64,000 nt of DNA from Diplonema papillatum (lineage: Eukaryota; Euglenozoa; Diplonemea; Diplonemida; Diplonemidae): positions 310,001 through 374,000 of the forward strand of contig JAPJBO010000044.1 in assembly GCA_030068145.1 (NCBI GenBank). Reading direction: 5' to 3'. Below, piece by piece: positions 1-64,000 of this stretch (the stretch's first letter is position 1; every line of letters starts with the position of its first letter). A program made the translations under genes and the position numbers. The notes under the pieces were generated by a model. That model did no database searches. It was not told the origin of the DNA and worked only from the letters and a program-made list of their open reading frames with translations.

Positions 1-92
1 TCGGCTCACAGCCGGTTCCCTCGGGCGGCAATCTTAAGGGAGAGAGAGCCCAGACACAATCCATCTTAAAAAGGACCACACACACCCCTCGA

Positions 93-290
93 AGGAATGT
101 ACTTGGTGTCGGTCACAAAGAGTCCCGGACACGGCTAGCCATAACCCACAACGAAAGCGTGCACCAAATATACAACACAAATATACAACCCAGCCCTTTC
201 TTGCTCTAAGAGAACCCATTTTATCAACGGTCACCCGGAGACCCTAAAACCCCGGAACTTCAAGCGAAGTTTAACTCTAAAAATTTGCAT
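93..290 (+). repeat. Interspersed repeat N, about 200 bp
   Basis: The copy runs from a segment reading GGAATGTACTTGGTGTCGG to a right end containing GGTCACCCGGAGACCCTAAA followed by CCCCGGAA and an AACTCTAAAA tail. Full or partial copies recur at 27377-27480, 33970-34145, about 44480-44560 and 56150-56260. The right end alone recurs at about 5537, 9988, 17408, 27552, 29525, 29942, 38575, 50430 and 56368. No coding capacity or terminal inverted repeat was seen. It may be a short retroposon or the end of a longer element. Confidence 0.7.
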
Positions 291-803
291 CTTTCCATCA
301 ACTGAACACACAGCTCGACGGATACGACATCGGCGGTCGTCAGCTCCAGGTCCGGTTGAAGTAAGCGTGGAGAAGCAGACAGCCTTCGCCGCCTGTATGT
401 CGTTCTACATAAACGACGGTCGCCCACACCTATCAACGTGCGCCCCTCCTCCTACTGCAGGCTCATAAACTCGCGACAACCACGAACACACGCGCCCACT
501 CCTTCGGTCTGGGGGTTCACACGGCGACGTGCACTGCGAAATGACACCAACTTCGTACCACCCACCACCCACCCGAGCACAGCTGCCCTGCTACCGAACG
601 CCCGTGTCGGTCTTTCTAGGCACTGGGCACGTTTTTCGTGGCTCTCGTGCCCTCGTCGAAAGACCCGCGCCCTCTGCTAGTCGTTGCCCAAACACCCCGC
701 ACACATCCACGCGTTTTTTTCTTGTTGGTAAAGCTCGCGGGCCAAACCCCCCCCTCCCCCTCCTCCCCGTTTTTATTTGTTGTGTAAGCACCTGCTTTGT
801 AGG

Positions 804-1051
804 AAATACTTGAGGAGACTGCCAGTTGCGAAATCTCCTGTGGTACTCATCGGCATGCCGATGACTCCCCACTATCGCAACAATATTCCGATCTCAAAGG
901 AGGTAAACGTGCTGTAGCCCACATGAAACACAGGTAAATCTGGGTTTAGTGGCGGGCGTAAGCGTTCAACAAAAAAGACCCACTTTGTAGTTGTATTGTT
1001 TTCCCCCTCTAGCCTCCTTCGAAATGAGCACAAGACAGCCCTCGAGTATTT
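804..1051 (+). mobile_element. MITE family A, complete copy
   Basis: The copy is 248 bp, bounded by AAATACTTGAGGAGACTGCC on the left and the imperfect inverse, ending CCTCGAGTATTT, on the right. It has no transposase frame. The flank GCACCTGCTTTGTAGG is shared by several other copies, so the true element end may lie slightly further out. A clear target-site duplication was not found. Confidence 0.75.
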
Positions 1052-2800
1052 TATTTTCTTCAACAAACACATTTCAAAAAAAAAGTCTTTTCCAATGTGT
1101 TGCCGCCAACAAAGAGAGGATAGGAGGAGGTGGCTGGCGCGCGAATTTTACCGATTTCGTTTTTTTTTTTTTTTTTTTGATGGTACTCTTGTACTGACAG
1201 GAACATTTCCGGAACAACGGTGGCACACTGAACGAGAAAGCGAGATCAAACGAAAACGTGCTTAGACAGGAAAGAGAGGTTTAAACCCTGTACGCACGCG
1301 AAGAACAATGAAATTTTGCTTTCATCAATTCCATCTTTTTGGCCAGTTGATGCTGACAGTCCGTTTACTTAGTGCAAGCCCCAACTCCGGAAATGATCCC
1401 TTTCCCTTTTGCTTGTTTATTTTTTCTTTTTGCTCCCGTTCAAATCCAAACCGCATCATCAGTAATCCTCTTCGGGGGGGGGGGCAACCTTTGAATCCTG
1501 TGAGCTCAGCCTCCCAACCCCCCACTCCCCCTGACGCATCTTTCAGCTTGCATTTGCGCTTCAAAAGAAAGACGTGCGTTTCCTTCCTGCGGTTTTTCTA
1601 CTTCCTTTATTTTCTTCTTCATTTTTTCTCTTTTGTCACTTTTTATTGCTCGTTGTTCACTATATCCTTTTTTTGTCACGTTTTTTCATGATATCAAGAA
1701 ACAAGAGCAGATAGGAAAAGAATAATAAGGTTCAAGGGGGAAAAGCGATACCGTTGAGAAAACAAGGGAGAGTACCCAAACCAGCACACTACCCGCACCA
1801 CAAGGAACAGGCTCGAACATTTGTGCGGTGCTTGAGTGGTGCAGTGCGGGCAAAGTGCAGCAGGACTCTGAGCTGGATCTTACTGGTCGGTCCCTATTTC
1901 TATTTTGCTCTGTTTCTTGCGGCGTTACTTATATTTTTCCTCCTCTTCTTGGGCCGTCTTCCTTTGCTTTGTTTTTGTCTCTCCGTTTTGCTTTTTTCCA
2001 TTGTTTTTTGCCATTTTCCTTGTTTTAACAGTTTTCCTTGTTTTAGCATTGTTACTGAAGAGAACATTTCCGGGAACAACGGTTGCGCTTTCTTCGTGTA
2101 GTAGGGTGTCTTGTGGATGTGCACATGGAGGTTGAACGAAGCCGACCCGCATCCCTTGAAGAGGATTTGTTCCTGCGCACGCTGGGGGATCACTTTTGTC
2201 GTCGTGCTGATCGTTTGTTGTTTTATGGTCTTCAAGGCTAGATGTTCAAGCCTCAAGAATCAAGGTCGAGACCGGTTTTACGCCCGGTGATGTTCTGCAG
2301 TTGTCTTGTTTCCACATTTCTTCCGTCTGTCGCTTCACGGTGAGGTCCAGCCTCAGAAGCTGGAGTTAAAGAGGGTGTGCCCGAGTGCTACAACCAAGCT
2401 GGTCACACCCGAATTTTTGACACCCGCTTTTCATTGTACTAACAACGCGTTGTTGGTACTACTACGAACTAGTAGTTGGCTGCGAACTACATGAAATTTC
2501 CCAAAGCAGGTGAGTTGCGCTAGTGCGCACAAACAAAAGCTTTACCTCCAGCTTCCGTGGCTGGACTGCACAGGGGGGCGGGCCCCTTGGGGTGCACGAG
2601 CAGGAGCCTCGGTTGTTGGGCGGCATTGAAGCATGGCTTTGCGCTTTTGTTCAGTGCCGGCCCCGGCGGCGGCTCTCTTTGAACCTTTTCCCTGGCAAAA
2701 GAAAAGCCCTGCGCATTGCAATTGCGAAGAGGCGAGGGACTCCAACCTCGCCGGCGCTGTATCTCATAGCCCCGACGTGGGTTGGCGACTGCTTTGCGGG

Positions 2801-2922
2801 AGTCAAACACAACAGGGTCTTCTTTCCGTTCCGCTGACAGTTTCAAGTCCGTTCCCTTGACTGCTGTTTCGCCAGATAGTAGGTAGGGACAGAAGGAATC
2901 TCATTGGTCCATTCATGCGCGT
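2801..2922 (+). repeat. 122-bp interspersed repeat, copy 1
   Basis: This stretch is almost identical to 42564-42682, sharing AGTCAAAC, the segment around TTTCAAGTCCGTTCCCTTG and the end CATTCATGCGCGT. A shorter related end occurs near 51250. Function is unknown. It is long and well conserved enough to be a recent duplication or a mobile sequence. Confidence 0.7.
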
Positions 2923-2961
2923 CTTTAATTAGAAGACGAGGCATTTTGGCTACCTTAAGAT

Positions 2962-2995
<34 letters not shown>

Positions 2996-4571
2996 ACCTG
3001 ATCTCTCAGCGTTGACATTCAGGGCACTGGGCAGAAGTCACATGGGTGGGGAGCTTTTTCTTCTTGTTTGTCAGGCATTCTTGTTCTTTTTCTCTCGCTT
3101 CTTTCTTTTTGCCTCGTTATTACCACGCGCGCGCGCGGTGTGATCGGAAATCGCTTTTTGGGAACCACGCAGGGTCAAACTATAAAAGAAAGCAATTGTG
3201 TACCGGCGATTCGAATAAGTGCAAGCGCCTCGTGACCATTGCAGGCACATCTCTTTTTATAGAGATCCCTGGGGTTGCTTGGCGTATCCCAGGGCATTTT
3301 ATGGTCGCATTCTGCTCGTTTGTACCAAAACCCCTCCACTCCCCCGTCTTTTCTGATTCTCCATGAGGCCTTGGCTTATCTTATTTTGATTTTGTTTTGT
3401 ATTTTTGAGTCGCATTGTAGGAAGTACTCGAGGACGCCGCCAGTTGCGAGTTACAAGGGGAGCACACAGTGCGCTGCAATTTCAAGGCAAAACCTGGGTT
3501 GGTGGAACCGTTCAAGAACGTGAATAGCGGAGCGCTTTCCGAGTATTTCATGTTTTCCCAATGGCAGCAAGCGTCCGATTAGCCGGTGGCGGTGCAGGCA
3601 AGTTGTCTCGACCGCTGGGGGGTTTGCTTGCTGCTCTCGTCGTTTCGGGCGGCGCCGAAGCTTCACCAGCTTCGGCTGCACACCATTTTCGCACTTAACC
3701 ATGGTTAAGAAGACGACTGAAAGCCTAGACACGAAGATAGCTCAAAGCATCTGCAGAACAACACGAAAAGCCTCTTCGCAAAAAAAGAAAAACCCGTTTT
3801 CACATTTCTTTTTTCCTTGTTGTTCTTTCTTTCATCTTCTTTTCTTTTTTTTTTTGACACGTGGCGTTCCACTAAAACGATTTGCATCTTTCAGGGGAGA
3901 GCCCCTGCCGACTGCTCTGGCCTTCTGCACCCCAATGCTGCAGCGGCTCGAAAAAGCTGGTGTGCCAGCCGTTGCAAGAGTTGCTTTCGGCACCCGTCGA
4001 ACCCACCCAGAAGACAAGGACCCTGGATGGTTGGGCGAGAAAGCGCACCTCAGGCACTTCTTTTGCTCGAAACTGCCCCTTCTCGCTGGTCACACCGTTC
4101 CCCCGATCCTGGGGCCCGATGCAGGAAAACGATGTACCCAGCCTTCGAAGGAAACGTAAAGAAATACACGGAAAAGGAGAAATAATTAAGGACAAGAAAA
4201 AGAAAGCGCTTTCGTTGGGAGGCCGTGTCAGCATTTTCTTAGTACTAACAATCTTGCGGGTTGCCCTTCAATGTATTGTGCAGGCTAAAAAGACGTAGGA
4301 AGCATGTTTTGGTGGTTGACCATTCCGTACCTGAAAATGACACATGCGGCTTCGGATCAAATGCAGAGCGGCCCCCACAATTTTTCTTCTGCCAAGAATT
4401 AAAAAAAAGAAAAGAACGATACTTGAAGAGTATTTGCGCGAGAGGAGAGAGAAGGGAAGCGGAGGGGGTGGGGACGACAACAAGAGAAAGAAAAAGCAAC
4501 GAGAAGTTAAGATTTCTTTCGTTGCTTCAGATTGCGAAATGCTTCCTTTGTTTTCGGTTCAATTGAGATTT

Positions 4572-4800
4572 GGTTGCTGAGAGGGTGAGGTCGATCCTAC
4601 ATGCCCAGGATGCCGTGGCATCGGTGACTGCCTGTGCCAATTCTTTGAGTTTCTTGATATCTTTGTGGTCGCAGACAACAGCAAGATCGTCCGCAAACAA
4701 GGCGAAAACTAGATCTGGGAACTTTTCTTCAAGTTCGCGCGTGCCAGTGAGTCTCGCGTCCTCCGCATCTAGGCGTGCCTGTCCGGCGCAAACGGGAAGG
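4572..4800 (-). pseudogene. Reverse transcriptase fragment of a LINE-like element
   Basis: Read on the minus strand, about 75 codons stay open and contain FPDLVFALFADDLAVVCD, followed by a lysine- and leucine-rich helix and TASWACRIDLTLS. The FADD box with hydrophobic flanks matches the catalytic [FY]xDD block of non-LTR retrotransposon reverse transcriptases, and the downstream helix and W fit the usual spacing. Upstream palm motifs and endonuclease are absent and the frame closes soon after, so this is a truncated relic. The 3' neighbour (4800-4918, + strand) is a repeat segment also seen at 54262-54360. Confidence 0.7.
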
Positions 4801-5309
4801 CGAAGATTCCGATTCCTTTTCGGATTATGAACTGGTCAGTAACTTCCAAGAACAGTTGCAACCGACAAGGGTTGCACCACGGCGAAAGCGCGGAAAGAGT
4901 GACCCTTCTGGTGTCACGTAGCGAAAAGCTGGCGTAGTGTGGTACTCATTTACTTGCAAACGACTACCCACTAACGCAACAAGAAGAGAAGGAGACTGCT
5001 ACAGTAGTCCTGCACGAGACCTGGGCGCGTGCCTCGCGTATGGCAGGTGGGCCTGTGACCCGCTTTGAGAACCCTGGGGCCCGGCATGTGTGCCGTTTAC
5101 GGAATACGTGTCGGCTTCCTACTCATGGGGGACCAAGGTAGGCACTCTCACACCTCAAAACCGGACCAACCACTAACGCAACATGAAGACGTGCACCAAG
5201 GGCAGACCAGGACGTTGGGACCGTGCGAAGTCGAAGAAGGAGTCCAAAAGCGAAGCAACAACACCAACGCGGAAACGCAACTCGAAGGCAGCCAAGCGGA
5301 CCTCCCAGG

Positions 5310-5448
5310 GCAGGGGGGGTGAAGTAACGAAGCTCATCCGAGTGTCCGATGAAACCCCTTGTCAATACCACCCAACGACTGCGACGCGCGTGCGAAATGT
5401 CGGACGCTAGCGTCTGTCAAGAGCATGCGTGACTCAGCCGTGTTTTAA
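5310..5448 (+). repeat. Repeat H copy next to an exon fragment
   Basis: The segment with CATCCGAGTGTCCG, CACCCAACGACTG and GAGCATGCGTGA...CAGCCGTG...AAAG recurs at about 55512-55610. In both places the repeat stops at AAAG and sequence with coding character follows directly: the RRM fragment here and the open frame at 55611. An upstream basic open frame (5183-5410, rich in K and R) overlaps it but resembles no known protein. Confidence 0.6.
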
Positions 5449-5536
5449 AGGTGAACTACCTCCCGCTGTCGTACGACGAGAACAAGATGCAGAGCCTGTA
5501 CTCGGCTTACGGCCGCGCCGAGAAGCAGTCGACGAA
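5449..5536 (+). pseudogene. Truncated copy of RRM1 coding sequence
   Basis: About 80 bp match the intact gene at 6517-6595, encoding NYLPLSYDENKMQSL and the following G-Y-G-R segment, with a few substitutions. The copy begins abruptly after repeat H and ends at GAGAAG, followed by CAGTCGACGAAGGTCACCCG, the right end of repeat N. It lacks a start codon and the rest of the RRM. It lies about 1.07 kb upstream of the intact copy on the same strand. Confidence 0.85.
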
Positions 5537-6415
5537 GGTCACCCGGAGACTCTAAATATTCGGATTCTCAAACGAACTTTAACTTTAACTAACAGGACCA
5601 TAGGGTTAGCGTCAGTTTCAAACGTGAGGCGAATCCTCACATTTGGAAAAAAAAAAAAAAAAAACCGGAAAAAAAAAAAGGAGCCCGGCACGAGCTGCTG
5701 CTGATGACCAAAAAAAAATCTGGGGAGGAAACTGGTGTCACATCCTCTAAGCACCTAGGAAAACGGAAAATCCAAGAGAAATATGCGTTTTTTTCCCTGG
5801 GGGCCAGCCCCGTGGTGTATGGGTCAAACTGGGTTTAGCAGCTGCTGGTGGGGCCTAGCTAAAGTCTTCATCAGGGGGGGGACAGTCATAAACACGTCAC
5901 CAAGAAACATACCCAAAAGAAAATTGCCGCTGCGCGGGGCCAAGAAACTACCCCCCTCAAAAGTGTATCAAAAAAGAATTTGCCGCTGCGCGGGGCCGGA
6001 ATCATCAATAATAAGCCAAACCCGTTCTTATACAAGACGGGAAGGACGCGATCTGAAACACGGGGGTCCTCGGTGAAGCGCGCCTGGTGCAGTCAGCCGG
6101 GGTCCAACCCACTGCACCGGATGGGCACGGTGCAACAGCGAACAGAGGCTTTTCTTCCGCGCAAACTGCGCTTTTTCTGAAGAGCTCCTAGCCGAACCCC
6201 CGTTTTTTACATTTCTTCGAGACAAAAAGTTCCCAACATAGCTTCCCCACCAGAAAATGGCTATCCCTCACATAATTTTCAGGTTGTACACGGTTTTGAG
6301 GGTCACGCTAATACCCTGAACAGGACGGCGGGGGCGAAAAAAAAAAAAGGAAAATTAAAGCTACATTAGCACGCCGGCCTTGATCGGAAAGAGAGGAAAT
6401 CAGAAGAAGCACAAA

Positions 6416-7262
6416 ATGATGATGCACCACCAGCAGCCGGGGCCGAGGGGCTACGGGGGCGGCGGCGGCGCGGCGCGCACGATGACGAAGGACGAGTGCG
6501 AGCGGAACCTGATCGTGAACTACCTCCCGCTGTCGTACGACGAGAACAAGATGCAGAGCCTGTTCTCGGGCTACGGCCGCGTCGAAAAGGTGAAGCTGAT
6601 CACGGACCCGCAGACGGGCCACAGCAAGTGCTACGGCTTCGTGATGTACGCCGAACCGAGGGATGCGGCGGCAGCAGTCCAAGTGCTCTGCGGGAGGGAC
6701 ATCGAGGGGAAAAAACTCCGAGTGGCGTATGCCCAGCCGTACCAGGTGATGGGAGGCCCGTCACCTTCGATCAACGTGTTCTTCTCCGGCTTCGGTCCCA
6801 CGTACACCGACAGCCAGATCCGGAGCTTGGCGTCGAACTACGGCGAAGTGCTGGAAGCCAAGGTACTTGACCCCCAAAAGCACCCCCGCGGCGTTGCCTT
6901 CGCGCGATTCCGCACCGTCGCGCAGGCGGAGCTCTGCGTCCGCAGCCTCGACAAAACCGAGCTTCCCCTCTCCCTCGGCGGCGGCGGCGGCGGCACCTTC
7001 ACGATGACTGCCCGGTACGCCGAGCGCAAGAGCAACAAGCCCATGCAGCAGCAGCAGCAGCAGCAGCAGCATCAGCAGCACCAGCCGCCTCCGCAGCACT
7101 CCCACCACCACATGCACCACCACCTCCAGCACATGGGCGGCGGCGGTGCGCCCGGCATGCGGCGGCCCCCGATGCACCACAACATGCACAACCCGATGCT
7201 CGGCGGGTTCTCGGGCCACGGCCACATGCAAGGCATGGGCGGCGGCATGGGCATGGGAGGAG
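6416..7262 (+). CDS. RRM protein exon 1 (RRM1, RRM2, Q/H/G linker)
   Basis: Starts MMMHHQQPGPRGYGG. A stretch of eight glutamines begins at residue 211, followed by histidine-, proline- and methionine/glycine-rich sequence of prion-like character. The proposed donor is GGAG|GTCTGC, leaving phase 1. Reading on leads into a mobile-element end, and the open frame there is not conserved sequence. Confidence 0.88.
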
Positions 7263-10200
7263 GTCTGCTTTCCTTGTTTTTTTGGCTGGGATCTTGCTCA
7301 GAGAAGCGACCCAGCATCAGGTTGCATATGTGTCTACTATTGCGGTTTACGGCCAGCAGGCGGGGGGACCCCCTAAAAACCCACAAAATCGCATTTGGGA
7401 CATCATAGAAGGCTCTCCGGAGGCTTCTGAGGGCGTATTTGAACGCAGAATGATGTTTTAGGAAGGGTATGGGGCCTCAGTACCCGTCAGACCCTGGTGA
7501 ACTATGCGGGGATTTTTCCGCCCAAACCCCCCCCCCTTTTGGCATCGTACCTACCGTATTATACCCAATGGGCTCGCCCGTCGAGTCGCGCAGTTTTTAT
7601 TGATCCTCATTTAGGAATCATTACGATGCATTGTTGAACGCTTACGCCCGCCACTGAACCCAGATTCGGCTGTGTTTCCTGTGGGCTACAGCACATTTCA
7701 CCTCCTTTGATTTTTTGCAGCTGGTAGCCTCCTCAAGTATTTCCTACAAAGCAGGTGCTTGTACAAAAAGAAGTTACACAAGCGCCAGCTTGGAAAGAAA
7801 TGCTCGATGAAGCTGCTAGACAAGTAGTCAAAGGGATCCCAAGTGCCGTAAGTAACTACCGAACCACGTGTTGAACGGACGTGAGGTCATGCGGGTCTAC
7901 CCCCACACGACAAGACACAATGAGTGAAAAGAACAACATACGGTGGTGAGCGAAGAACAACACAGATTGTGTTTGTCTTGTTTTTGCCTCTACCCCTATA
8001 TGTTCCTCCCTTTCTTTCGGAGCCAAAAAGCAGCTACGTCAAGTATTTTTCAGGCGCATGCAATGTGTGAGATAACGGAACCGTCCGAGTAGGACCTTCT
8101 GATCATGATCATTTGCGAAGTGGCCGCCTGAAACCACGTTGGGTTCCCACAGCCAATCGGTAGCAACGACGGCGGTCTACAAATGGCAGGAACGTAACGA
8201 ATCAGTGCAAGCTGATGACTTGCGCCAACTGGGCATTCCTTATTCAAGGGGAATAATTGTAATCATCAATCCTCATCACGACGCAAGTTCAAAAGATTTC
8301 TCATCTTCAAGATAGGTAGCCGAAAGGCTCTCAAACACGTTTAATGCGTCAGTGTAGTGCGCGTGCAGCCTAGGACATTTAGGAGCAGTGCGGTCAACGG
8401 AAACGTTTCCACCCCTTACAACCGAAACAGGAGCATCGCTCGGCTACGGCCCCACCAGCGGCGGCGCCGCCGTTTTCGTACACGGATTGGTTGGCAGCTC
8501 CGAGCCGGAAATTTCGCAGAAGGTGTATTCTGTGTTCTCGTGTGTGGGCAAGATCCAAAAGGTACGCGCCTACTCTCGCTTCTCCACTCCCCCCCTTGCT
8601 GCAGCAGTTCTCCTGCCCGAGACAGATTCTCCTGCTCTGGGTAGTCCTCACTTTTTAGATCACCAAAACTGACGTTTGAGGGTTGTCCTCACTTTTTGGA
8701 TTGCTAAAACTGACGTTTGAGGGGAGTTTCTGCTCCCTTCGTATTGTCTGACGAGAACTGCCTACACCCCGGACTTCAATAGCCATATACTAAGTCATTG
8801 CGGGAGTGCCACTCCCACATTGAGGGAGTGAGGCCGACCGCACAAACGACCGCAAAACCACTCCCGCAATCCGGAGTGGGGAGTCCGGGTAGAAGAAGAA
8901 GAAGAAGAAAATAAAAAGGCCGCTCCTGGTCCAGGAACGTGACGGTCAACCACAGCTTGCAAAGCTTGAGTTGGAAGCAGCACACCCTGCGGCTGATCGT
9001 CTCGACGAGCTTGTGTTCAGCGGGAGCGCCAAGCCCCAAGGTGCGCCAAGCCTTGATGCTTTAGTTTGGGAAATCGGTAGCCACTTGACCCGTAGGCCCG
9101 TGGCTCTGCAGCACCGCCGAACACGTGAAGCTTGGCTCCCATGTAGCAGGCTTTCCCTGGTACCTACCGAGTCCGGGTAGAAGAAAGGGAAAAGTAAGAG
9201 CACGTCTTTGTAACTGATATCACTAGGGCAAGGGAAGGAGCTTGTCAAGCCAAAAACAGCTGCCTGGGTGGACACTCAGTGTGTGTCGGTGGCTTAAAAA
9301 GGAGTTCAAGGACCGGAACACGGAGCAGCCTACTCTAGCTTCTCCGCCCCTCCTTGCTATAGCAGTTCTCTTGCCAAGACGGATTCTCCGCTCTGGGTAG
9401 TCCTAGCTGTGTCAAGCCATGAACAGCTGCCTGGGCGGACACTCCGGTTGCACGCTTGTGTGTCGGTGGCTTAAAAAGACTTAAAGGACCGGAACGCGGC
9501 GCAGATAGGACACGGCGCAGATAGGACAAGGCGCAGAGAGGACACGGCGCAGATAGGACAAGGCGCAGATAGGACAAGGCGCAGATAGGACAAGGCGCAG
9601 ATAGGACAAGGCGCAGATAGGACAAGGCGCAGATAGGACAAGGCGCAGAGAGGACACGGCGCCATTCCCGGAGACTTTAAACCCCGGATGCTCGATCGGA
9701 CTTGTCACTTTAACGACACACGAAACCACCCAGAAGAAAAGCCAGGTACCGGGATCTTCCTGACGAGCACGCAACCCGGTGAACATAACCAAGAGTCGAA
9801 GATTAGCGTCGAAACTTCCTGGCTTTTCACGCCGTAGCAGAACGACCACACCCTACCCAATCCCAAACACCCCCTAAACGCGTTAGGGGGCTTCGCAAGG
9901 TTTCACAACGGAGTGAGACATCACCCGAAACGAGCAGCAACCTCCGCTTTTCTCAACCCAACCCCCCTCCTTACCCAAGCCTCTACGGTCAACCGGAGAC
10001 TTTAAAATACCGACCTTCTAATCCACAAATACCTCTAGCAACCCACCCTTCTCCGCCCTACAGGTCGACATTCCGAAGCACCCGACCGGCGAACCGAGAA
10101 ACTACTGTTTTGTTGGTGACCCGAATACCGCAGATACTGAGAAACGCCGTATACTCTGCAAAAAACGCAAATTTCGGACACATTGGACCGAAACGCAACA

Positions 10201-10819
10201 AACCTCGAAAACAATCTTCGACCGAAAAAGTTTGAACCCGGACCTACCGGCCTGAAGGCCGACGCCCGCTCACTCTGCCACCCGCATCCCTTTCGGGAGG
10301 GTTAAAAAAAAGCTTGCTCCGCACTATTATCTAGTCCAAAAACTATACACTTTCGCAACATTAAAAGCCGGGTTGGCTCGAATAGAGGCTATTCACATTG
10401 CATGTTCATAGGACCTCCAGTCTCGAATAACTCTAGCAACACGCCCTTCTCCGCCCTACAGGTCGACATTCCGAAGCACCCGACGGGCGAACCGAGAAAC
10501 TACTGTTTTGTCCACTTCGCCGACATGGCTAGCGCTCAAGCTGCTTTGCAGGTATGAAGCCGACTTGTACCAACATTGCTTTGTGAACTCAGGAAACTAG
10601 AACGAGGGAGAGAAAGAGAAGTATTATTGCGTTGGATAAGACGAGAAAAAGTTCCATCATCGGGCTGGAAAAGAACTCGTAGAAAACGGTCTTTCAAGCG
10701 CGCTTTTATCTCTAAAACGGTCTTTGCCGACACCCCCTGAACTTAAACACCCATACACACAGTTCGACAGCGCAGCGTACGAGGGCCGCAGTCTGCAAGT
10801 CCGTTACAAGCAGTTCTGA
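6416..10819 (+). CDS. ELAV/Hu-like RNA-binding protein with three RRMs (4 exons)
   Basis: Likely a cytoplasmic or nuclear mRNA-binding regulator. Exons 6416-7262, 8431-8561, 10462-10551 and 10763-10819 join in phases 1, 0 and 0 to give 374 residues. RRM1 (about 31-107) has RNP2 LIVNYL and RNP1 KCYGFVMY. RRM2 (about 118-203) has VFFSGF and RGVAFARF. A 90-residue Q/H/M/G-rich linker follows. RRM3 (about 292-374) is split over three exons, with VFVHGL in exon 2 and NYCFVHF in exon 3, and ends VRYKQF-stop. Two RRMs, a long linker and a C-terminal RRM is the ELAV layout. The first of three tandem ATGs is taken as start. Introns consist of repeats. Fragments of exons 1 and 3 are duplicated upstream of the real exons. 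Target RNAs cannot be inferred. Confidence 0.88.
7278..7547 (+). mobile_element. Right end of the foldback element, solo copy
   Basis: About 270 bp match 29225-29494 and, inverted, 27890-28150, ending in CCCTTTTGGCATCG. It begins 16 bp after the exon 1 donor, so it occupies the first part of the intron. Only one terminus is present. Confidence 0.75.
7632..7745 (-). mobile_element. MITE family A, partial inverted copy
   Basis: Contains the reverse complement of the GGTAAATCTGGGTTTAGTGG core and ends GCCTCCTCAAGTATTT. The other terminus is missing. It lies in intron 1 of the RRM gene. Confidence 0.65.
7798..8048 (+). mobile_element. MITE family G
   Basis: A 251-bp element with termini AAATGCTCGATGAAGCT and AGCAGCTACGTCAAGTATTT, which are imperfect inverse repeats. 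It shares its interior with 21772-22025 and, inverted, 62378-62646. The terminal AAATRCTCGA resembles that of MITE A, so the two families may use related transposases. Confidence 0.7.
8056..8160 (+). repeat. Repeat C copy in RRM intron 1
   Basis: Shares GCATGCAATGTGTGAG, AGGACCTTCTGATCATGATC and CTGAAACCACG with copies at 14879-15000, 40079-40200, 53555-53640 and 53760-53873. The usual 3' end of the family, GTGCGGTCAACGRAA, is displaced here to 8389-8404, just before the exon 2 acceptor. Confidence 0.65.
8431..8561 (+). CDS. RRM protein exon 2 (first half of RRM3)
   Basis: Encodes GYGPTSGGAAVFVHGLVGSS and continues to CVGKIQK, that is beta1, alpha1 and beta2 of an RRM. The acceptor ACCGAAACAG restores phase after the phase-1 donor of exon 1, and the donor is AAG|GTACGC in phase 0. 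An acceptor at 8388 in the same phase is possible and would add 14 residues derived from repeat C. Confidence 0.78.
8898..9168. mobile_element. Retroposon D with 17-bp target duplication
   Basis: GAGTCCGGGTAGAAGAA occurs at 8881-8897 and again at 9169-9185, flanking a 270-bp sequence shared with 60096-60432. One end is GAA- and A-rich. Long target duplications plus an A-rich end are typical of retroposition. No coding capacity was recognised. It lies in RRM intron 2. Confidence 0.72.
9497..9662. repeat. 16-bp minisatellite
   Basis: About ten copies of GGCGCAGATAGGACAA with small variants (AGAGAGG, ACACGG). Because 16 is not a multiple of three, it produces long overlapping minus-strand frames that are not genes. 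Confidence 0.95.
10032..10113 (+). pseudogene. Truncated decoy copy of RRM exon 3 with its acceptor
   Basis: The copy includes the intron end CTCTAGCAACCCACC, the acceptor CCGCCCTACAG and the first 50 bp of exon 3 (VDIPKHPTGEPRNYCF), then diverges at TTGGTGACCC. It matches 10431-10512 and lies 398 bp upstream of the real exon. The right end of repeat N (GGTCAACCGGAGACTTTAAA) lies 25 bp before the duplicated block. If used, its acceptor would give an aberrant transcript. Confidence 0.88.
10462..10551 (+). CDS. RRM protein exon 3 (RNP1 of RRM3)
   Basis: Thirty codons in phase 0/0, encoding VDIPKHPTGEPRNYCFVHF and then ADMASAQAALQ. NYCFVHF is the RNP1 octamer region. Acceptor CCGCCCTACAG, donor CAG|GTATGA. 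Confidence 0.88.
10763..10819 (+). CDS. RRM protein exon 4 (C-terminus)
   Basis: Encodes FDSAAYEGRSLQVRYKQF and a TGA stop, supplying the last loop and beta4 of RRM3. Acceptor ATACACACAG. Intron 3 is only 211 bp. Confidence 0.85.
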   Translation, partial: FDSAAYEGRSLQVRYKQF

Positions 10820-10979
10820 GCCTGCGGGTATCTGTTCTGAAATGGCCCAGGCGCACCCATGCTCTTCATCCAAGAGCGCATTTTCTCTCACGGTTTCCAC
10901 TTCGTTTTTTTTTGTTTCTTCATTATTTTTTTGTTTCTTTCGACTTCATCTCTTCTAGTTTTTTTTCTCGTGTGCATCA

Positions 10980-11096
<117 letters not shown>

Positions 11097-11484
11097 ACAG
11101 CGAGAGCGTTTGCTTCCTGTTCTTGTTCCTCTATAGAGCATACGTGTTTTTAGTGCAAACATAATACCGTGCTGGTTGCCTGCATTGTATTGTGGAGGAC
11201 TGGCAGCAAAATTTTTTTTGGGGGGGGGGGGGGTTGATCAGAATTCCTTGCCTGAACAAGAACTAAGGTATCATATAGGAAATCGATCAACTGGGTACGC
11301 ACAAAACCAATGCGTCTTGTCTTTGGGCCGTCATGGAACTGTCCCGAAGTGTCATGCGTGAAACTATGTGGTACCAAAAAGGCAGGTGTCTTGTCTGCCC
11401 ACAGGCCACTTCCATCGAGAAGCAGCCGCGCAGAGGAGTTCCACATTGCGGACCCCTCCCCCCTCTTCGTTTTTTTAGTACTAA

Positions 11485-11625
11485 CAATCTTGCGGGTTGC
11501 CCTTCAATGTATTGTGCAGGCTAAAAAGACGTAGGCAGCGTGTTTTGGTGGTTGGTCAGAATTCCTTACCTGAATATACACAGGGGTAAATCAAGTGGGA
11601 AAACGATCACCCGGCACACACAAAC
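11485..11625 (+). repeat. Repeat F copy
   Basis: About 140 bp from TAACAATCTTGCGGGTTGCC through GTTTTGGTGGTTGGTCAG to CGGCACACACAAACAAAACG. Related copies occur at 4239-4345 (+), 43840-43960 (-), 50187-50420 (+, with a triplicated head) and about 55990-56140 (-). The end GCACGCACAAACAAA is also found on families G and M, suggesting shared 3' tails. Confidence 0.7.
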
Positions 11626-12339
11626 AAAACGAAGAGCCTGTCTTTTTCTGACTTTTCTTTTTTGCCCTTCCTACCTGTTTTCCTTTAGTTATTTCGCATA
11701 TGCCCTGCTTTCGTCTCTTCTTTTCTTTCACCAAACCATGAGATGTTGGGTGTTTGTCACCGCAAACCGTGGCGTTTTTGATCAGGTCCTGCGGTCAACG
11801 GAAACAACTCTCTCTCCCTCTCCCTCTCTCTCTCCACCCATCATCATAGCCGCGGTTGCGAGGGACGAGCTCATGTATGCCCCTCTCGCCCATGTGCTAG
11901 CAGCTGTTTCAGGACCACTTAGCCCGCGACTCCCGACGAACTGTTGCGCAACATCCGAATATCTAACTACACGGTGAGGTCCAGCCACGGAAGCTGGAGA
12001 GAAGGGGGTGTCCGAGTCACACCCGCAAAGCGGGTGTGTTACCACCAAGACGTGTGGAAGTCCTCACCCGCTATTACTAGCACTTGAGGCTGGTGAACAA
12101 CGAAGTGTATTAAATCTCCCCCAAAACCCCCCCCCCCTCTGCTTCCTATCTCCTTCTGCTATCCACGAGAAGCACTTTCTGCCATCTCTGAACGAAAGGT
12201 TCCCCTCCCAGAGACACGGCCCCACCCGCAGAGTTTTCATGAAAACACCCCCCCCCCCCCAGTGCTGATGCTAAGGCCCCTAAACTCGGCATCGTTGTCA
12301 GCCGGACGGCAACGAGGGGTGGGTGGGTACCCCCCCCCC

Positions 12340-13145
12340 CCACAATCAGGGCGAGTGCCCTGGGTTTTTTAACTGATTGCTCAGACACGGTTGTAGGGGC
12401 CTTCTCCCCGTGACGGATTCGCCTGTGCTCTAGTAGCACGGGTGGTCCTGGCTGTGACGAGCTACGAACAGCCGCCTGACAAACCAGACTCACACCGCAG
12501 TCCTGTCTGCAGACACTCAGGTTCCACGCTGATGATGGTCCGCCTTATGTGTCCGTGGCTTAAAGGACCGAAACACGGCGCGGACGGGACCAGTGCGGTG
12601 TTGAGCACATACCCATTCCAAGCACGTTCTTGCAATCCCCCCATTCCAGTAGGGTACTTCGCGTAACGCGACTTGCTGCCCTCAGCACGCAGGATTACTT
12701 CCTCGCACTCTTTTTCCTTTTGGTACTTCAACCATTGGTGCTGCACACGGCAACCCCATGTCCACTGTGCTCTGCGGAGTTTACTTCGCAGATTGCCACC
12801 GTAAAAAGAAGACAAGTCAGTGCTGCCTAGCGAGTCGCAGTCACAATCAGGGCGAGTGCCCTGAGTTTTTTAACTGATTGCTCAGACACGGTTGTAGGGG
12901 CCTTCTCCCCGTGACGGATTCGCCTGTGCTCTAGTAGCACGGGTGGTCCTGGCTGTGACGAGCTACGAACAGCCGCCTGACAAACCAGACTCACACCGCA
13001 GTCCTGTCTGCAGACACTCAGGTTCCACGCTGATGATGGTCCGCCTTATGTGTCCGTGGCTTAAAGGACCGAAACACGGCGCGGACGGGACCAGTGCGGT
13101 GTTGAGCCACACGTTCCCAATTCCAAGCACGTTCTTGCACCCCCC
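12340..13145 (+). repeat. Two tandem copies of repeat B
   Basis: Nearly identical blocks at about 12340-12640 and 12840-13140 share CTGTGACGAGCTACGAACAG, GTCTGCAGACACTCAGG and GTGCGGTGTTGAGC, ending in TTCTTGCA plus a C-run. Other copies: 30738-31145, about 32130-32260 and 63590-63770. Diverged ones lie at 16670-16945, 38940-39060, 61750-61890 and 62940-63040. The C-rich 3' end is notable because one copy abuts a splice acceptor at 61896. Confidence 0.8.
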
Positions 13146-14574
13146 CCCCCCCCTCCTGCAGGGCCTGTGTGCAGCAGGGTGGTGACCGCTCTAAGGTGGT
13201 TTCCTCAGCAGCGACCAAGAAAAAGAAACTTTTTTTTTGGCCCAAATCCCCCCAAAAAAGCACTCGAAAAAAAAAGATTTTGACCCACTTTTTCCACCAT
13301 TTCACCTTAGAGAATTTAGCTAAGGTGGGTCCCACAGTAGGTCCACAGTGGGTTGCACCAGGAGGGGGGGGGGGGGTACCCACCCCCACCCAGGGTTAGC
13401 AACTTCGTTTTGGGTCTCAGGCTTAGTATCAGCACTGCCCCCCCCCCCCCCTAAGTCACGGGACCAGTGCGGTGTTGAGCACATACCCATTCCTAGCACG
13501 TTCTTGCAACCCCCCCCCTAAGTCAATGCGGCAGTGAAAAAGTGCGGGAGTGCCTGCCGGAGTGCCACTCCCGCATTGGGGGGGTCCCACTCCCTCATTG
13601 AGGGAGTGAGGCCGACCGCACAAACGACCGCAAAACCACTCCCGCAATCCAGAGTGGGAGTCCGGGGTGCAACTAAGATTTTCCCCCCGCGTCACACGAT
13701 CGCAAGCAGCATCCGTAGCAGCCCGAGCCAGCTTGAGTGTCGGGTGTACTCCTTTGTTGCAACCACCCTACGACTACGAACCGTACTCAGCCGGAGGCTC
13801 CAGCGCCTGATGGCGACAAAGCCGGTCCCTCTGTCGAAGGACAACTGCAGATAACAAGGGTTGCTCTGCTCGCCCAACCTAATGAAGGCTCGACTACCAA
13901 CAGCGACTTCCACAAGCGGATGCGTTTGAGTCGCGAGCTAAGGGGAGGGGGGGACTTCCAAGCCCCCGAAGAGGCGTGCCCGTACACCGGTCATGTCGTA
14001 GTATCGGCCAGGTCGTGGTCGCTTAAACGTGAAACCCCAAGATCTCCACCCCCAGCGTCGCCCCCCCCCCCCCACCTCCAATTGATGATTTTGTTCCTTT
14101 TTCTCGGTTTCTCTTCTTTTTGCTTTTTAGAGAACACCTTCACGAGCGTGCCTGCCGAATCGTCGGCGTCACCCACGCCCCGCCATTCTGCTTCCTTCGC
14201 ACGACTCGACACCGTGAATACACACCTTAGAGCCCATTATCATCTCCCCTCCCAACAGTGAATAAACCAGGTTCTTAATTCACCTCGTTTTCTTCTCTCT
14301 CTGCAAGGAAAAGGAAAAAAGAAAAGCGCTTTTTTTCTCTCTTTTTCAGCCCCCCCTGCGTAGAGACACTACGCAGAGAAAATCGCAGGCCAGCCTTCCC
14401 CCACTGGCAGCTGAGGCTTCCAGTTTTTTCGTTTCTTGTGCAAAAAGAGATTCTTTAGAGAGGGGGGGCGTTGCAGTCATAGCAGAGCGAGATGAGGTTC
14501 CTCGTGCTCCCGCGTCCACCCTTGGCGCGGCTGCTTTTTTTTTTTTTTTTTTGTATAAGCACCTGCTTTGTAGG

Positions 14575-14768
14575 AAATGCTTGAGGAGACTGCCAGTTGC
14601 GATAGATCAAAGGAGGTAAATGTGCTGTAGCCCACACGAAACACAGGTAAATCTGGGTTTAGTGGCCGGCGTAAGCGTTCAACAAAAAAAGACCCACTTT
14701 GTAGTTGTATTGTTTTCTCCCCCTCTAGCCTCCTTCGACATGAGCACAAGGCAGTCCCTCGAGTATTT
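14575..14768 (+). mobile_element. MITE family A, short copy
   Basis: A 194-bp copy bounded by AAATGCTTGAGGAGACTGCC and CCTCGAGTATTT, preceded by the shared flank GCACCTGCTTTGTAGG. Confidence 0.75.
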
Positions 14769-14878
14769 CTTTTTGTGTTAACAATGCATTGTTGGTACTA
14801 TAAATTAGTAGTTGGCAGCATACTAAAAGCAACTCACCAAATCAGGTGAAAAGCCGCTGGTGCGCACAAACAAGAGCC

Positions 14879-15000
14879 ACATGCAATGTGTGAGGAAACT
14901 GAACCGCCCAAGTAGGACCTTCTGATCATGATCATTTGCCAAATTTGCCACCTGAAACCACGTCCAGGATTTGGGCCCAGGGTAGTGCGGTCAACGAAAA
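14879..15000 (+). repeat. Repeat C copy
   Basis: Runs from CACATGCAATGTGTGAGG through GATCATGATC to GGTAGTGCGGTCAACGAAAA. Head and tail are almost identical to 40079-40200 and 53760-53873. It follows directly on a CGCACAAACAAGAG tail of another repeat. Confidence 0.75.
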
Positions 15001-15700
15001 GTCAGCCGCTTCTTGCCTTAGCGCGAACACTGCCCCCGCCACCCAGTCTCCATGCCGAGCGGCCTCCGAGTATTCTCATGCCGTACGATCAGAGTACCTG
15101 CCTTCGGTTCCCGCACCGATGGGTTCCTGTGTTCTTCATTCTTTGCAATGGATCGCGTCAGTCTTCGTGGTAATGGATATTTCCGACGATTTGTGCTCAC
15201 ATGCGCCCTCGCCGGGTTTTCCCCCCCCTGATGATTCCTGCTCCACCAGGCACTCTTTCAAACACCACACGTATTGTACCCTTTTTCCTCAGCAGACATA
15301 GACTGCCCATCTACTACGTTTCCCCATCCCCCCTCATTGTAGCTTCCTTTTCTTCTTGCGCTGCCGTCTTCTTTGTTCGGAACTTTTTTTTGTCATTCCT
15401 GCTTCTGCAGATTTCTCCGCAGTCCGCAACCACAAAAAAAAAAAAGAAGAAGTTCATTGCGAAAAAAAAAAAAAAAAAAACGCCCGCTGACGGAGAACTG
15501 AAAACTATGCATACCCACCACTTTATCCCCACCTACCTATGAGCCATATCCCTGACCCAAACTACACGCTCGACAACGTTCGATCGGGCAGGAGGTAAAT
15601 TGGCTCGACCTACCTTTGCAAAGAACACCTCCTCCGCCTCCCCAAGTCAATCGGAGATTGACTTGAAACACCGACTGAAAAAGGTAGCAAACCACGACGC

Positions 15701-15879
15701 TACAAGTACAAGTACAAGTACAAGTACAAGTACAAGTACAAGTACAAGTACAAGTACAAGTACAAGTACAAGTACAAGTACAAGTACAAGTACAAGTACA
15801 AGTACAAGTACAAGTACAAGTACAAGTACAAGTACAAGTACAAGTACAAGTACAAGTACATGTACATGTACATGTACAT
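15701..15879. repeat. Hexamer array (ACAAGT)n ending in (ACATGT)n
   Basis: Roughly 27 uninterrupted copies of ACAAGT, with the last three changed to ACATGT. It reads as repeated ST on one strand and YL on the other. It does not match a known telomeric hexamer such as TTAGGG and is internal, so it is treated as a microsatellite. Confidence 0.95.
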
Positions 15880-15899
15880 CACTCGACCCTCAACCCTAA

Positions 15900-16840
15900 T
15901 GGTCAACCGGAGATCCAAGTACCAGACCACAGCCCGCTAGCTCAGCTGCAAGGCACCACCAGAATGGTTTCACCGCTCTTCGCAGCTGCAGAGAACCCGA
16001 GCTCCCAGCCCCTGAGACAGCTGTATTGTCGATAGTCACTCCACTCGGCAACACCGAGTCAGAAGCGTGGCGCTTCATGGTAGTAGCCGTGGTGCGCTCG
16101 AAGCCGCACGTGCGGCACTTCCGGCCGATAAACCCCTTGTCGAGGACAATTTCGATGCACTTATTGTGTTGCTGGACTGCCGTCAAACCCCGACGCAGCC
16201 GTCGCGCAAGCGTGGCGCTTCATAGTAGTAGCCATGGTGCACTCGAAGTCGCACGTGCGGCACTTCCGGCCGTAAAACCCCTTGTCGAGGACAATTTCGA
16301 TGCACTTGTTGTGCTCAGCCATGTCTCGTACGCGCAGAGCGTCACGTAGCAAATTGGCGACGCCCCGCGCCGCCTGGTCCTTCGAGAACACCGCCGCCCG
16401 GGCCGGGCGCGAGACTTGCTCTCTTGAGATATAGTATCTCAAGTTGCTGGACTGCCGTCAAACCCCGACGCTCGATCTGCCAGAGCCGTCGCGCAAGCGT
16501 GGCGCTTCATGTAGTAGTAGCCATGGTGCACTGAAGCCGCACGGGCCGGTGAACCCTTTTCGGCGAGAGTTTCAATGAACTCGCTGTGTTCAACTATGTC
16601 TCGTAAGGCGCAGAGTGCCCATGTAACCAATGGGACAGCGACGCCCCGGGCCGCCTGGTCCTTCGAGTGCTCTGCGGAGTTTACCGTGCCGGTTGCCGCC
16701 GTGAAAACCAAGCCAACCACTGCGTTCTGAAGAGTCGCAGTCACAAGACGGGCAGCGTCGAGTTTTCTAGCTGTGTTTCGCCTCGTGCTGCTTGTAGCAG
16801 CAGCGTACAAACAACCACCTGAGAAACTAAGCACCCATCA
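15900..16840 (-). repeat. Three tandem modules with a C2HC zinc-finger-like peptide
   Basis: On the minus strand, three consecutive units encode related peptides: IEIVLDKGFIGRKCRTCGFE, the same with GFYGRKCRTCDFEC, and a degenerate third unit with YYYMKRHACATA. The shared pattern C-x2-C-x12-H-x-C followed by GFDGSPAT resembles a small zinc finger of the type found in transposon proteins. Units are about 250-390 bp and each frame is broken between units. The third unit merges into a diverged repeat B. Could be the degenerate coding part of the element that gives rise to repeat B. Confidence 0.5.
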
Positions 16841-18086
16841 TCGCTGTCCTGTCTGCAGACTTTCACAGGTTCTGCTGATAGTGGTCCGCCTTTAAAGTGT
16901 CCGCGGCTCGAATGGACTCTGTACTCTCAAGTACGTTCTTGCACTCCCCCACCCTCCCCCACGGTCGCTCTCGGCGTCTTTTGTTCTTTGTCTTTCTTTT
17001 TTTTTTGACCTTGACTTCTTTCTCTCACTTTCCTTTTTTTTTTTTTTTGATTGTTACTTTCTTCTTTTCTTAGTAGTACTGTACTGAAGGGTACAATTTC
17101 CCGCAAACCACGGCGAGAGTTAAACAAAACCAACTACAAGCGTGGAAGCATTCGTACGTTTGTACTGACACGATCATTTCTAGAACATCGCTTGCACATG
17201 CAAGAGAAAAAACGAAGCCAGCGAAATGAGACGGTCATAGACAGTCACCTACTGCGGCACCATACTGAGGAGGGCCTACCGTAAGTAAGGTATGTGGATA
17301 ATGGCCGAAACCACCAATGACCAACAGCCAAGGTACCCACCGATCCTCTTACCTCTCGTGTACTCACCACTCTTACGACACTCAGAGCAGAAAGGATATC
17401 TTCCCATATTGACGAAGGTCACCCGGAGACTTTAAAGCCCCGGAGTTTCAAGCGAACTTTCACTCTGAAAAAGTGCTAATAGGACGCCCCCCCGAGAGAG
17501 GGTTATACAATTGTACATGAGCCGAGCAATAAACCTTGTGTCTTATATACCCGAACCGGCTTCCCTTTCGTGAACAGATAAACATACCCTCTTCTTCCGT
17601 AGCTGTCAAAGAGTCGCGACTCTGTACTACTATTTTTTGTTTGCCTTCTTCTACCTCACTTCTCCCGTTGTTTTTTACATTCAGGGCATATTTTATGTTG
17701 CGCCTTCTGTCCCCCCGTTTCGTTTTACAGGCCGGTGCATGATTTTCTTTTGTTTGTTTTGGGAACGTGTCAGTTAGACTTTCGCGGAACAACGGGGGGG
17801 TCAGCCGGCTGATGGATGGATGGATGGTTCTTAACAAGATGCCTGGGGTTCTCCGCTAGGCCGGCAAGTGTCCGCCAAAGTCTAACTGACACGTTCCCTT
17901 TCTTCTTTACCTTCTCGCTTCCCCCTCTTTCTTCTTACGCTTCTTACGTTTATCTTCTTCTCCTTCTCGAGGTTTCACGTTTTCTTCTCTCTGTCGCAGC
18001 GAAACCGTGGTAGGACTTGCGTTCGCCACACAAAACCAGCTTTTCCGTATCTGCCTCCTTTCGACGTTCTTGTTGAGTGCCCGTCG

Positions 18087-18290
18087 TTGCCGGCAGAAGC
18101 GAAGAAGTCCGACAAATTGGCCCAGTGGGAGGAGTGTCCGTTGCACATTCCAACTGCTGTTGACACGGAAACCTTCTCCACTTCGACCATCAATGTCAAG
18201 GATCGCTGGAACGACGCCAAACCCGTGTATCCGCAGGACGTAGCCTTAACTCAATGGAAGCTGAAGTTTCCATGAAGGTGTTAGCCGCCG
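18087..18290 (+). pseudogene. Degenerate mobile-element coding remnant
   Basis: An open stretch encodes KDRWNDAKPVYPQDVALTQW and LKF, then GVSxVLAAAVA in a shifted frame. A related peptide, NGWNDAVPEYPHDVSFVQWE with LRFSVKMLAAAI, is encoded at 24373-24480 inside a kinase-gene intron. Conservation at the protein level between diverged copies suggests a once-coding repeat. No family recognised. Confidence 0.45.
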
Positions 18291-19187
18291 CCGTAGCGGT
18301 GGCACCGCGCGGTGAAGCTGAAGAAAACGAAGTGCCTCCCCCATGGGTTCATTGCGTAGTTGCTCTTCCCTTTTACACAGAACGATAAAGGAGAGAAGTC
18401 CAACGTGGAACACACCTAAAGCCGAAAATCCAATCCTAGCACTTCTAAAGCCGAACATTCAATTCTAACACTGTGTACGTACTTCTATGTCTTCGTTTCC
18501 ATCACTATCCTCAAGCGGTCGACCGACCCTTAAAAACATCAAATCACCCTCAGATCCAATTCCGTCATCGCAGGGATCCACAAGAAAACAGAAAAACACA
18601 CACACACACACACACACACCCAAAACAAAAAAAGCGGAAAGGAGTCGGCGCGGATTGGGGAGGGGTCTGTCGATAAAAGCGGAGAGGTGGAGAGGGGGGG
18701 GGCTCGCTGCTCTTCCGTCGCGCCCACGCTACTTTACCTACCCACGATCCGTCCGCCCTCTGCCTGGGGGGTGCAGTCTCCCCCACTCCCCCCCCGGGAT
18801 AAAAGACCGCACCTGGGGCACCAGCCAGGGGGTATCTGGGGGCACGGTGGTGCCGGCGGAGGTCCTCGCCTCTGCACCAACCCCCCCCTTCCTCCCCTCA
18901 CCGGTCCCCCCCCTCCCAACTACAAGTGAGAAAAAGAGTGAAAGAGCACGTACAGTAGTGCGCGCGAGGACGCGGCGACTAAAAGAAAAAGTCGGCAGAA
19001 CGACGGCACAGGCAACTGACGAAAAAGCGAATACTGCCGGAAGCGCAAAAAGACACAGACTGGCGCACACCGTCTGAAACACACAACAATAAAAACGCGG
19101 GACTGTCGGCGACGCACGGCATTCGACCTGGCTGTCTCGATTTTGCAGTATCGCCCACACGACCGGTGCTGGTCAAACACTCTGGTG

Positions 19188-19310
<123 letters not shown>

Positions 19311-19680
19311 GAGAGAAAACCGGAAACACAACTGCTTGAGAGCAGAAGTCCGTGCAGGGCTGAGGCACGTCCGCTTTTGCGTTCACCGGGCCACGGGCTG
19401 AGTCGCCCTCTCACGCATCCCCCGAAACCCTTCTCGCGGCTCGTGCTCGTGTTTTGCGAGCGGCGCGGAGATCGCAGAGAGGGGGCCTGAGTGAGAGCCA
19501 GCCCACCTGTTTCCTGGAACCGCCCAGTCTATTTGCAGTCGATCACAGGCTAGCACTATCGTAGGCACAGACTGTTACAGTCTATCAGCAGTCTATCACA
19601 GGCTAGCTCAGGCTGTACCCAGCAAAGGCTAGCACCGGCTAGCTCAAGCTATCGTAGACTATCGCAGGCCGCTGTCGCAG

Positions 19681-19930
19681 TCTATCAGGGCTCTCTCGCA
19701 GGCTACCACAGTTTGTCAGCAGTGTATCACAGGCTAACTCAGGCTATCGTAGGTAGCTATCGTAGGCTACCACAGGCACCTGTCACACAGTCTACCAGCA
19801 GTCTATCAGGGCTCTCTCGCAGGCTACCACAGTTTGTCAGCAGTGTATCACAGGGTAGCTCAGGCTATCGTAGGTAGCTGTCGTAGGCTACCGCAGGCAC
19901 CTGTCACACAGTCTACCAGCAGTCTATCGA
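19681..19930. repeat. Two 121-bp direct repeats upstream of the kinase-like gene
   Basis: TCTATCAGGGCTCTCTCGCA begins at 19681 and again at about 19802, with near-identical sequence to CCAGCAGTCTATC. Both lie in a longer degenerate field (from 19540) of CAGTCTATCA and GGCTAGCTCAGGCT words ending about 45 bp before the start codon. It may be leader or promoter sequence, or simple tandem decay. Confidence 0.8.
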
Positions 19931-19975
19931 TAGCAGAGGGGTGGACCGGCTCACGAGAGGCGCGCGGCGGTTCGG

Positions 19976-21404
19976 ATGCACGCCGAGCTGAGCACGCTGC
20001 AGACGCCGAGCGGGTTTCTGGTCGGCGCCGGCGACGATGCCCCGCAGCCGGGCTCGCCGAAGGAGCGGGCGCGGATGAAGTACTCGGTGCCCGCCGCGCG
20101 GCTCATGAGCACCCCCGACGTCTGGGAAGGCGTCGAAAAGCGCCGCCTCTCCTCCTCCTTCGCGCAGCCCGCCGGCGGCGTCGAGGACATCGAAAACTCA
20201 CCTGCCGCCGCCCCCTCCCCACCCGCCCGCCACCGCAACCGGTCCGTCGTCAGACTCGCAGACCCCCCGTGCGAGACACCCCCGTTGCCGGCTGCCGCCG
20301 GGGTTGGCACCCGGCCCGCCACCGCGGCGCTGCTGACCATGTGCGCGCTGCAGTTCGCTTCGTGCATCTTCCTCCCGTTCATCAAGCTCACCGTCGACGC
20401 CAGCCCTTCCGAAGGCGCCGCTGCGCCGCCCCCCGACGCACCATACCCCGTCGGAACCGAGCTGCACTGTAGCGGCTTCGTGTGCTACCCGGGGGGATCC
20501 GGGCTGCTGACCCACGTCCCCAACGCTGCCGTCGGCGCCGCGTGTGTCATCGCCGCAGTTTCGTCGGTCGTCGGCCTCGTCGGCGTGCTGCTGCGTATCG
20601 GGATGTTCCTCGGGCAGAAGGGAAAGAGCCTCGGCGTGATGTGGCTGGTGTTTGCCGCCGCCTGCTCGCTGATCTCGGGCGTCGCCGCCGTCTTCGCTTC
20701 GGTGGCCGACGAGCGGGCTGGCGGCAGCGCGGGGTCTGTCGTGCTGTGGTACCCGTTTATCGTGCTCGCTCCCTTGTCTTGCTCCGTCCTGATGAACCGG
20801 GGGGGAAAAAACGCTGTCCCATCGTTTTCGTACGAGTTGGGCGCGGTCGGCGACGAAAACGGCACGACGCAGGTGCTAAGCGGGTCGGCCGCGATGCTGC
20901 GCAACGTGAGCACCGGGAGCCAAGCGAACATCCACCACCTCCAGTCGACCACACACGGCGGGGGCGCGATGAACCTGACGCCGCACACGCCGCCGAAGCC
21001 CAGCGGCGGTGCCGGCGGGCAGCATCAGAACGCGGCCGCGCAGAGCCACATCACGTCGCTCGTGTCGACCCTCCGCACCGCGCAGCCGCCGCTGCCGAGA
21101 CCGAACGCTTCGAAGGTGCTCCCGCCGTCGGTCTCGCACCAGCACCAGGCAAAGCAGGCGGGCCCCCCGCCGCTGCCGAAGAACCAGGCCAAATCGGAGT
21201 CTGGCGGGCACCCATCAACCACCACGGGCGACGAAACCCTGAACCCATTCGAAGGCGGGTCGCGCTCGTCGAGCGTCATCTACTCGGAGACGCACACCGA
21301 CGATGGGTTGCTGCTTAATGGCACGCATACGACGCTGCACAAGACGATCTTCACCCCCAGCGAGAAGCAGTCCGACCGCTCGGACGGGTCATCGAAGACC
21401 GAGA

Positions 21405-21436
<32 letters not shown>

Positions 21437-21568
21437 ATTCCCCGCCACAGCTCGCAGTACGGTTCCCCGTACCGTAAGGCAATCGCGACGCCGCCCGGGT
21501 CGCCGCTGGGCGACAACTCGTCCCCGCGGGGCCACGTCAGCAAGCAGCCGTTCCTGAAGCGATCCGAG
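19976..21568 (+). CDS. Kinase-like gene exon 1 (four transmembrane helices, Pro/Ser tail)
   Basis: Encodes 531 residues from ATG, MHAELSTLQTPSG. The topology, with a cysteine-bearing first loop (ELHCSGFVCYPGG), recalls tetraspan proteins such as amastins or claudins, but no signature is complete. The tail contains PPKPSGG and PPLPK motifs and a ten-glycine run. Donor GAG|GTGCGG at 21569. If unspliced the frame stops after seven more codons. Confidence 0.82.
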
Positions 21569-24500
21569 GTGCGGCCTGTTCTTTTTCCGTAGTAACAATG
21601 CTTTGTAAACACGAAAGAGAACGCTGGCAGCGTGTTTGGGAGAAGATTAGCCTGACGATCATATTCACTCACAATCAATCACTAACAGGCTAATAACAGG
21701 CTGATCCTCCCCCGGCACGTACAAACAAACACACGCCTGTTCTTTTTTACATACAGCGCCAGCTTGAAAGAAATGCTCGACGATGCTACCTGACAAAGAA
21801 CAGAAGGGATCCCAAGTGCTGTAACTGTTGAACGGACGTGAGGTCATGCGGGTCTTCCCCTAAACGACAAATCACACAGACACAACAGGTCAAAGTCCTG
21901 AGTGAGAAAACAACACACGGTGGTGTAAGCGAAGAACAAATCGATTGTGTTTGCATTGTATTTTGCCCCTCTACCTCTATATTTCCTCCCTTCCATTCGG
22001 AGTCGAAGCAGCTACGTCGAGTATTCTTGTACCAACAATGCCTTGTAAACACGAAAGAGAACGCTGGCAGCGTGTTTGGGAGAAGATTGGCCTAACAATC
22101 ATATTCACTCACTATCATTTTGTTTGTACGTGCCGGGGGGAGGATTGGCCTGCTGGTGAAAGATCCGGCACGTACAACAAACACACGCCTATCCTTTTTT
22201 AGTCGTGTAAGACGTAGTCTTAGAAGATTGATCCTAGAGATATAATGCGGCCTCTCTCCCTCACACGACCGCTCACGCTTTTGCTGCGTGTCGACCATGC
22301 ATTATTGGTAGTACTAAGACGCCCTAAACATGCACCCGCCGTCTTTACGGCGGATGCAATGTTCCTGAGTTCTTGATTATCTCGACTTGACTGCTTGTGC
22401 GCACAAGCAAATGACAGCGTGAAAGGTCATACCACTTGGGTTCTGTAATAACAATTGATTGCAAACTCGAATAAGAACGCCGGCACCGTGTTTCGGAGGA
22501 TAATAGCCCACGATCAAGTTCGCACACCGAACTTCTCCGGGTACGTACAAACAAATGAACTTATTCAAACGTACCTTTGCCATTGACACTCTCAACAACC
22601 GCAGTCGATGCCACTCGGTCTCGGTGGCGACAGCAAAGAAGTGAAGGAAGCGCGTGCCATCGCGCGGGTACCTTCGATGAAGAGAAGAGCCAGCAAGCGA
22701 CCGTCTACAGTCCGTTTCAAGGTATGGGAAATTTTCCGACAGCGGCTTCGAGCACGCAAACCCCCCCGCCGTACACTTCCCTTTTTACCTCTTTCTATTT
22801 TGCATCCCTTTCCTAGCCAACACCTCCCTCGACGAAGACTTGATGCTAGCAGCAGCCATGCATGAGAGGCAGTGCGTAACTCCTCCGCGAGGCTACCCTG
22901 CTTCGGCGGGAGCTTTTCGAGCGGTGCCACGTCTGGGGAGAAGCCGTACCGCTGTGATGAGCCCACACCAGACAGAAGTACCTCTGGGTATAGTGACGGG
23001 AGTAAGCGCTCGACAAAAAAACGACCCACCTTCGTAGTTGTTCCTCATCCCCCTCTAGCCTCCGCCGAAATATGCAACAAAGGCAGCCCGACGAGTATTT
23101 TCCCCCACGTTTTGGTTACGGATCCCAGGTTGCCCGCATTGTCTCGCTCATCGAAGGTTGCACGCCTCTTTCTCTCGTGCACAGTTGCACACGCACCACA
23201 CAGGCCGAGAGCATTGCGAACGGAGGCCCGCAGAGCCCGTGCAGCACGGCTTCGCAGTCGCCGCGGCAAAAGAGGTCGATGAGTCTACAGGACCTCGCTG
23301 ACACCGACGGGGATAACGACATAGACGCGAACCCCGTTGACGAGATGGAAGAGCTGCAAGCCGCCAGCGAAACGGACACCCACTCACAGTCCGGCCGGAG
23401 CCAGGACCCCCGCTCCCCGGAGCACGGGCTCTGCATCGGAGATAGCCTCGAAGGCCCGGTGTTCATCAACGGCATCGGCGACAGCGAGGGGGTGCCCGTA
23501 AACCGGGTCCAATCCCTCGTCTCGCCGAAGACGGTCACCATCGTCGGCGGGCCAACTGCGTTTCCCAGCTCGAAAGACCTGAGTTTAGGTCCCCTGGCCA
23601 TCGAGACCAACTCATTCGAGCCGGACATCTCGCCCGAAGGCGTCATGTTCCTCACCACGCCGAACGCGAAGTATGAAATTTGCAAGCCGCTGTCCGCGAA
23701 CCCCCTGAAGCAGAAGATCATCCGAGACGTCGCCACCGACGGCAAGTTCGCGCTGAAGGTGTACAACAAGAGCATACAGACCTGCATGAACGCGCACAGG
23801 TTCAGGTTCTCCGGACCGGCCGGCGCGGCCAGTGCGATGGCGCGCATCCGGCAGGAAGTTGCCATCTTGAAGCGGCTCAGGCACAAGCACCTAATCGAGC
23901 TCCTCGAAGTCGTAGACGATCCGGAACACGACCGTTTGGCCCTCGTCGTTGAGCTCGCTGCGAAGCCTACTGGCGACGTCGACCCGCAGACGGGCCTTCT
24001 TACCACCCGCACCCTAAGTGAGAACTTCATCCGGCACTACTTCGTCGGCATCGTGTCGGCGCTGAGGTACCTGCACAAGTGCAAGATCGCGCAAACCGAC
24101 ATCCGGCCGGAAAACGTCCTCCTCTTCTCGGACGGCACCGCGAAGCTCTCCGGCTTCGGCGTCACGCACCTCTTCTCCTGCATAGCTGGCGACTCTGTCC
24201 CGCGTATCGATTGCTCGTCTCCGGCCTACTTCCCTCCCGAGGTATTGTGTTTTTTAAAAACGGTAAAAAGTATTGGTAGCTGTTTTGGTGCGCCGGCGTA
24301 TGCCGGGTTGTATCCACCGCCCACGCTTTGCGGCTGGACGGAAGACCGAGTGGATGTTGGGCAAGCTGGAAACCGTAACGGCTGGAACGATGCCGTACCT
24401 GAGTATCCGCACGACGTATCTTTTGTTCAGTGGGAGTTGCGATTCTCCGTCAAGATGCTAGCCGCCGCCATAGGGCGGGCTATTGCCGAAAGGAGGAGAG

Positions 24501-27500
24501 CCCGCGACAACACACGCCTGCCAGGCGCTCGTCCGTCAGTCAGAACGCCTCCCGGCTGCGCCACCATCGGTGCAATCATCATCTTTGACTGGGCCGCGGC
24601 TCGCACCGCGCCCATGACGTAACGACTTACGCCCGCCGTAGTAGTACGGGACAGTAGTGGGGCGACCGGATACTCTCCGGAGAGATGGTTCCTACACTCT
24701 CTCCCTCTGATTTTTTGTATCAAGAAGACCGCTTGAAGAATCTAGAGAAACACGGGAAGGACAGTGCTGCGGCCAACTGCTGCTCAACGCCCCGCTAACT
24801 CCACATGTAATCGATCTTGACGACGCAATGGCAGGCGACGACGTCATAAAGTAAGCCGACCTACGAGAAAGTGCATGCTAATCCATGTGGTTCATGTACT
24901 CAAAAGAATTCAATGCTCAACGAACACGACGCCGGCGGCATAGAAAAAGCAGGAAGTCTCTGTGGCAAGAAACCCCTAAAATACCGTCAAAGGCACGATG
25001 AGAGATGTTGAAAAAAAAAAAAGGGGTCCAACCGTTGTCGAACAACGAAAAAGCAAAGGAAGAGAACAGACCTTCGCATTTCTTTGAACAACGAGTGCTT
25101 TCTTAGAGGCCGCAAATCACGAAGCCCTCCGTTCAAAGAGCGCCCCTCAAAGGCAACTGGCTGAGCGATTTTTTGCCGGATGCGGAAGAAATACACGAGG
25201 GACTGCCTTGTGCTCATCTCGAAGGAGGCTAGAGGGGGAGAAAACAATACAACTACAAAGTGGCTCTTTTTTGTTGAACGCTTACGCCCGCCACTAAACC
25301 CAGATTTACTTGTGTTTCGTGTGGGCTACAGCACATTTACCTCCTTTGATCTATCGCAACTGGCAGTCTCCTCAAGCATTTCCTACAAAGCAGGTGCTTA
25401 GGGCTGACTGTTTTTTATTTTTGGCTCGCGCTCGCGCGCGCACGAATTTTTGCGAAACCTCGAAAAAAAAAAATAGTTGGGAAAAAAAAATAGTTGGGGA
25501 AAAAAAATAGTTGGGGAAAAAAAATAGTTGGGAAAAAAAAATAGTTGGGGAAAAAAAATAGTTTGTGCAGGGTCGACATGACCACTCGGACGACTCCGCC
25601 ACTTCTGGTCACTTACCTTACTACACGTTCTGGTGAAGCAAACTTCGGGCACTCGGAAATTTTTGAGTTATCTCGGACGCAAAAGTCCCCGCCTGGGAAC
25701 ACCTGCAAACTGCAGACACCTTGAACGATGCACGGTCGTGCAAGAAAATGAGAACCCTTCAAGAAAAGTCACAAGACTTTCAATTCTATTCTGTGGTGCA
25801 GACGATGCCTATTGGAGCACCTGTGCAGCACTACGGCTGCACAGGCACAACACTGCTACATAGGAAGGAAGGTAGGGAAACGAGAACTGCTTGCAAACGA
25901 GTCGGATAAGCCTGTGCTCTGTTTGTGTGGAAAGCCATCTAACTGCGATTGACTGAGGCTGAGGGGCGAAGAAGAACCCCTTGTGTTGTGAGACTGTACC
26001 TGGCCCGGAATCTGGGGTCATGGGCCCTACTACTGCTGGGACTGGGCTCGTGAGCTTGCCCATCCTTTTGGACGCATCTGCCACACTGTGGGCACCTTCT
26101 AGGCTGTGGAACTGCTTATTCGCATTGTTTCCTTTCAGTTTCCTGGCATCTGCAAGGAACTTCACGAAGCCGGGAGCGTCGACACTCGTTGCACAGATTC
26201 ATGCTCAGTGGAGTACTCTTCTCCCTGTTGCGAAAGCAGGATCCCTACCGACAGCGTAGGAGAGGAATAACCACCGACAGCCACTAGGATGGCAACCACC
26301 GGTGGCCACCCATGGTGGTTGCCCAACCATGCTCCGACTCTTCTGCAAACCCGAGCACTTCCCCTGGGGATGCATCTGTGCGAGGTCCTTCAGCAATCGA
26401 GAGGTCCAAAGCAAGCAGCCAACCTCGAGCATGTGCCAAAAGACACAAACTGGATCCATCGACGCCAACTTCACATCTATGATCTCTCTCCACGTCCGCT
26501 TCTACGTATCTCGTTGGCTTCATGGGAACCACGGGAAGTCCATGTGGACTCGCTGTTCATCAGCAAATCCCCAGCAACGGTGTACCATGTGCCTGCTGGT
26601 CTTGTCTTTTAGATACTTTGTGAACTCGTGTTGGCGTTGTCGGTATGTTTTCGGATAATTTTGAGGGGTTGAACTTAAAATGCATCCGAGAAGGGTGAAT
26701 GCCAACCCAAGATTGGACTCAGGGCTCGAATGGCACTGCGGCCAGGTGTCCGTCAAACTATTTTTTTTTTTTGTAATTTTCTGCCCTATTATTTTTTTTT
26801 TTAGCGCGCGCGCCCAGATTTTTTTGAGGTGCCCGAGCGCGAGCCAAAAATAAAAAATAGTCAGCCCTTATACAATAAAAATAACAAACCACGCAGGCAT
26901 GCAGCGGCAGCCAGCTCGCATATCGCGGCCCCCCGGCTGACGTTTGGGCGCTTGGGGTGACGATTCTGACGCTGCACACCGGTCGGGTATGCATTTTTCT
27001 GAGATGGCAAAAAACCGAGCGTAGCGAGCTTTTTTGTGGGATGGTTTTATTGTCCAAACAACCAGGCCTGCTCTCTCATTTTATTTTTACCAAACATGCA
27101 ATGTTGGAGGAAATAAGAACGCGTCACAAGCCATCCACGGCTTTTCCTTGCGCCCTGTACCAAGAAACAAACGTCCAGGGCAAAGCGTTCAACGAAAAAC
27201 AATTCCCTCCCCTCAATGAGGGCCTCATCATTTTCCGGTTTCAACCGGAACAGACCGGTACGGGCTACAAGGCAACCCCTGCTCAACTAGTGCTCGCCTG
27301 CCTTGATGGCACTTGCACTTTAAAGAACTCAATGCCCAACTTGTAGAACGTGAGGGGCCCAAGACTACACTCCACAAAGGAATGTACTTGGTGTCGGTCA
27401 CAAACAGTCCCGGACATGGCTAGCCATAACCCATAACGAAAGCGTGCACCAAATATACAACCCGTAACCATGCGACTAGTATACGATACCTTCAAGGAAC

Positions 27501-30500
27501 CTTTACGACAATGCGACTAGCATACGATACCTTAAAGGAACCTTTACGATAATGGTCACCCGGAGACTTTAAAACACCTGCAACAGCACCCGTTCCACAA
27601 CCACGATCAAAAGGCCCTGCGGCTCGCGGTGATGACTGACCACCCCCCGATTCCCAGCGGCAGCAGCCCCTCCTTCCGAGAGCTCGTCGCCGTGCTGATC
27701 AACAAGGACCCCCGTTGCTCCGCGAAGTCTGCTACCACAGCTTCTCCACCACCATCACAAATCACAATCCCCACAGTTACAGAGAGCGCGCTCTCAAATA
27801 AGTCGAATAGTCGGCAATAGGCAAGAAAGACACAGCACACGCATCGCCACTACTGCAGATACGATACGCATACTAGTATACGATATGAGTCGATGCCAAA
27901 AGGGGGGGGGGGGGGGTTTGGGCGGAAAAATCCCCGCATAGTTCACCAGGGTCTGACGGGTACTGAGGCCCCATACCCTTCCTAAAACATCATTCTGCGT
28001 TCAAATACGCCCTCAGAAGCCTCCGGAGAGCCTTCTATGATGTCCCAAATGCGATTTTGTGGGTTTTTAGGGGGTCCCCCCGTCTGCTGGCCGTAAACCG
28101 CCATAGAAGACACATATGCAACCTGATGCTGGGTCGCTCCTCGGAGCAAAATCTCGGCCTAAACACACGTTTTCGGCGTTCTCTATCATTCTCCAGGTGC
28201 ATTCGACCCTCGGACTTCATAAATTATCTCGCTTACAGGTGTTCCGGGGTGTGCAAAAACAAGGCGAATGGACCCTACAGACCGTACCACGCCCTGCCTG
28301 TCTATACAGGCTTTGGGGTCGAATTGCGCCGCCTTGGCGCCATGTGCACCGTTTTGGTCTCGTTTGTGCTGCTTTGGGATCCACTAAGAACTCTGGTCTG
28401 ATTTGCGGGACGCTTTGCTCGGTTTTGGTGCCCACTTTCACCGTTCAAAGTGCATCCAGTGGTGAAGACTTTGCGCCGAAGCTGGAGAGGAAGCGACCCA
28501 GTAGGCGCCACTTCACCGTGAGCGGGTCTCGGAACAGGACTCAAACTGGCCCAGGTGATACTGCCGACCATGGCGGGTGTGTGCGCCACACAGTTTGTCT
28601 GACCAAGCTCACTGCACAGGAGCTTGCCACACATCCCTCGGGTCATGTGCCGGCTGTGCAAAGTCATCCAGCGAGAAGCACTTTGCAGCCATGGGTGAGA
28701 AAGGTGCCAGAAGGGAAGACATTGCCAGGAAAGCTCTGAAAGCCTGCCCTGAAAGCGGTGAAGCCTGCTTCAAAATCATGAAGTGAACGCGTCGTAGTCA
28801 ACCGCTTCGACGACGATTGAGAACGGCTGATGATCGCCTGTTACTTAACGCTTGTCCTACTTCGTTCACCAAGCCTTGCAGAATCACCAGAGTAGCATGA
28901 TGCAGGTAGAAGCCTGAACAGGCCTTAGAACAGTGAAAGTGGGCGCCAAAACCGAGGAAAGCGTCCCGCAAATCAGACCAGAGTTCTTAATGGACCCCAA
29001 AGCAGCACAACCGAAGCCCGAAACGGTGGATGTGGCGCCAAAGCCGGTGCAATTTGACCCCAAAGCCTGTATAGACAGGCAGGGCGTAGTTCGGTCTGTC
29101 CCCAATGCAGGGGGCCATTCTCCTTATCTTTGCACGTCCCGGAACACCTGTGAGTGAAAGAAACCACGAAGCCCGAGGGTCGAATGCGCCTGGAGAGTGC
29201 TAGAGAACGCCGAAAACGTGTGTTTGGGCTGGGATCTTGCACAGAGAAGCGACCCAGCTTCAGGTTGCATATGTTTCTACTATGGCGGTTTACGGCCAGC
29301 AGACGGGGGGACCCCCTAAAAACCCACAAAATCGCATTTGGGACATCATAGAAGGCTCTCCGGAGGCTTCTGAGGGCGTATTTGAACGCAGAATGATGTT
29401 TTAGGAAGGGTATGGGGCCTCAGTACCCGTCAGACCCTGGTGAACTATGCGGGGATTTTTCCGCCCAAACCCCCCCCCCCCCCTTTTGGCATCGTACCAT
29501 ATATTAAAGGAACCTTTGCGACAATGGTCACCCGGAGACTTTAAAACACCTGCAAGAGCACCCGTTCCACAACCACGATCAAAAGGCCTTGCGGCTCGCG
29601 GGGATGACTGACCACCCCCCGATTCCCAGCGGCAGCAGCCCCTCCTTCCGAGAGCTCGTCGCCGTGCTGATCGACAAGGACCCCCGGTGGCGCCCCGTTG
29701 CTCCGCGAAGTCTGCTACCACAGCTTCTCTACCACCATCACAAAGTACAATCCCCACAGTCGCAGAGAGCGCGCTTTCAAATACGTCGAATAGTCGGCAA
29801 TAGGCAACAAAGACACAACACACAAGCACACGCATCACCACTACCGCAGATACGATACACACACTAGTATACGATGCCTTAAAGGAACCTTTACGACAAT
29901 GCGACTAGTATACGATACCTTAAAGGAACCTTTACGATAATGGTCACCCGGAGACAGTAAAACACCTGCAACAGCACCCGTTCCACAACCACGATCAAAA
30001 GGCCCTGCGGCTCGCGGTGATGACTGACCACCCCCCGATTCCCAGCGGCAGCAGCCCCTCCTTCCGAGAGCTCGTCGCCGTGCTGATCAACAAGGACCCC
30101 CGGTGGCGTCCTTCGCTCCGCGAAGTCTACTACCACAGCTTCTTCAAGGTCGAACCGGCGCCGTCGCCGATGCTGGGGCCCAACACGCTCGCCTCCGACG
30201 TGCCGAAGCCGAAGAATAACTACAAGCCGGGTTCCTCGAACGAGGCGACCCGCAACCTGTATCTGACCGACGTTTCCGAAGTCGAAAGCAGGCGGCTGTC
30301 CAGCATTTCCGAGAAGTCTGCCGTGGGCAACAGCGCGAGCTACCTCCGCGACGTCAGCAGGGACCTGAGCATCAGCAAGCGCCAGCGGGAGACTGGGTCG
30401 TCGGCGTCGACGGAAAATGGCTCGTCAGACCTCGCAGAGGACACCCAAGACGTCGTCTTGAAGGTGCCGCAAGCGAACCCCGGGGAATCCGACATTCTGC

Positions 30501-30637
30501 CTTCGGCAGACGGGAACCCGTTCGTGGACGAGTCTTCGGAGTGTAACGAGGAGCCTGACCCGCCGTCGTTCACCGACTACGACGTAGACGAAGCGATCTC
30601 CACGCGACAGCCCGCATTGTCGCCGCGCAACGACTGA
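19976..30637 (+). CDS. Four-helix membrane protein fused to a CaMKK-like pseudokinase (5 exons)
   Basis: Exons 19976-21568, 22605-22721, 23204-24241, 26915-26986 and 29975-30637, all phase 0, give 1160 residues. Helices lie at about 117-138, 184-212, 219-243 and 253-273, with a Cys pair (165, 170) in the first loop. A Pro/Ser-rich tail leads to a kinase domain at 728-997. It resembles CaMKK: ALKVYNK, an insert before RQEVAILKRLRH, and LLEVVDDPEHDRL. Lys755 and Glu788 are kept, but no glycine loop is visible, HRD is QTD, the following Lys is Arg871 and DFG is GFG (887-889). DVWALGV (925) and the subdomain XI Arg985 are present. It probably signals at a membrane by scaffolding, not catalysis. 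Joining the membrane and kinase exons rests on phase and open reading, so two genes remain possible. Confidence 0.75.
21772..22025 (+). mobile_element. MITE family G in kinase intron 1
   Basis: Termini AAATGCTCGACGATGCT and AGCAGCTACGTCGAGTATT are near-perfect inverse repeats over 16 bp. It is flanked by two direct copies (21594-21756 and 22029-22200) of another repeat starting TAACAATGC and containing GCTGGCAGCGTGTTTGGGAG. Confidence 0.78.
22605..22721 (+). CDS. Kinase-like gene exon 2 (basic linker)
   Basis: Thirty-nine codons between ACAACCGCAG and AAG|GTATGG, phase 0 on both sides. Encodes SMPLGLGGDSKEVKEARAIA and a basic stretch, MKRRASKRPS, that could be a phosphorylation site. Supported by phase match, donor quality and GC-rich codons, not by homology. 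Confidence 0.65.
23204..24241 (+). CDS. Kinase-like gene exon 3 (kinase subdomains I-VIII)
   Basis: Encodes 346 residues. The acceptor ACCACACAG at 23203 gives phase 0. The open frame further upstream runs into a MITE A end and is probably intron. Acidic and Ser-rich sequence precedes the kinase fold. Catalytic-loop sequence reads QTDIRPENVLL and the magnesium loop KLSGFGV. The activation-segment end is SSPAYFPPE, matching APE. Donor GAG|GTATTG. Confidence 0.85.
25189..25381 (-). mobile_element. MITE family A, inverted copy in kinase intron 3
   Basis: Bounded by AAATACACGAGGGACTGCC on the left and CTCCTCAAGCATTT on the right, with the typical interior. The shared flank CCTACAAAGCAGGTGC is followed directly by the Harbinger-like element. 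Confidence 0.72.
25401..26867. mobile_element. PIF/Harbinger-like DNA transposon with TTA target duplication
   Basis: The 1467-bp segment starts GGGCTGACTGTTTTTTATTT and ends with the inverse of GGGCTGACTATTTTTTATTT. The inverted repeats continue through GGCTCGCGCTCG, about 34 bp with one mismatch. TTA flanks both sides (25398-25400 and 26868-26870). A 3-bp TTA duplication and GG-starting termini are typical of PIF/Harbinger elements. Minus-strand frames at 26284-26756 and 25809-26165 are open for about 80-120 codons but I do not recognise a DDE transposase or Myb protein, so it may be a non-autonomous copy. A 17-bp A-rich tandem (about 25468-25562) lies just inside the left end. Confidence 0.72.
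26915..26986 (+). CDS. Kinase-like gene exon 4 (24-codon micro-exon, subdomain IX)
   Basis: Encodes LAYRGPPADVWALGVTILTL and HTGR. The DVWALGV motif is kinase subdomain IX. Acceptor GCAGCCAG and donor CGG|GTATGC are both phase 0, and the product fits between exon 3 (..FPPE) and exon 5 (HPFHNHDQ..) as PPE...DVW...GRHPF. It sits 47 bp after the Harbinger-like element. Confidence 0.85.
27587..27745 (+). pseudogene. Truncated copy 1 of kinase exon 5
   Basis: Begins at an acceptor identical to that of the real exon (ACACCTGCAACAG) and copies about 159 bp, encoding HPFHNHDQKALRLAVMTDHP and onward. About a dozen bases after GACCCCCG are lost relative to the exon, and similarity ends at CACAGCTTCT. 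Preceded by the right end of repeat N. It lies 2.39 kb upstream of the true exon. Confidence 0.88.
27890..29494. mobile_element. 1.6-kb foldback element with arms of about 550 bp
   Basis: The left arm (27890-28445) begins CGATGCCAAAAGGGG and is the imperfect inverse of the right arm (about 28930-29494), which ends CCCTTTTGGCATCG. Arms differ by scattered substitutions. The 480-bp centre contains a 70-codon frame ending HFAAMGEKGARREDIARKAL and KACPESGEACFKIMK-stop that looks coding but is unrecognised. A partial copy of the right end is at 7278-7547. Insertion lies between the two decoy exon copies in kinase intron 4. No convincing target duplication was found. Confidence 0.82.
29559..29729 (+). 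pseudogene. Truncated copy 2 of kinase exon 5
   Basis: A second copy of the exon 5 start, with the acceptor changed to TGCAAGAG. It keeps GACCCCCGGTGGCG, then has CCCGTTGCTCC instead of TCCTTCGCTCC, and diverges after CACAGCTTCT. Sequence after it (ACCACCATCACAAA to CTAGTATACGATGCC) matches the sequence after copy 1. The two copies are therefore units of one duplicated module separated by the foldback element. Confidence 0.88.
29975..30637 (+). CDS. Kinase-like gene exon 5 (subdomains X-XI and C-terminal tail)
   Basis: Acceptor CACCTGCAACAG at 29974, phase 0. Encodes HPFHNHDQKALRLAV, then ELVAVLINKDPRWRPSLREV, then YYHSFF, which is the C-terminal end of a kinase fold. A 160-residue Ser/acidic tail ends TRQPALSPRND-stop. 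The right end of repeat N lies 13 bp upstream of the acceptor. Confidence 0.87.
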   Translation, partial: HPFHNHDQKALRLAVMTDHPPIPSGSSPSFRELVAVLINKDPRWRPSLREVYYHSFFKVEPAPSPMLGPNTLASDVPKPKNNYKPGSSNEATRNLYLTDVSEVESRRLSSISEKSAVGNSASYLRDVSRDLSISKRQRETGSSASTENGSSDLAEDTQDVVLKVPQANPGESDILPSADGNPFVDESSECNEEPDPPSFTDYDVDEAISTRQPALSPRND

Positions 30638-30737
30638 AAACGGGCATCGGGAGGGAAGCTAGGCTATTCCCCCCCCCCCCGAGGCAGTGCTCTGCCTAAA
30701 CATTAAACTAAGATTTCCCCCCCCCCCGGGTTCGCCC

Positions 30738-31145
30738 TTTTGGTACTTCAACCATTGGTGCTGCACACGGCAACCCCATGTCCACTGTGCTCTGCGGAGT
30801 TTACTTCGCAGATTGCCACCGTAAAAAGAAGACGAGTCAGTGCTGCCTAGCGAGTCGCAGTCACAATCAGGGCGAGTGCCCTGAGTTCTTTATCTGATTG
30901 CTCAGACACGGTTGTAGGGGCCTTCTTCCCGTGACGGATTCGCCTGTGCTCTAGTAGCACGGGTGGTCCTGGCTGTGACGAGCTACGAACAGCCGCCTGA
31001 AAAACCAGACTCACACCGCAGTCCTGTCTGCAGACACTCAGGTTCCGCGCTGATGATGGTCCGCCTTATGTATCCGTGGCTTAAGTGGCCGAAACACGGC
31101 GCAGACGGGACCAGTGCGGTGTTGAGCACATATTGCGTTCTTGCA
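30738..31145 (+). repeat. Repeat B, long copy
   Basis: Begins TTTTGGTACTTCAACCATTG, as does 12719, and ends TTCTTGCAATCCCCCC. It is about 97% identical by eye to 12719-13140. Located about 100 bp after the kinase-like gene stop codon. Confidence 0.8.
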
Positions 31146-33969
31146 ATCCCCCCGATCAGGGGCTTATATGGATCTGAGAGATTTGGCGGGAAAGTTGGGA
31201 GTGCAGTGGGTGAAACTTGGGCAGTTGGAATGTTGCCTCTTGGCAGAAGGTTCCGACGCTTTTCGTCCCACGCAGGACACTGTGTCATGCTCGCCCAGCC
31301 AGGTGCCAACTTGGCAGTCAGAACGCGCTGCGGCAAGAAGATCGGGTAAAGGCGTTGAAGCAACAGTGTTTGTTTGTGTTCCAACTGAACGTTAGCCCCG
31401 ATCTAGTTTCCTGGCGCCGGCACCTGCTCCGGTCAATACAAGGCAAAAAGGTTTCGTGGTCTACGCAATCTAGATCTAGACTTCTCTGCAATTTGCAAAA
31501 GTCCCGCACATAGCTCCTGCATGCGTCGATTGGTATTCGAATCCTCGGAGCGAGTTGCTGTATCATGAGGTCGGCTAGAGGACTAGAGCGGCAGTCGTGG
31601 GTGCGATAACCCGAATATTGGCTGAGGTTGCGCTTTCGACTTGAGCTGCTCACACTTCTCCTTCCTGGCGCACTCGAGCATGACCAGCAGGTTCTGCATT
31701 TGGAGCTAAAAAGCCAGCGAGTGTGTCCTGTGATCGATCGAATCTCGCCCGCTTCTTCGGTGGCACGGTGCCCTGACTGACCCTGGCCAGTGCCCAATAA
31801 AAGAACTGCCTGTTCAGAAAATTATCACTTCTTTTTTTTCGAGACATTGCAATGTGTTCCAAAAATGTAAGCCTGAGCAATGAGCGAACTAACACCAAAC
31901 TGAAGATTCATGTCACTGTCACAGCTTACATGTCCGTGCTTCACATGGAGATCCCTAACTCAAGACATGTGTGGATGCGTCAACGCAACAGTTTTTGAAA
32001 GGAAAGCGAAAGAGCGAAGGCATATTTTTTTTCCCCACCCGCCCAAGTTTTTTTTTCGGGTAAACAGTAAACTTGGGAGACAGCCCAAGTTTGCTATTCA
32101 TATATAAGCCCCTGCCCCCGATGGCAACCCGCTCTGTCACGAGCTACGAACAGCCGCCTAACAAACCAGACTCACAAGGCTGTCGTGTCTGCAGGCATTC
32201 AGGTTCCGCGGTGATGATGGTCCGCTTGATGTGTCCAGTAGGCAGGGGAACCAAAAAGCGTCGTCGGCGTGCAGATTGGACTGCGAATCCGACCGCAACT
32301 GAGGCAACGCACGGCAATTCTACGACACCAGCGGAACGAAGGCTGGGCGGCAGTGTGAACCTGGGCTCCAGGACAGGAAAAACACCGAGCAAACAACAAC
32401 GGACAACGTCCGGAATCGTACGATGCCTCTCTACTAGAGGAGCTGGATCAGCCAACCGGCGGCAATACGCCGCAATAAGTATATTGCCTGACCCCACGTC
32501 CTGTTTTGTCTTGCGATGCACCGCTGATGCACACGTGTTGACGCGTCGTCAGTTGCAACGAGAGGTACCGGCTGCCGTCGTGTGCCGGGAGGTTCTCGAC
32601 CCTTTTTTGTCTTTGTGTCGCTTTGACGTGGCGTGAACTTTCCGCAAACATCGAGCCCGCCAGAGGGTTTGCTGTTTATACGCGTTTGTCATTTTGAATT
32701 AGCGTTGTGCTGTAGGTAGCAGTAGGTTGAGATGGAGTTTGCTCTGTACTGCGCTCTCAGAAGAAACCCAGAACACCATGCTTGCTCCTCTGCGCAACCA
32801 AAGACTGAAGGTCTTGCCGACAAGACTAGGATCTGAAGAACCAGGTCCAATGCTAGAGACCTCTTCTCCGACTTCCTAAGCAAAACAAATTTTGAAGAAC
32901 AAGACGACTCCAAGCAACACAACCAATGAAGTCGACAGACAACACAATACGTGCATCTTCCGCCGTCTAGATGCAATCTTCTCTGTTCTTCGCGTGTACA
33001 GAGTACAAACTCTCTGAGCACGGGAGAGGGGGATCTCCTGTATTGGCACTTTTTCCGTTGGCTTCGTTCAACTTTCATGTGCCTGGTTGTTCCGAAATTG
33101 TTCCCTTCAGTGCAAACGTTCTGTCAGTATAGTTCGTGGCTAATTGCTTAGAAAAGAATGCCGGGCGGAAATATGGTTGTAGGCGGGGGGAAGCAGTCTG
33201 GTATTGGCGTTCTTCCGGTGCCAAACCATCCATTTTCACCAACCGAGCCAAACCGCACAAAGGCTTTGGAGAAGGTAAAACGAGGGGAAAATCAAGTAAA
33301 GCCTATTTTCTTTGTCCGTGAAAACGGCCCAGAGAGACTAGGCGTTCCCGTCCACGTCTCTTGGTCCTCTTCATTCCTTGGTGAGAAGAGGTACACCTGA
33401 CGTCCGCTATCTCGCTCTTGACGAACATCCCCGCAAGACACCTCGTGGGTGCTGTCCTCCTCCTGTATGCGTGCAGTCTCTGGCCAACCAAGCACCCCAC
33501 AAGATTTACTCGTCTCTGTCAAAGTCTAGCTGGGACCGGTTCATTCGGACTCGTGGAGGCACGGGATCTGAACGTGTGAATCTTGGGATATAATTAAGCC
33601 GGTCCATCCCCTCCTGATAGGCCATGGTGTACCCTAGTACACCGTGATAGGCGGCGGCGTGCAGTTCCAACGATAGGGTCGACCGGCATATTAAATTCTT
33701 CGGTCGTTTCGTGGACGGATCGTACGACTCAGTCGCTCAAGGAAGAGACCGGTCAAATTGCCGGATTGTCCCTTTACGACTATAGCGTTGCGGCCACCTT
33801 CTCGGACAGACGGGTCATACACCCAACACGCAAAGCGAGGGCTAGGGTTTTCAAATCTTCCCCAAAGATCGCGAGCGGAAACCGAGACGGACTACGGGGT
33901 GCGCAAACGCACCGCGGCGAAAAGAGGCAAAAACATGTAGAACGTGGGGGGCCCAAGACTACATACCTC

Positions 33970-34145
33970 GAAGGAATGTACTTGGTGTCGGTCACGTACA
34001 ATCCCGGACATGGCTGGCCATTTTTTTGTAATGAAAGACTGTATACGAAAGAAACAACCCGCACTGTAAGAAACCCCATTTAACAGAGATCACCCAGAGT
34101 CTCTAAAATCCCGGAATTTCAAGCGAACTTTAACTCTAAAAAGGT
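33970..34145 (+). repeat. Repeat N copy
   Basis: Contains GAAGGAATGTACTTGGTGTC, CCCGGACATGGCTGGCCAT and, after an unrelated insertion, GATCACCCAGAGTCTCTAAA with the GAACTTTAACTCTAAAAAGG tail. A further right end with GTCACCCCGGAGACTTTAAA follows at 34208 after CTAGTATACGATACC, the same junction seen before the kinase exon copies. Confidence 0.7.
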
Positions 34146-35332
34146 GCTGCCACTACCGCAGGTACGATACGCACACTAGTATACGATACCTGGAACCTTT
34201 TTGACAATGGGTCACCCCGGAGACTTTAAACCCCCGGATCTTTAAAAAATCGACTGCCGGAGCGATGCTGCACTGTTTGGCTGCGAGGTCAATCCGCCCG
34301 GAACCCGTATTCTGAGGAGCATAGAGGGCTTACGCTCCGTTTTGGGTCTCAGACGTGTGGTCCACATGTGAACGTTTAAGGTTCGAGGGGAAAAAAACCT
34401 TTCCCCCCCCCTAATGAGCCCCTATGCGCGACGGGCAAAAAAAAATAGCGTCACTACTGACTTGGAGACACTTGCTTGTGCGGGCTTGGCGTGTCAGTCC
34501 GACCGTACCTGTGGGTGGAAGCAGATGCGGAGGAAAACAATAAATTTAGACTGATCAAAATCCACATGTGGTACCTGGATCCACACGTGGAAGCACGATC
34601 CATGAGTGGAACGTGTGGATTTCCACACGTTAATCTTTTGGGATTTTCTTCTTGTAAAAGCACCCGCTTTGTAGGAAATGCTTGAGGAGACTGCCAGTTG
34701 CGATAGATCAAAGGAGGTAAAATGTGCTGTAGCCCACGTAAGTCTGGGTTTAGTGGCGGGCGTAAGCGTTCAACAAAAACCACGTGTGGAACGTGTGGAT
34801 TTCCACACGTGGAGCGTAAGCCCTGATGCTTTGCTCGGGGGCTAGATGTCCTTCTTGTTCGCAGGCATACCCACCTGCACAGCCTCGTACTGCACCAGAA
34901 TCGTTCTGTCCAAATCCCCCCATCCCCCCCTTTGGTATTGCATGTCTCAATACATCTCATAGACTGCCCAACGGCAGTTTGAAACACGGTCGGTCCACCG
35001 GCCGCAAAGCGAACTTTGTCCTCCCGGGAAAAAAAAGAACGAAAGTGCAATCGGGGAGAACCCAGGAGAAAGAAACTCTGGCCTCTCAGCATCTCCGCAG
35101 TTCACCGCCTTTTTCTACCCCCCCCCCCCCCCTTTCACGCACATCGTGGTGTCGGTCGGAGTTTGACTAGCCAAAGTGAGTGAAAGAGTATAAGAGTACG
35201 TACAGTAGTGAGTAGAGTTAAGAACGAGTGTAAAAGAACGGAGGTAACACAAACTACCATACCAACGGACCACCGCAAATTTTCTTGCCTTTCCTTATCC
35301 TTCAAAACCAGCACCAAGACGCACTAACACAC

Positions 35333-35499
35333 ACACGGTGGAGTCCAGCCTCAGAAGCTGGAGTTTGCCCGTGTCACACCCGCTTTCCGGGTATGGATTG
35401 ACACACGTTTCGATTGTCGCAAACCCGCAAACCCGCTTTTCGCGTGCGACTCGGGCACACCCTCTTCATCTCCACCGTCCGAGGCTGGACCTCACTGTA
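35333..35499. mobile_element. MITE family K
   Basis: Starts ACACGGTGGAGTCCAGCCTC and ends with the inverse, GAGGCTGGACCTCACTGT. The interior contains CACACCCGCTTTCCGGGT hairpins. A better copy is 55094-55268; single ends lie at about 2337 and 11969. Confidence 0.68.
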
Positions 35500-35649
35500 C
35501 ACCCGCGCGTGTGAAACGGGGAAACCCCGGGTTCGGAATAGTGCGAAGAAGAAGAACCCGTTCCAGTGCAAGTCGTGGGTCTCTTTGCAAATCAAGTTGC
35601 CAGCTCAAGCCTTTGTTGGTTCGGCTGCGACGATGAGCCGGTCCACCCC

Positions 35650-36127
35650 CTGCTGATAGACTGCTGATAGACTGCTGATAGACTGCTGATAGACTGCTGA
35701 TAGACTGCTGATAGACTCTGATTGTTTGGGTTAGAATGCAAAGAATCTGTGGAGATAATCTGCATCGCCGGCGTCGCGGTTACCTCTTCGCACGTGATGT
35801 GTCATGCATTCGCCTCTTTTAAGCTCGTCTTGATCGTCGCGCTCAGGCGCGCGTTTGGTGCCTCGCTTCCCCTTCGATTGCTTGTCCAGGTGCATCGGTT
35901 GCGCGTCGATAGTTGCTTCCTTACGGCGGCGCTTGGGCGATGACCGTGTCGTCTTCTGTGGTGTTGCCGAGGTTGATCGTCGCTTCTTCGTCTTCGCTCT
36001 CCTATGATAGACGGCTGATAGGTGAGGTTAGAACGCAGAATATCTGTAGCGATGGCTTGCATTATGCGTTAGACGGCTGATAGGTGAGGTTAGAAGGCAG
36101 AATATCTGTAGCGATGGCCTGCATTAG
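35650..36127. repeat. 11-bp tandem array and 62-bp direct repeat
   Basis: Six copies of TGCTGATAGAC occupy 35650-35718. At 36008-36127 two copies of a 57-bp unit containing GGCTGATAGGTGAGGTTAGA and ATATCTGTAGCGATGGC lie in tandem, and a third degenerate copy starts near 35727. Confidence 0.85.
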
Positions 36128-39100
36128 TCACTAGGTGACAACCTCTTCGATCGTACCGTGTCGTGCTTCTGGCGTTTGCACTCAGTAGAACCTTCGTCTT
36201 CGCGCTCGCTTCGCCGATGTGCATGCTTCTGCACAGCAGCAAGCAAATCGACGCAGTTCCAGAAAATAGGGGTGGACTGGCTGTACCCCGATTGCCCCTT
36301 TTGCCTGCGAGCCAGCACCATTCCATTCTTCCCTTTATGGTGCCGGAGCCATGTTGCGAGCTGCGCAGTTGGTATCCGGTGAAAGTTCAGTGGTTCTGCA
36401 GAAGGCCCACTGCGTTGCCCAGGGTAGTCGAAGGCCTGACAATCACACTATTGCAACAAATGTACTCTCTCCTGGCAGTTAGCGACAGGGCGAGTGCATG
36501 CATGAAGCATGGCAGGGCTGGTTGCGTCTTTGTAAAAGAGAGAAAAAAGAAAGAACCCGAAGCCTCATCTGTGTGATGCAAGTCCGTATCATCCAAATTA
36601 ATTCAAAAGAAGGAAATCCGGCCCTCGAACGGAAAACACTCCTACCCCAAGCCTCTGCAGTCAGCCGGAGCTGAAAAAAGGTTACCGACCTTTAAACCAC
36701 AAGACGATGCAGAAAACAGGGAGAAAGAAAATCCCGAAACGACGAGCTTCAGCAGTTTCATCAGTTTCAATGAAAAGGAAGAAGGCGTCAGTCAAGACGT
36801 TCTTCCGTCCGCCCGTCCCGCCCCCACCCGGGAATAAGAATTATCAGCCCAGTGCACACTGAAAGTCGCCTCAATTTTCCGAGAGCCAGTGTTAGGACTG
36901 TCTGACGTTCGGGGACGGACTAAAAGACATGCTTCGAAGTTCAATTCCGTATTATTATACTCAAGCCAAGTACGTCAGAAAAAGAGAGGAAAACGACAAC
37001 CAAAGTAAGAAAATGAGCGTGTCAACAAGGTTCTTGCGTTTCCGTGCTCCCGCGCTTATGCGAAGTCTGCCAAGAAAGTATATTCCACCTGGTGGTCCAC
37101 GCTGGATTTCTTTGTAGCCCTGCTTCGTAGGAAGTACTCGAGGAGGCTGCCAGTTGCGAAATCTCACAGGCATAGTGTGGTACTCATCGGCATGCCGATA
37201 GGTAAATGTGCTGTAGCCCACACAAAACAAAGGTAAATCCTCGTGCAGTTGCGGGCGTAAGCATTCAACTGCGAGCTGTTTGTCACCAAAGAACACACGG
37301 TCGCAATGAAGCTGTAGCGACGGGGAGTTACGCCTCATCTCAGAATTTTGATAATGAACGAGGGCTCCTTCATGGTTCTATGTGGACCACTTCTGGCGAC
37401 GTGGGATGAACGGGCAGCTGTAGCACTCAAGGTGCTGTGATTCTGCCCGACTGAGAGAACAAGAAAAACCGCAAGCGCGATTTCCGAAAAGGTGCTGCAA
37501 CCGGGTGGCAAGAATTGATCCTTGCCAACACAGGACAGAGATTGCTTCAGAACCAAGAAGGTTTTCACCTCAGGGCGATAGGTCCTTGAGGAAGGCTGAT
37601 GCTTTTCCATCCCGCGTTGTGATGAGACCCTTTCTGAGAGCATCAGAAGTACCATGGATCCTGGAAAGTCCTCGCTGTTCTCTTTGGAGGAGCAAAGGTA
37701 CCCAAGCGATGCTTGAAAACTTGATGCGTGCGCAGACGGGGTTCAAGCAAATTATTAGTCGACCCCAGGGGATGTCGAATAGGTGTAAACCAGTTGACTC
37801 TCGTAGCATTCTGATCCAAAGGCGCGCGTGAATGGGCCAATCATGATGATATTACGTCCGTCTCTTTTACTCGACGGGAAAGGAAGACCTCGTTGCGTTT
37901 CAAGATCCCCCAGAGAACCCGTCTAAATCAGCTCCGAGAAGTGTTCAATTTTGTCAACAACCACAGCAAAACTATGCACAGCAACAACAGTCCGGTGAGT
38001 TATACCAACACAACAAGTCTTACCGATCGTTGCTACGTGCCAAAGAGAAAGAAGAAAAAGGCCGGGAAACGGTGAGAAAAGACACAGGAAGCCGAAACAA
38101 CGGGGGATTAAAGAAAGAATGTGCGTTCATCATCGCTCAAACAAGCTCGGCAGTACTCTGCCCGAGGAGACAGTAGTTTTCTACTGTCACATCAGGGGGG
38201 GAGGAAAACAAAGGTTTTGTACCCCCCCCCTCACTTGACTTTACTTTGCCAAGTGTCCTCCCGCCCTGTCGGTGGAAGAAAAAGGAAAGAACCCGAAAAG
38301 AAAAAAAAGCAAAGATAAAGTGCGTCTACGATTCGTTCCTGCTCGATCCTGTTTGTTCGTTTGTTCATTTCTTTTTGCATTTTGAACTTGGCTTCCGTAT
38401 CTTTTTCATTACGTTTATTCGACGGTACTGAGGTCTGTGCTGAAGGAAACATGTTCCGGAACAGCAGTACGCACTGGAAAGTCAGCAAACCCACAAGGTT
38501 TGCCAATAATATCATGCCTACCAGAATACGTCGAGACGTCGTATCACGATACCTTTTATTAACCATTCGACGATGGTCACCGGAGACCCTAAAACCCCCG
38601 GATCCTCAAGCGAACTTTCACTCTACATACAGTACCCCCCTCCTCCCTAGAAAGGAATGCTTTGTGCGCTTCACTCGGTGACCTCTCATCATGACCAGTT
38701 CAATGAACGCGAAAGGAAGAAAACTAAAAAAAAAAAAAAAAAAACGAATTGCACTAACGATGGGGTAACCCCCCGAGATAGCCGCTGAATGGTGAAAGAA
38801 AATTTGTTGTCCGATTCCTTTGGAATCCGGTGCCCAACACCTTCCTAAAGAGTGGTTCGTTACGCGCTTAGCATTCCCACGATGAATCGACAGAACCCAT
38901 CCCTCGTGGGTTCGTTCCATATTTACGGAGTCTTGTACTCACGTCGCTGTCCTGTGCAGAAACTCGCGTTCCGCGCTGATGTAAGTCGGTCTAAGGTGTC
39001 CGTGCCTCAAACGACCGAAGCTTTGTGTTGACTGGACACGATGCGGGTGTAGCACAATCCGTTCTAAGCACTTGCACTCGCCCCATCCCTTGTTGGGAGA

Positions 39101-40078
39101 AGCCTTCAGTGCAGAAGCTAGGGGCCTTGAGCAAGGACACCGTCCGTACATGTGACGTGGCCAGTCGTAAAAATACGTAACACAAGCATTCACCCCCCCA
39201 AAGCAGTAGGAACAGCGGATCTTGTGCTTCAGACTATGTGTAAACGCACCCCAGCGCTCCCATCCCGTTTTTGGTCGGAAGGCGTGCTGCCCGTCATTTC
39301 TCTGGGATTGAGGGGTGCAGACAGGGCGAATGCCCTGGAGTACGTGAATTATTTTTGAACCCGAGCGATTATCGCCGGAAGCACAAAAAAAAAAAAAAAA
39401 GCGACAGCCGAACACTTTTCGCCGGGCACAAACCCTGCCTCGAAGATCCCACCCTCGGGCAGTGTTTTCCGCAGACGCGCAGACTGCGTCTGCAGATTTT
39501 GAAAATGCAGACGCAGACGCGTCTGCATGATCGGCCTGCAGGTCAGCCTGCTCGGGTATCCTCCATGTGGACGTGCAGACCTCAGCAATAAAGAAGGCCC
39601 AGCCGCACAGCTTCGAAGTCCGAAGTGTAAGTGCGCACGTGCAAATGTGTCTTTCCCTGCTCAAAAGGAAAAAGCTGGGACTGACAGTGATTGTCGTAAT
39701 CTAACTGACTTCTTACAGTCAGCTGTCTGCGTCTGCAGCTTTTCGAAAATCGTCTGCAGACGCGTCTGCAGGCAACACCGCCCTCGATGGTTGGCTCGCC
39801 TGGTCCTGTCGTTACGAAGAAGATGTTCAATCCTCTGTCAAGAATTGCCACAATTCTTCTGAAGTAAAAGAAAGAATACTCAACAGGAATCAACCGCCTT
39901 CGGGCGGGCTCGTCTGACACTTGCTGTCGAAAAAAGGTACAAAGAAACCACGAGGAAAAGGCAAAACAAAAGCATTTGTGGTGTGATCCAGACCCCGGTA
40001 GAAAGTCGGTAAGAAGTCGCCAAGAACCCGGCAGAAACCCGGCAGAACTCAGGGTGGGGTCCATTTTATATTTTTAGC

Positions 40079-40200
40079 CACATGCAATGTGTGAGGAAAC
40101 TGAACCGCAAGTAGGACCTTCTGATCATGATCCTTTGCCAAATTTGCCACCTGAAACCACGTCCAGGATTTGGGCTCAGGGTAGTGCGGTCAACGAAAAT
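40079..40200 (+). repeat. Repeat C copy
   Basis: Nearly the same as 14879-15000, from CACATGCAATGTGTGAGG to GGTAGTGCGGTCAACGAAAA. Confidence 0.75.
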
Positions 40201-41180
40201 TCCTGCAGGAACTCTCAGAACTACTCCGGGTTTTGAGGAGCATCCCAGAATGGGTTGTATCCTGCGCAGTATGTGCTCCCCTCTCTCCGGGCCCAAGGCA
40301 AAAAGGTGGGACTCCAGGACCTCCAATTATACAAAAAGGGAATATGAGACGATGCCAGGGGGGGCTTTGGACAGAAATATTCTGGCAAGTACGATGCTGT
40401 GCATGTGGGGTGTGCGACCTCCGAGGTGAAACCGGGTTCTATGCTCACTCCCGAAGAAGGGATAAGAGCCCCCCACTCAGCCTCAGAATACGGGTTTTGG
40501 AGGGTACAGCATCACAATATCCCGCGGCGTTGGCAATTTGTGTCACTATACCCCAAACCCAGTATTGGTCGAGAAATTTGAATGGGACATTATTTCTGAC
40601 TTTTTGGAGAATGGATTCGGATGTTTTAGGGTCAGATCGTCGGCGACGTCAGAGAAATTTCTGTGAACGGGCGAGTTGCGGCCATGACTGCCTCTTTTGT
40701 CAGCCTCAGCCGATTTTTCGACGAAACGCATTCCCGTGTCACGTGGATTCTGTTGACCTGCGGGCCAGCAGCTCTGAAGGGGAGGCTCCTGGACCCCGAA
40801 AGCGAAGAGAGCCCCATTCGGTCCACTCCGGTTGCAGTGGGCGCGAGGGGACGAGACACCCGAGACTGCGACGATGTTTCAGGAGTGTGCTCGCCGTTTG
40901 AGAAGCTGACGGAGATGACGACCGATTGATGTCGATGTGGCAAGGAAGAGCGCTCGTGTGATGAGCGCGTTCACCGCCACTCGATAAAACGCGGGGCGGC
41001 ACCGATCCTTTTCCAGAAGCTGTCCAGCGGGGGCAGTCCCAGGCACGTGTGGTTTCGAATTCGGCGACGAGTACCCGAACAAGGGTCAGTCAGGGAGTGA
41101 GAGATGCTTGCGGGCCAAGCTCTGCTTACGACTAGCATCTACCGGTTCTTGAGGAGACTCTGTAAACGAGTTCACCTGTA

Positions 41181-41662
41181 CTCTGGCAATTCTGATGCGA
41201 CAGGACCCGACACAAGCTGTGGGCACAAACACGACGAAGGCGCCAAAAGTGAGATGCACCCGCATTCCGGAGCATCAGGTGCGTGACCGCAGACATTAGT
41301 GATGACTCTGGCAATTCTGATGCGACACGACCCGACACAAGCTGTGGGCACAAACACGACGAAGGCGCCAAAAGTGAGATGCACCCGCATTCCGGAGCAT
41401 CAGGTGCGTGACCGCAGACATTAGTGATGACTCTGGCAATTCTGATGCGACACGACCCGACACAAGCTGTGGGCACAAACACGACGAAGGCGCCAAAAGT
41501 GAGATGCACCCGCATTCCGGAGCATCAGGTGCGTGACCGCAGACAATAGTGATGACTCTGGCAATTCTGATGCGACACGACCCGACACAAGCTGTGGGCA
41601 CAAACACGACGAAGGCGCCAAAAGTGAGATGCACCCGCATTCCGGAGCATCAGGTGCGTGAG
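41181..41662. repeat. 125-bp tandem repeat, about 3.9 copies
   Basis: CTCTGGCAATTCTGATGCGA recurs at 41181, 41306, 41431 and 41556, giving an exact 125-bp period with almost no divergence between copies. The high identity suggests recent expansion or homogenisation. Minus-strand frames of 70-130 codons across it are by-products. Confidence 0.95.
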
Positions 41663-43439
41663 CCAGAACCACTAAGCTACAGATTTTTGCAAGCTCCGAC
41701 ATGAAATCTCCCGAAAACCGTTTTTGATTTCCCTTTCCTTCAGATCATATAGATGCCCGGATCTACCAGGATACCGGCGGGTGCATTTGAAAGTCGCACC
41801 AGGTAGCGAGCGTTCCAGGAGTACCTCCAAGCCTGGTTGGATGAGACATGGTGGGGCCGTACATGATGCTCTGATGGAATATGATGTGGTGTTCTTCGAC
41901 ACTCTGAAGAACAATTGGAAAGCGTACGCGATTATAATCCAGGATGACTGGTACTGATTCAGAACCCTGCCATGCCATCAAAGTTCTCGAGGTCGTCCGA
42001 ACGGAAGGCCAACTCTGTCATGCCTGTAGCTACTGGATGCGGTTCACATTTCAGAGGTTCTGCGGATACCTCCAGCATAGCACGCCGGCCCAAGAAATGC
42101 CCCCAGGAGGGATTTAAGGGATGGGTACGTGGTATACTAGCAATATGCTCACCCGGGGGCATCTATGGAGGCTTCTATTCACTACTTAACCCTCACGGCT
42201 CTCCTTTCCTCGGTGATTGACATCCGACCTCAGCACTGCATATCCAGGGAGTTTGAAGACTATTCTGTTGCCATATCGCGGTAGGTACTGCGTGAAGCGT
42301 CGACAAATGCCTGAAAGAGCTAGCAGCGACTCGATGGGAGATGCAAGCCGCCAAAAATAGAAAATGGACACCCCCCCCCGGTAAGAACCCGGCAGGAACC
42401 CGCAGAACGGATAAGCTACGGATCCGAAGACCCTAACCCCACAAGGGAGCAGCTGCCGTCTTCCAGGGAACATCATTGGATAAGTAAAGCGACAGCAATA
42501 TTTCATTGTTGCGGCCTCCCACCTATTCTACACCCCTCGTGTCACTGCACAAAGTCAGACTAGAGTCAAACTCAACAGGGTCTTCTTTCCCCGCTGACAG
42601 TTTCAAGTCCGTTCCCTTGACTGCTGTTTCGCCAGATAGTAGGTAGGGACAGAAGGAATCTCATTGGTCCATTCATGCGCGTGCCGAGACAACCGAACTT
42701 GGGTTGGATCACACCAAAATTTATTTCTTCCTTTTTCTGTTTCGCGTTGTCCGGATCCTTTCCACGCGCAAAACCGTGAAAGCGTTGTTTTCTTTCTGCC
42801 CCTTTGGCCGCCGAACTATCAAGAACAAAGGTGTTGCCTGCCCAGCCTAAACGAAGCATCAGCGATGCCCTTTTTAGAGTCCAAGCCTGAACCGATGTTC
42901 TACGGAATGTGGTGCGGGCTGCTTGTGACACAACTGGCGTCTAGGTAGATGCGTCTCCAGGGAATGAAGGATCTGCTGAGGGAGAGATACACGCGTTGCG
43001 AATTCGTGTTGTGCGAAACTACGCTAGATATGCTCGGGACTTGTCGTCCTCCTCGTTCTGTCTGCGCGACGAGTTTACTAGGAATTCGGGAGTGGTTTTT
43101 GGAGTGAAGGAGTTCGCTTGAAACACCGGAATTTTGGAGTCTGTTAGCAATATGCGTGTACTTGCGGATGGTGGTTGGCACGAGTGGTAAGAGCATCGGT
43201 GTGTGTTCCTTTGTTGCTGACCGTTGGTGCCTGCGTCTGTTCTGTCTCCAGGGAAGCAGAAGGTTGGTCGTTCGGTGGCAACGTTCCGGCCGGTTAGGTG
43301 CGTTCTTCCCATTTAAAAGCGGGGCAAGCGAAGTGGGACCAATCATACATTGGCGACGACGCTGTGCAGCGGCCGCTGGTAGGTCTCACGATGTCGGTAG
43401 CCTGCAGAGAGCCGAATTCGAACGCACTATTTCGCGTTG

Positions 43440-43590
43440 TCCTCATTTTGGATCACTAAAACTGACATTTGAAGGTTGTCCTCACTTTTTGGATCACTAA
43501 AACTGACACTTGAGGGTTGTCCTCACTTTTTGGATCGTCAAAACGGCCGTATTCCTCACTTTTTGGATCACCAAAACGGCCGTTTGAGGG
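43440..43590. repeat. 41-bp tandem repeat, four copies
   Basis: Copies of GTCCTCACTTTTTGGATCAC followed by AAAACTGACGTTTGAGGG. Two copies of the same unit lie at 8648-8735 in RRM intron 2, so the unit is dispersed as well as tandem. Confidence 0.85.
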
Positions 43591-44003
43591 TTGTTCAGGT
43601 AGACGGTCGGCTGGTCCAAGCCTGCTACGTGGTGCCAACATGCTGCATGTTAGTTATAGGACTACACAACTCACCGTCTTCGCCGAGGCGTCGTTGAACT
43701 GCATGAAGGCTGACCTCCTCGCAGTCAACGACATCCGGGGCGCAGTCGTCTTTCGTCTTGAGCAGCCCAGCCTTTTTTTGGAGTTTTTTGTTGGTGCGCG
43801 CCGGTTGATTGTTCTCCCACCGAATTGAATTGACCCTGTGTCACTTTCAGGTTAGGAAGTCTGAAACGAAAAGAATCAACCACCAAACCACGCTGCCTGC
43901 GTCTTGTTAGCCTGCGCAATACATTGAAGGGCAACCCGCAGGACTTTTGGTACTAAAAAAGTTTGTCGGAACCTGGCTGAGCTCTGAGAGACCACCATAT
44001 GCA

Positions 44004-44440
44004 TGAAAATGGGACACCTCGTGCCTCACCGGCCCTGCCTCTTCCCCGCGTAGTTCCCGAAGAAAAAGACAACGAACCGAGCCGCAGACGCAACAAAGCA
44101 AAAGGAAAAGGGGCAAACGCGATGTCGAAGGGCCACGTTCTCGTGACGGGGGGGCTGCGGCTACATCGGGTCGCACACGTCGACGGTGCTCGAAAGCGGG
44201 TACGACGTGACGGTCGTCGACAACCTCGTGAACAGCAACAAGAAGAGCCTCGACCGAGTGCGGAAGATCACCGGCGTCGATTTGGAGGAGCGGCTGCGGT
44301 TCGTCGAGCTCGACTGCTGCGACGTGCAGAGGTCCGGGAGCTCTTCGAGGCGGCCAAGGCCCGCCCGTTCTCGGCGGTCATGGAAAAGTGACACCTCGTG
44401 CCTCACCGGCCTGCCTCTTCCGCGTAGCTCACGAAAAAAT
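44004..44440 (+). pseudogene. 5' truncated copy of the GALE gene flanked by direct repeats
   Basis: Positions 44074-44381 copy the leader (GAGCCGCAGACGCAACA) and about 260 bp of coding sequence from ATG 44122. An extra G in the G-run at the nucleotide-binding loop shifts the frame, and three bases (CTG) and one more base near 44330 are missing. The copy stops after TCGGCGGTCAT. About 55 bp with GACACCTCGTGCCTCACCGG flank it on both sides (44004-44061 and 44382-44440). It lies 583 bp upstream of the intact gene, same strand. Confidence 0.9.
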
Positions 44441-44704
44441 CCGGATCTCTCTAAGTGAACTTGCACTCTGAAAAGTGCCCAAGACTAAATTTCAAAGCGA
44501 ATTTCTTCTTGGTGTCGGTCGCAACAGTTACAAACTTGGTTAGCCGTAGTTAACGTGTGTATTTATGCGATGCGTATATCCCACACTACCCGACTCCCAG
44601 CAGGATGATCTACCGGTAACTTTGAAACCCCGAACCTCTGAACCACAATAAACGCTAAAAGAGCCGCAGACGCAACAGAAAGCAAAGGAAAAGGGGGAAA
44701 CGCG

Positions 44705-45757
44705 ATGTCGAAGGGCCACGTTCTCGTGACGGGGGGCTGCGGCTACATCGGGTCGCACACGTCGACCGTGCTGCTCGAAAGCGGGTACGACGTGACGGTC
44801 GTCGACAACCTCGTGAACAGCAACAAGAAGAGCCTCGACCGAGTGCGGAAGATCACCGGCGTCGATTCGGAGGAGCGGCTGCGGTTCGTCGAGCTCGACT
44901 GCTGCGACGTGCAGAAGGTCCGGGAGCTCTTCGAGGCGGCCAAGGCCCGCCCGTTCTCGGCGGTCATCCACTTCGCCGCACTCAAGGCGGTCGGCGAGAG
45001 CACCCGCATCCCCCTGCAGTACTACGAGAAGAACATCGGCAGCACCCTGACCTTGCTCAAGGTCATGCAGGAGTACGGGTGCAAGACGTTCATTTTCTCG
45101 TCATCTGCGACTGTGTACGGTTCAGCACCAGTCCCGTACACAGAGTCGAGCCAAACGGGCGTCGGCGTGTCGAGCGCTTACGGCAGGACGAAGCACATGA
45201 TCGAAGAAATTTTGAAAGACCACGCCGCGTCCCCGGACGGGAAGGATTGGAGCATCTGCCTCCTCCGGTATTTCAACCCCTGCGGTGCACACCCGACGGG
45301 GCTCATCGGGGAAGACCCTGAGGGGCCTCCGAACAACCTGATGCCGTATGTCGTGCAGGTTGCGGTCGGCCGGCGGGAAAAGCTGACCGTGTTCGGCACG
45401 GACTTCGACACCAAAGACGGGTCTGGAGTGCGGGACTACATCCACGTAGTTGACTTGGCCGAAGGACACCTCTCCGCGATGCAGTATCTCCACAAGAACG
45501 CGGCCGGCCTCTTCACCTTCAACCTGGGGAGCGGGGTGGGCACAAGCGTGCTGGAGATGATCGCGGCGATGGAAAAAGCGTCCGGGAAAAAAATCCCGTA
45601 CATCGTGGGCCCGCGGAGGGACGGCGACCTGCCGGCGTTCTGGGCGGATCCGAAGAAGGCGAACGAGGCTCTCGGGTGGAAGGTGACGCGCGGACTCGAC
45701 GACATGTGCCGCGACCTGTGGAAGTGGCAGTCCGAGAACCCGAACGGTTACGCCTGA
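44705..45757 (+). CDS. GALE: UDP-glucose 4-epimerase, single exon
   Basis: Interconverts UDP-galactose and UDP-glucose with bound NAD+, the last step of the Leloir pathway and a source of UDP-galactose for glycoconjugates; probably cytosolic (or glycosomal if the organism has glycosomes). The 350 residues match the usual length of 338-350. Visible features: Rossmann loop GGCGYIGSH (residues 10-18), Asp34 at the end of beta2, FSSSATVYG (131-139) with the catalytic serine, the YGRTK motif (Tyr159, Lys163), and CLLRYFNPCGAHPTGLIGEDP for substrate binding. No targeting signal is visible at the C-terminus, which ends NPNGYA. The start is fixed by alignment of the family N-terminus. The leader begins right after a repeat N-like end (ACTTTGAAACCCCGAACCTC). 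Confidence 0.97.
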   Translation: MSKGHVLVTGGCGYIGSHTSTVLLESGYDVTVVDNLVNSNKKSLDRVRKITGVDSEERLRFVELDCCDVQKVRELFEAAKARPFSAVIHFAALKAVGESTRIPLQYYEKNIGSTLTLLKVMQEYGCKTFIFSSSATVYGSAPVPYTESSQTGVGVSSAYGRTKHMIEEILKDHAASPDGKDWSICLLRYFNPCGAHPTGLIGEDPEGPPNNLMPYVVQVAVGRREKLTVFGTDFDTKDGSGVRDYIHVVDLAEGHLSAMQYLHKNAAGLFTFNLGSGVGTSVLEMIAAMEKASGKKIPYIVGPRRDGDLPAFWADPKKANEALGWKVTRGLDDMCRDLWKWQSENPNGYA

Positions 45758-46060
45758 AGGGGTGGTCCAAACGAGGGGCGTGCAGCGGCTTGCAGGGGAC
45801 GACCCTCCCAGGCTTCCGAGTCGATCTGAAGACGAAGAAGAAGCAGAAGCAGAAAGAGAAGTCGCCCCAGGGCAAGAGCAACGTGGTCAACCGCAGCATG
45901 CAAAAGCGTAAGTCGAAGGTAGCACATTGTGTCGCAACCCCGTCCGCTCTGCGATGTCGTCAACGGGCTTGTGCGGGCTTGTGCAGCTAAAGCATCAAGG
46001 TAGGTAGTGGGGCGACCGGATACTCCCCGGAGAGATGCTGCACTCTAACTCGTCTCTCTC

Positions 46061-46093
46061 AAGGTGCGGCGTACCTTCGGTACGCCGCACCTT
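46061..46093. repeat. Perfect 15-bp hairpin within a nested inverted repeat
   Basis: AAGGTGCGGCGTACC and its exact complement are separated by three bases. A second, outer inverted pair, CTAAAGCATCAAGGT (about 45987) and ACCTTGATGCTTTAG (about 46088), brackets the same region. The right side continues into a partial retroposon D, whose head also reads CCTTGATGCTTTAG, so part of the symmetry may arise from two inverted D copies. Confidence 0.8.
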
Positions 46094-47109
46094 GATGCTT
46101 TAGTTTGTGTGCAGTGCCTTGGTACATCGGCAGCCACGTGACCCGTAGGCCCGTGGCTGCTGCAGTACCTCCTCAGAACCCATGAAGCTTGGCTTCCGTG
46201 CGGCAGGCTTTCCTCGAGATACTTGTGTTCGCATTTAACGGGGGGAAGGGTGGTGTCGCTGCTCACACGCCAGATTTTGTCCCGGCCGGATGCAGCTGCT
46301 GCCAAATGAGCGCTTTTTGTTTCTAAAGAGTACATTTGTACTGAAGGGAACATTTCCGGCACGATGGACGAGCGAACGAAGCCAACGAAAGAGGCCTTCC
46401 CAGTGCCGGTAATTAACCAGCCGCGACTAACGATCGCAACCGTCACGAGGTTGTACCACGGCGCAAGCACGGCAAAAGGGGCCCCTCACGTAACGAAAAA
46501 GGCATGCAAATGAGTCCGCATTATTGCCACAAGTACGGTCGCGCCATTTCACTCTGTCAAATGACAAATCATGCCACGACCAACAAGAACCCGATGCGGT
46601 AGGCTCGTGGCGACAACATTTCTTCCCGCGCGCCGTGTTTAGGTAGTCGTTTCAGACCCATCGTGACTGGCCTGCTGTTGATCAAACGCAGTTGCTGGCG
46701 GGTGCAGTGCGTCTTCATTCATCATTGTCACCCTCTTTCGATGTATTTGCGTGCCCTTGTCCGGCGTGATTTTGAGCCCGAACGGAACGAAGCGTGGGAG
46801 TGCTTGACAGAGTCCGATGTCAGTTCTATATATTTGAACCAGGCCCGTGGATTGCCGACGGGATCCCAGGGCAGAAGTTCTTTGCGGTCTTGCGCCGACT
46901 TACCCAGTTTCTTCCACACCAACGCCGCTGTTGCCAGCGTTGGTTTTTATCTCTCCTTCTTGTATCGACCTCAGCCCCCGGGGTTCAAAGGCCACGAGGG
47001 ATCGAGTTTCGGGAAATTGCCGATCACACATTGCGTTTTGAAGAGACCAAATGCTCCTTTACTACTACTACCGGTATTAGTTTCCCGCTGCACGGTGCAC
47101 CAGTAAGTG

Positions 47110-47290
47110 TGAAAAGGTGTTTCGACTAGTCATTGTACTAGTGAAAAAGGTTGACTAGTCATTTTTACTAGTGGCAGTAGTCATTTTTACTAGTGGCGCC
47201 AGTCATTTTACTAGTCAGAATTTTGGCTACTAAAGCCACTCTACTACGGACTAGTCAAAGTCGAAAGATTCCTTCACTAGTGCACCGTGA
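47110..47290. repeat. Cluster of ACTAGT palindromes
   Basis: ACTAGT or its half-site occurs more than ten times in 170 bp, mostly as TTTTACTAGTGG or GACTAGTCA. It looks like a degenerate 20-bp tandem unit. Confidence 0.75.
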
Positions 47291-48079
47291 TGTTCTCCGA
47301 CTGCCCCGCCCAACAACGAAAGAAAGAAAAGAACAGAAAATAAGACTCTGCATTCCGTAAGACTTGATGCTAGCATCAAACACATGAGAGGCAAGTAGCG
47401 CCTGAACACTAAACTAAGATTTTCCCCCCCCGTGGAGGTTGCTGTGGGTTTGATCCCGCTTGTTTCAGTTACCCTGAGACCTGCCCGGTATTTTTAAGCC
47501 GAAAAAACCCCGCTCACGCGGGCCTTCATTGGTTTATCGGATTGCTCAAGCACACGACGTTCTGTTCCTTTCTGCACTCAAATCAACCCGCGGCACACAT
47601 CTGCGCTAAGTGCAGTGTTCCCCGACCAGCAATAAGTCGAGCTCTCACCATGGGCGAGTTTGAAAGAATGAAGTCAGCCCATCCCTATTCCTTGGTACTG
47701 CGTTGCATCATCTACCGCTGTCCATCACGTCGCACCTCGGTCTATCAGGTCCATCCCTATCTCCTGGAGCTGCCTATAATTGCCTGGTGCTGGCTTTGTA
47801 GTAAATCACGGTCTACTAGGGGATGGGCCGGCTTCATAGAATGACCTGATGAAAAACCCTTCCAGGAGAAAAGTAAAAGTAAATTCCGAGAACACAACGA
47901 ATTCCTCCCACGAGCAGAGGCGGGAAGGAAGCAGCGAGAAAGAACGAGAAGGAGAGAGAAAGGGGGAACGACGCTTTCAACAAAGACTGGTCATCAACAA
48001 AGCCACGTCATTTTGTGGAAGCTTGCCCCTTTTTCTTTCCTCGATGGTCTTCTCGACCTTTTTTCTTTTGAATTGAAGC

Positions 48080-48374
48080 AAATACTCAAGGAGGCCGGCA
48101 ATCGCAAATCGCAAGGCGCGAGCGCCAAGAGAGACGCTTCCAGCCGCAAGGGTCACGTAGCGAAAGGCTGGCGTTGTGTGGTAACCCACACGACACATCT
48201 GGAGCGAACTACGAGCTTTTTAACGGCAGCAGCATTTTATACGCTATTGGGGCTGGAATTACCGCGGGGGCTGGCACCAGACGTGTTATTCATGTCGAGA
48301 CCAAGCTCTGATCAACGAAGCGACCCATTTCGTAGTTGTTTAGCCTCCTTCCGAGCGCCTCCTCCGAGTATTTT
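48080..48374 (+). mobile_element. MITE family A, diverged long copy
   Basis: Bounded by AAATACTCAAGGAGGCCGGC and GCCTCCTCCGAGTATTT. The interior keeps GGTCACGTAGCGAAAGGCTG and AACTACGAGCTTTTTAACGG, sequences that also occur in the longer copy at 54215-54697 and at 63415-63450. Confidence 0.65.
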
Positions 48375-49257
48375 CATTTATTCCTTTGCTCCCGTTTTTC
48401 TTCCGAACGCCCCCAGAGGCCGTCCTTTCCCCAGGGGCAGCCTTTTGCTTTCTTATCTTCCCAACGGCAGTGAGTGTCAGACTACCCCCATCCGGAGGCG
48501 GTTGATTCTTTGGGTGCTCGGACTTCGCCTGCCGTTTTTTCTCTAGTGCACGCAACCTCCGCGTGGGCGAAACTTCTTACCAGCCTTACTCTTGACTCCC
48601 GTTCGCTTTTACGTGGACAGCTTCGCCGAGCTCCTACTGCACCGACCCGGACTGCGACGAGCGCACTCAATTGTCGAACACTCAGAGCCTGGGCATCTTT
48701 GCAAGATGCCGCTCGTGGGCGCTGTATGCCGCGCATCACGAGTCAAGCTTGCAAGGCCAAGGGTTGCGAAGAAATTCGGTATCGCGAACGCCACCAAGCC
48801 CTTCTTGCTAGCCGGTCAGCAGCTGCGAAACAAGGACAACGGGTGGCAGCTCACCTGGAAGGTGCCTCTTTGCACCGCCCCCCCCGTTCCTGCTGGGCAG
48901 CTTGGGGCAGGATCTTTTACGCCCGGGAAGGGTAGCGCAGCTCGGACGCCAGATACAAAGTAAGGGGCTTCCACCCACAGCAAAGGTACTGCTTGCCTTG
49001 GCCACGTTTCGAAAAACACGTTTCCAGGGGGCACCGCGAGGAGGTGGCAAGTCAGATTTTGTCCCCCGCGCAAAAGACAGCAGCTGCTGTCCAAGGCGAC
49101 CTCCGCGCCCGCGGTTTTTTGTGTCCAGAAGCGTCACGGATGCAAGTGGCACACAGCTTCGGGAGCGTTTTCGCATGGCGGGACGCCTTGCAGCCTTCGT
49201 GTGCATGCTGCATATCCAATGTTTTCTTTTTTTTTGTATAAGCACCTGCTTTGTAGG

Positions 49258-49655
49258 AAATACTTGAGGAGGCTGCCAGCTGCAAAAGATCAAAGGAGGT
49301 AAATGTGCTGTAGCCCACACGAAACACAGGTGAATCTGGGTTTAGTGGCGGGCGTAAGCGTTCAACAAAAAAGACCCATTTTGTAGTTGTATTGTTTCTC
49401 CCCCTCTAGCCTCCTTCGAAGTAAGCACAAGGCAGCCCCTCGAGTATTTTTTGTATAAGCACCTGCTTTGTAGGAAATACTTGAGGAGGCTGCCGGCTGC
49501 GAAAGGTCAAAGGAGGTAAATGTGCTGTAGCCCACACGAAACACAGGTGAATCTGGGTTCAGTGGCGGGCGTAAGCGTTCAACAAAAAAGACCCATTTTG
49601 TAGTTGTATTGTTTCTCCCCCTCTAGCCTCCTTCAAGGCAGCCCCTCGAGTATTT
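49258..49655 (+). mobile_element. Two head-to-tail MITE family A copies
   Basis: Copies at 49258-49448 and 49475-49655 are about 95% identical by eye. They are separated by the flank TTGTATAAGCACCTGCTTTGTAGG, which also precedes the first copy. The repeated flank suggests either that the unit of duplication includes it or that the family targets its own flank. Confidence 0.8.
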
Positions 49656-50186
49656 TTGTCTTTTGCGCGCGTGCTTTCGCTCCGGCGGCAAGGCAAAAAC
49701 TAAGAAACAAAGTCTTGGCCTTAAATGACTTCGATATGCAGCATACATCAACGTAACCATTAAGCCACCTAGCCACACCGACAACAATTGCTGGGGTCCT
49801 CGGATTTGCCCACGGCGACTGCGCCAGCCACCGCGCACCAACGAACCTTTGCTGTCTTCTGACCCCCTGGGCCCTGGTTCCTGTCGAGCGCGACGCACAA
49901 GCAAAGCGCGAGTGGGACTTGGTGAGCTGGATGGGACTTGGTGAGCTGGATGCAGATCTTTCCTGTCGTCAAACGCTCTTCACCCCCATTTCTCGGATCT
50001 TGTGGACGAAACCTTAGTCCAGTGGTTGAGACAGAACACTGCCTCTCACGAGAGTGTCAGCGCGCCAGCGCAGTGCGCCTCAACCGCCTGCATTTTCTTG
50101 CAAGCACCGGAAAAAGGAAGCGACAGCGTCGTGCGTGCGAATCCGCTCCGCTGCACAGGCAGGATTTTTCGTGCTCACACTGTACG

Positions 50187-50420
50187 TAACAATCTTGCAG
50201 GTTGCCCTTCAATATATGTGACACTGTACGTAACAATCTTGCAGGTTGCCCTTCAATGTAGAGACACCGCACGTAACAATCTTGCAGGTTGCCCTTCCAT
50301 GTATTGTGCACTGCGGGCTAAGCAGATGTACTCAGCTTGTTTTGGTGGTCGATCAGAGTTCCTAACCTGAGAATGAAAACAAGTGTAAGTCCAAGCGGGA
50401 AACGATCAACGGGCACGCAC
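50187..50420 (+). repeat. Repeat F with triplicated head
   Basis: Three copies of CGTAACAATCTTGCAGGTTG followed by CCCTTCAATGT lie in tandem (about 50187, 50228 and 50271) before a single body and the tail GGGCACGCACAACC. Other copies of F have one head. Confidence 0.75.
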
Positions 50421-50492
50421 AACCGAATGGTCAGCCGGAGACCCAAAAACACCGAACCTCTAAACCACAATAAACGCTACAAAACGAAGCGC

Positions 50493-50535
50493 CTCTCTTT
50501 TTGGCTTCTTTTTTGGCGTGAAAGTCAACTGTAAT
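50493..50535 (+). pseudogene. Upstream copy of the leader of the MBD-like gene
   Basis: Forty-three bases (CTCTTTTTGGC... to GCGTGAAAGTCAACTGTAAT) repeat those at 50706-50745, which end 27 bp before the start codon at 50772. The right end of repeat N with the same tail as before GALE (CCACAATAAACGCTA) lies immediately upstream. Confidence 0.75.
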
Positions 50536-50771
50536 TTCAGCAGATTTTAAGGCAGCCCTTACAAAGACCAGCCACAGTCAAAGCCGCGTGGATGAGGGCT
50601 TTTGCTATTAATCATCGTGTTTCAAAAACCCCCGATTGCACGTAACCTGGAAGCACCCAGAGCGTGTCCGTGGTACAAAGGTGCAGTTGCCCGAATCCAT
50701 CCGGCTGTCTTTTTGGCCTCTTTTGGCGTGAAAGTCAACTGTAATGCAGGCTTGAAAAGGTACGAACAACT

Positions 50772-51128
50772 ATGGCTGACGATGGTGAGAGGCTCGTCGT
50801 CGAGGCCCTGCGCGCCGGTGAATGGAAGGAAGAGCGGAGCAAGGCGAGCGATGGAGGCATCAAAACGTGGTACTGGCTCAAGCGGGACAAGAAGGTGAAG
50901 ATGCGCAGCCGGAAGGAGCTTTCGGCCCACCTCGTGCGGCAGGAAGAGCAAAAGCACGAGGACGGCGACGGCAATTCGCTCGTTGACCAGCCGTCCGACC
51001 AAAACATCGTCAGGTCGCCCGGTGACGGTCCGATGACGCCCTCCAATGCCTCCATCGGGCCCGACGCACAGCTCATGGCCAACATGGGCGTTCTCGGCAC
51101 TGAAGTGGAGGCCATGTCAGACGTCCAG
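50772..51128 (+). CDS. MBD-like coiled-coil gene exon 1
   Basis: Starts MADDGERLVVEALRAGEWK and ends with GTEVEAMSDVQ. Donor CAG|GTATAA, phase 0. An in-frame stop follows at once if unspliced. Confidence 0.85.
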
Positions 51129-54100
51129 GTATAATACCAAAACTGCACTGACATGCACGGTGGAATCCAGCCTGACGAACCACTTGCTAACTCCGGCTTT
51201 AACCACTGCTCCCCCCTCTGTAGCCAGATCGTAGGCCAAGTCGGAGGAAGTTCATCGGTCCATTCATGCGTCTTCAAGGGGGTTCGAGGGGGATGGAGGT
51301 TGCCCAGGGGTGCGAAAGGGTTTGCGGCACGCACCCTGAGAGGGACAGGGACGGGGGTCACGCCGTAGCACCCTCCTGTCATTTTTTTGTGTTCTCGTTG
51401 TCATCGCTATCGCGCTAACTCTCCGAGAGTAAGAGAGAGAATGAGAGAGAAAAATTGAGCGTTTACGACGTAAAACGACCCACCAAAACAACACCCTGCC
51501 GAGAACCTATAACTACTGAATGATCACCGGCGGCCCTTCGGCGCCCGAGAATCCAACGTGTGGCTGAAGCTTGGCCCAGTCGACCCAACGACCCACGAAA
51601 ACAGGAGCTGCGAAACCAGATACGGCTTTGGGAAGCGAAGTACAAAGTGCTTCTGGAAGAGAACAAACGCCTTCTCGTCGGCGGGGGCCTCACGTCGCCG
51701 CCTGCGGCCGGCAATCTCGTACCGTCGGATCTGCAGCTGAAGTACGATGCCCTGGTATGTACAGCTCGTATTCGCACCCTAACCCGAGTGACTCAGCTTG
51801 TGTCAACAATGCGTTGATGCTAGCAATACGTAGTAAGCAGCGCAGTTCATGAATAAAAATGCGTTCCGCTGGCGCGCACAAGCAAAACGCCTGTGCGCAC
51901 AAACAACAGAAAGCGCCATACAAATCTTCACGGGGGAAGGTACGGGTGTTGTTGTTTTGATCCTCAAAAGCAGCACCTTCGGTACCAGGAACAGCGCCTG
52001 CAGCAAGCGTCGCAGTTGTGTCTCTTGTGGCAAAGAGGACGAGGCACACCGCAAGACAACCAATAGAAAGGTCGCACGACAACAGACTGATACACGTCGT
52101 CGGAAGCACACAGGGACTTCGACGACTGGAGCACGCGTTTCACGTTACGGTGGAAGGTCCTTCAAAGGGTTTCGATACTTTCCTGCCTGTCTCCTCCAGG
52201 AAAGCCAACGAAGGGTCGCTGTGGCCAACAAACGGCAGAGACGGTTCAGGAACGGCCCTGCTTTTACAGAATTTAGGGTTTTTCCTCAGGGTGGGAAGGT
52301 CCTTCAAGGAGCCCGGTGTTCTTCATCCGCGAACGTAAGTTTCCCCGTTTCGATCCTTCCATAGCAGCACCCGTCGGTACTTCTGAACTGTCACACACAC
52401 CAACAGCTTCGGCAGAACAATGCCCTCCACGCGGAGATGGAAGTGAAGAAAAATGAGTCGGAAAGGTTGCAACGGGTATGTTGCTGGTTCCAAGTAAAAC
52501 GTACTCCATTTGCCATTGGTGCCAGAAGCCGTAGAGCCTGCGGATCATGAGCGCCGAAAGGAGAACGAGGTGTGAGCAACACGATGCAACAGAGGGCCTT
52601 GGGTCGCCCGTTCCTGCATTGCGTGACAACGAAAGAAATGAAAGAGGGAAAATGGTACGAAAAAGCGTTATCTCACTCTGAACAAAACACCGCGGGCTTC
52701 CTTGAAAAAGACGATTGATGTCAGCTTCAAACGTGCAATTGGTTTGTGTGTGTCAAGCTCATCCCCATTGCTTTTTCGCAGGCGATTGAGGACTTGACCG
52801 ACTACAAGGCAAAGCTTGAAGTGCAGCTCGGCGAAGCATATGCCCAGGCGTCCGAGGGGCTCGAGGCGAAGCTGAAGCTGCAGGAAAAGGACGACGTGGC
52901 CCAGCGAGCAGGCGACTTCGTGAGCGAGCACATCAAGGAGCAGAACAAGTTCCTGAGGGCCCAAGTCGCCGAGCTCACGTCCCTGCTGCACAAGCTGAAG
53001 GAGGAAGATTACTTCACCGCCCGCGCCACGGCGTCTGCCGAAGACGGCCTCGCGGCTCTGGCGATGTCGACGGGAGACCGGGCGAAGGTTTCCGTGCACT
53101 TTAACGCGATCGTCAACAGCCCCGCGAGGCACGTCCTGTGCGGTCGGTGCCGGGCGACGCTGTCCAGGATGATCACGTCCGAGTCCTTCGACGCCATGCA
53201 GCCGTTCTCCGCGAACATCAAGCCGCACAGCGACGCGTTCCAGCAGCAGCAGCTCCCGGCCAATTACTCTCTGTGGCCGCAGCACACGTGGCCCATGCCC
53301 GACGCCGGCGCCTCCAACATGCATCTTGTCGGTATGCCTGCACATAGCATCCACACAGCCGCACTCTCACACACATATGACCTTCATGTCCCACTGCTTG
53401 AAATTTCGATCCTTTCATCCCATTGTCATTGCCGTGCTTGATGCAATCCCAGGGAATCGTTTATGACACAAATGGAAGTGGTGAGATATACGGGAAACTA
53501 AGCTTTGCCTGTTGCGGCATTTGCATTCAGCCGTCTGAAAATCGTTCTAGCCACTCGCCAATGTGTGAGGAGACTGAAGCGCTCGTGTAACCTGAAACCA
53601 CGTTCAGGATTTGGGTTCAGGGGTAGTGACGCAGCTTTCTCCGGTTACCAGTTTCTGCTTCCCTGGAGAAAGTATTTGTTACAGCAGCTCAAAAGAGCGA
53701 TGGCCGCGTTTTACGTAAATTAAAACGCACAAACAAACATGTGATCTAGCTGGTTGGAGCCACATGCAATGTGTGAGGAAACTGAACCGCCCAAGTAGGA
53801 CCTTCTGATCATGATCATTTGCCAATTTGCCACGTCCAGGATTTGGCTCAGGGTAGTGCGGTCAACGAAAACTCCAGTTTCCCTTTCTACTTATTCCTAC
53901 TCTCGCGGTGTACGGCTTTTGCGTCAGGGGGTTTCATCGACAAGCACGACATTCGGCAACAACACAGATCCTTTCCACCCGACGATGCGCGATGCTGCGG
54001 CCCATCGGCCCGCTGCGATACGGAACGTGACAGTGGGATCTGCATACCAGCCTGCCCTCGTGCCACCTCCAGTAGGCAACGAGCCGTCATCCGTAGCAGT

Positions 54101-54143
54101 GGGTGCTTACGGCGGCTTTGTCGTACGAGCCAAGCAGCGCTGA
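50772..54143 (+). CDS. Coiled-coil protein with an MBD-like N-terminus (5 exons)
   Basis: Exons 50772-51128, 51605-51754, 52407-52475, 52782-53331 and 53968-54143 join in phases 0, 0, 0 and 1 to give 433 residues. Residues 14-57 (GEWKEERSKASDGGIKTWYW and then KKVKMRSRKELSAHL) fit the pattern of methyl-CpG-binding domains: G-W-x-R, an aromatic pair, then K-x-x-R-S-x-x-E-L. Exons 2-4 encode heptad-rich helices, for example YKVLLEENKRLL, and a segment with LCGRCRATL. The end is Pro/Gly-rich (PALVPPPVGNE) and finishes RAKQR. A nuclear chromatin-associated adaptor is plausible, but the MBD call rests on a short motif and DNA-contact residues cannot be judged. Confidence 0.78.
51605..51754 (+). CDS. 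MBD-like coiled-coil gene exon 2
   Basis: Fifty codons, ELRNQIRLWEAKYKVLLEEN through PSDLQLKYDAL, between ACGAAAACAG and CTG|GTATGT. Helical with leucine heptads. Confidence 0.85.
52407..52475 (+). CDS. MBD-like coiled-coil gene exon 3 (23 codons)
   Basis: Encodes LRQNNALHAEMEVKKNESER and LQR, continuing the coiled coil. Acceptor CACCAACAG, donor CGG|GTATGT, phase 0 on both sides. Confidence 0.82.
52782..53331 (+). CDS. MBD-like coiled-coil gene exon 4
   Basis: Begins AIEDLTDYKAKLEVQLGEAY after TTTTTCGCAG. It ends MHLV plus one base before GTATGC (phase 1). Contains the CxxC segment HVLCGRCRAT and a run of Q and P near FQQQQLPANY. Confidence 0.87.
53760..53873 (+). repeat. Repeat C copy in intron 4 of the MBD-like gene
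   Basis: Runs from CACATGCAATGTGTGAGG to GGTAGTGCGGTCAACGAAAA. A partial copy precedes it at 53555-53640. It ends about 95 bp before the exon 5 acceptor. Confidence 0.75.
53968..54143 (+). CDS. MBD-like coiled-coil gene exon 5
   Basis: Acceptor GCAACAACACAG restores the phase-1 junction. Encodes DPFHPTMRDAAAHRPAAIRN, then VGSAYQPALVPPPVGNEPSS, ending FVVRAKQR-stop. An acceptor at 53927 would be out of phase. Confidence 0.78.
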
Positions 54144-54214
54144 GACCCGTCGAAGACAGCTGGGGTTTTCCAAGAAGACGAGCACGACTGGGAGCCATCC
54201 TCTCTGCTTTGTTT

Positions 54215-54697
54215 GAGAAATACTAGAGGAGGCCGCCCAGTTGCGAATTGCGAACAAAAGAAAAGCGAGAGAACGAGGACTCCGATTCCGGATCTGACTA
54301 CGAACTTGTCACAAGCTACCAGCAGCAGATGCAGCCGTCGCGGGTCGCACCGCGTCAAGAGTGACCCATCCGGTGTCACGTAGCCAAAGGCAGGCATAGT
54401 GTGGTGCTCATCGGCATGCCGGTGACTCCCCACTATCGCAACAATATTCCAAAAAAAAAAAAAGAGGAAACGTGCTGTAGCACGAAGCTCAGGGAAATCT
54501 GGGTGTGTTGCTCTTCAACAGCAAGAACAGGGCCCGTACGCTTGTGGTCCTAAGGATGCGTAACCGGCAGCGCCAAAGCAAGTGAGTTCTGCGAGTGCAC
54601 ACAAACAAGAGTAAAGCGCCAACGAATCGTTGTAGTTGTATTGTTTCTCCCCCCCCTCCTAGCCTCTTTCGAAAAAGTGCCGCCTTCAAGTATTTAG
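54215..54697 (+). mobile_element. MITE family A, longest copy with coding remnant
   Basis: Bounded by AAATACTAGAGGAGGCCGCC and GCCGCCTTCAAGTATTT, about 480 bp. It contains EDSDSGSDYELVTSYQQQMQ in + frame at 54268-54327. The same peptide pattern, SDYELVSNFQEQLQPTRVAP then RRKRG, occurs at 4805-4918. This suggests that the short copies derive from an element with a protein ending in this acidic-basic tail. Confidence 0.6.
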
Positions 54698-55093
54698 GGA
54701 AACAGTGCGTGCGTGTATGCCGCGGTGCGTGGGCAGGTCAGGCCCAAGTATGGCCAGCCGACAAGCCGTGTCACCCAGCACGAAGGAGTTAACCAACAGG
54801 GCTCGTCGAGGAAATACGGGACTCTCACCCTCTGTGGATACCCCTTTCCCAAGGAGACTTACCTCGACGCCAGTTGTGTCCCCAAGCAGCTTGCGCCACA
54901 TTCCGGATATCCGTAGAACACCGGTTCAGGCTTGGGCTCTGCCCTGTTCACTCGCCGTTACTGGGAGTAGCTTTCTTTTCCTGCGCTACCTCATCACCTG
55001 GACCGATGCACACTTCCGTATCCCTAAGAGGTACAAGGAATTCCTCAGAATACGCTCAAAATAAAAGGAGCTGTTCCACAAATAGATCTATCT

Positions 55094-55268
55094 ACACGGT
55101 GAGGTCCAGCCTCAGAGGCTGGAGCTAAAGAGGGTGTGCCCGAGGCACACCCGAAAAGCGGGTGTGCTACAACCAAAACGCGTGTAAATCCACACCCGAA
55201 AAGCGGGTGTGACACCCGTTTTTTTAACTCCAGCTTTACCTCCAGCTTGAGGCTGGACCCCACCGTGT
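55094..55268. mobile_element. MITE family K, best copy
   Basis: Starts ACACGGTGAGGTCCAGCCTC and ends GAGGCTGGACCCCACCGTGT, a 20-bp inverted terminal pair with one mismatch. The interior has two hairpins built on CACACCCGAAAAGCGGGTGT. Length 175 bp, no coding capacity. Confidence 0.78.
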
Positions 55269-55610
55269 ACGGTGGTCCTGCCGTTTGACGATACCCCGCC
55301 CCTCCCGCTTTGTGTCTAGACGCTGTATACCTGTTGGAATATTGTCCGTAGAAGTCGAAAACTATAGGAGGAAAAAGAAGAAAAAAAAAACAGTTCAACA
55401 AAATGAGAAAGAATCCCTTCATCGTTTTTTGTGGAAGTCAAACAGCAATGGAATGCAAACAGTGGTAGCGGAAGTGGAAGCGAATCAAACAGGAAAGAAC
55501 CTGCGGCGGTGAAGAAATGAAACTCGTCCGAGTGTCCGCTGAAGCTCGTTGTCAAAACCACCCAACGACTGTAAAGAGAAGAGCATGCGTGACACAGCCG
55601 TGTCGTAAAG

Positions 55611-55841
55611 GTGTCCAAAAATCCAAAAACGTCCCCTTCCCACCCTCAAAGCCTCGCCCCTCGAATCTTGCTTCCAAAGTCCGGAAGCTCCATGATGGCC
55701 TCAACGCCTTTCAACGGATCTCGCGGAGGATGCGGCTCACAACAGCCGGCCCAACATGCCAGTCCCAACGTCCCTCATGGGCCAGATGGTTCTGGACCAC
55801 GTCGCTGGCGGCACGAGCCGTACGCAAGCGCAGAAGACTGA
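55611..55841 (+). CDS. Short open frame of coding character, unrecognised
   Basis: About 76 codons with Ser, Pro and Gly-rich composition (STPFNGSRGGCGSQQPAQHA, then SPNVPHGPDGSG) and a TGA stop. It starts directly after repeat H at AAAG|GTG, as the RRM fragment does at 5449. By analogy it may be a fragment of an exon whose full copy lies elsewhere. No start codon early in the frame and no family match. Confidence 0.3.
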   Translation: MSKNPKTSPSHPQSLAPRILLPKSGSSMMASTPFNGSRGGCGSQQPAQHASPNVPHGPDGSGPRRWRHEPYASAED

Positions 55842-56458
55842 GATGAGAGGCGTTGGCTCACTCTGTCAAAGGACCAGACCACCCATGCTTCTAGGGCACA
55901 GGCAAATCCGGATCTGGGAGAAGGCACCCTACACCGTGTCTGAGCAATCAGTTAAAAAGACAGGCGCTTCGTTTTGTTGTTTGTGCGTGCCGGCTGATCG
56001 GTTTCCCACTTGTATTTCACCCTGTGTCGTTTTCAGGTACGGAATTCTCTCCGATCAACCGCCGCAAACCACGCTTCCTGCGTCTTTTTAGCCCGCACAA
56101 CACATTGAAGGGCAACCCGCAAGATTGTTAGTACTAAAAACCCGTAACCATATAGCCCTTTCTTGCTCTAAGAGAGCCCATTCAATCAAGAGATCAACGG
56201 TCACACGGAGACCCTATTTTACCCCGGAATTTCAAGCGAACTTTAACTCTAAAAAGAACTAAGCTGCACCAGAAGTTCACGAAAAGAGACGGTCATACGG
56301 TACCAAGAAGACAGACAGTCACCTACTGCGGCAGAGCACAAAGGATATCTTCCCATATTGACGAAGGTCACCCGGCGACTTTAAAGCCCCGGAGTTTCAA
56401 GCGAACTCTCTAAAAAGACTCAGTGGGAAGGAGAGGGGGCGGGAGAGACACAAGAAAG

Positions 56459-56956
56459 ATGCACCGCCTGTCTCGGTACGCGGCTGCTAGAGCATTCACG
56501 AGCCTTCGGTGGTGCCAGGTTTCGGCCTCGGGCGCCGGTGCTGTTGCCGCTGACGGTGTTCGGCAACCGCGGTTTGGGGAGCTCCGCGTGGTTCCCCTGA
56601 ACAGCCACCCGAAAGGAGCGAAAAAAGTGGCCGAGGAGTGCGTTTTGCGGACGAGGCTGGGCATCCAATTGACGGACGGCACCGTGATACGAGAGGAAAA
56701 ACCGTTCATTTTCTACAAAGGGGCGCGGCAGTGCCTGGTCGGCCTTGAGCAAGCAGTGGAACTGCTACACGTGGGCCAACGCGCACGTGTCGAGATTCCA
56801 GCCCACCTTGCGTACGGAGAACAGGGTGCTGAGGGCATCCCACCTGACGCGGATGTGGTTTTGACCGTCGAGATTATTTCTCAAGCTTCGGCGAACAAAG
56901 CCTTCACAACAAGTTTGATACACAACAAATCAAAACGCTATCGACAAGGGAACTGA
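56459..56956 (+). CDS. FKBP-type peptidyl-prolyl isomerase, probably mitochondrial
   Basis: Predicted to catalyse cis-trans isomerisation of Xaa-Pro bonds. The first Met gives 165 residues. Residues 1-25 (MHRLSRYAAARAFTSLRWCQ...) are Arg-rich, Ala-rich and lack acidic residues, as in mitochondrial presequences. The FKBP core spans about 65-141: TDGTVI, PFIFYKGARQCLVGLEQAV, VGQRARVEIPAHLAYGEQGA and IPPDADVVLTVEII. The LAYG and IPP signatures are intact. The Trp at the floor of the pocket (usually in VIxGW) is Leu96 and the usual FDSS is absent, so activity or FK506 binding may be reduced. A 24-residue basic C-terminal tail is extra. The leader starts after a repeat N right end and CTCAG. Confidence 0.92.
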   Translation: MHRLSRYAAARAFTSLRWCQVSASGAGAVAADGVRQPRFGELRVVPLNSHPKGAKKVAEECVLRTRLGIQLTDGTVIREEKPFIFYKGARQCLVGLEQAVELLHVGQRARVEIPAHLAYGEQGAEGIPPDADVVLTVEIISQASANKAFTTSLIHNKSKRYRQGN

Positions 56957-59599
56957 GCGACCTTAACGGATTTGTTTTTCAAGTCGCTCCAACTGACCGC
57001 CGAATCCGCAAGACACAGGTCTCCTCTGATAAGCAGGGCCGCTCACTGGGAGCCCCGGTGCTGAAGGCCGGCTTCAACGGTCAGCTGCCAATGCGAAGCG
57101 ACGCCCATTTCTTGGGGGGTGCAAATAAATGTGATATCCAGCGGCATTAGACGAGAAGGACCGACCCCCTCACTTTGTGAAGGTTACGTAACTGCTTTTT
57201 CCATCTGTCGTGAGAGCTGCGACTCAGCCATTCCATTCCGGAGCAACAGCACGAGCCCACAAAGAGTGCCCAACGGGGACGCATTTCATGCGGGTTCCTC
57301 ATGAAGGAATTCACAAGAGTTGGAGGATGAGGTCCGCAGCCCATGTATCGGGGATGATCTTGACGAAAAGGTTTGCCAAACGGAGACTCAACGGTCAAAC
57401 AGTCTAAACGGGTGGCCAACAAGGGGCACATATTTAGCTCGGGTAGGGCAAGGACCGTAGCCCATGTACGGGGTGATCTCACTAGAAGGTTTGCTCCATA
57501 ATTCCCGTGCAGAAGTCGTGTTCGACGAAACAGCCTAAAACGTGTGTCCAACAGGGGCACATGTTGCTCGGGAAGAATTCACAAGAATGGAGGGCAAGGG
57601 CCGTAGCCCATGTACGGGGTGATCTCACTAGAAGGTTTGCTCCATAATTCCCGTGCAGAAGTCGTGTTCGACGAAACAGTCTAAAACGTGTGTCCAACAG
57701 GGGCACATGTTGCTCGGGAAGAATTCACAAGAATGGAGGGCAAAGACCGTAGCCCATGTACGGGGTGATCTCACTAGAAGGTTTGCTCCATAATTCCCGT
57801 GCAGAAGTCGTGTTCGACGAAACAGCCTAAAACGTGTGTCCAACAGGGGCACATGTTGCTCGGGAAGAATTCACAAGAATGGAGGGCAAGGGCCGTAGCC
57901 CATGTACGGGGTGATCTCACTAGAAGGTTTGCTCCATAATTCCCGTGCAGAAGTCGTGTTCGACGAAACAGTCTAAAACGTGTGTCCAACAGGGGCACAT
58001 GTTGCTCGGGAAGAATTCACAAGAATGGAGGGCAAAGACCGTAGCCCATGTACGGGGTGATCTCACTAGAAGGTTTGCTCCATAATTCCCGTGCAGAAGT
58101 CGTGTTCGACGAAACAGCCTAAAACGTGTGTCCAACAGGGACACATGTTGCTCGGGAAGAATTCACAAGAATGGAGGGCAAGGGCCGTAGCCCATGTACG
58201 GGGTGATCTCACTAGAAGGTTTGCTCCATAATTCCCGTGCAGAAGTCGTGTTCGACGAAACAGTCTAAAACGTGTGTCCAACAGGGGCACATGTTGCTCG
58301 GGAAGAATTCACAAGAATGGAGGGCAAGGGCCGTAGCCCATGTACAGGCGGTGATCTTACTAGACTGTTCGCCCAACGGAGGCTCCACTATTTCGTTCCC
58401 GTGCAGCAGTATGTTCATTGAAACGCTCTGAAAACGGTGCATCCAACGACTTTTTGTTCGAGTCCCTTCAGGAAGAAACCACAGAATGGGTAAGGAACGT
58501 AGCCCACCTGCCGTGATCTTTCGTCTGAATACAATCATGCACTGGAGGGCTGGCGGTTGCGCTTCGTCCTACCCTCAGTCTTCGGCTCTCTGCTTGCTTC
58601 CCGTTTGCGAATAAGTACGAAGTACTGCGATACTTCCAAGGTAAGCAGCTCAGGTTACTGCACCCAGTCACACCGGATCATATTGCTTTGCTGCGTTGGC
58701 CAGGAGTTTGCGCAGAGAAATGCCGACGTAACAATTAACCGACGACACGTGTATCGTGCTGTGATGCACCGGAGTGTGGGGATAGCTTAGAACGAAGAAT
58801 GCTCGGATCGATACTACCTGAAAATGACACAGGGCAAATACAAGCGGAAAGACGATCAAACCGGCACGCACAAACAAATCGGCAAGACACCCTACTACAC
58901 GAAGAGAGTGCAGCTTTCCAGGATTGTTAACCCTGTCTCCAAGGCTATGACGGTGATAGACAGCAATTAGGCAATGATGGAGCTTCCTGGGAAGAGGGGG
59001 GGTCCGGCTTACTATGTGATGTGTCCTGTTGCTGTGAACTGGGCTGTGCACTGTATATATTCACAGCACAAAATATGCTAGGTCCAACAGAGGGGTCGAC
59101 CCAGTTTCTCATATCCGATCGATTTCCACACCAAAGAAACACACGAAAAGTATAAAGGGGAACGAAGACGCAGCAGAAAAGGCGGACGACCTACCTCCCC
59201 CATGGCGACCATGGTGCTTGCTCCACGACGAGCAGAAGAATAAGACTGGTTAAGAACGGTCTTGAAGTACGGGTTACCAGGTCCCCCGCGGCACGTCGGG
59301 CTCTTACTCTTCTGCGTCGCCCGTAGGTCCCCAAAAGGGGGCTGCGCCGCGGCTCTTTCTTTTTTCTTTCCGAATAAGCGACCTGCTTCGGCCCGGTGTG
59401 GAGGGGAAGAGGCGCATTCTTTTGCGGCTCGGCGCATCCGGCGTCGTTGCAGGTACGCACATATATAAATCAACGCGCGGTTTGCGTGGGACAGCGTCGG
59501 AGACGCTGGGGTGGGGGGGAGGGCGGAGCTGTTTGTTCTGCTTTCCTTCTTCTTTTTCCCTCCCTTGTTCGTCCTGGGCGTGGCTAGCGTGCGCGCACG
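56957..59599. other. Spacer with satellite array and GC-rich leader
   Basis: The satellite occupies 57235-58525. After it, 58750-58890 is a diverged repeat F ending GGCACGCACAAACAAATCGG. The stretch 59240-59599 is GC-rich and free of recognised repeats, and probably carries the promoter or leader of the WD40-like gene. Confidence 0.6.
57235..58525. repeat. 146-bp satellite with 292-bp dimeric higher-order pattern
   Basis: About six near-identical units (57477-58340) contain ACTAGAAGGTTTGCTCCATA and GGGCACATGTTGCTCGGGAA. Degenerate units flank both sides. Two diagnostic positions alternate between neighbours: AACAGCCTAA against AACAGTCTAA, and GCAAGGGCCGTAG against GCAAAGACCGTAG. Units therefore amplified as 292-bp dimers. 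Minus-strand frames of 74 codons repeat at the same spacing and are by-products. Confidence 0.92.
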
Positions 59600-60063
59600 A
59601 TGAACGACGGGCCCGGGAAGAAGCTATGGCACATGACGCTGAGCCGCCAGCCGCGGCAGCAGCAGCCGGAGGCGTTCGGGTTCATTGCGCTGGACAGGCC
59701 GCACCTGCGGCTGGCGACCTTCAACCTGCGGTCGGTGTATATCGTGGACCTCGACAAGAAGACCCGCCAAGTGTTCAAGACGGCGCAGACCCTGCTGCCG
59801 GCGGCCCGCACCTTCACGAGCCTCGCCTGGTGCAAGAGCGAGTCAGCGCAGCACCAGCTGGCCGCGGTGCTGGGCACCGACGTGCTCGTCATCGACACCA
59901 TCACTCTCGACGTCGTCGCGCACATTCCCACGCCGTGCGGCCGATCCTCCCACCCAGCTCCCCTCATCGAATGGGGCGGCACCCCTTGCTACCTCATCAC
60001 CGCCGGCTCCCAGGGAACCGGCAAGCTGGGGCAGATACGCTTGTGGGACGTCGTGGACAGCGG
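59600..60063 (+). CDS. WD40-like gene exon 1
   Basis: Starts MNDGPGKKLWHMTLSRQPRQ and ends IRLWDVVDS plus two bases. Donor GG|GTATGC. Confidence 0.85.
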
Positions 60064-62145
60064 GTATGCAACTTATTACACAACCCATCAAGGAAGAAGA
60101 AGAAGAAGTAAAAAAAAAAACGTAACACAAAATCCATCCACAAATAACGCTACAAAAAAAAGGCCGCTCCTGGTCCAGGAACATGACGGGTCAACCTCAG
60201 CTTGCAAAGCTTGAGTCGGAGGCAGCACAGTGCCACAACCCCGTCCGCTCTGCCCTGCCGCTGGCCGTCTCGACGAGCTTGTGTTCAGCGCGAGCGCCAA
60301 GCCCCAAGGTGCGCCAAGCCTTGATGCTTTAGTTTGGGAAATCGGTAGCCACTTGACCCGTAGGCCCGTGGCTCTGCAGTACCGCCGAACACGTGAAGCT
60401 TGGTTCCCGTGTAGCAGGCTTTCCCTGGTACCACCCATCAAGGAAAAAAATGGAACCAAAAAAGGACAGAAGAAGATTCATTGTTGTCAGTCGAATGACA
60501 ACGAATGAGACGGATCTGATTATCCCCCGGCGTGTCGAAGGGTGCCGGGGACGAGAGCAGCAGCTCAACCCGCCCTCGCAACAAAAAGCAAGGAAATAAG
60601 CTCTTGATCGAGCGACAGCGGGACGCCCCCCGGCAACCGTTTTTCTGAGCTAAAAGTCTATCTCGTAAAACGAGTAGGACGAGGAAGGTTTTGCGCATCA
60701 CGTTACTGCCACGACGGCACTATGGCAGTACGATCGAACAGACAGTCGAGGGTAGGCATCAGACTTGTCTCTGAAGAAGTCTCTACTGCGTGAGCAGTTC
60801 AACTCGTCGGAACGATTCATCGGAGTTTGCAGGAGTCGACGCATTGCTTTAGGAGTCGAAACTCAAGTTCATCATGGAATAGTACGCCAGATGACGAGGA
60901 AGAAAGTGCGAGACCAAGGAGGAGGAAGGCGCCAGTACAAACATTCACTAAAAACCTGGACGGACGAGTTGGTAAAGAAGTTGGGAGTAGCAGAGGTTTG
61001 TCGGCTTGTTCAAGAGTCGCCACAAGCCCGCAGCACAGGAGCGCGGGCGAGGGCATCCTGCGGGTGAAGCCACAGCTGGGAAGCGCAAGCCTGCAGCTAG
61101 TGTTCGAGGCGCGCCGCAAGCATACCAGTTGCGGAAGACAGCGGCAAGCAAGTAGAAAAAAGCGCTTGTTGTGATGAGCAGCAAAAGCTTTAGGCTACGC
61201 AGCCAGCCTCAGAGTCCATCACGGTGTCCGATGCACCGCAGACTTCACCTCCAAAAGTGTCACTTTAGGTAGGATCTCAAAGAGGCCTCCACCGCCAACA
61301 CCACCCAACCACAACAGGGCGGTACCTGTGCGGGACGCCATCACGGTGTCCGATGCACCGCAGGCGATTGCGGTGCACCCGTCGCAGCCGTTCCTCGCTG
61401 TGTTCTACCAGTCGGTCGTGCAGGTGTGGTCGGTGCAGTCCTTCGAAAAGGAGCTGGAGCGCGACTTTCTGTCGCAGGTCCGCTGCATCGCGTGGTGCGC
61501 GTCACGCCCCGCCCACCTCCTCGTTCTCTACCACAGCGACGGCAAAGACCGCTGCCTCAATGCTCCCGTGCTGGCGGAGATGGACGTCAGGTGTGTGCAC
61601 ACGAGCATAGGTCTCTTTCAGTACCCCGGTTGTAAATTTTGTTAGGTTGGGCGCTGCCCTACCTGGTTGTCCTGGTATGACAACAATTCTTGGATCTTAG
61701 ACGATGAATATTTCGCGACTAATAGAGAACCGCAACGTAGCGTACACTATGGAGTCCAGCCTAGCACCGCTTGTCTGTGGGTCCGCCTCATGTGCCTGTG
61801 CTTAAAAGACCGAGACAGGGTGCAGATGGGACCAGTGCAGTGTCGAGCACGTAACTATTCCAACCATGTCTTGCACCCCCCACGCACCACACACAGGAAT
61901 GACACGTGCGTCGACGAGGTTACGACTCTCGGCCGGCATGCCCTGAGCGGGTTCGCGACGGTGAAGCTGCACACGCTGCCGCTGCCCTTCGCTCCGAAGC
62001 TGCTCCTGGTCGCTTTTTCGTCCAACCGGTGCGAGCAGGCGTTCATCCGCACCCACGCCTCCGACGGCGCCACGCAGCCGCCTGAGTACGCGCCGCTTCC
62101 GCCTTTCGTCCCGTCTCAGGGCGTCCGCGCAGTTGCTGTCCGCCG
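59600..62145 (+). CDS. WD40-like protein, first three exons, gene continues beyond window
   Basis: Exons 59600-60063, 61318-61590 and 61897-62145 join in phase 2 each time to give 328 residues and an open end (donor CG|GTATTT). Strand pairs typical of WD blades are visible: ESAQHQLAAVLGTDVLVIDT, GKLGQIRLWDVVDS, QPFLAVFYQSVVQVWSVQSF and QVRCIAWCASRPAHLLVLYH, then an exon ending VPSQGVRAVAVRR. Blades are irregular and resemble the N-terminal half of a large scaffold of the WDR11 or trafficking-protein type, but I cannot assign an orthologue. No acceptor with convincing coding sequence was found before 64000. Confidence 0.78.
60096..60432. mobile_element. Retroposon D with 13-bp target duplication
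   Basis: ACCCATCAAGGAA is present at 60083-60095 and 60433-60445, flanking sequence homologous to 8898-9168. GAA and A-rich sequence lies at the left end. It is inserted 20 bp after the exon 1 donor of the WD40-like gene. A third, partial copy is at about 46094-46225. Confidence 0.78.
61216..61241 (+). pseudogene. 26-bp copy of WD40-like exon 2 sequence
   Basis: CCATCACGGTGTCCGATGCA followed by CCGCAG is an exact copy of 61338-61363 in exon 2. It lies 122 bp upstream in intron 1, followed by unrelated sequence. Confidence 0.85.
61318..61590 (+). CDS. WD40-like gene exon 2
   Basis: Acceptor AACCACAACAG completes Gly after exon 1. Encodes AVPVRDAITVSDAPQAIAVH through NAPVLAEMDV plus two bases. 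Donor CAG|GTGTGT. Confidence 0.85.
61897..62145 (+). CDS. WD40-like gene exon 3
   Basis: Acceptor CACCACACACAG. Begins NDTCVDEVTTLGRHALSGFA and ends SQGVRAVAVR plus two bases. The C-rich tract before the acceptor is the 3' end of a diverged repeat B. Confidence 0.82.
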
Positions 62146-62377
62146 GTATTTTGTTCCTTACTGGTCTGTCGTGTCGATCGAAGATTTTAGAAGATCAGCA
62201 GTATTATTATGCTGCCGAGTCCTTACAGTTGCCCGCAAGCCTATCCCTTGTGGTACCTGCATTTCAAGTACAGTGGGCCCCTTCAACACTTGCACACGGT
62301 TTCAATTTCGTTGCTAGGTTTCGTAACCCGAAAAGACTTCGTTTCTTCACCTCGGTTGCGAGCACCCGCTTTGCAGG

Positions 62378-62646
62378 AAATACTCGACGTAGCTGCTTCG
62401 ACTCCAAATGGAAGGAGAGGTAAGAGGCAAACACAATACAAACACAATCTGATTTGTTCTTCGCTTACACCACCGTGTGTTGTCTTCTCACTCAGGACTT
62501 GACCTGTTGTGTTTGTGTGATTTGTCGTGTCTGTGTGTCTTGTCGTGTAGGGGTAGACCCGCATGACGTCCGTTCAACACGTGTTTCGGTAGTTACAGCA
62601 CTTGGGATCCCTTCTGTTCTTTGTCGAGCAGCATCGTCGAGCATTT
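62378..62646 (-). mobile_element. MITE family G, inverted copy
   Basis: AAATACTCGACGTAGCTGCT on the left and AGCAGCATCGTCGAGCATTT on the right are near-perfect inverse repeats. Interior matches 21772-22025 in reverse, and the flank CTTTCAAACTGGCGCTG is shared with the other copies. Confidence 0.78.
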
Positions 62647-63589
62647 CCTTTCAAACTGGCGCTGTATGTAAAAATACTCGCATGCGGATTCCCAAAAAGA
62701 GGAACCGTGTTGTTGTTGTCCACCCGCGCGCAATTCAAGGTTAATCTGCAAGGTATCAGCAAGCCAGCTAAGGAGAGCAAACCGTGAATGATCCTTTGGT
62801 CGGTGTGACTGAATTAAACGGATGTTAAATTGGCGGATGGAGAAGGAACAACGTCTCCGAGTGACTCTCCCAGGAGGCAATTTAATTCGACATCAAAAAG
62901 GGCAGTTCGTGACAGTGGGGGGTTAGGGCCTTCTCCCTCTGAGCATATCAGCCGCCTGACAAACCGGACTCACATGGCTGTCCTGTCTGCAGACACTCAG
63001 GGTCCACTGATGTTGTCCCGTGGCTCCAGTCCCTATTGATCCCGCGCAACGAGGCCTTGACGAAACTCAAAAGAGAACCGCTAAAACTTCGTTTTGATGC
63101 CTTCTCGGGTTAAGAGACCAACAAAAAGAGTCGAGAGAATCGATCCCTTGTTATTCCATGCTTTATCATTCACGGCGAAAGCCTGCTTTGGGCACGCTGG
63201 TTTGTTCACAGTAACATCGGTGGTCGACCCGTATGCGTATGGTGTACGCGTAAGCGCTTTCATCCCGATGAAGAGATTACTTGCAACATTCCCACTGTTC
63301 ATAGAGCACAGGTCTTGATGCGAGGGGTTTATCCCAGCCTTCTGAATACCAGTAGTACGCTGATGCAGCAAACTGGGCCACCTGCACCTCCTTGCCACCT
63401 GAGCTCTGGATCCGACTACGAGCTTTTTAACAGCAGCAGCAAGAATCGAAGCCCGGTGCAAAGTGTGGTGTTGAGCACATACGATTGCACTTTCCCACGT
63501 AGACATGAAAAGACGCTTAGAGCATAGGAGGCATGTAGCATACATGAGACGCAAGATTCTGCCTAAACACTTGAAGGGGGTGCCCCCCC

Positions 63590-63775
63590 AGCACGGGTGG
63601 TCCTGGCTGTGACGAGCTACGAACACACACCGCAGTCCTGTCTGCAGACACTCAGGTTCCGCGCTGATGATGGTCCGCCTTATGTGTCCGTGGCTTAAAG
63701 GACCGAAACACGGCGCAGACGGGACCAGTGCGGTGTTGAGCACATACCCATTCCAAGCACGTTCTTGCAAACCCC
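63590..63775 (+). repeat. Repeat B copy
   Basis: Contains CTGTGACGAGCTACGAACAC, GTCTGCAGACACTCAGG and GTGCGGTGTTGAGC, ending TTCTTGCAAACCCCCCC. A J-type repeat with GACTTGATGCTAGCATCAAA follows at 63910-63980, matching 47370-47430. Confidence 0.8.
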
Positions 63776-64000
63776 CCCCCTACCCCCAACTACTCTACGG
63801 CACCAGAAAGTCCAAAAAGACCATGGTAAAGAAAGTAGAAAGAGAAAAAAGAAGTTGTCGACAACGAAAGAAAGAAAAGAACAGAAAATAAGACTCTGCA
63901 TCCGCGAAGAAGACTTGATGCTAGCATCAAACACATGAGAGGCAAGTATCGCCTGAACACGAAACTAAGATTTTCCCCCCAGAATGCTGTATATCCGCCG

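Follow-up and report, generated by a model that had tools for sequence, protein, structure and literature searches.

The partial gene copies in the window, meaning the whole 64-kb stretch of nuclear DNA that was analysed from Diplonema papillatum, a marine flagellate (C44:310001-374000), are probably local direct duplications, several of which flank inserted mobile elements, in a genome that abounds in such duplications and in retroelements. We assign this reading a probability of about 0.7. Whole-genome DNA searches covered the 271-Mb assembly (2910 contigs). A 24-base word, which we take to be the diplonemid spliced leader, occurred 602 times in this assembly (321 + 281) and its reversed control 0 times.

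Copies within the window

Self-comparison of the window recovered all seven copies described in an earlier, sequence-only reading, each of them direct and local, and that reading was right to regard them as non-random. The copies were 26 to about 305 bp long and 89-100% identical to the intact piece, with a worst E-value of 1.3e-5 in the self-BLAST of the window. The upstream position of the copies held for all six copied segments of the window (two-sided binomial p = 0.03) and failed as a general rule, since downstream copies were found at other loci. The earlier count of five affected genes out of six becomes five of about seven by our own tally; no exon copy was found by the window self-BLAST for the ORF at 19937-21586 or the FKBP gene at 56459-56950. 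The RRM, kinase, Epimerase (GALE) and FKBP assignments were backed by Pfam, a MIOS-type WD40 match fell below the Pfam cut-off, and the label "MBD-like" had to be dropped, as the exon concerned gave no Pfam hit. All 17 scored coding segments lay on the plus strand. Inverted local repeats were present in the window (27883-28450 versus 28924-29502), outside the coding segments. An assembly artefact appears unlikely because PacBio support has been published for one such array in D. papillatum, in the part of the genome paper considered here (PMC10161547).

Mobile elements at the copied segments

Five of the six copied segments had dispersed element sequence either separating the copies or next to them. 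In two of the families, A and B, the 3' end is constant and the 5' truncation varies. The best-resolved case is RRM exon 3, where the features were as follows.

9740-10037, plus strand: 3' end of a family A retroelement, left edge approximate, abutting the upstream exon 3 copy
10028-10113, plus strand: left one of two 86-bp direct repeats, taking in the end of the intron, the acceptor and the head of exon 3
10114-10425, plus strand: 312-bp retroelement insertion, 5'-truncated (genome search and other copies)
10426-10511, plus strand: right 86-bp direct repeat, running on into the intact RRM exon 3

The two repeats were 95% identical over 86 bp. The 312-bp spacer corresponds to the 3' portion of a dispersed element: with 40 of 2288 candidates scored, 32 of the 39 other strong places aligned with the spacer from a start at base 1-2 to an end at base 311-312. 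Three other copies of the family, which were fetched, extended further 5' in sequence that they shared with one another, and A runs followed; because these copies continue further 5', the window copy is truncated exactly at the left repeat. Truncation at a repeat edge was found for RRM exon 3 only. The arrangement suggests a retroelement piece with an 86-bp target-site duplication, in which a form of target-primed insertion of a 5'-truncated element would have left the two repeats; the nick spacing and the order of events in this account are presumed. None of the three other copies had a long repeat within flanks of about 120 bp each, their true 5' ends lying further out. Among insertions of families A and B, a long flanking repeat (score at least 14) was found at 3 of 50 ends and at none of the swapped controls. 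A long flanking repeat was thus not seen at most ends of these families; either duplications of this length result from a minority of insertions, or the window cases are special or were picked out by the reader's eye.

A second pair of repeats with an element between them was present in the leader of the gene whose ATG is at 50772.

50490-50535, plus strand: left leader repeat, direct, 46 bp
50549-50701, plus strand: dispersed element, 153 bp, between the leader repeats (genome search)
50702-50745, plus strand: right leader repeat, 5' of the ATG

These repeats were 89% identical. With 40 of 912 candidates scored, each of the 39 other strong places aligned to the 166-base spacer from base 14-16 through base 164-166. 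The element thus lies between the repeats but begins 13 bp from the edge of the left one, which counts against a simple target-site duplication.

The GALE and kinase segments had more elaborate arrangements.

44002-44065, plus strand: u, sequence upstream of GALE, repeated at 44379-44439, past the truncated copy
44079-44381, plus strand: truncated, frameshifted copy of the GALE leader and first codons
44477-44660, plus strand: family C dispersed element, 184 bp, its end abutting the intact GALE copy exactly
44661-45757, plus strand: intact GALE leader and gene (Pfam Epimerase, 2.7e-49)
27475-27748, plus strand: first kinase copy, a family B end and the head of kinase exon 5
27885-29494, no strand assigned: insertion of 1.6 kb that splits the kinase array and carries long inverted arms (27883-28450 and 28924-29502)
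29495-29728, plus strand: second kinase copy, a family B end and the head of kinase exon 5
29729-29910, plus strand: spacer, mostly family B retroelement sequence
29911-30634, plus strand: family B end and intact kinase exon 5 (self-BLAST, Pfam)

The GALE copy matched 44661-44967 at 96% identity, and the whole-genome search placed the segment at two positions, both local. The order was u, the copy, a repeat of u of about 60 bp (u'), a family B end, the 184-bp element and the intact leader; since u, copy and u' follow one another in this way, a tandem duplication is needed besides the insertion. With 40 of 1614 candidates scored for family C, the 279-base query was matched from base 93-98 onward at 38 of the 39 other strong places, and the match stopped at base 276 or 279 in all 39. 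Both kinase copies matched about 29863-30146 at 93-94%, and the kinase piece occurred at three places in the genome, all of them at this locus (3 of 3 candidates scored). There were three units, each a family B end with an exon head; family B sequence lay between the second and third, and the 1.6-kb inverted-arm insertion between the first and second. At both genes, tandem duplication was probably combined with element insertions.

The copy of RRM exon 1 lay between two repeat ends.

5300-5454, plus strand: 3' part of dispersed repeat X, left end provisional, overlapping the exon 1 copy by about 4 bp
5451-5525, plus strand: 75 bp copied from the interior of RRM exon 1 (self-comparison, genome search)
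5526-5588, plus strand: 3' end of family B retroelement, 5'-truncated
6416-7261, plus strand: RRM gene exon 1, with RRM_1 in two stretches (Pfam)

The copy matched 6515-6589 at 93%, and the piece had two places in the genome, both local (40 of 1859 candidates scored). Among the matches listed for 5400-5454 of repeat X, 38 places were 100% identical and one was 98% identical; the repeat is present on both strands elsewhere in the genome, and one of the other loci analysed, L047, matched 5300-5450 at 93%. The layout, in which the 3' end of repeat X is followed by the exon piece and then by the truncated family B end, differs from a target-site duplication. A short fragment may have been caught here between two repeat ends, and template jumping is our best guess, inferred from the layout, as to how.

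The last copied segment was exon 2 of the WD40 gene.

61216-61241, plus strand: 26-bp copy of the start of WD40 exon 2
61328-61591, plus strand: WD40 gene exon 2 (coding-segment scoring)

The copy was 100% identical to 61338-61363. A genome search that skips common words gave no second place for 61200-61400, the 96-bp spacer included, and thus no element that this copy would flank.

Direction of copying at other loci

Coding segments in the window and in 50 other loci (L003-L052) were scored by codon usage trained on the window, and the 80 segments with a score of at least 20 were searched for local copies; RRM exon 3 and the leader lay outside the scored segments. The search returned 53 rows, all direct (32 upstream, 21 downstream, 0 inverted), which are not independent, as both views of one pair were counted. 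Read from these rows gene by gene, the other loci had three upstream copies (L025 and two genes of L050), four downstream copies (L038, L046, L047 and one of the same two genes of L050) and none inverted. L018 (downstream) and L039 (upstream), with repeats inside low-complexity coding sequence, were set aside, as was L052, which has an ORF for Exo_endo_phos (endonuclease) within a LINE-like stretch; adding L018 and L039 gives four upstream and five downstream. L047 is a plain exception to upstream copying: there a long exon has its terminal part, stop codon and 3' flank included, repeated 62 bp downstream at 95% identity and with a frameshift.

The regular upstream polarity proposed from the window did not extend to these loci (3 of 7 upstream, p = 1.0; pooled 9 of 13, p = 0.27), and the pooled figure means that there may still be a modest 5' excess. 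The link to reverse transcription that had been proposed with it survived in part, in the element sequence at five of six segments. Pfam searches were rejected as a genome-wide test of polarity, as the kinase and epimerase rows were best domains only and the known GALE copy was missing from them.

Truncated upstream copies would be expected wherever a duplication starts in an intron and extends across an exon's 5' edge, since the downstream copy would then stay in the gene and the upstream one would be cut off. When the duplication takes in the 3' edge instead, extending into the following intron or the 3' flank, the upstream copy would stay intact and the downstream one would be cut off. Both forms occur in the genome.

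The coverage of coding and non-coding DNA by local repeats (at least 40 bp, at least 80%, within 3 kb) was compared in 19 random 10-kb loci, which were 20 loci minus L052, left out because it carries the endonuclease ORF. Direct repeats covered 12.7% of the coding bases and 12.6% of the non-coding ones, and inverted repeats 0% and 2.0%, respectively. The direct-repeat values were 24.8% and 14.5% with L052 included, and 9.6% and 10.5% in the window. All 20 random loci had direct repeats and 12 of 20 had inverted ones. The like coverage of coding and non-coding bases in the 19 loci rules out exon-specific copying, and exons are therefore no special target. For coding sequence in this genome, the absence of inverted copies is genuine and is part of a genome-wide habit.

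Alternative explanations and known systems

Several alternatives to local duplication with element insertion were considered. All the copies could have arisen by simple tandem duplication, through slippage during replication or through microhomology-mediated template switching, with elements entering the junctions later. This explanation agrees with the duplication of an intron end and exon head at L025, where by eye about 17 similar bases are present at both breakpoints with no insert, with the overlapping copies or 62-bp spacer at L046, L047 and L050, with the tandem step required by the order at GALE, and with the CATG common to the end of the GALE copy and u. At RRM exon 3, however, a later insertion would have had to land precisely on the junction and to have its 5' truncation at that very point, and we consider this account unlikely for the copies as a whole, although for single cases it is compatible with the preferred explanation. 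Template jumping by LINEs, giving chimeric insertions with other RNAs, is a known phenomenon. The enzyme of a retroelement might have jumped from its own RNA to the RNA of a gene at the same locus, so that the insertion came to contain pieces of that gene, as could be read from the RRM exon 1 piece between repeat X and the truncated family B end, and from the GALE insert composed of u', a family B end and the C element. The exon 1 piece resembles LINE template jumping in that it adjoins a truncated element on the 5' side, and differs from it in deriving from a gene about 1 kb away. Only two of the six segments fit such chimeric cDNA, however, the same picture is expected from DNA-level patching, and repeat X occurs in both orientations elsewhere; as a general explanation we regard it as quite doubtful.

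A polar process that places copies of exon starts 5' of the gene they come from, by re-primed reverse transcription or template switching during repair, would account for the six of six upstream segments in the window and for the 5' repeats that the genome paper, in the part considered here, reports in "many" instances (PMC10161547). It is opposed by the downstream copies at L038, L046, L047 and L050, which bring the pooled proportion to a non-significant 9 of 13, and by duplication being as frequent in non-coding as in coding DNA, and is very improbable. The preferred reading, local direct duplication with element insertion, might also be extended to a broader one, which we offer tentatively and think unlikely: Diplonema retroelements would integrate in the orientation in which the gene cluster is co-transcribed, and close to exon starts they would create target duplications of unusual length and variable size that carry splice acceptors and exon heads, so that spare exon copies in introns and leaders would be seeded by the insertion itself.

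The part of the genome account considered here (Valach et al. 2023; PMC10161547) describes dozens of D. papillatum genes next to which a portion of their 5' UTR and coding sequence is repeated, and other genes in which the 3' end of an exon is repeated downstream. The copies analysed here resemble these repeat-bounded genes in being partial, adjacent and direct and in lying on both sides of genes; they differ in that most of the window copies are spaced and not head-to-tail. That part of the account gives no link to element insertions, and no literature tying Diplonema repeats to such insertions was found, supplements aside. For LINEs, target-site duplications of more than 20 bp are a recognised class, "L-TSD", and one HeLa data set has many, according to the part of the paper considered here (PMC4245944). 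The direct repeats that flank a 5'-truncated element in the window are like this class, whereas the clear window cases of 46 and 86 bp are unlike the clade peaks of 3-15 bp named in the same part of that paper.

What appeared to be a new copying mechanism thus becomes a known habit of the D. papillatum genome with a testable cause. Gene models in this species may contain decoy exon starts, and, if the long-duplication reading is true genome-wide, Diplonema would be suited to studying what determines how far apart the two cuts fall when a retroelement inserts. In the part of the genome paper considered here, the D. papillatum genome is about 280 Mb in 6181 contigs, some above 1 Mb, and about 3600 scattered 28S pieces are reported (PMC10161547). 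The window likewise has GT-AG introns and, on the minus strand at 2908-3036, a fragment of 28S rRNA.

Orientation of the retroelement ends

Retroelement ends that carry GGTCANCCGGAGACTTTAAA occur at four places in the window:
9668, retroelement end
27560, retroelement end
29532, retroelement end
34217, retroelement end

The sequence GGTCANCCGGAGACTTTAAA was found at 2440 exact places genome-wide. When up to two mismatches were allowed, the retroelement end was in the sense orientation relative to the nearest coding segment in all of the testable cases (20/20), a count that excludes 31 further ends in loci having no coding segment. Among the first 100 places listed, neighbours on the same contig lay on the same strand in 73 of 84 pairs, compared with a mean of 43 after shuffling. 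The orientation bias of these ends is sense-only, the opposite of the usual bias of intronic LINEs.

A second dispersed family also has a single orientation to genes and is represented in the window by six copies:
12547-12641
13048-13155
13458-13517
31045-31132
61780-61883
63682-63780

The comparison with genes gave 28 same-orientation pairs, which are not independent of one another, and no opposite pair. Several other dispersed families were of mixed orientation relative to genes.

Repeat-flanked and inverted-arm insertions

At 21594-22117, directly past an open reading frame, an 84-bp direct repeat encloses a roughly 280-bp dispersed element; the repeat is possibly another long target duplication, here without coding sequence. 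In one of the compared loci (L019), a 37-bp direct repeat (1262-1298 and approximately 2059-2096) lies on either side of about 760 bp containing a family B retroelement.

The 1.6-kb insertion in the kinase exon 5 array (27883-29502) has inverted arms of about 570 bp each, and part of an arm recurs at 7280-7551.

Ribosomal fragment and tandem array

Two further features were located in the window:
2908-3036, minus strand, eukaryotic 28S rRNA fragment
57445-58364, 146-bp unit repeated in tandem 6.3 times

Approximately 3600 such 28S rRNA fragments are reported for Diplonema (Valach et al. 2023, PMC10161547).
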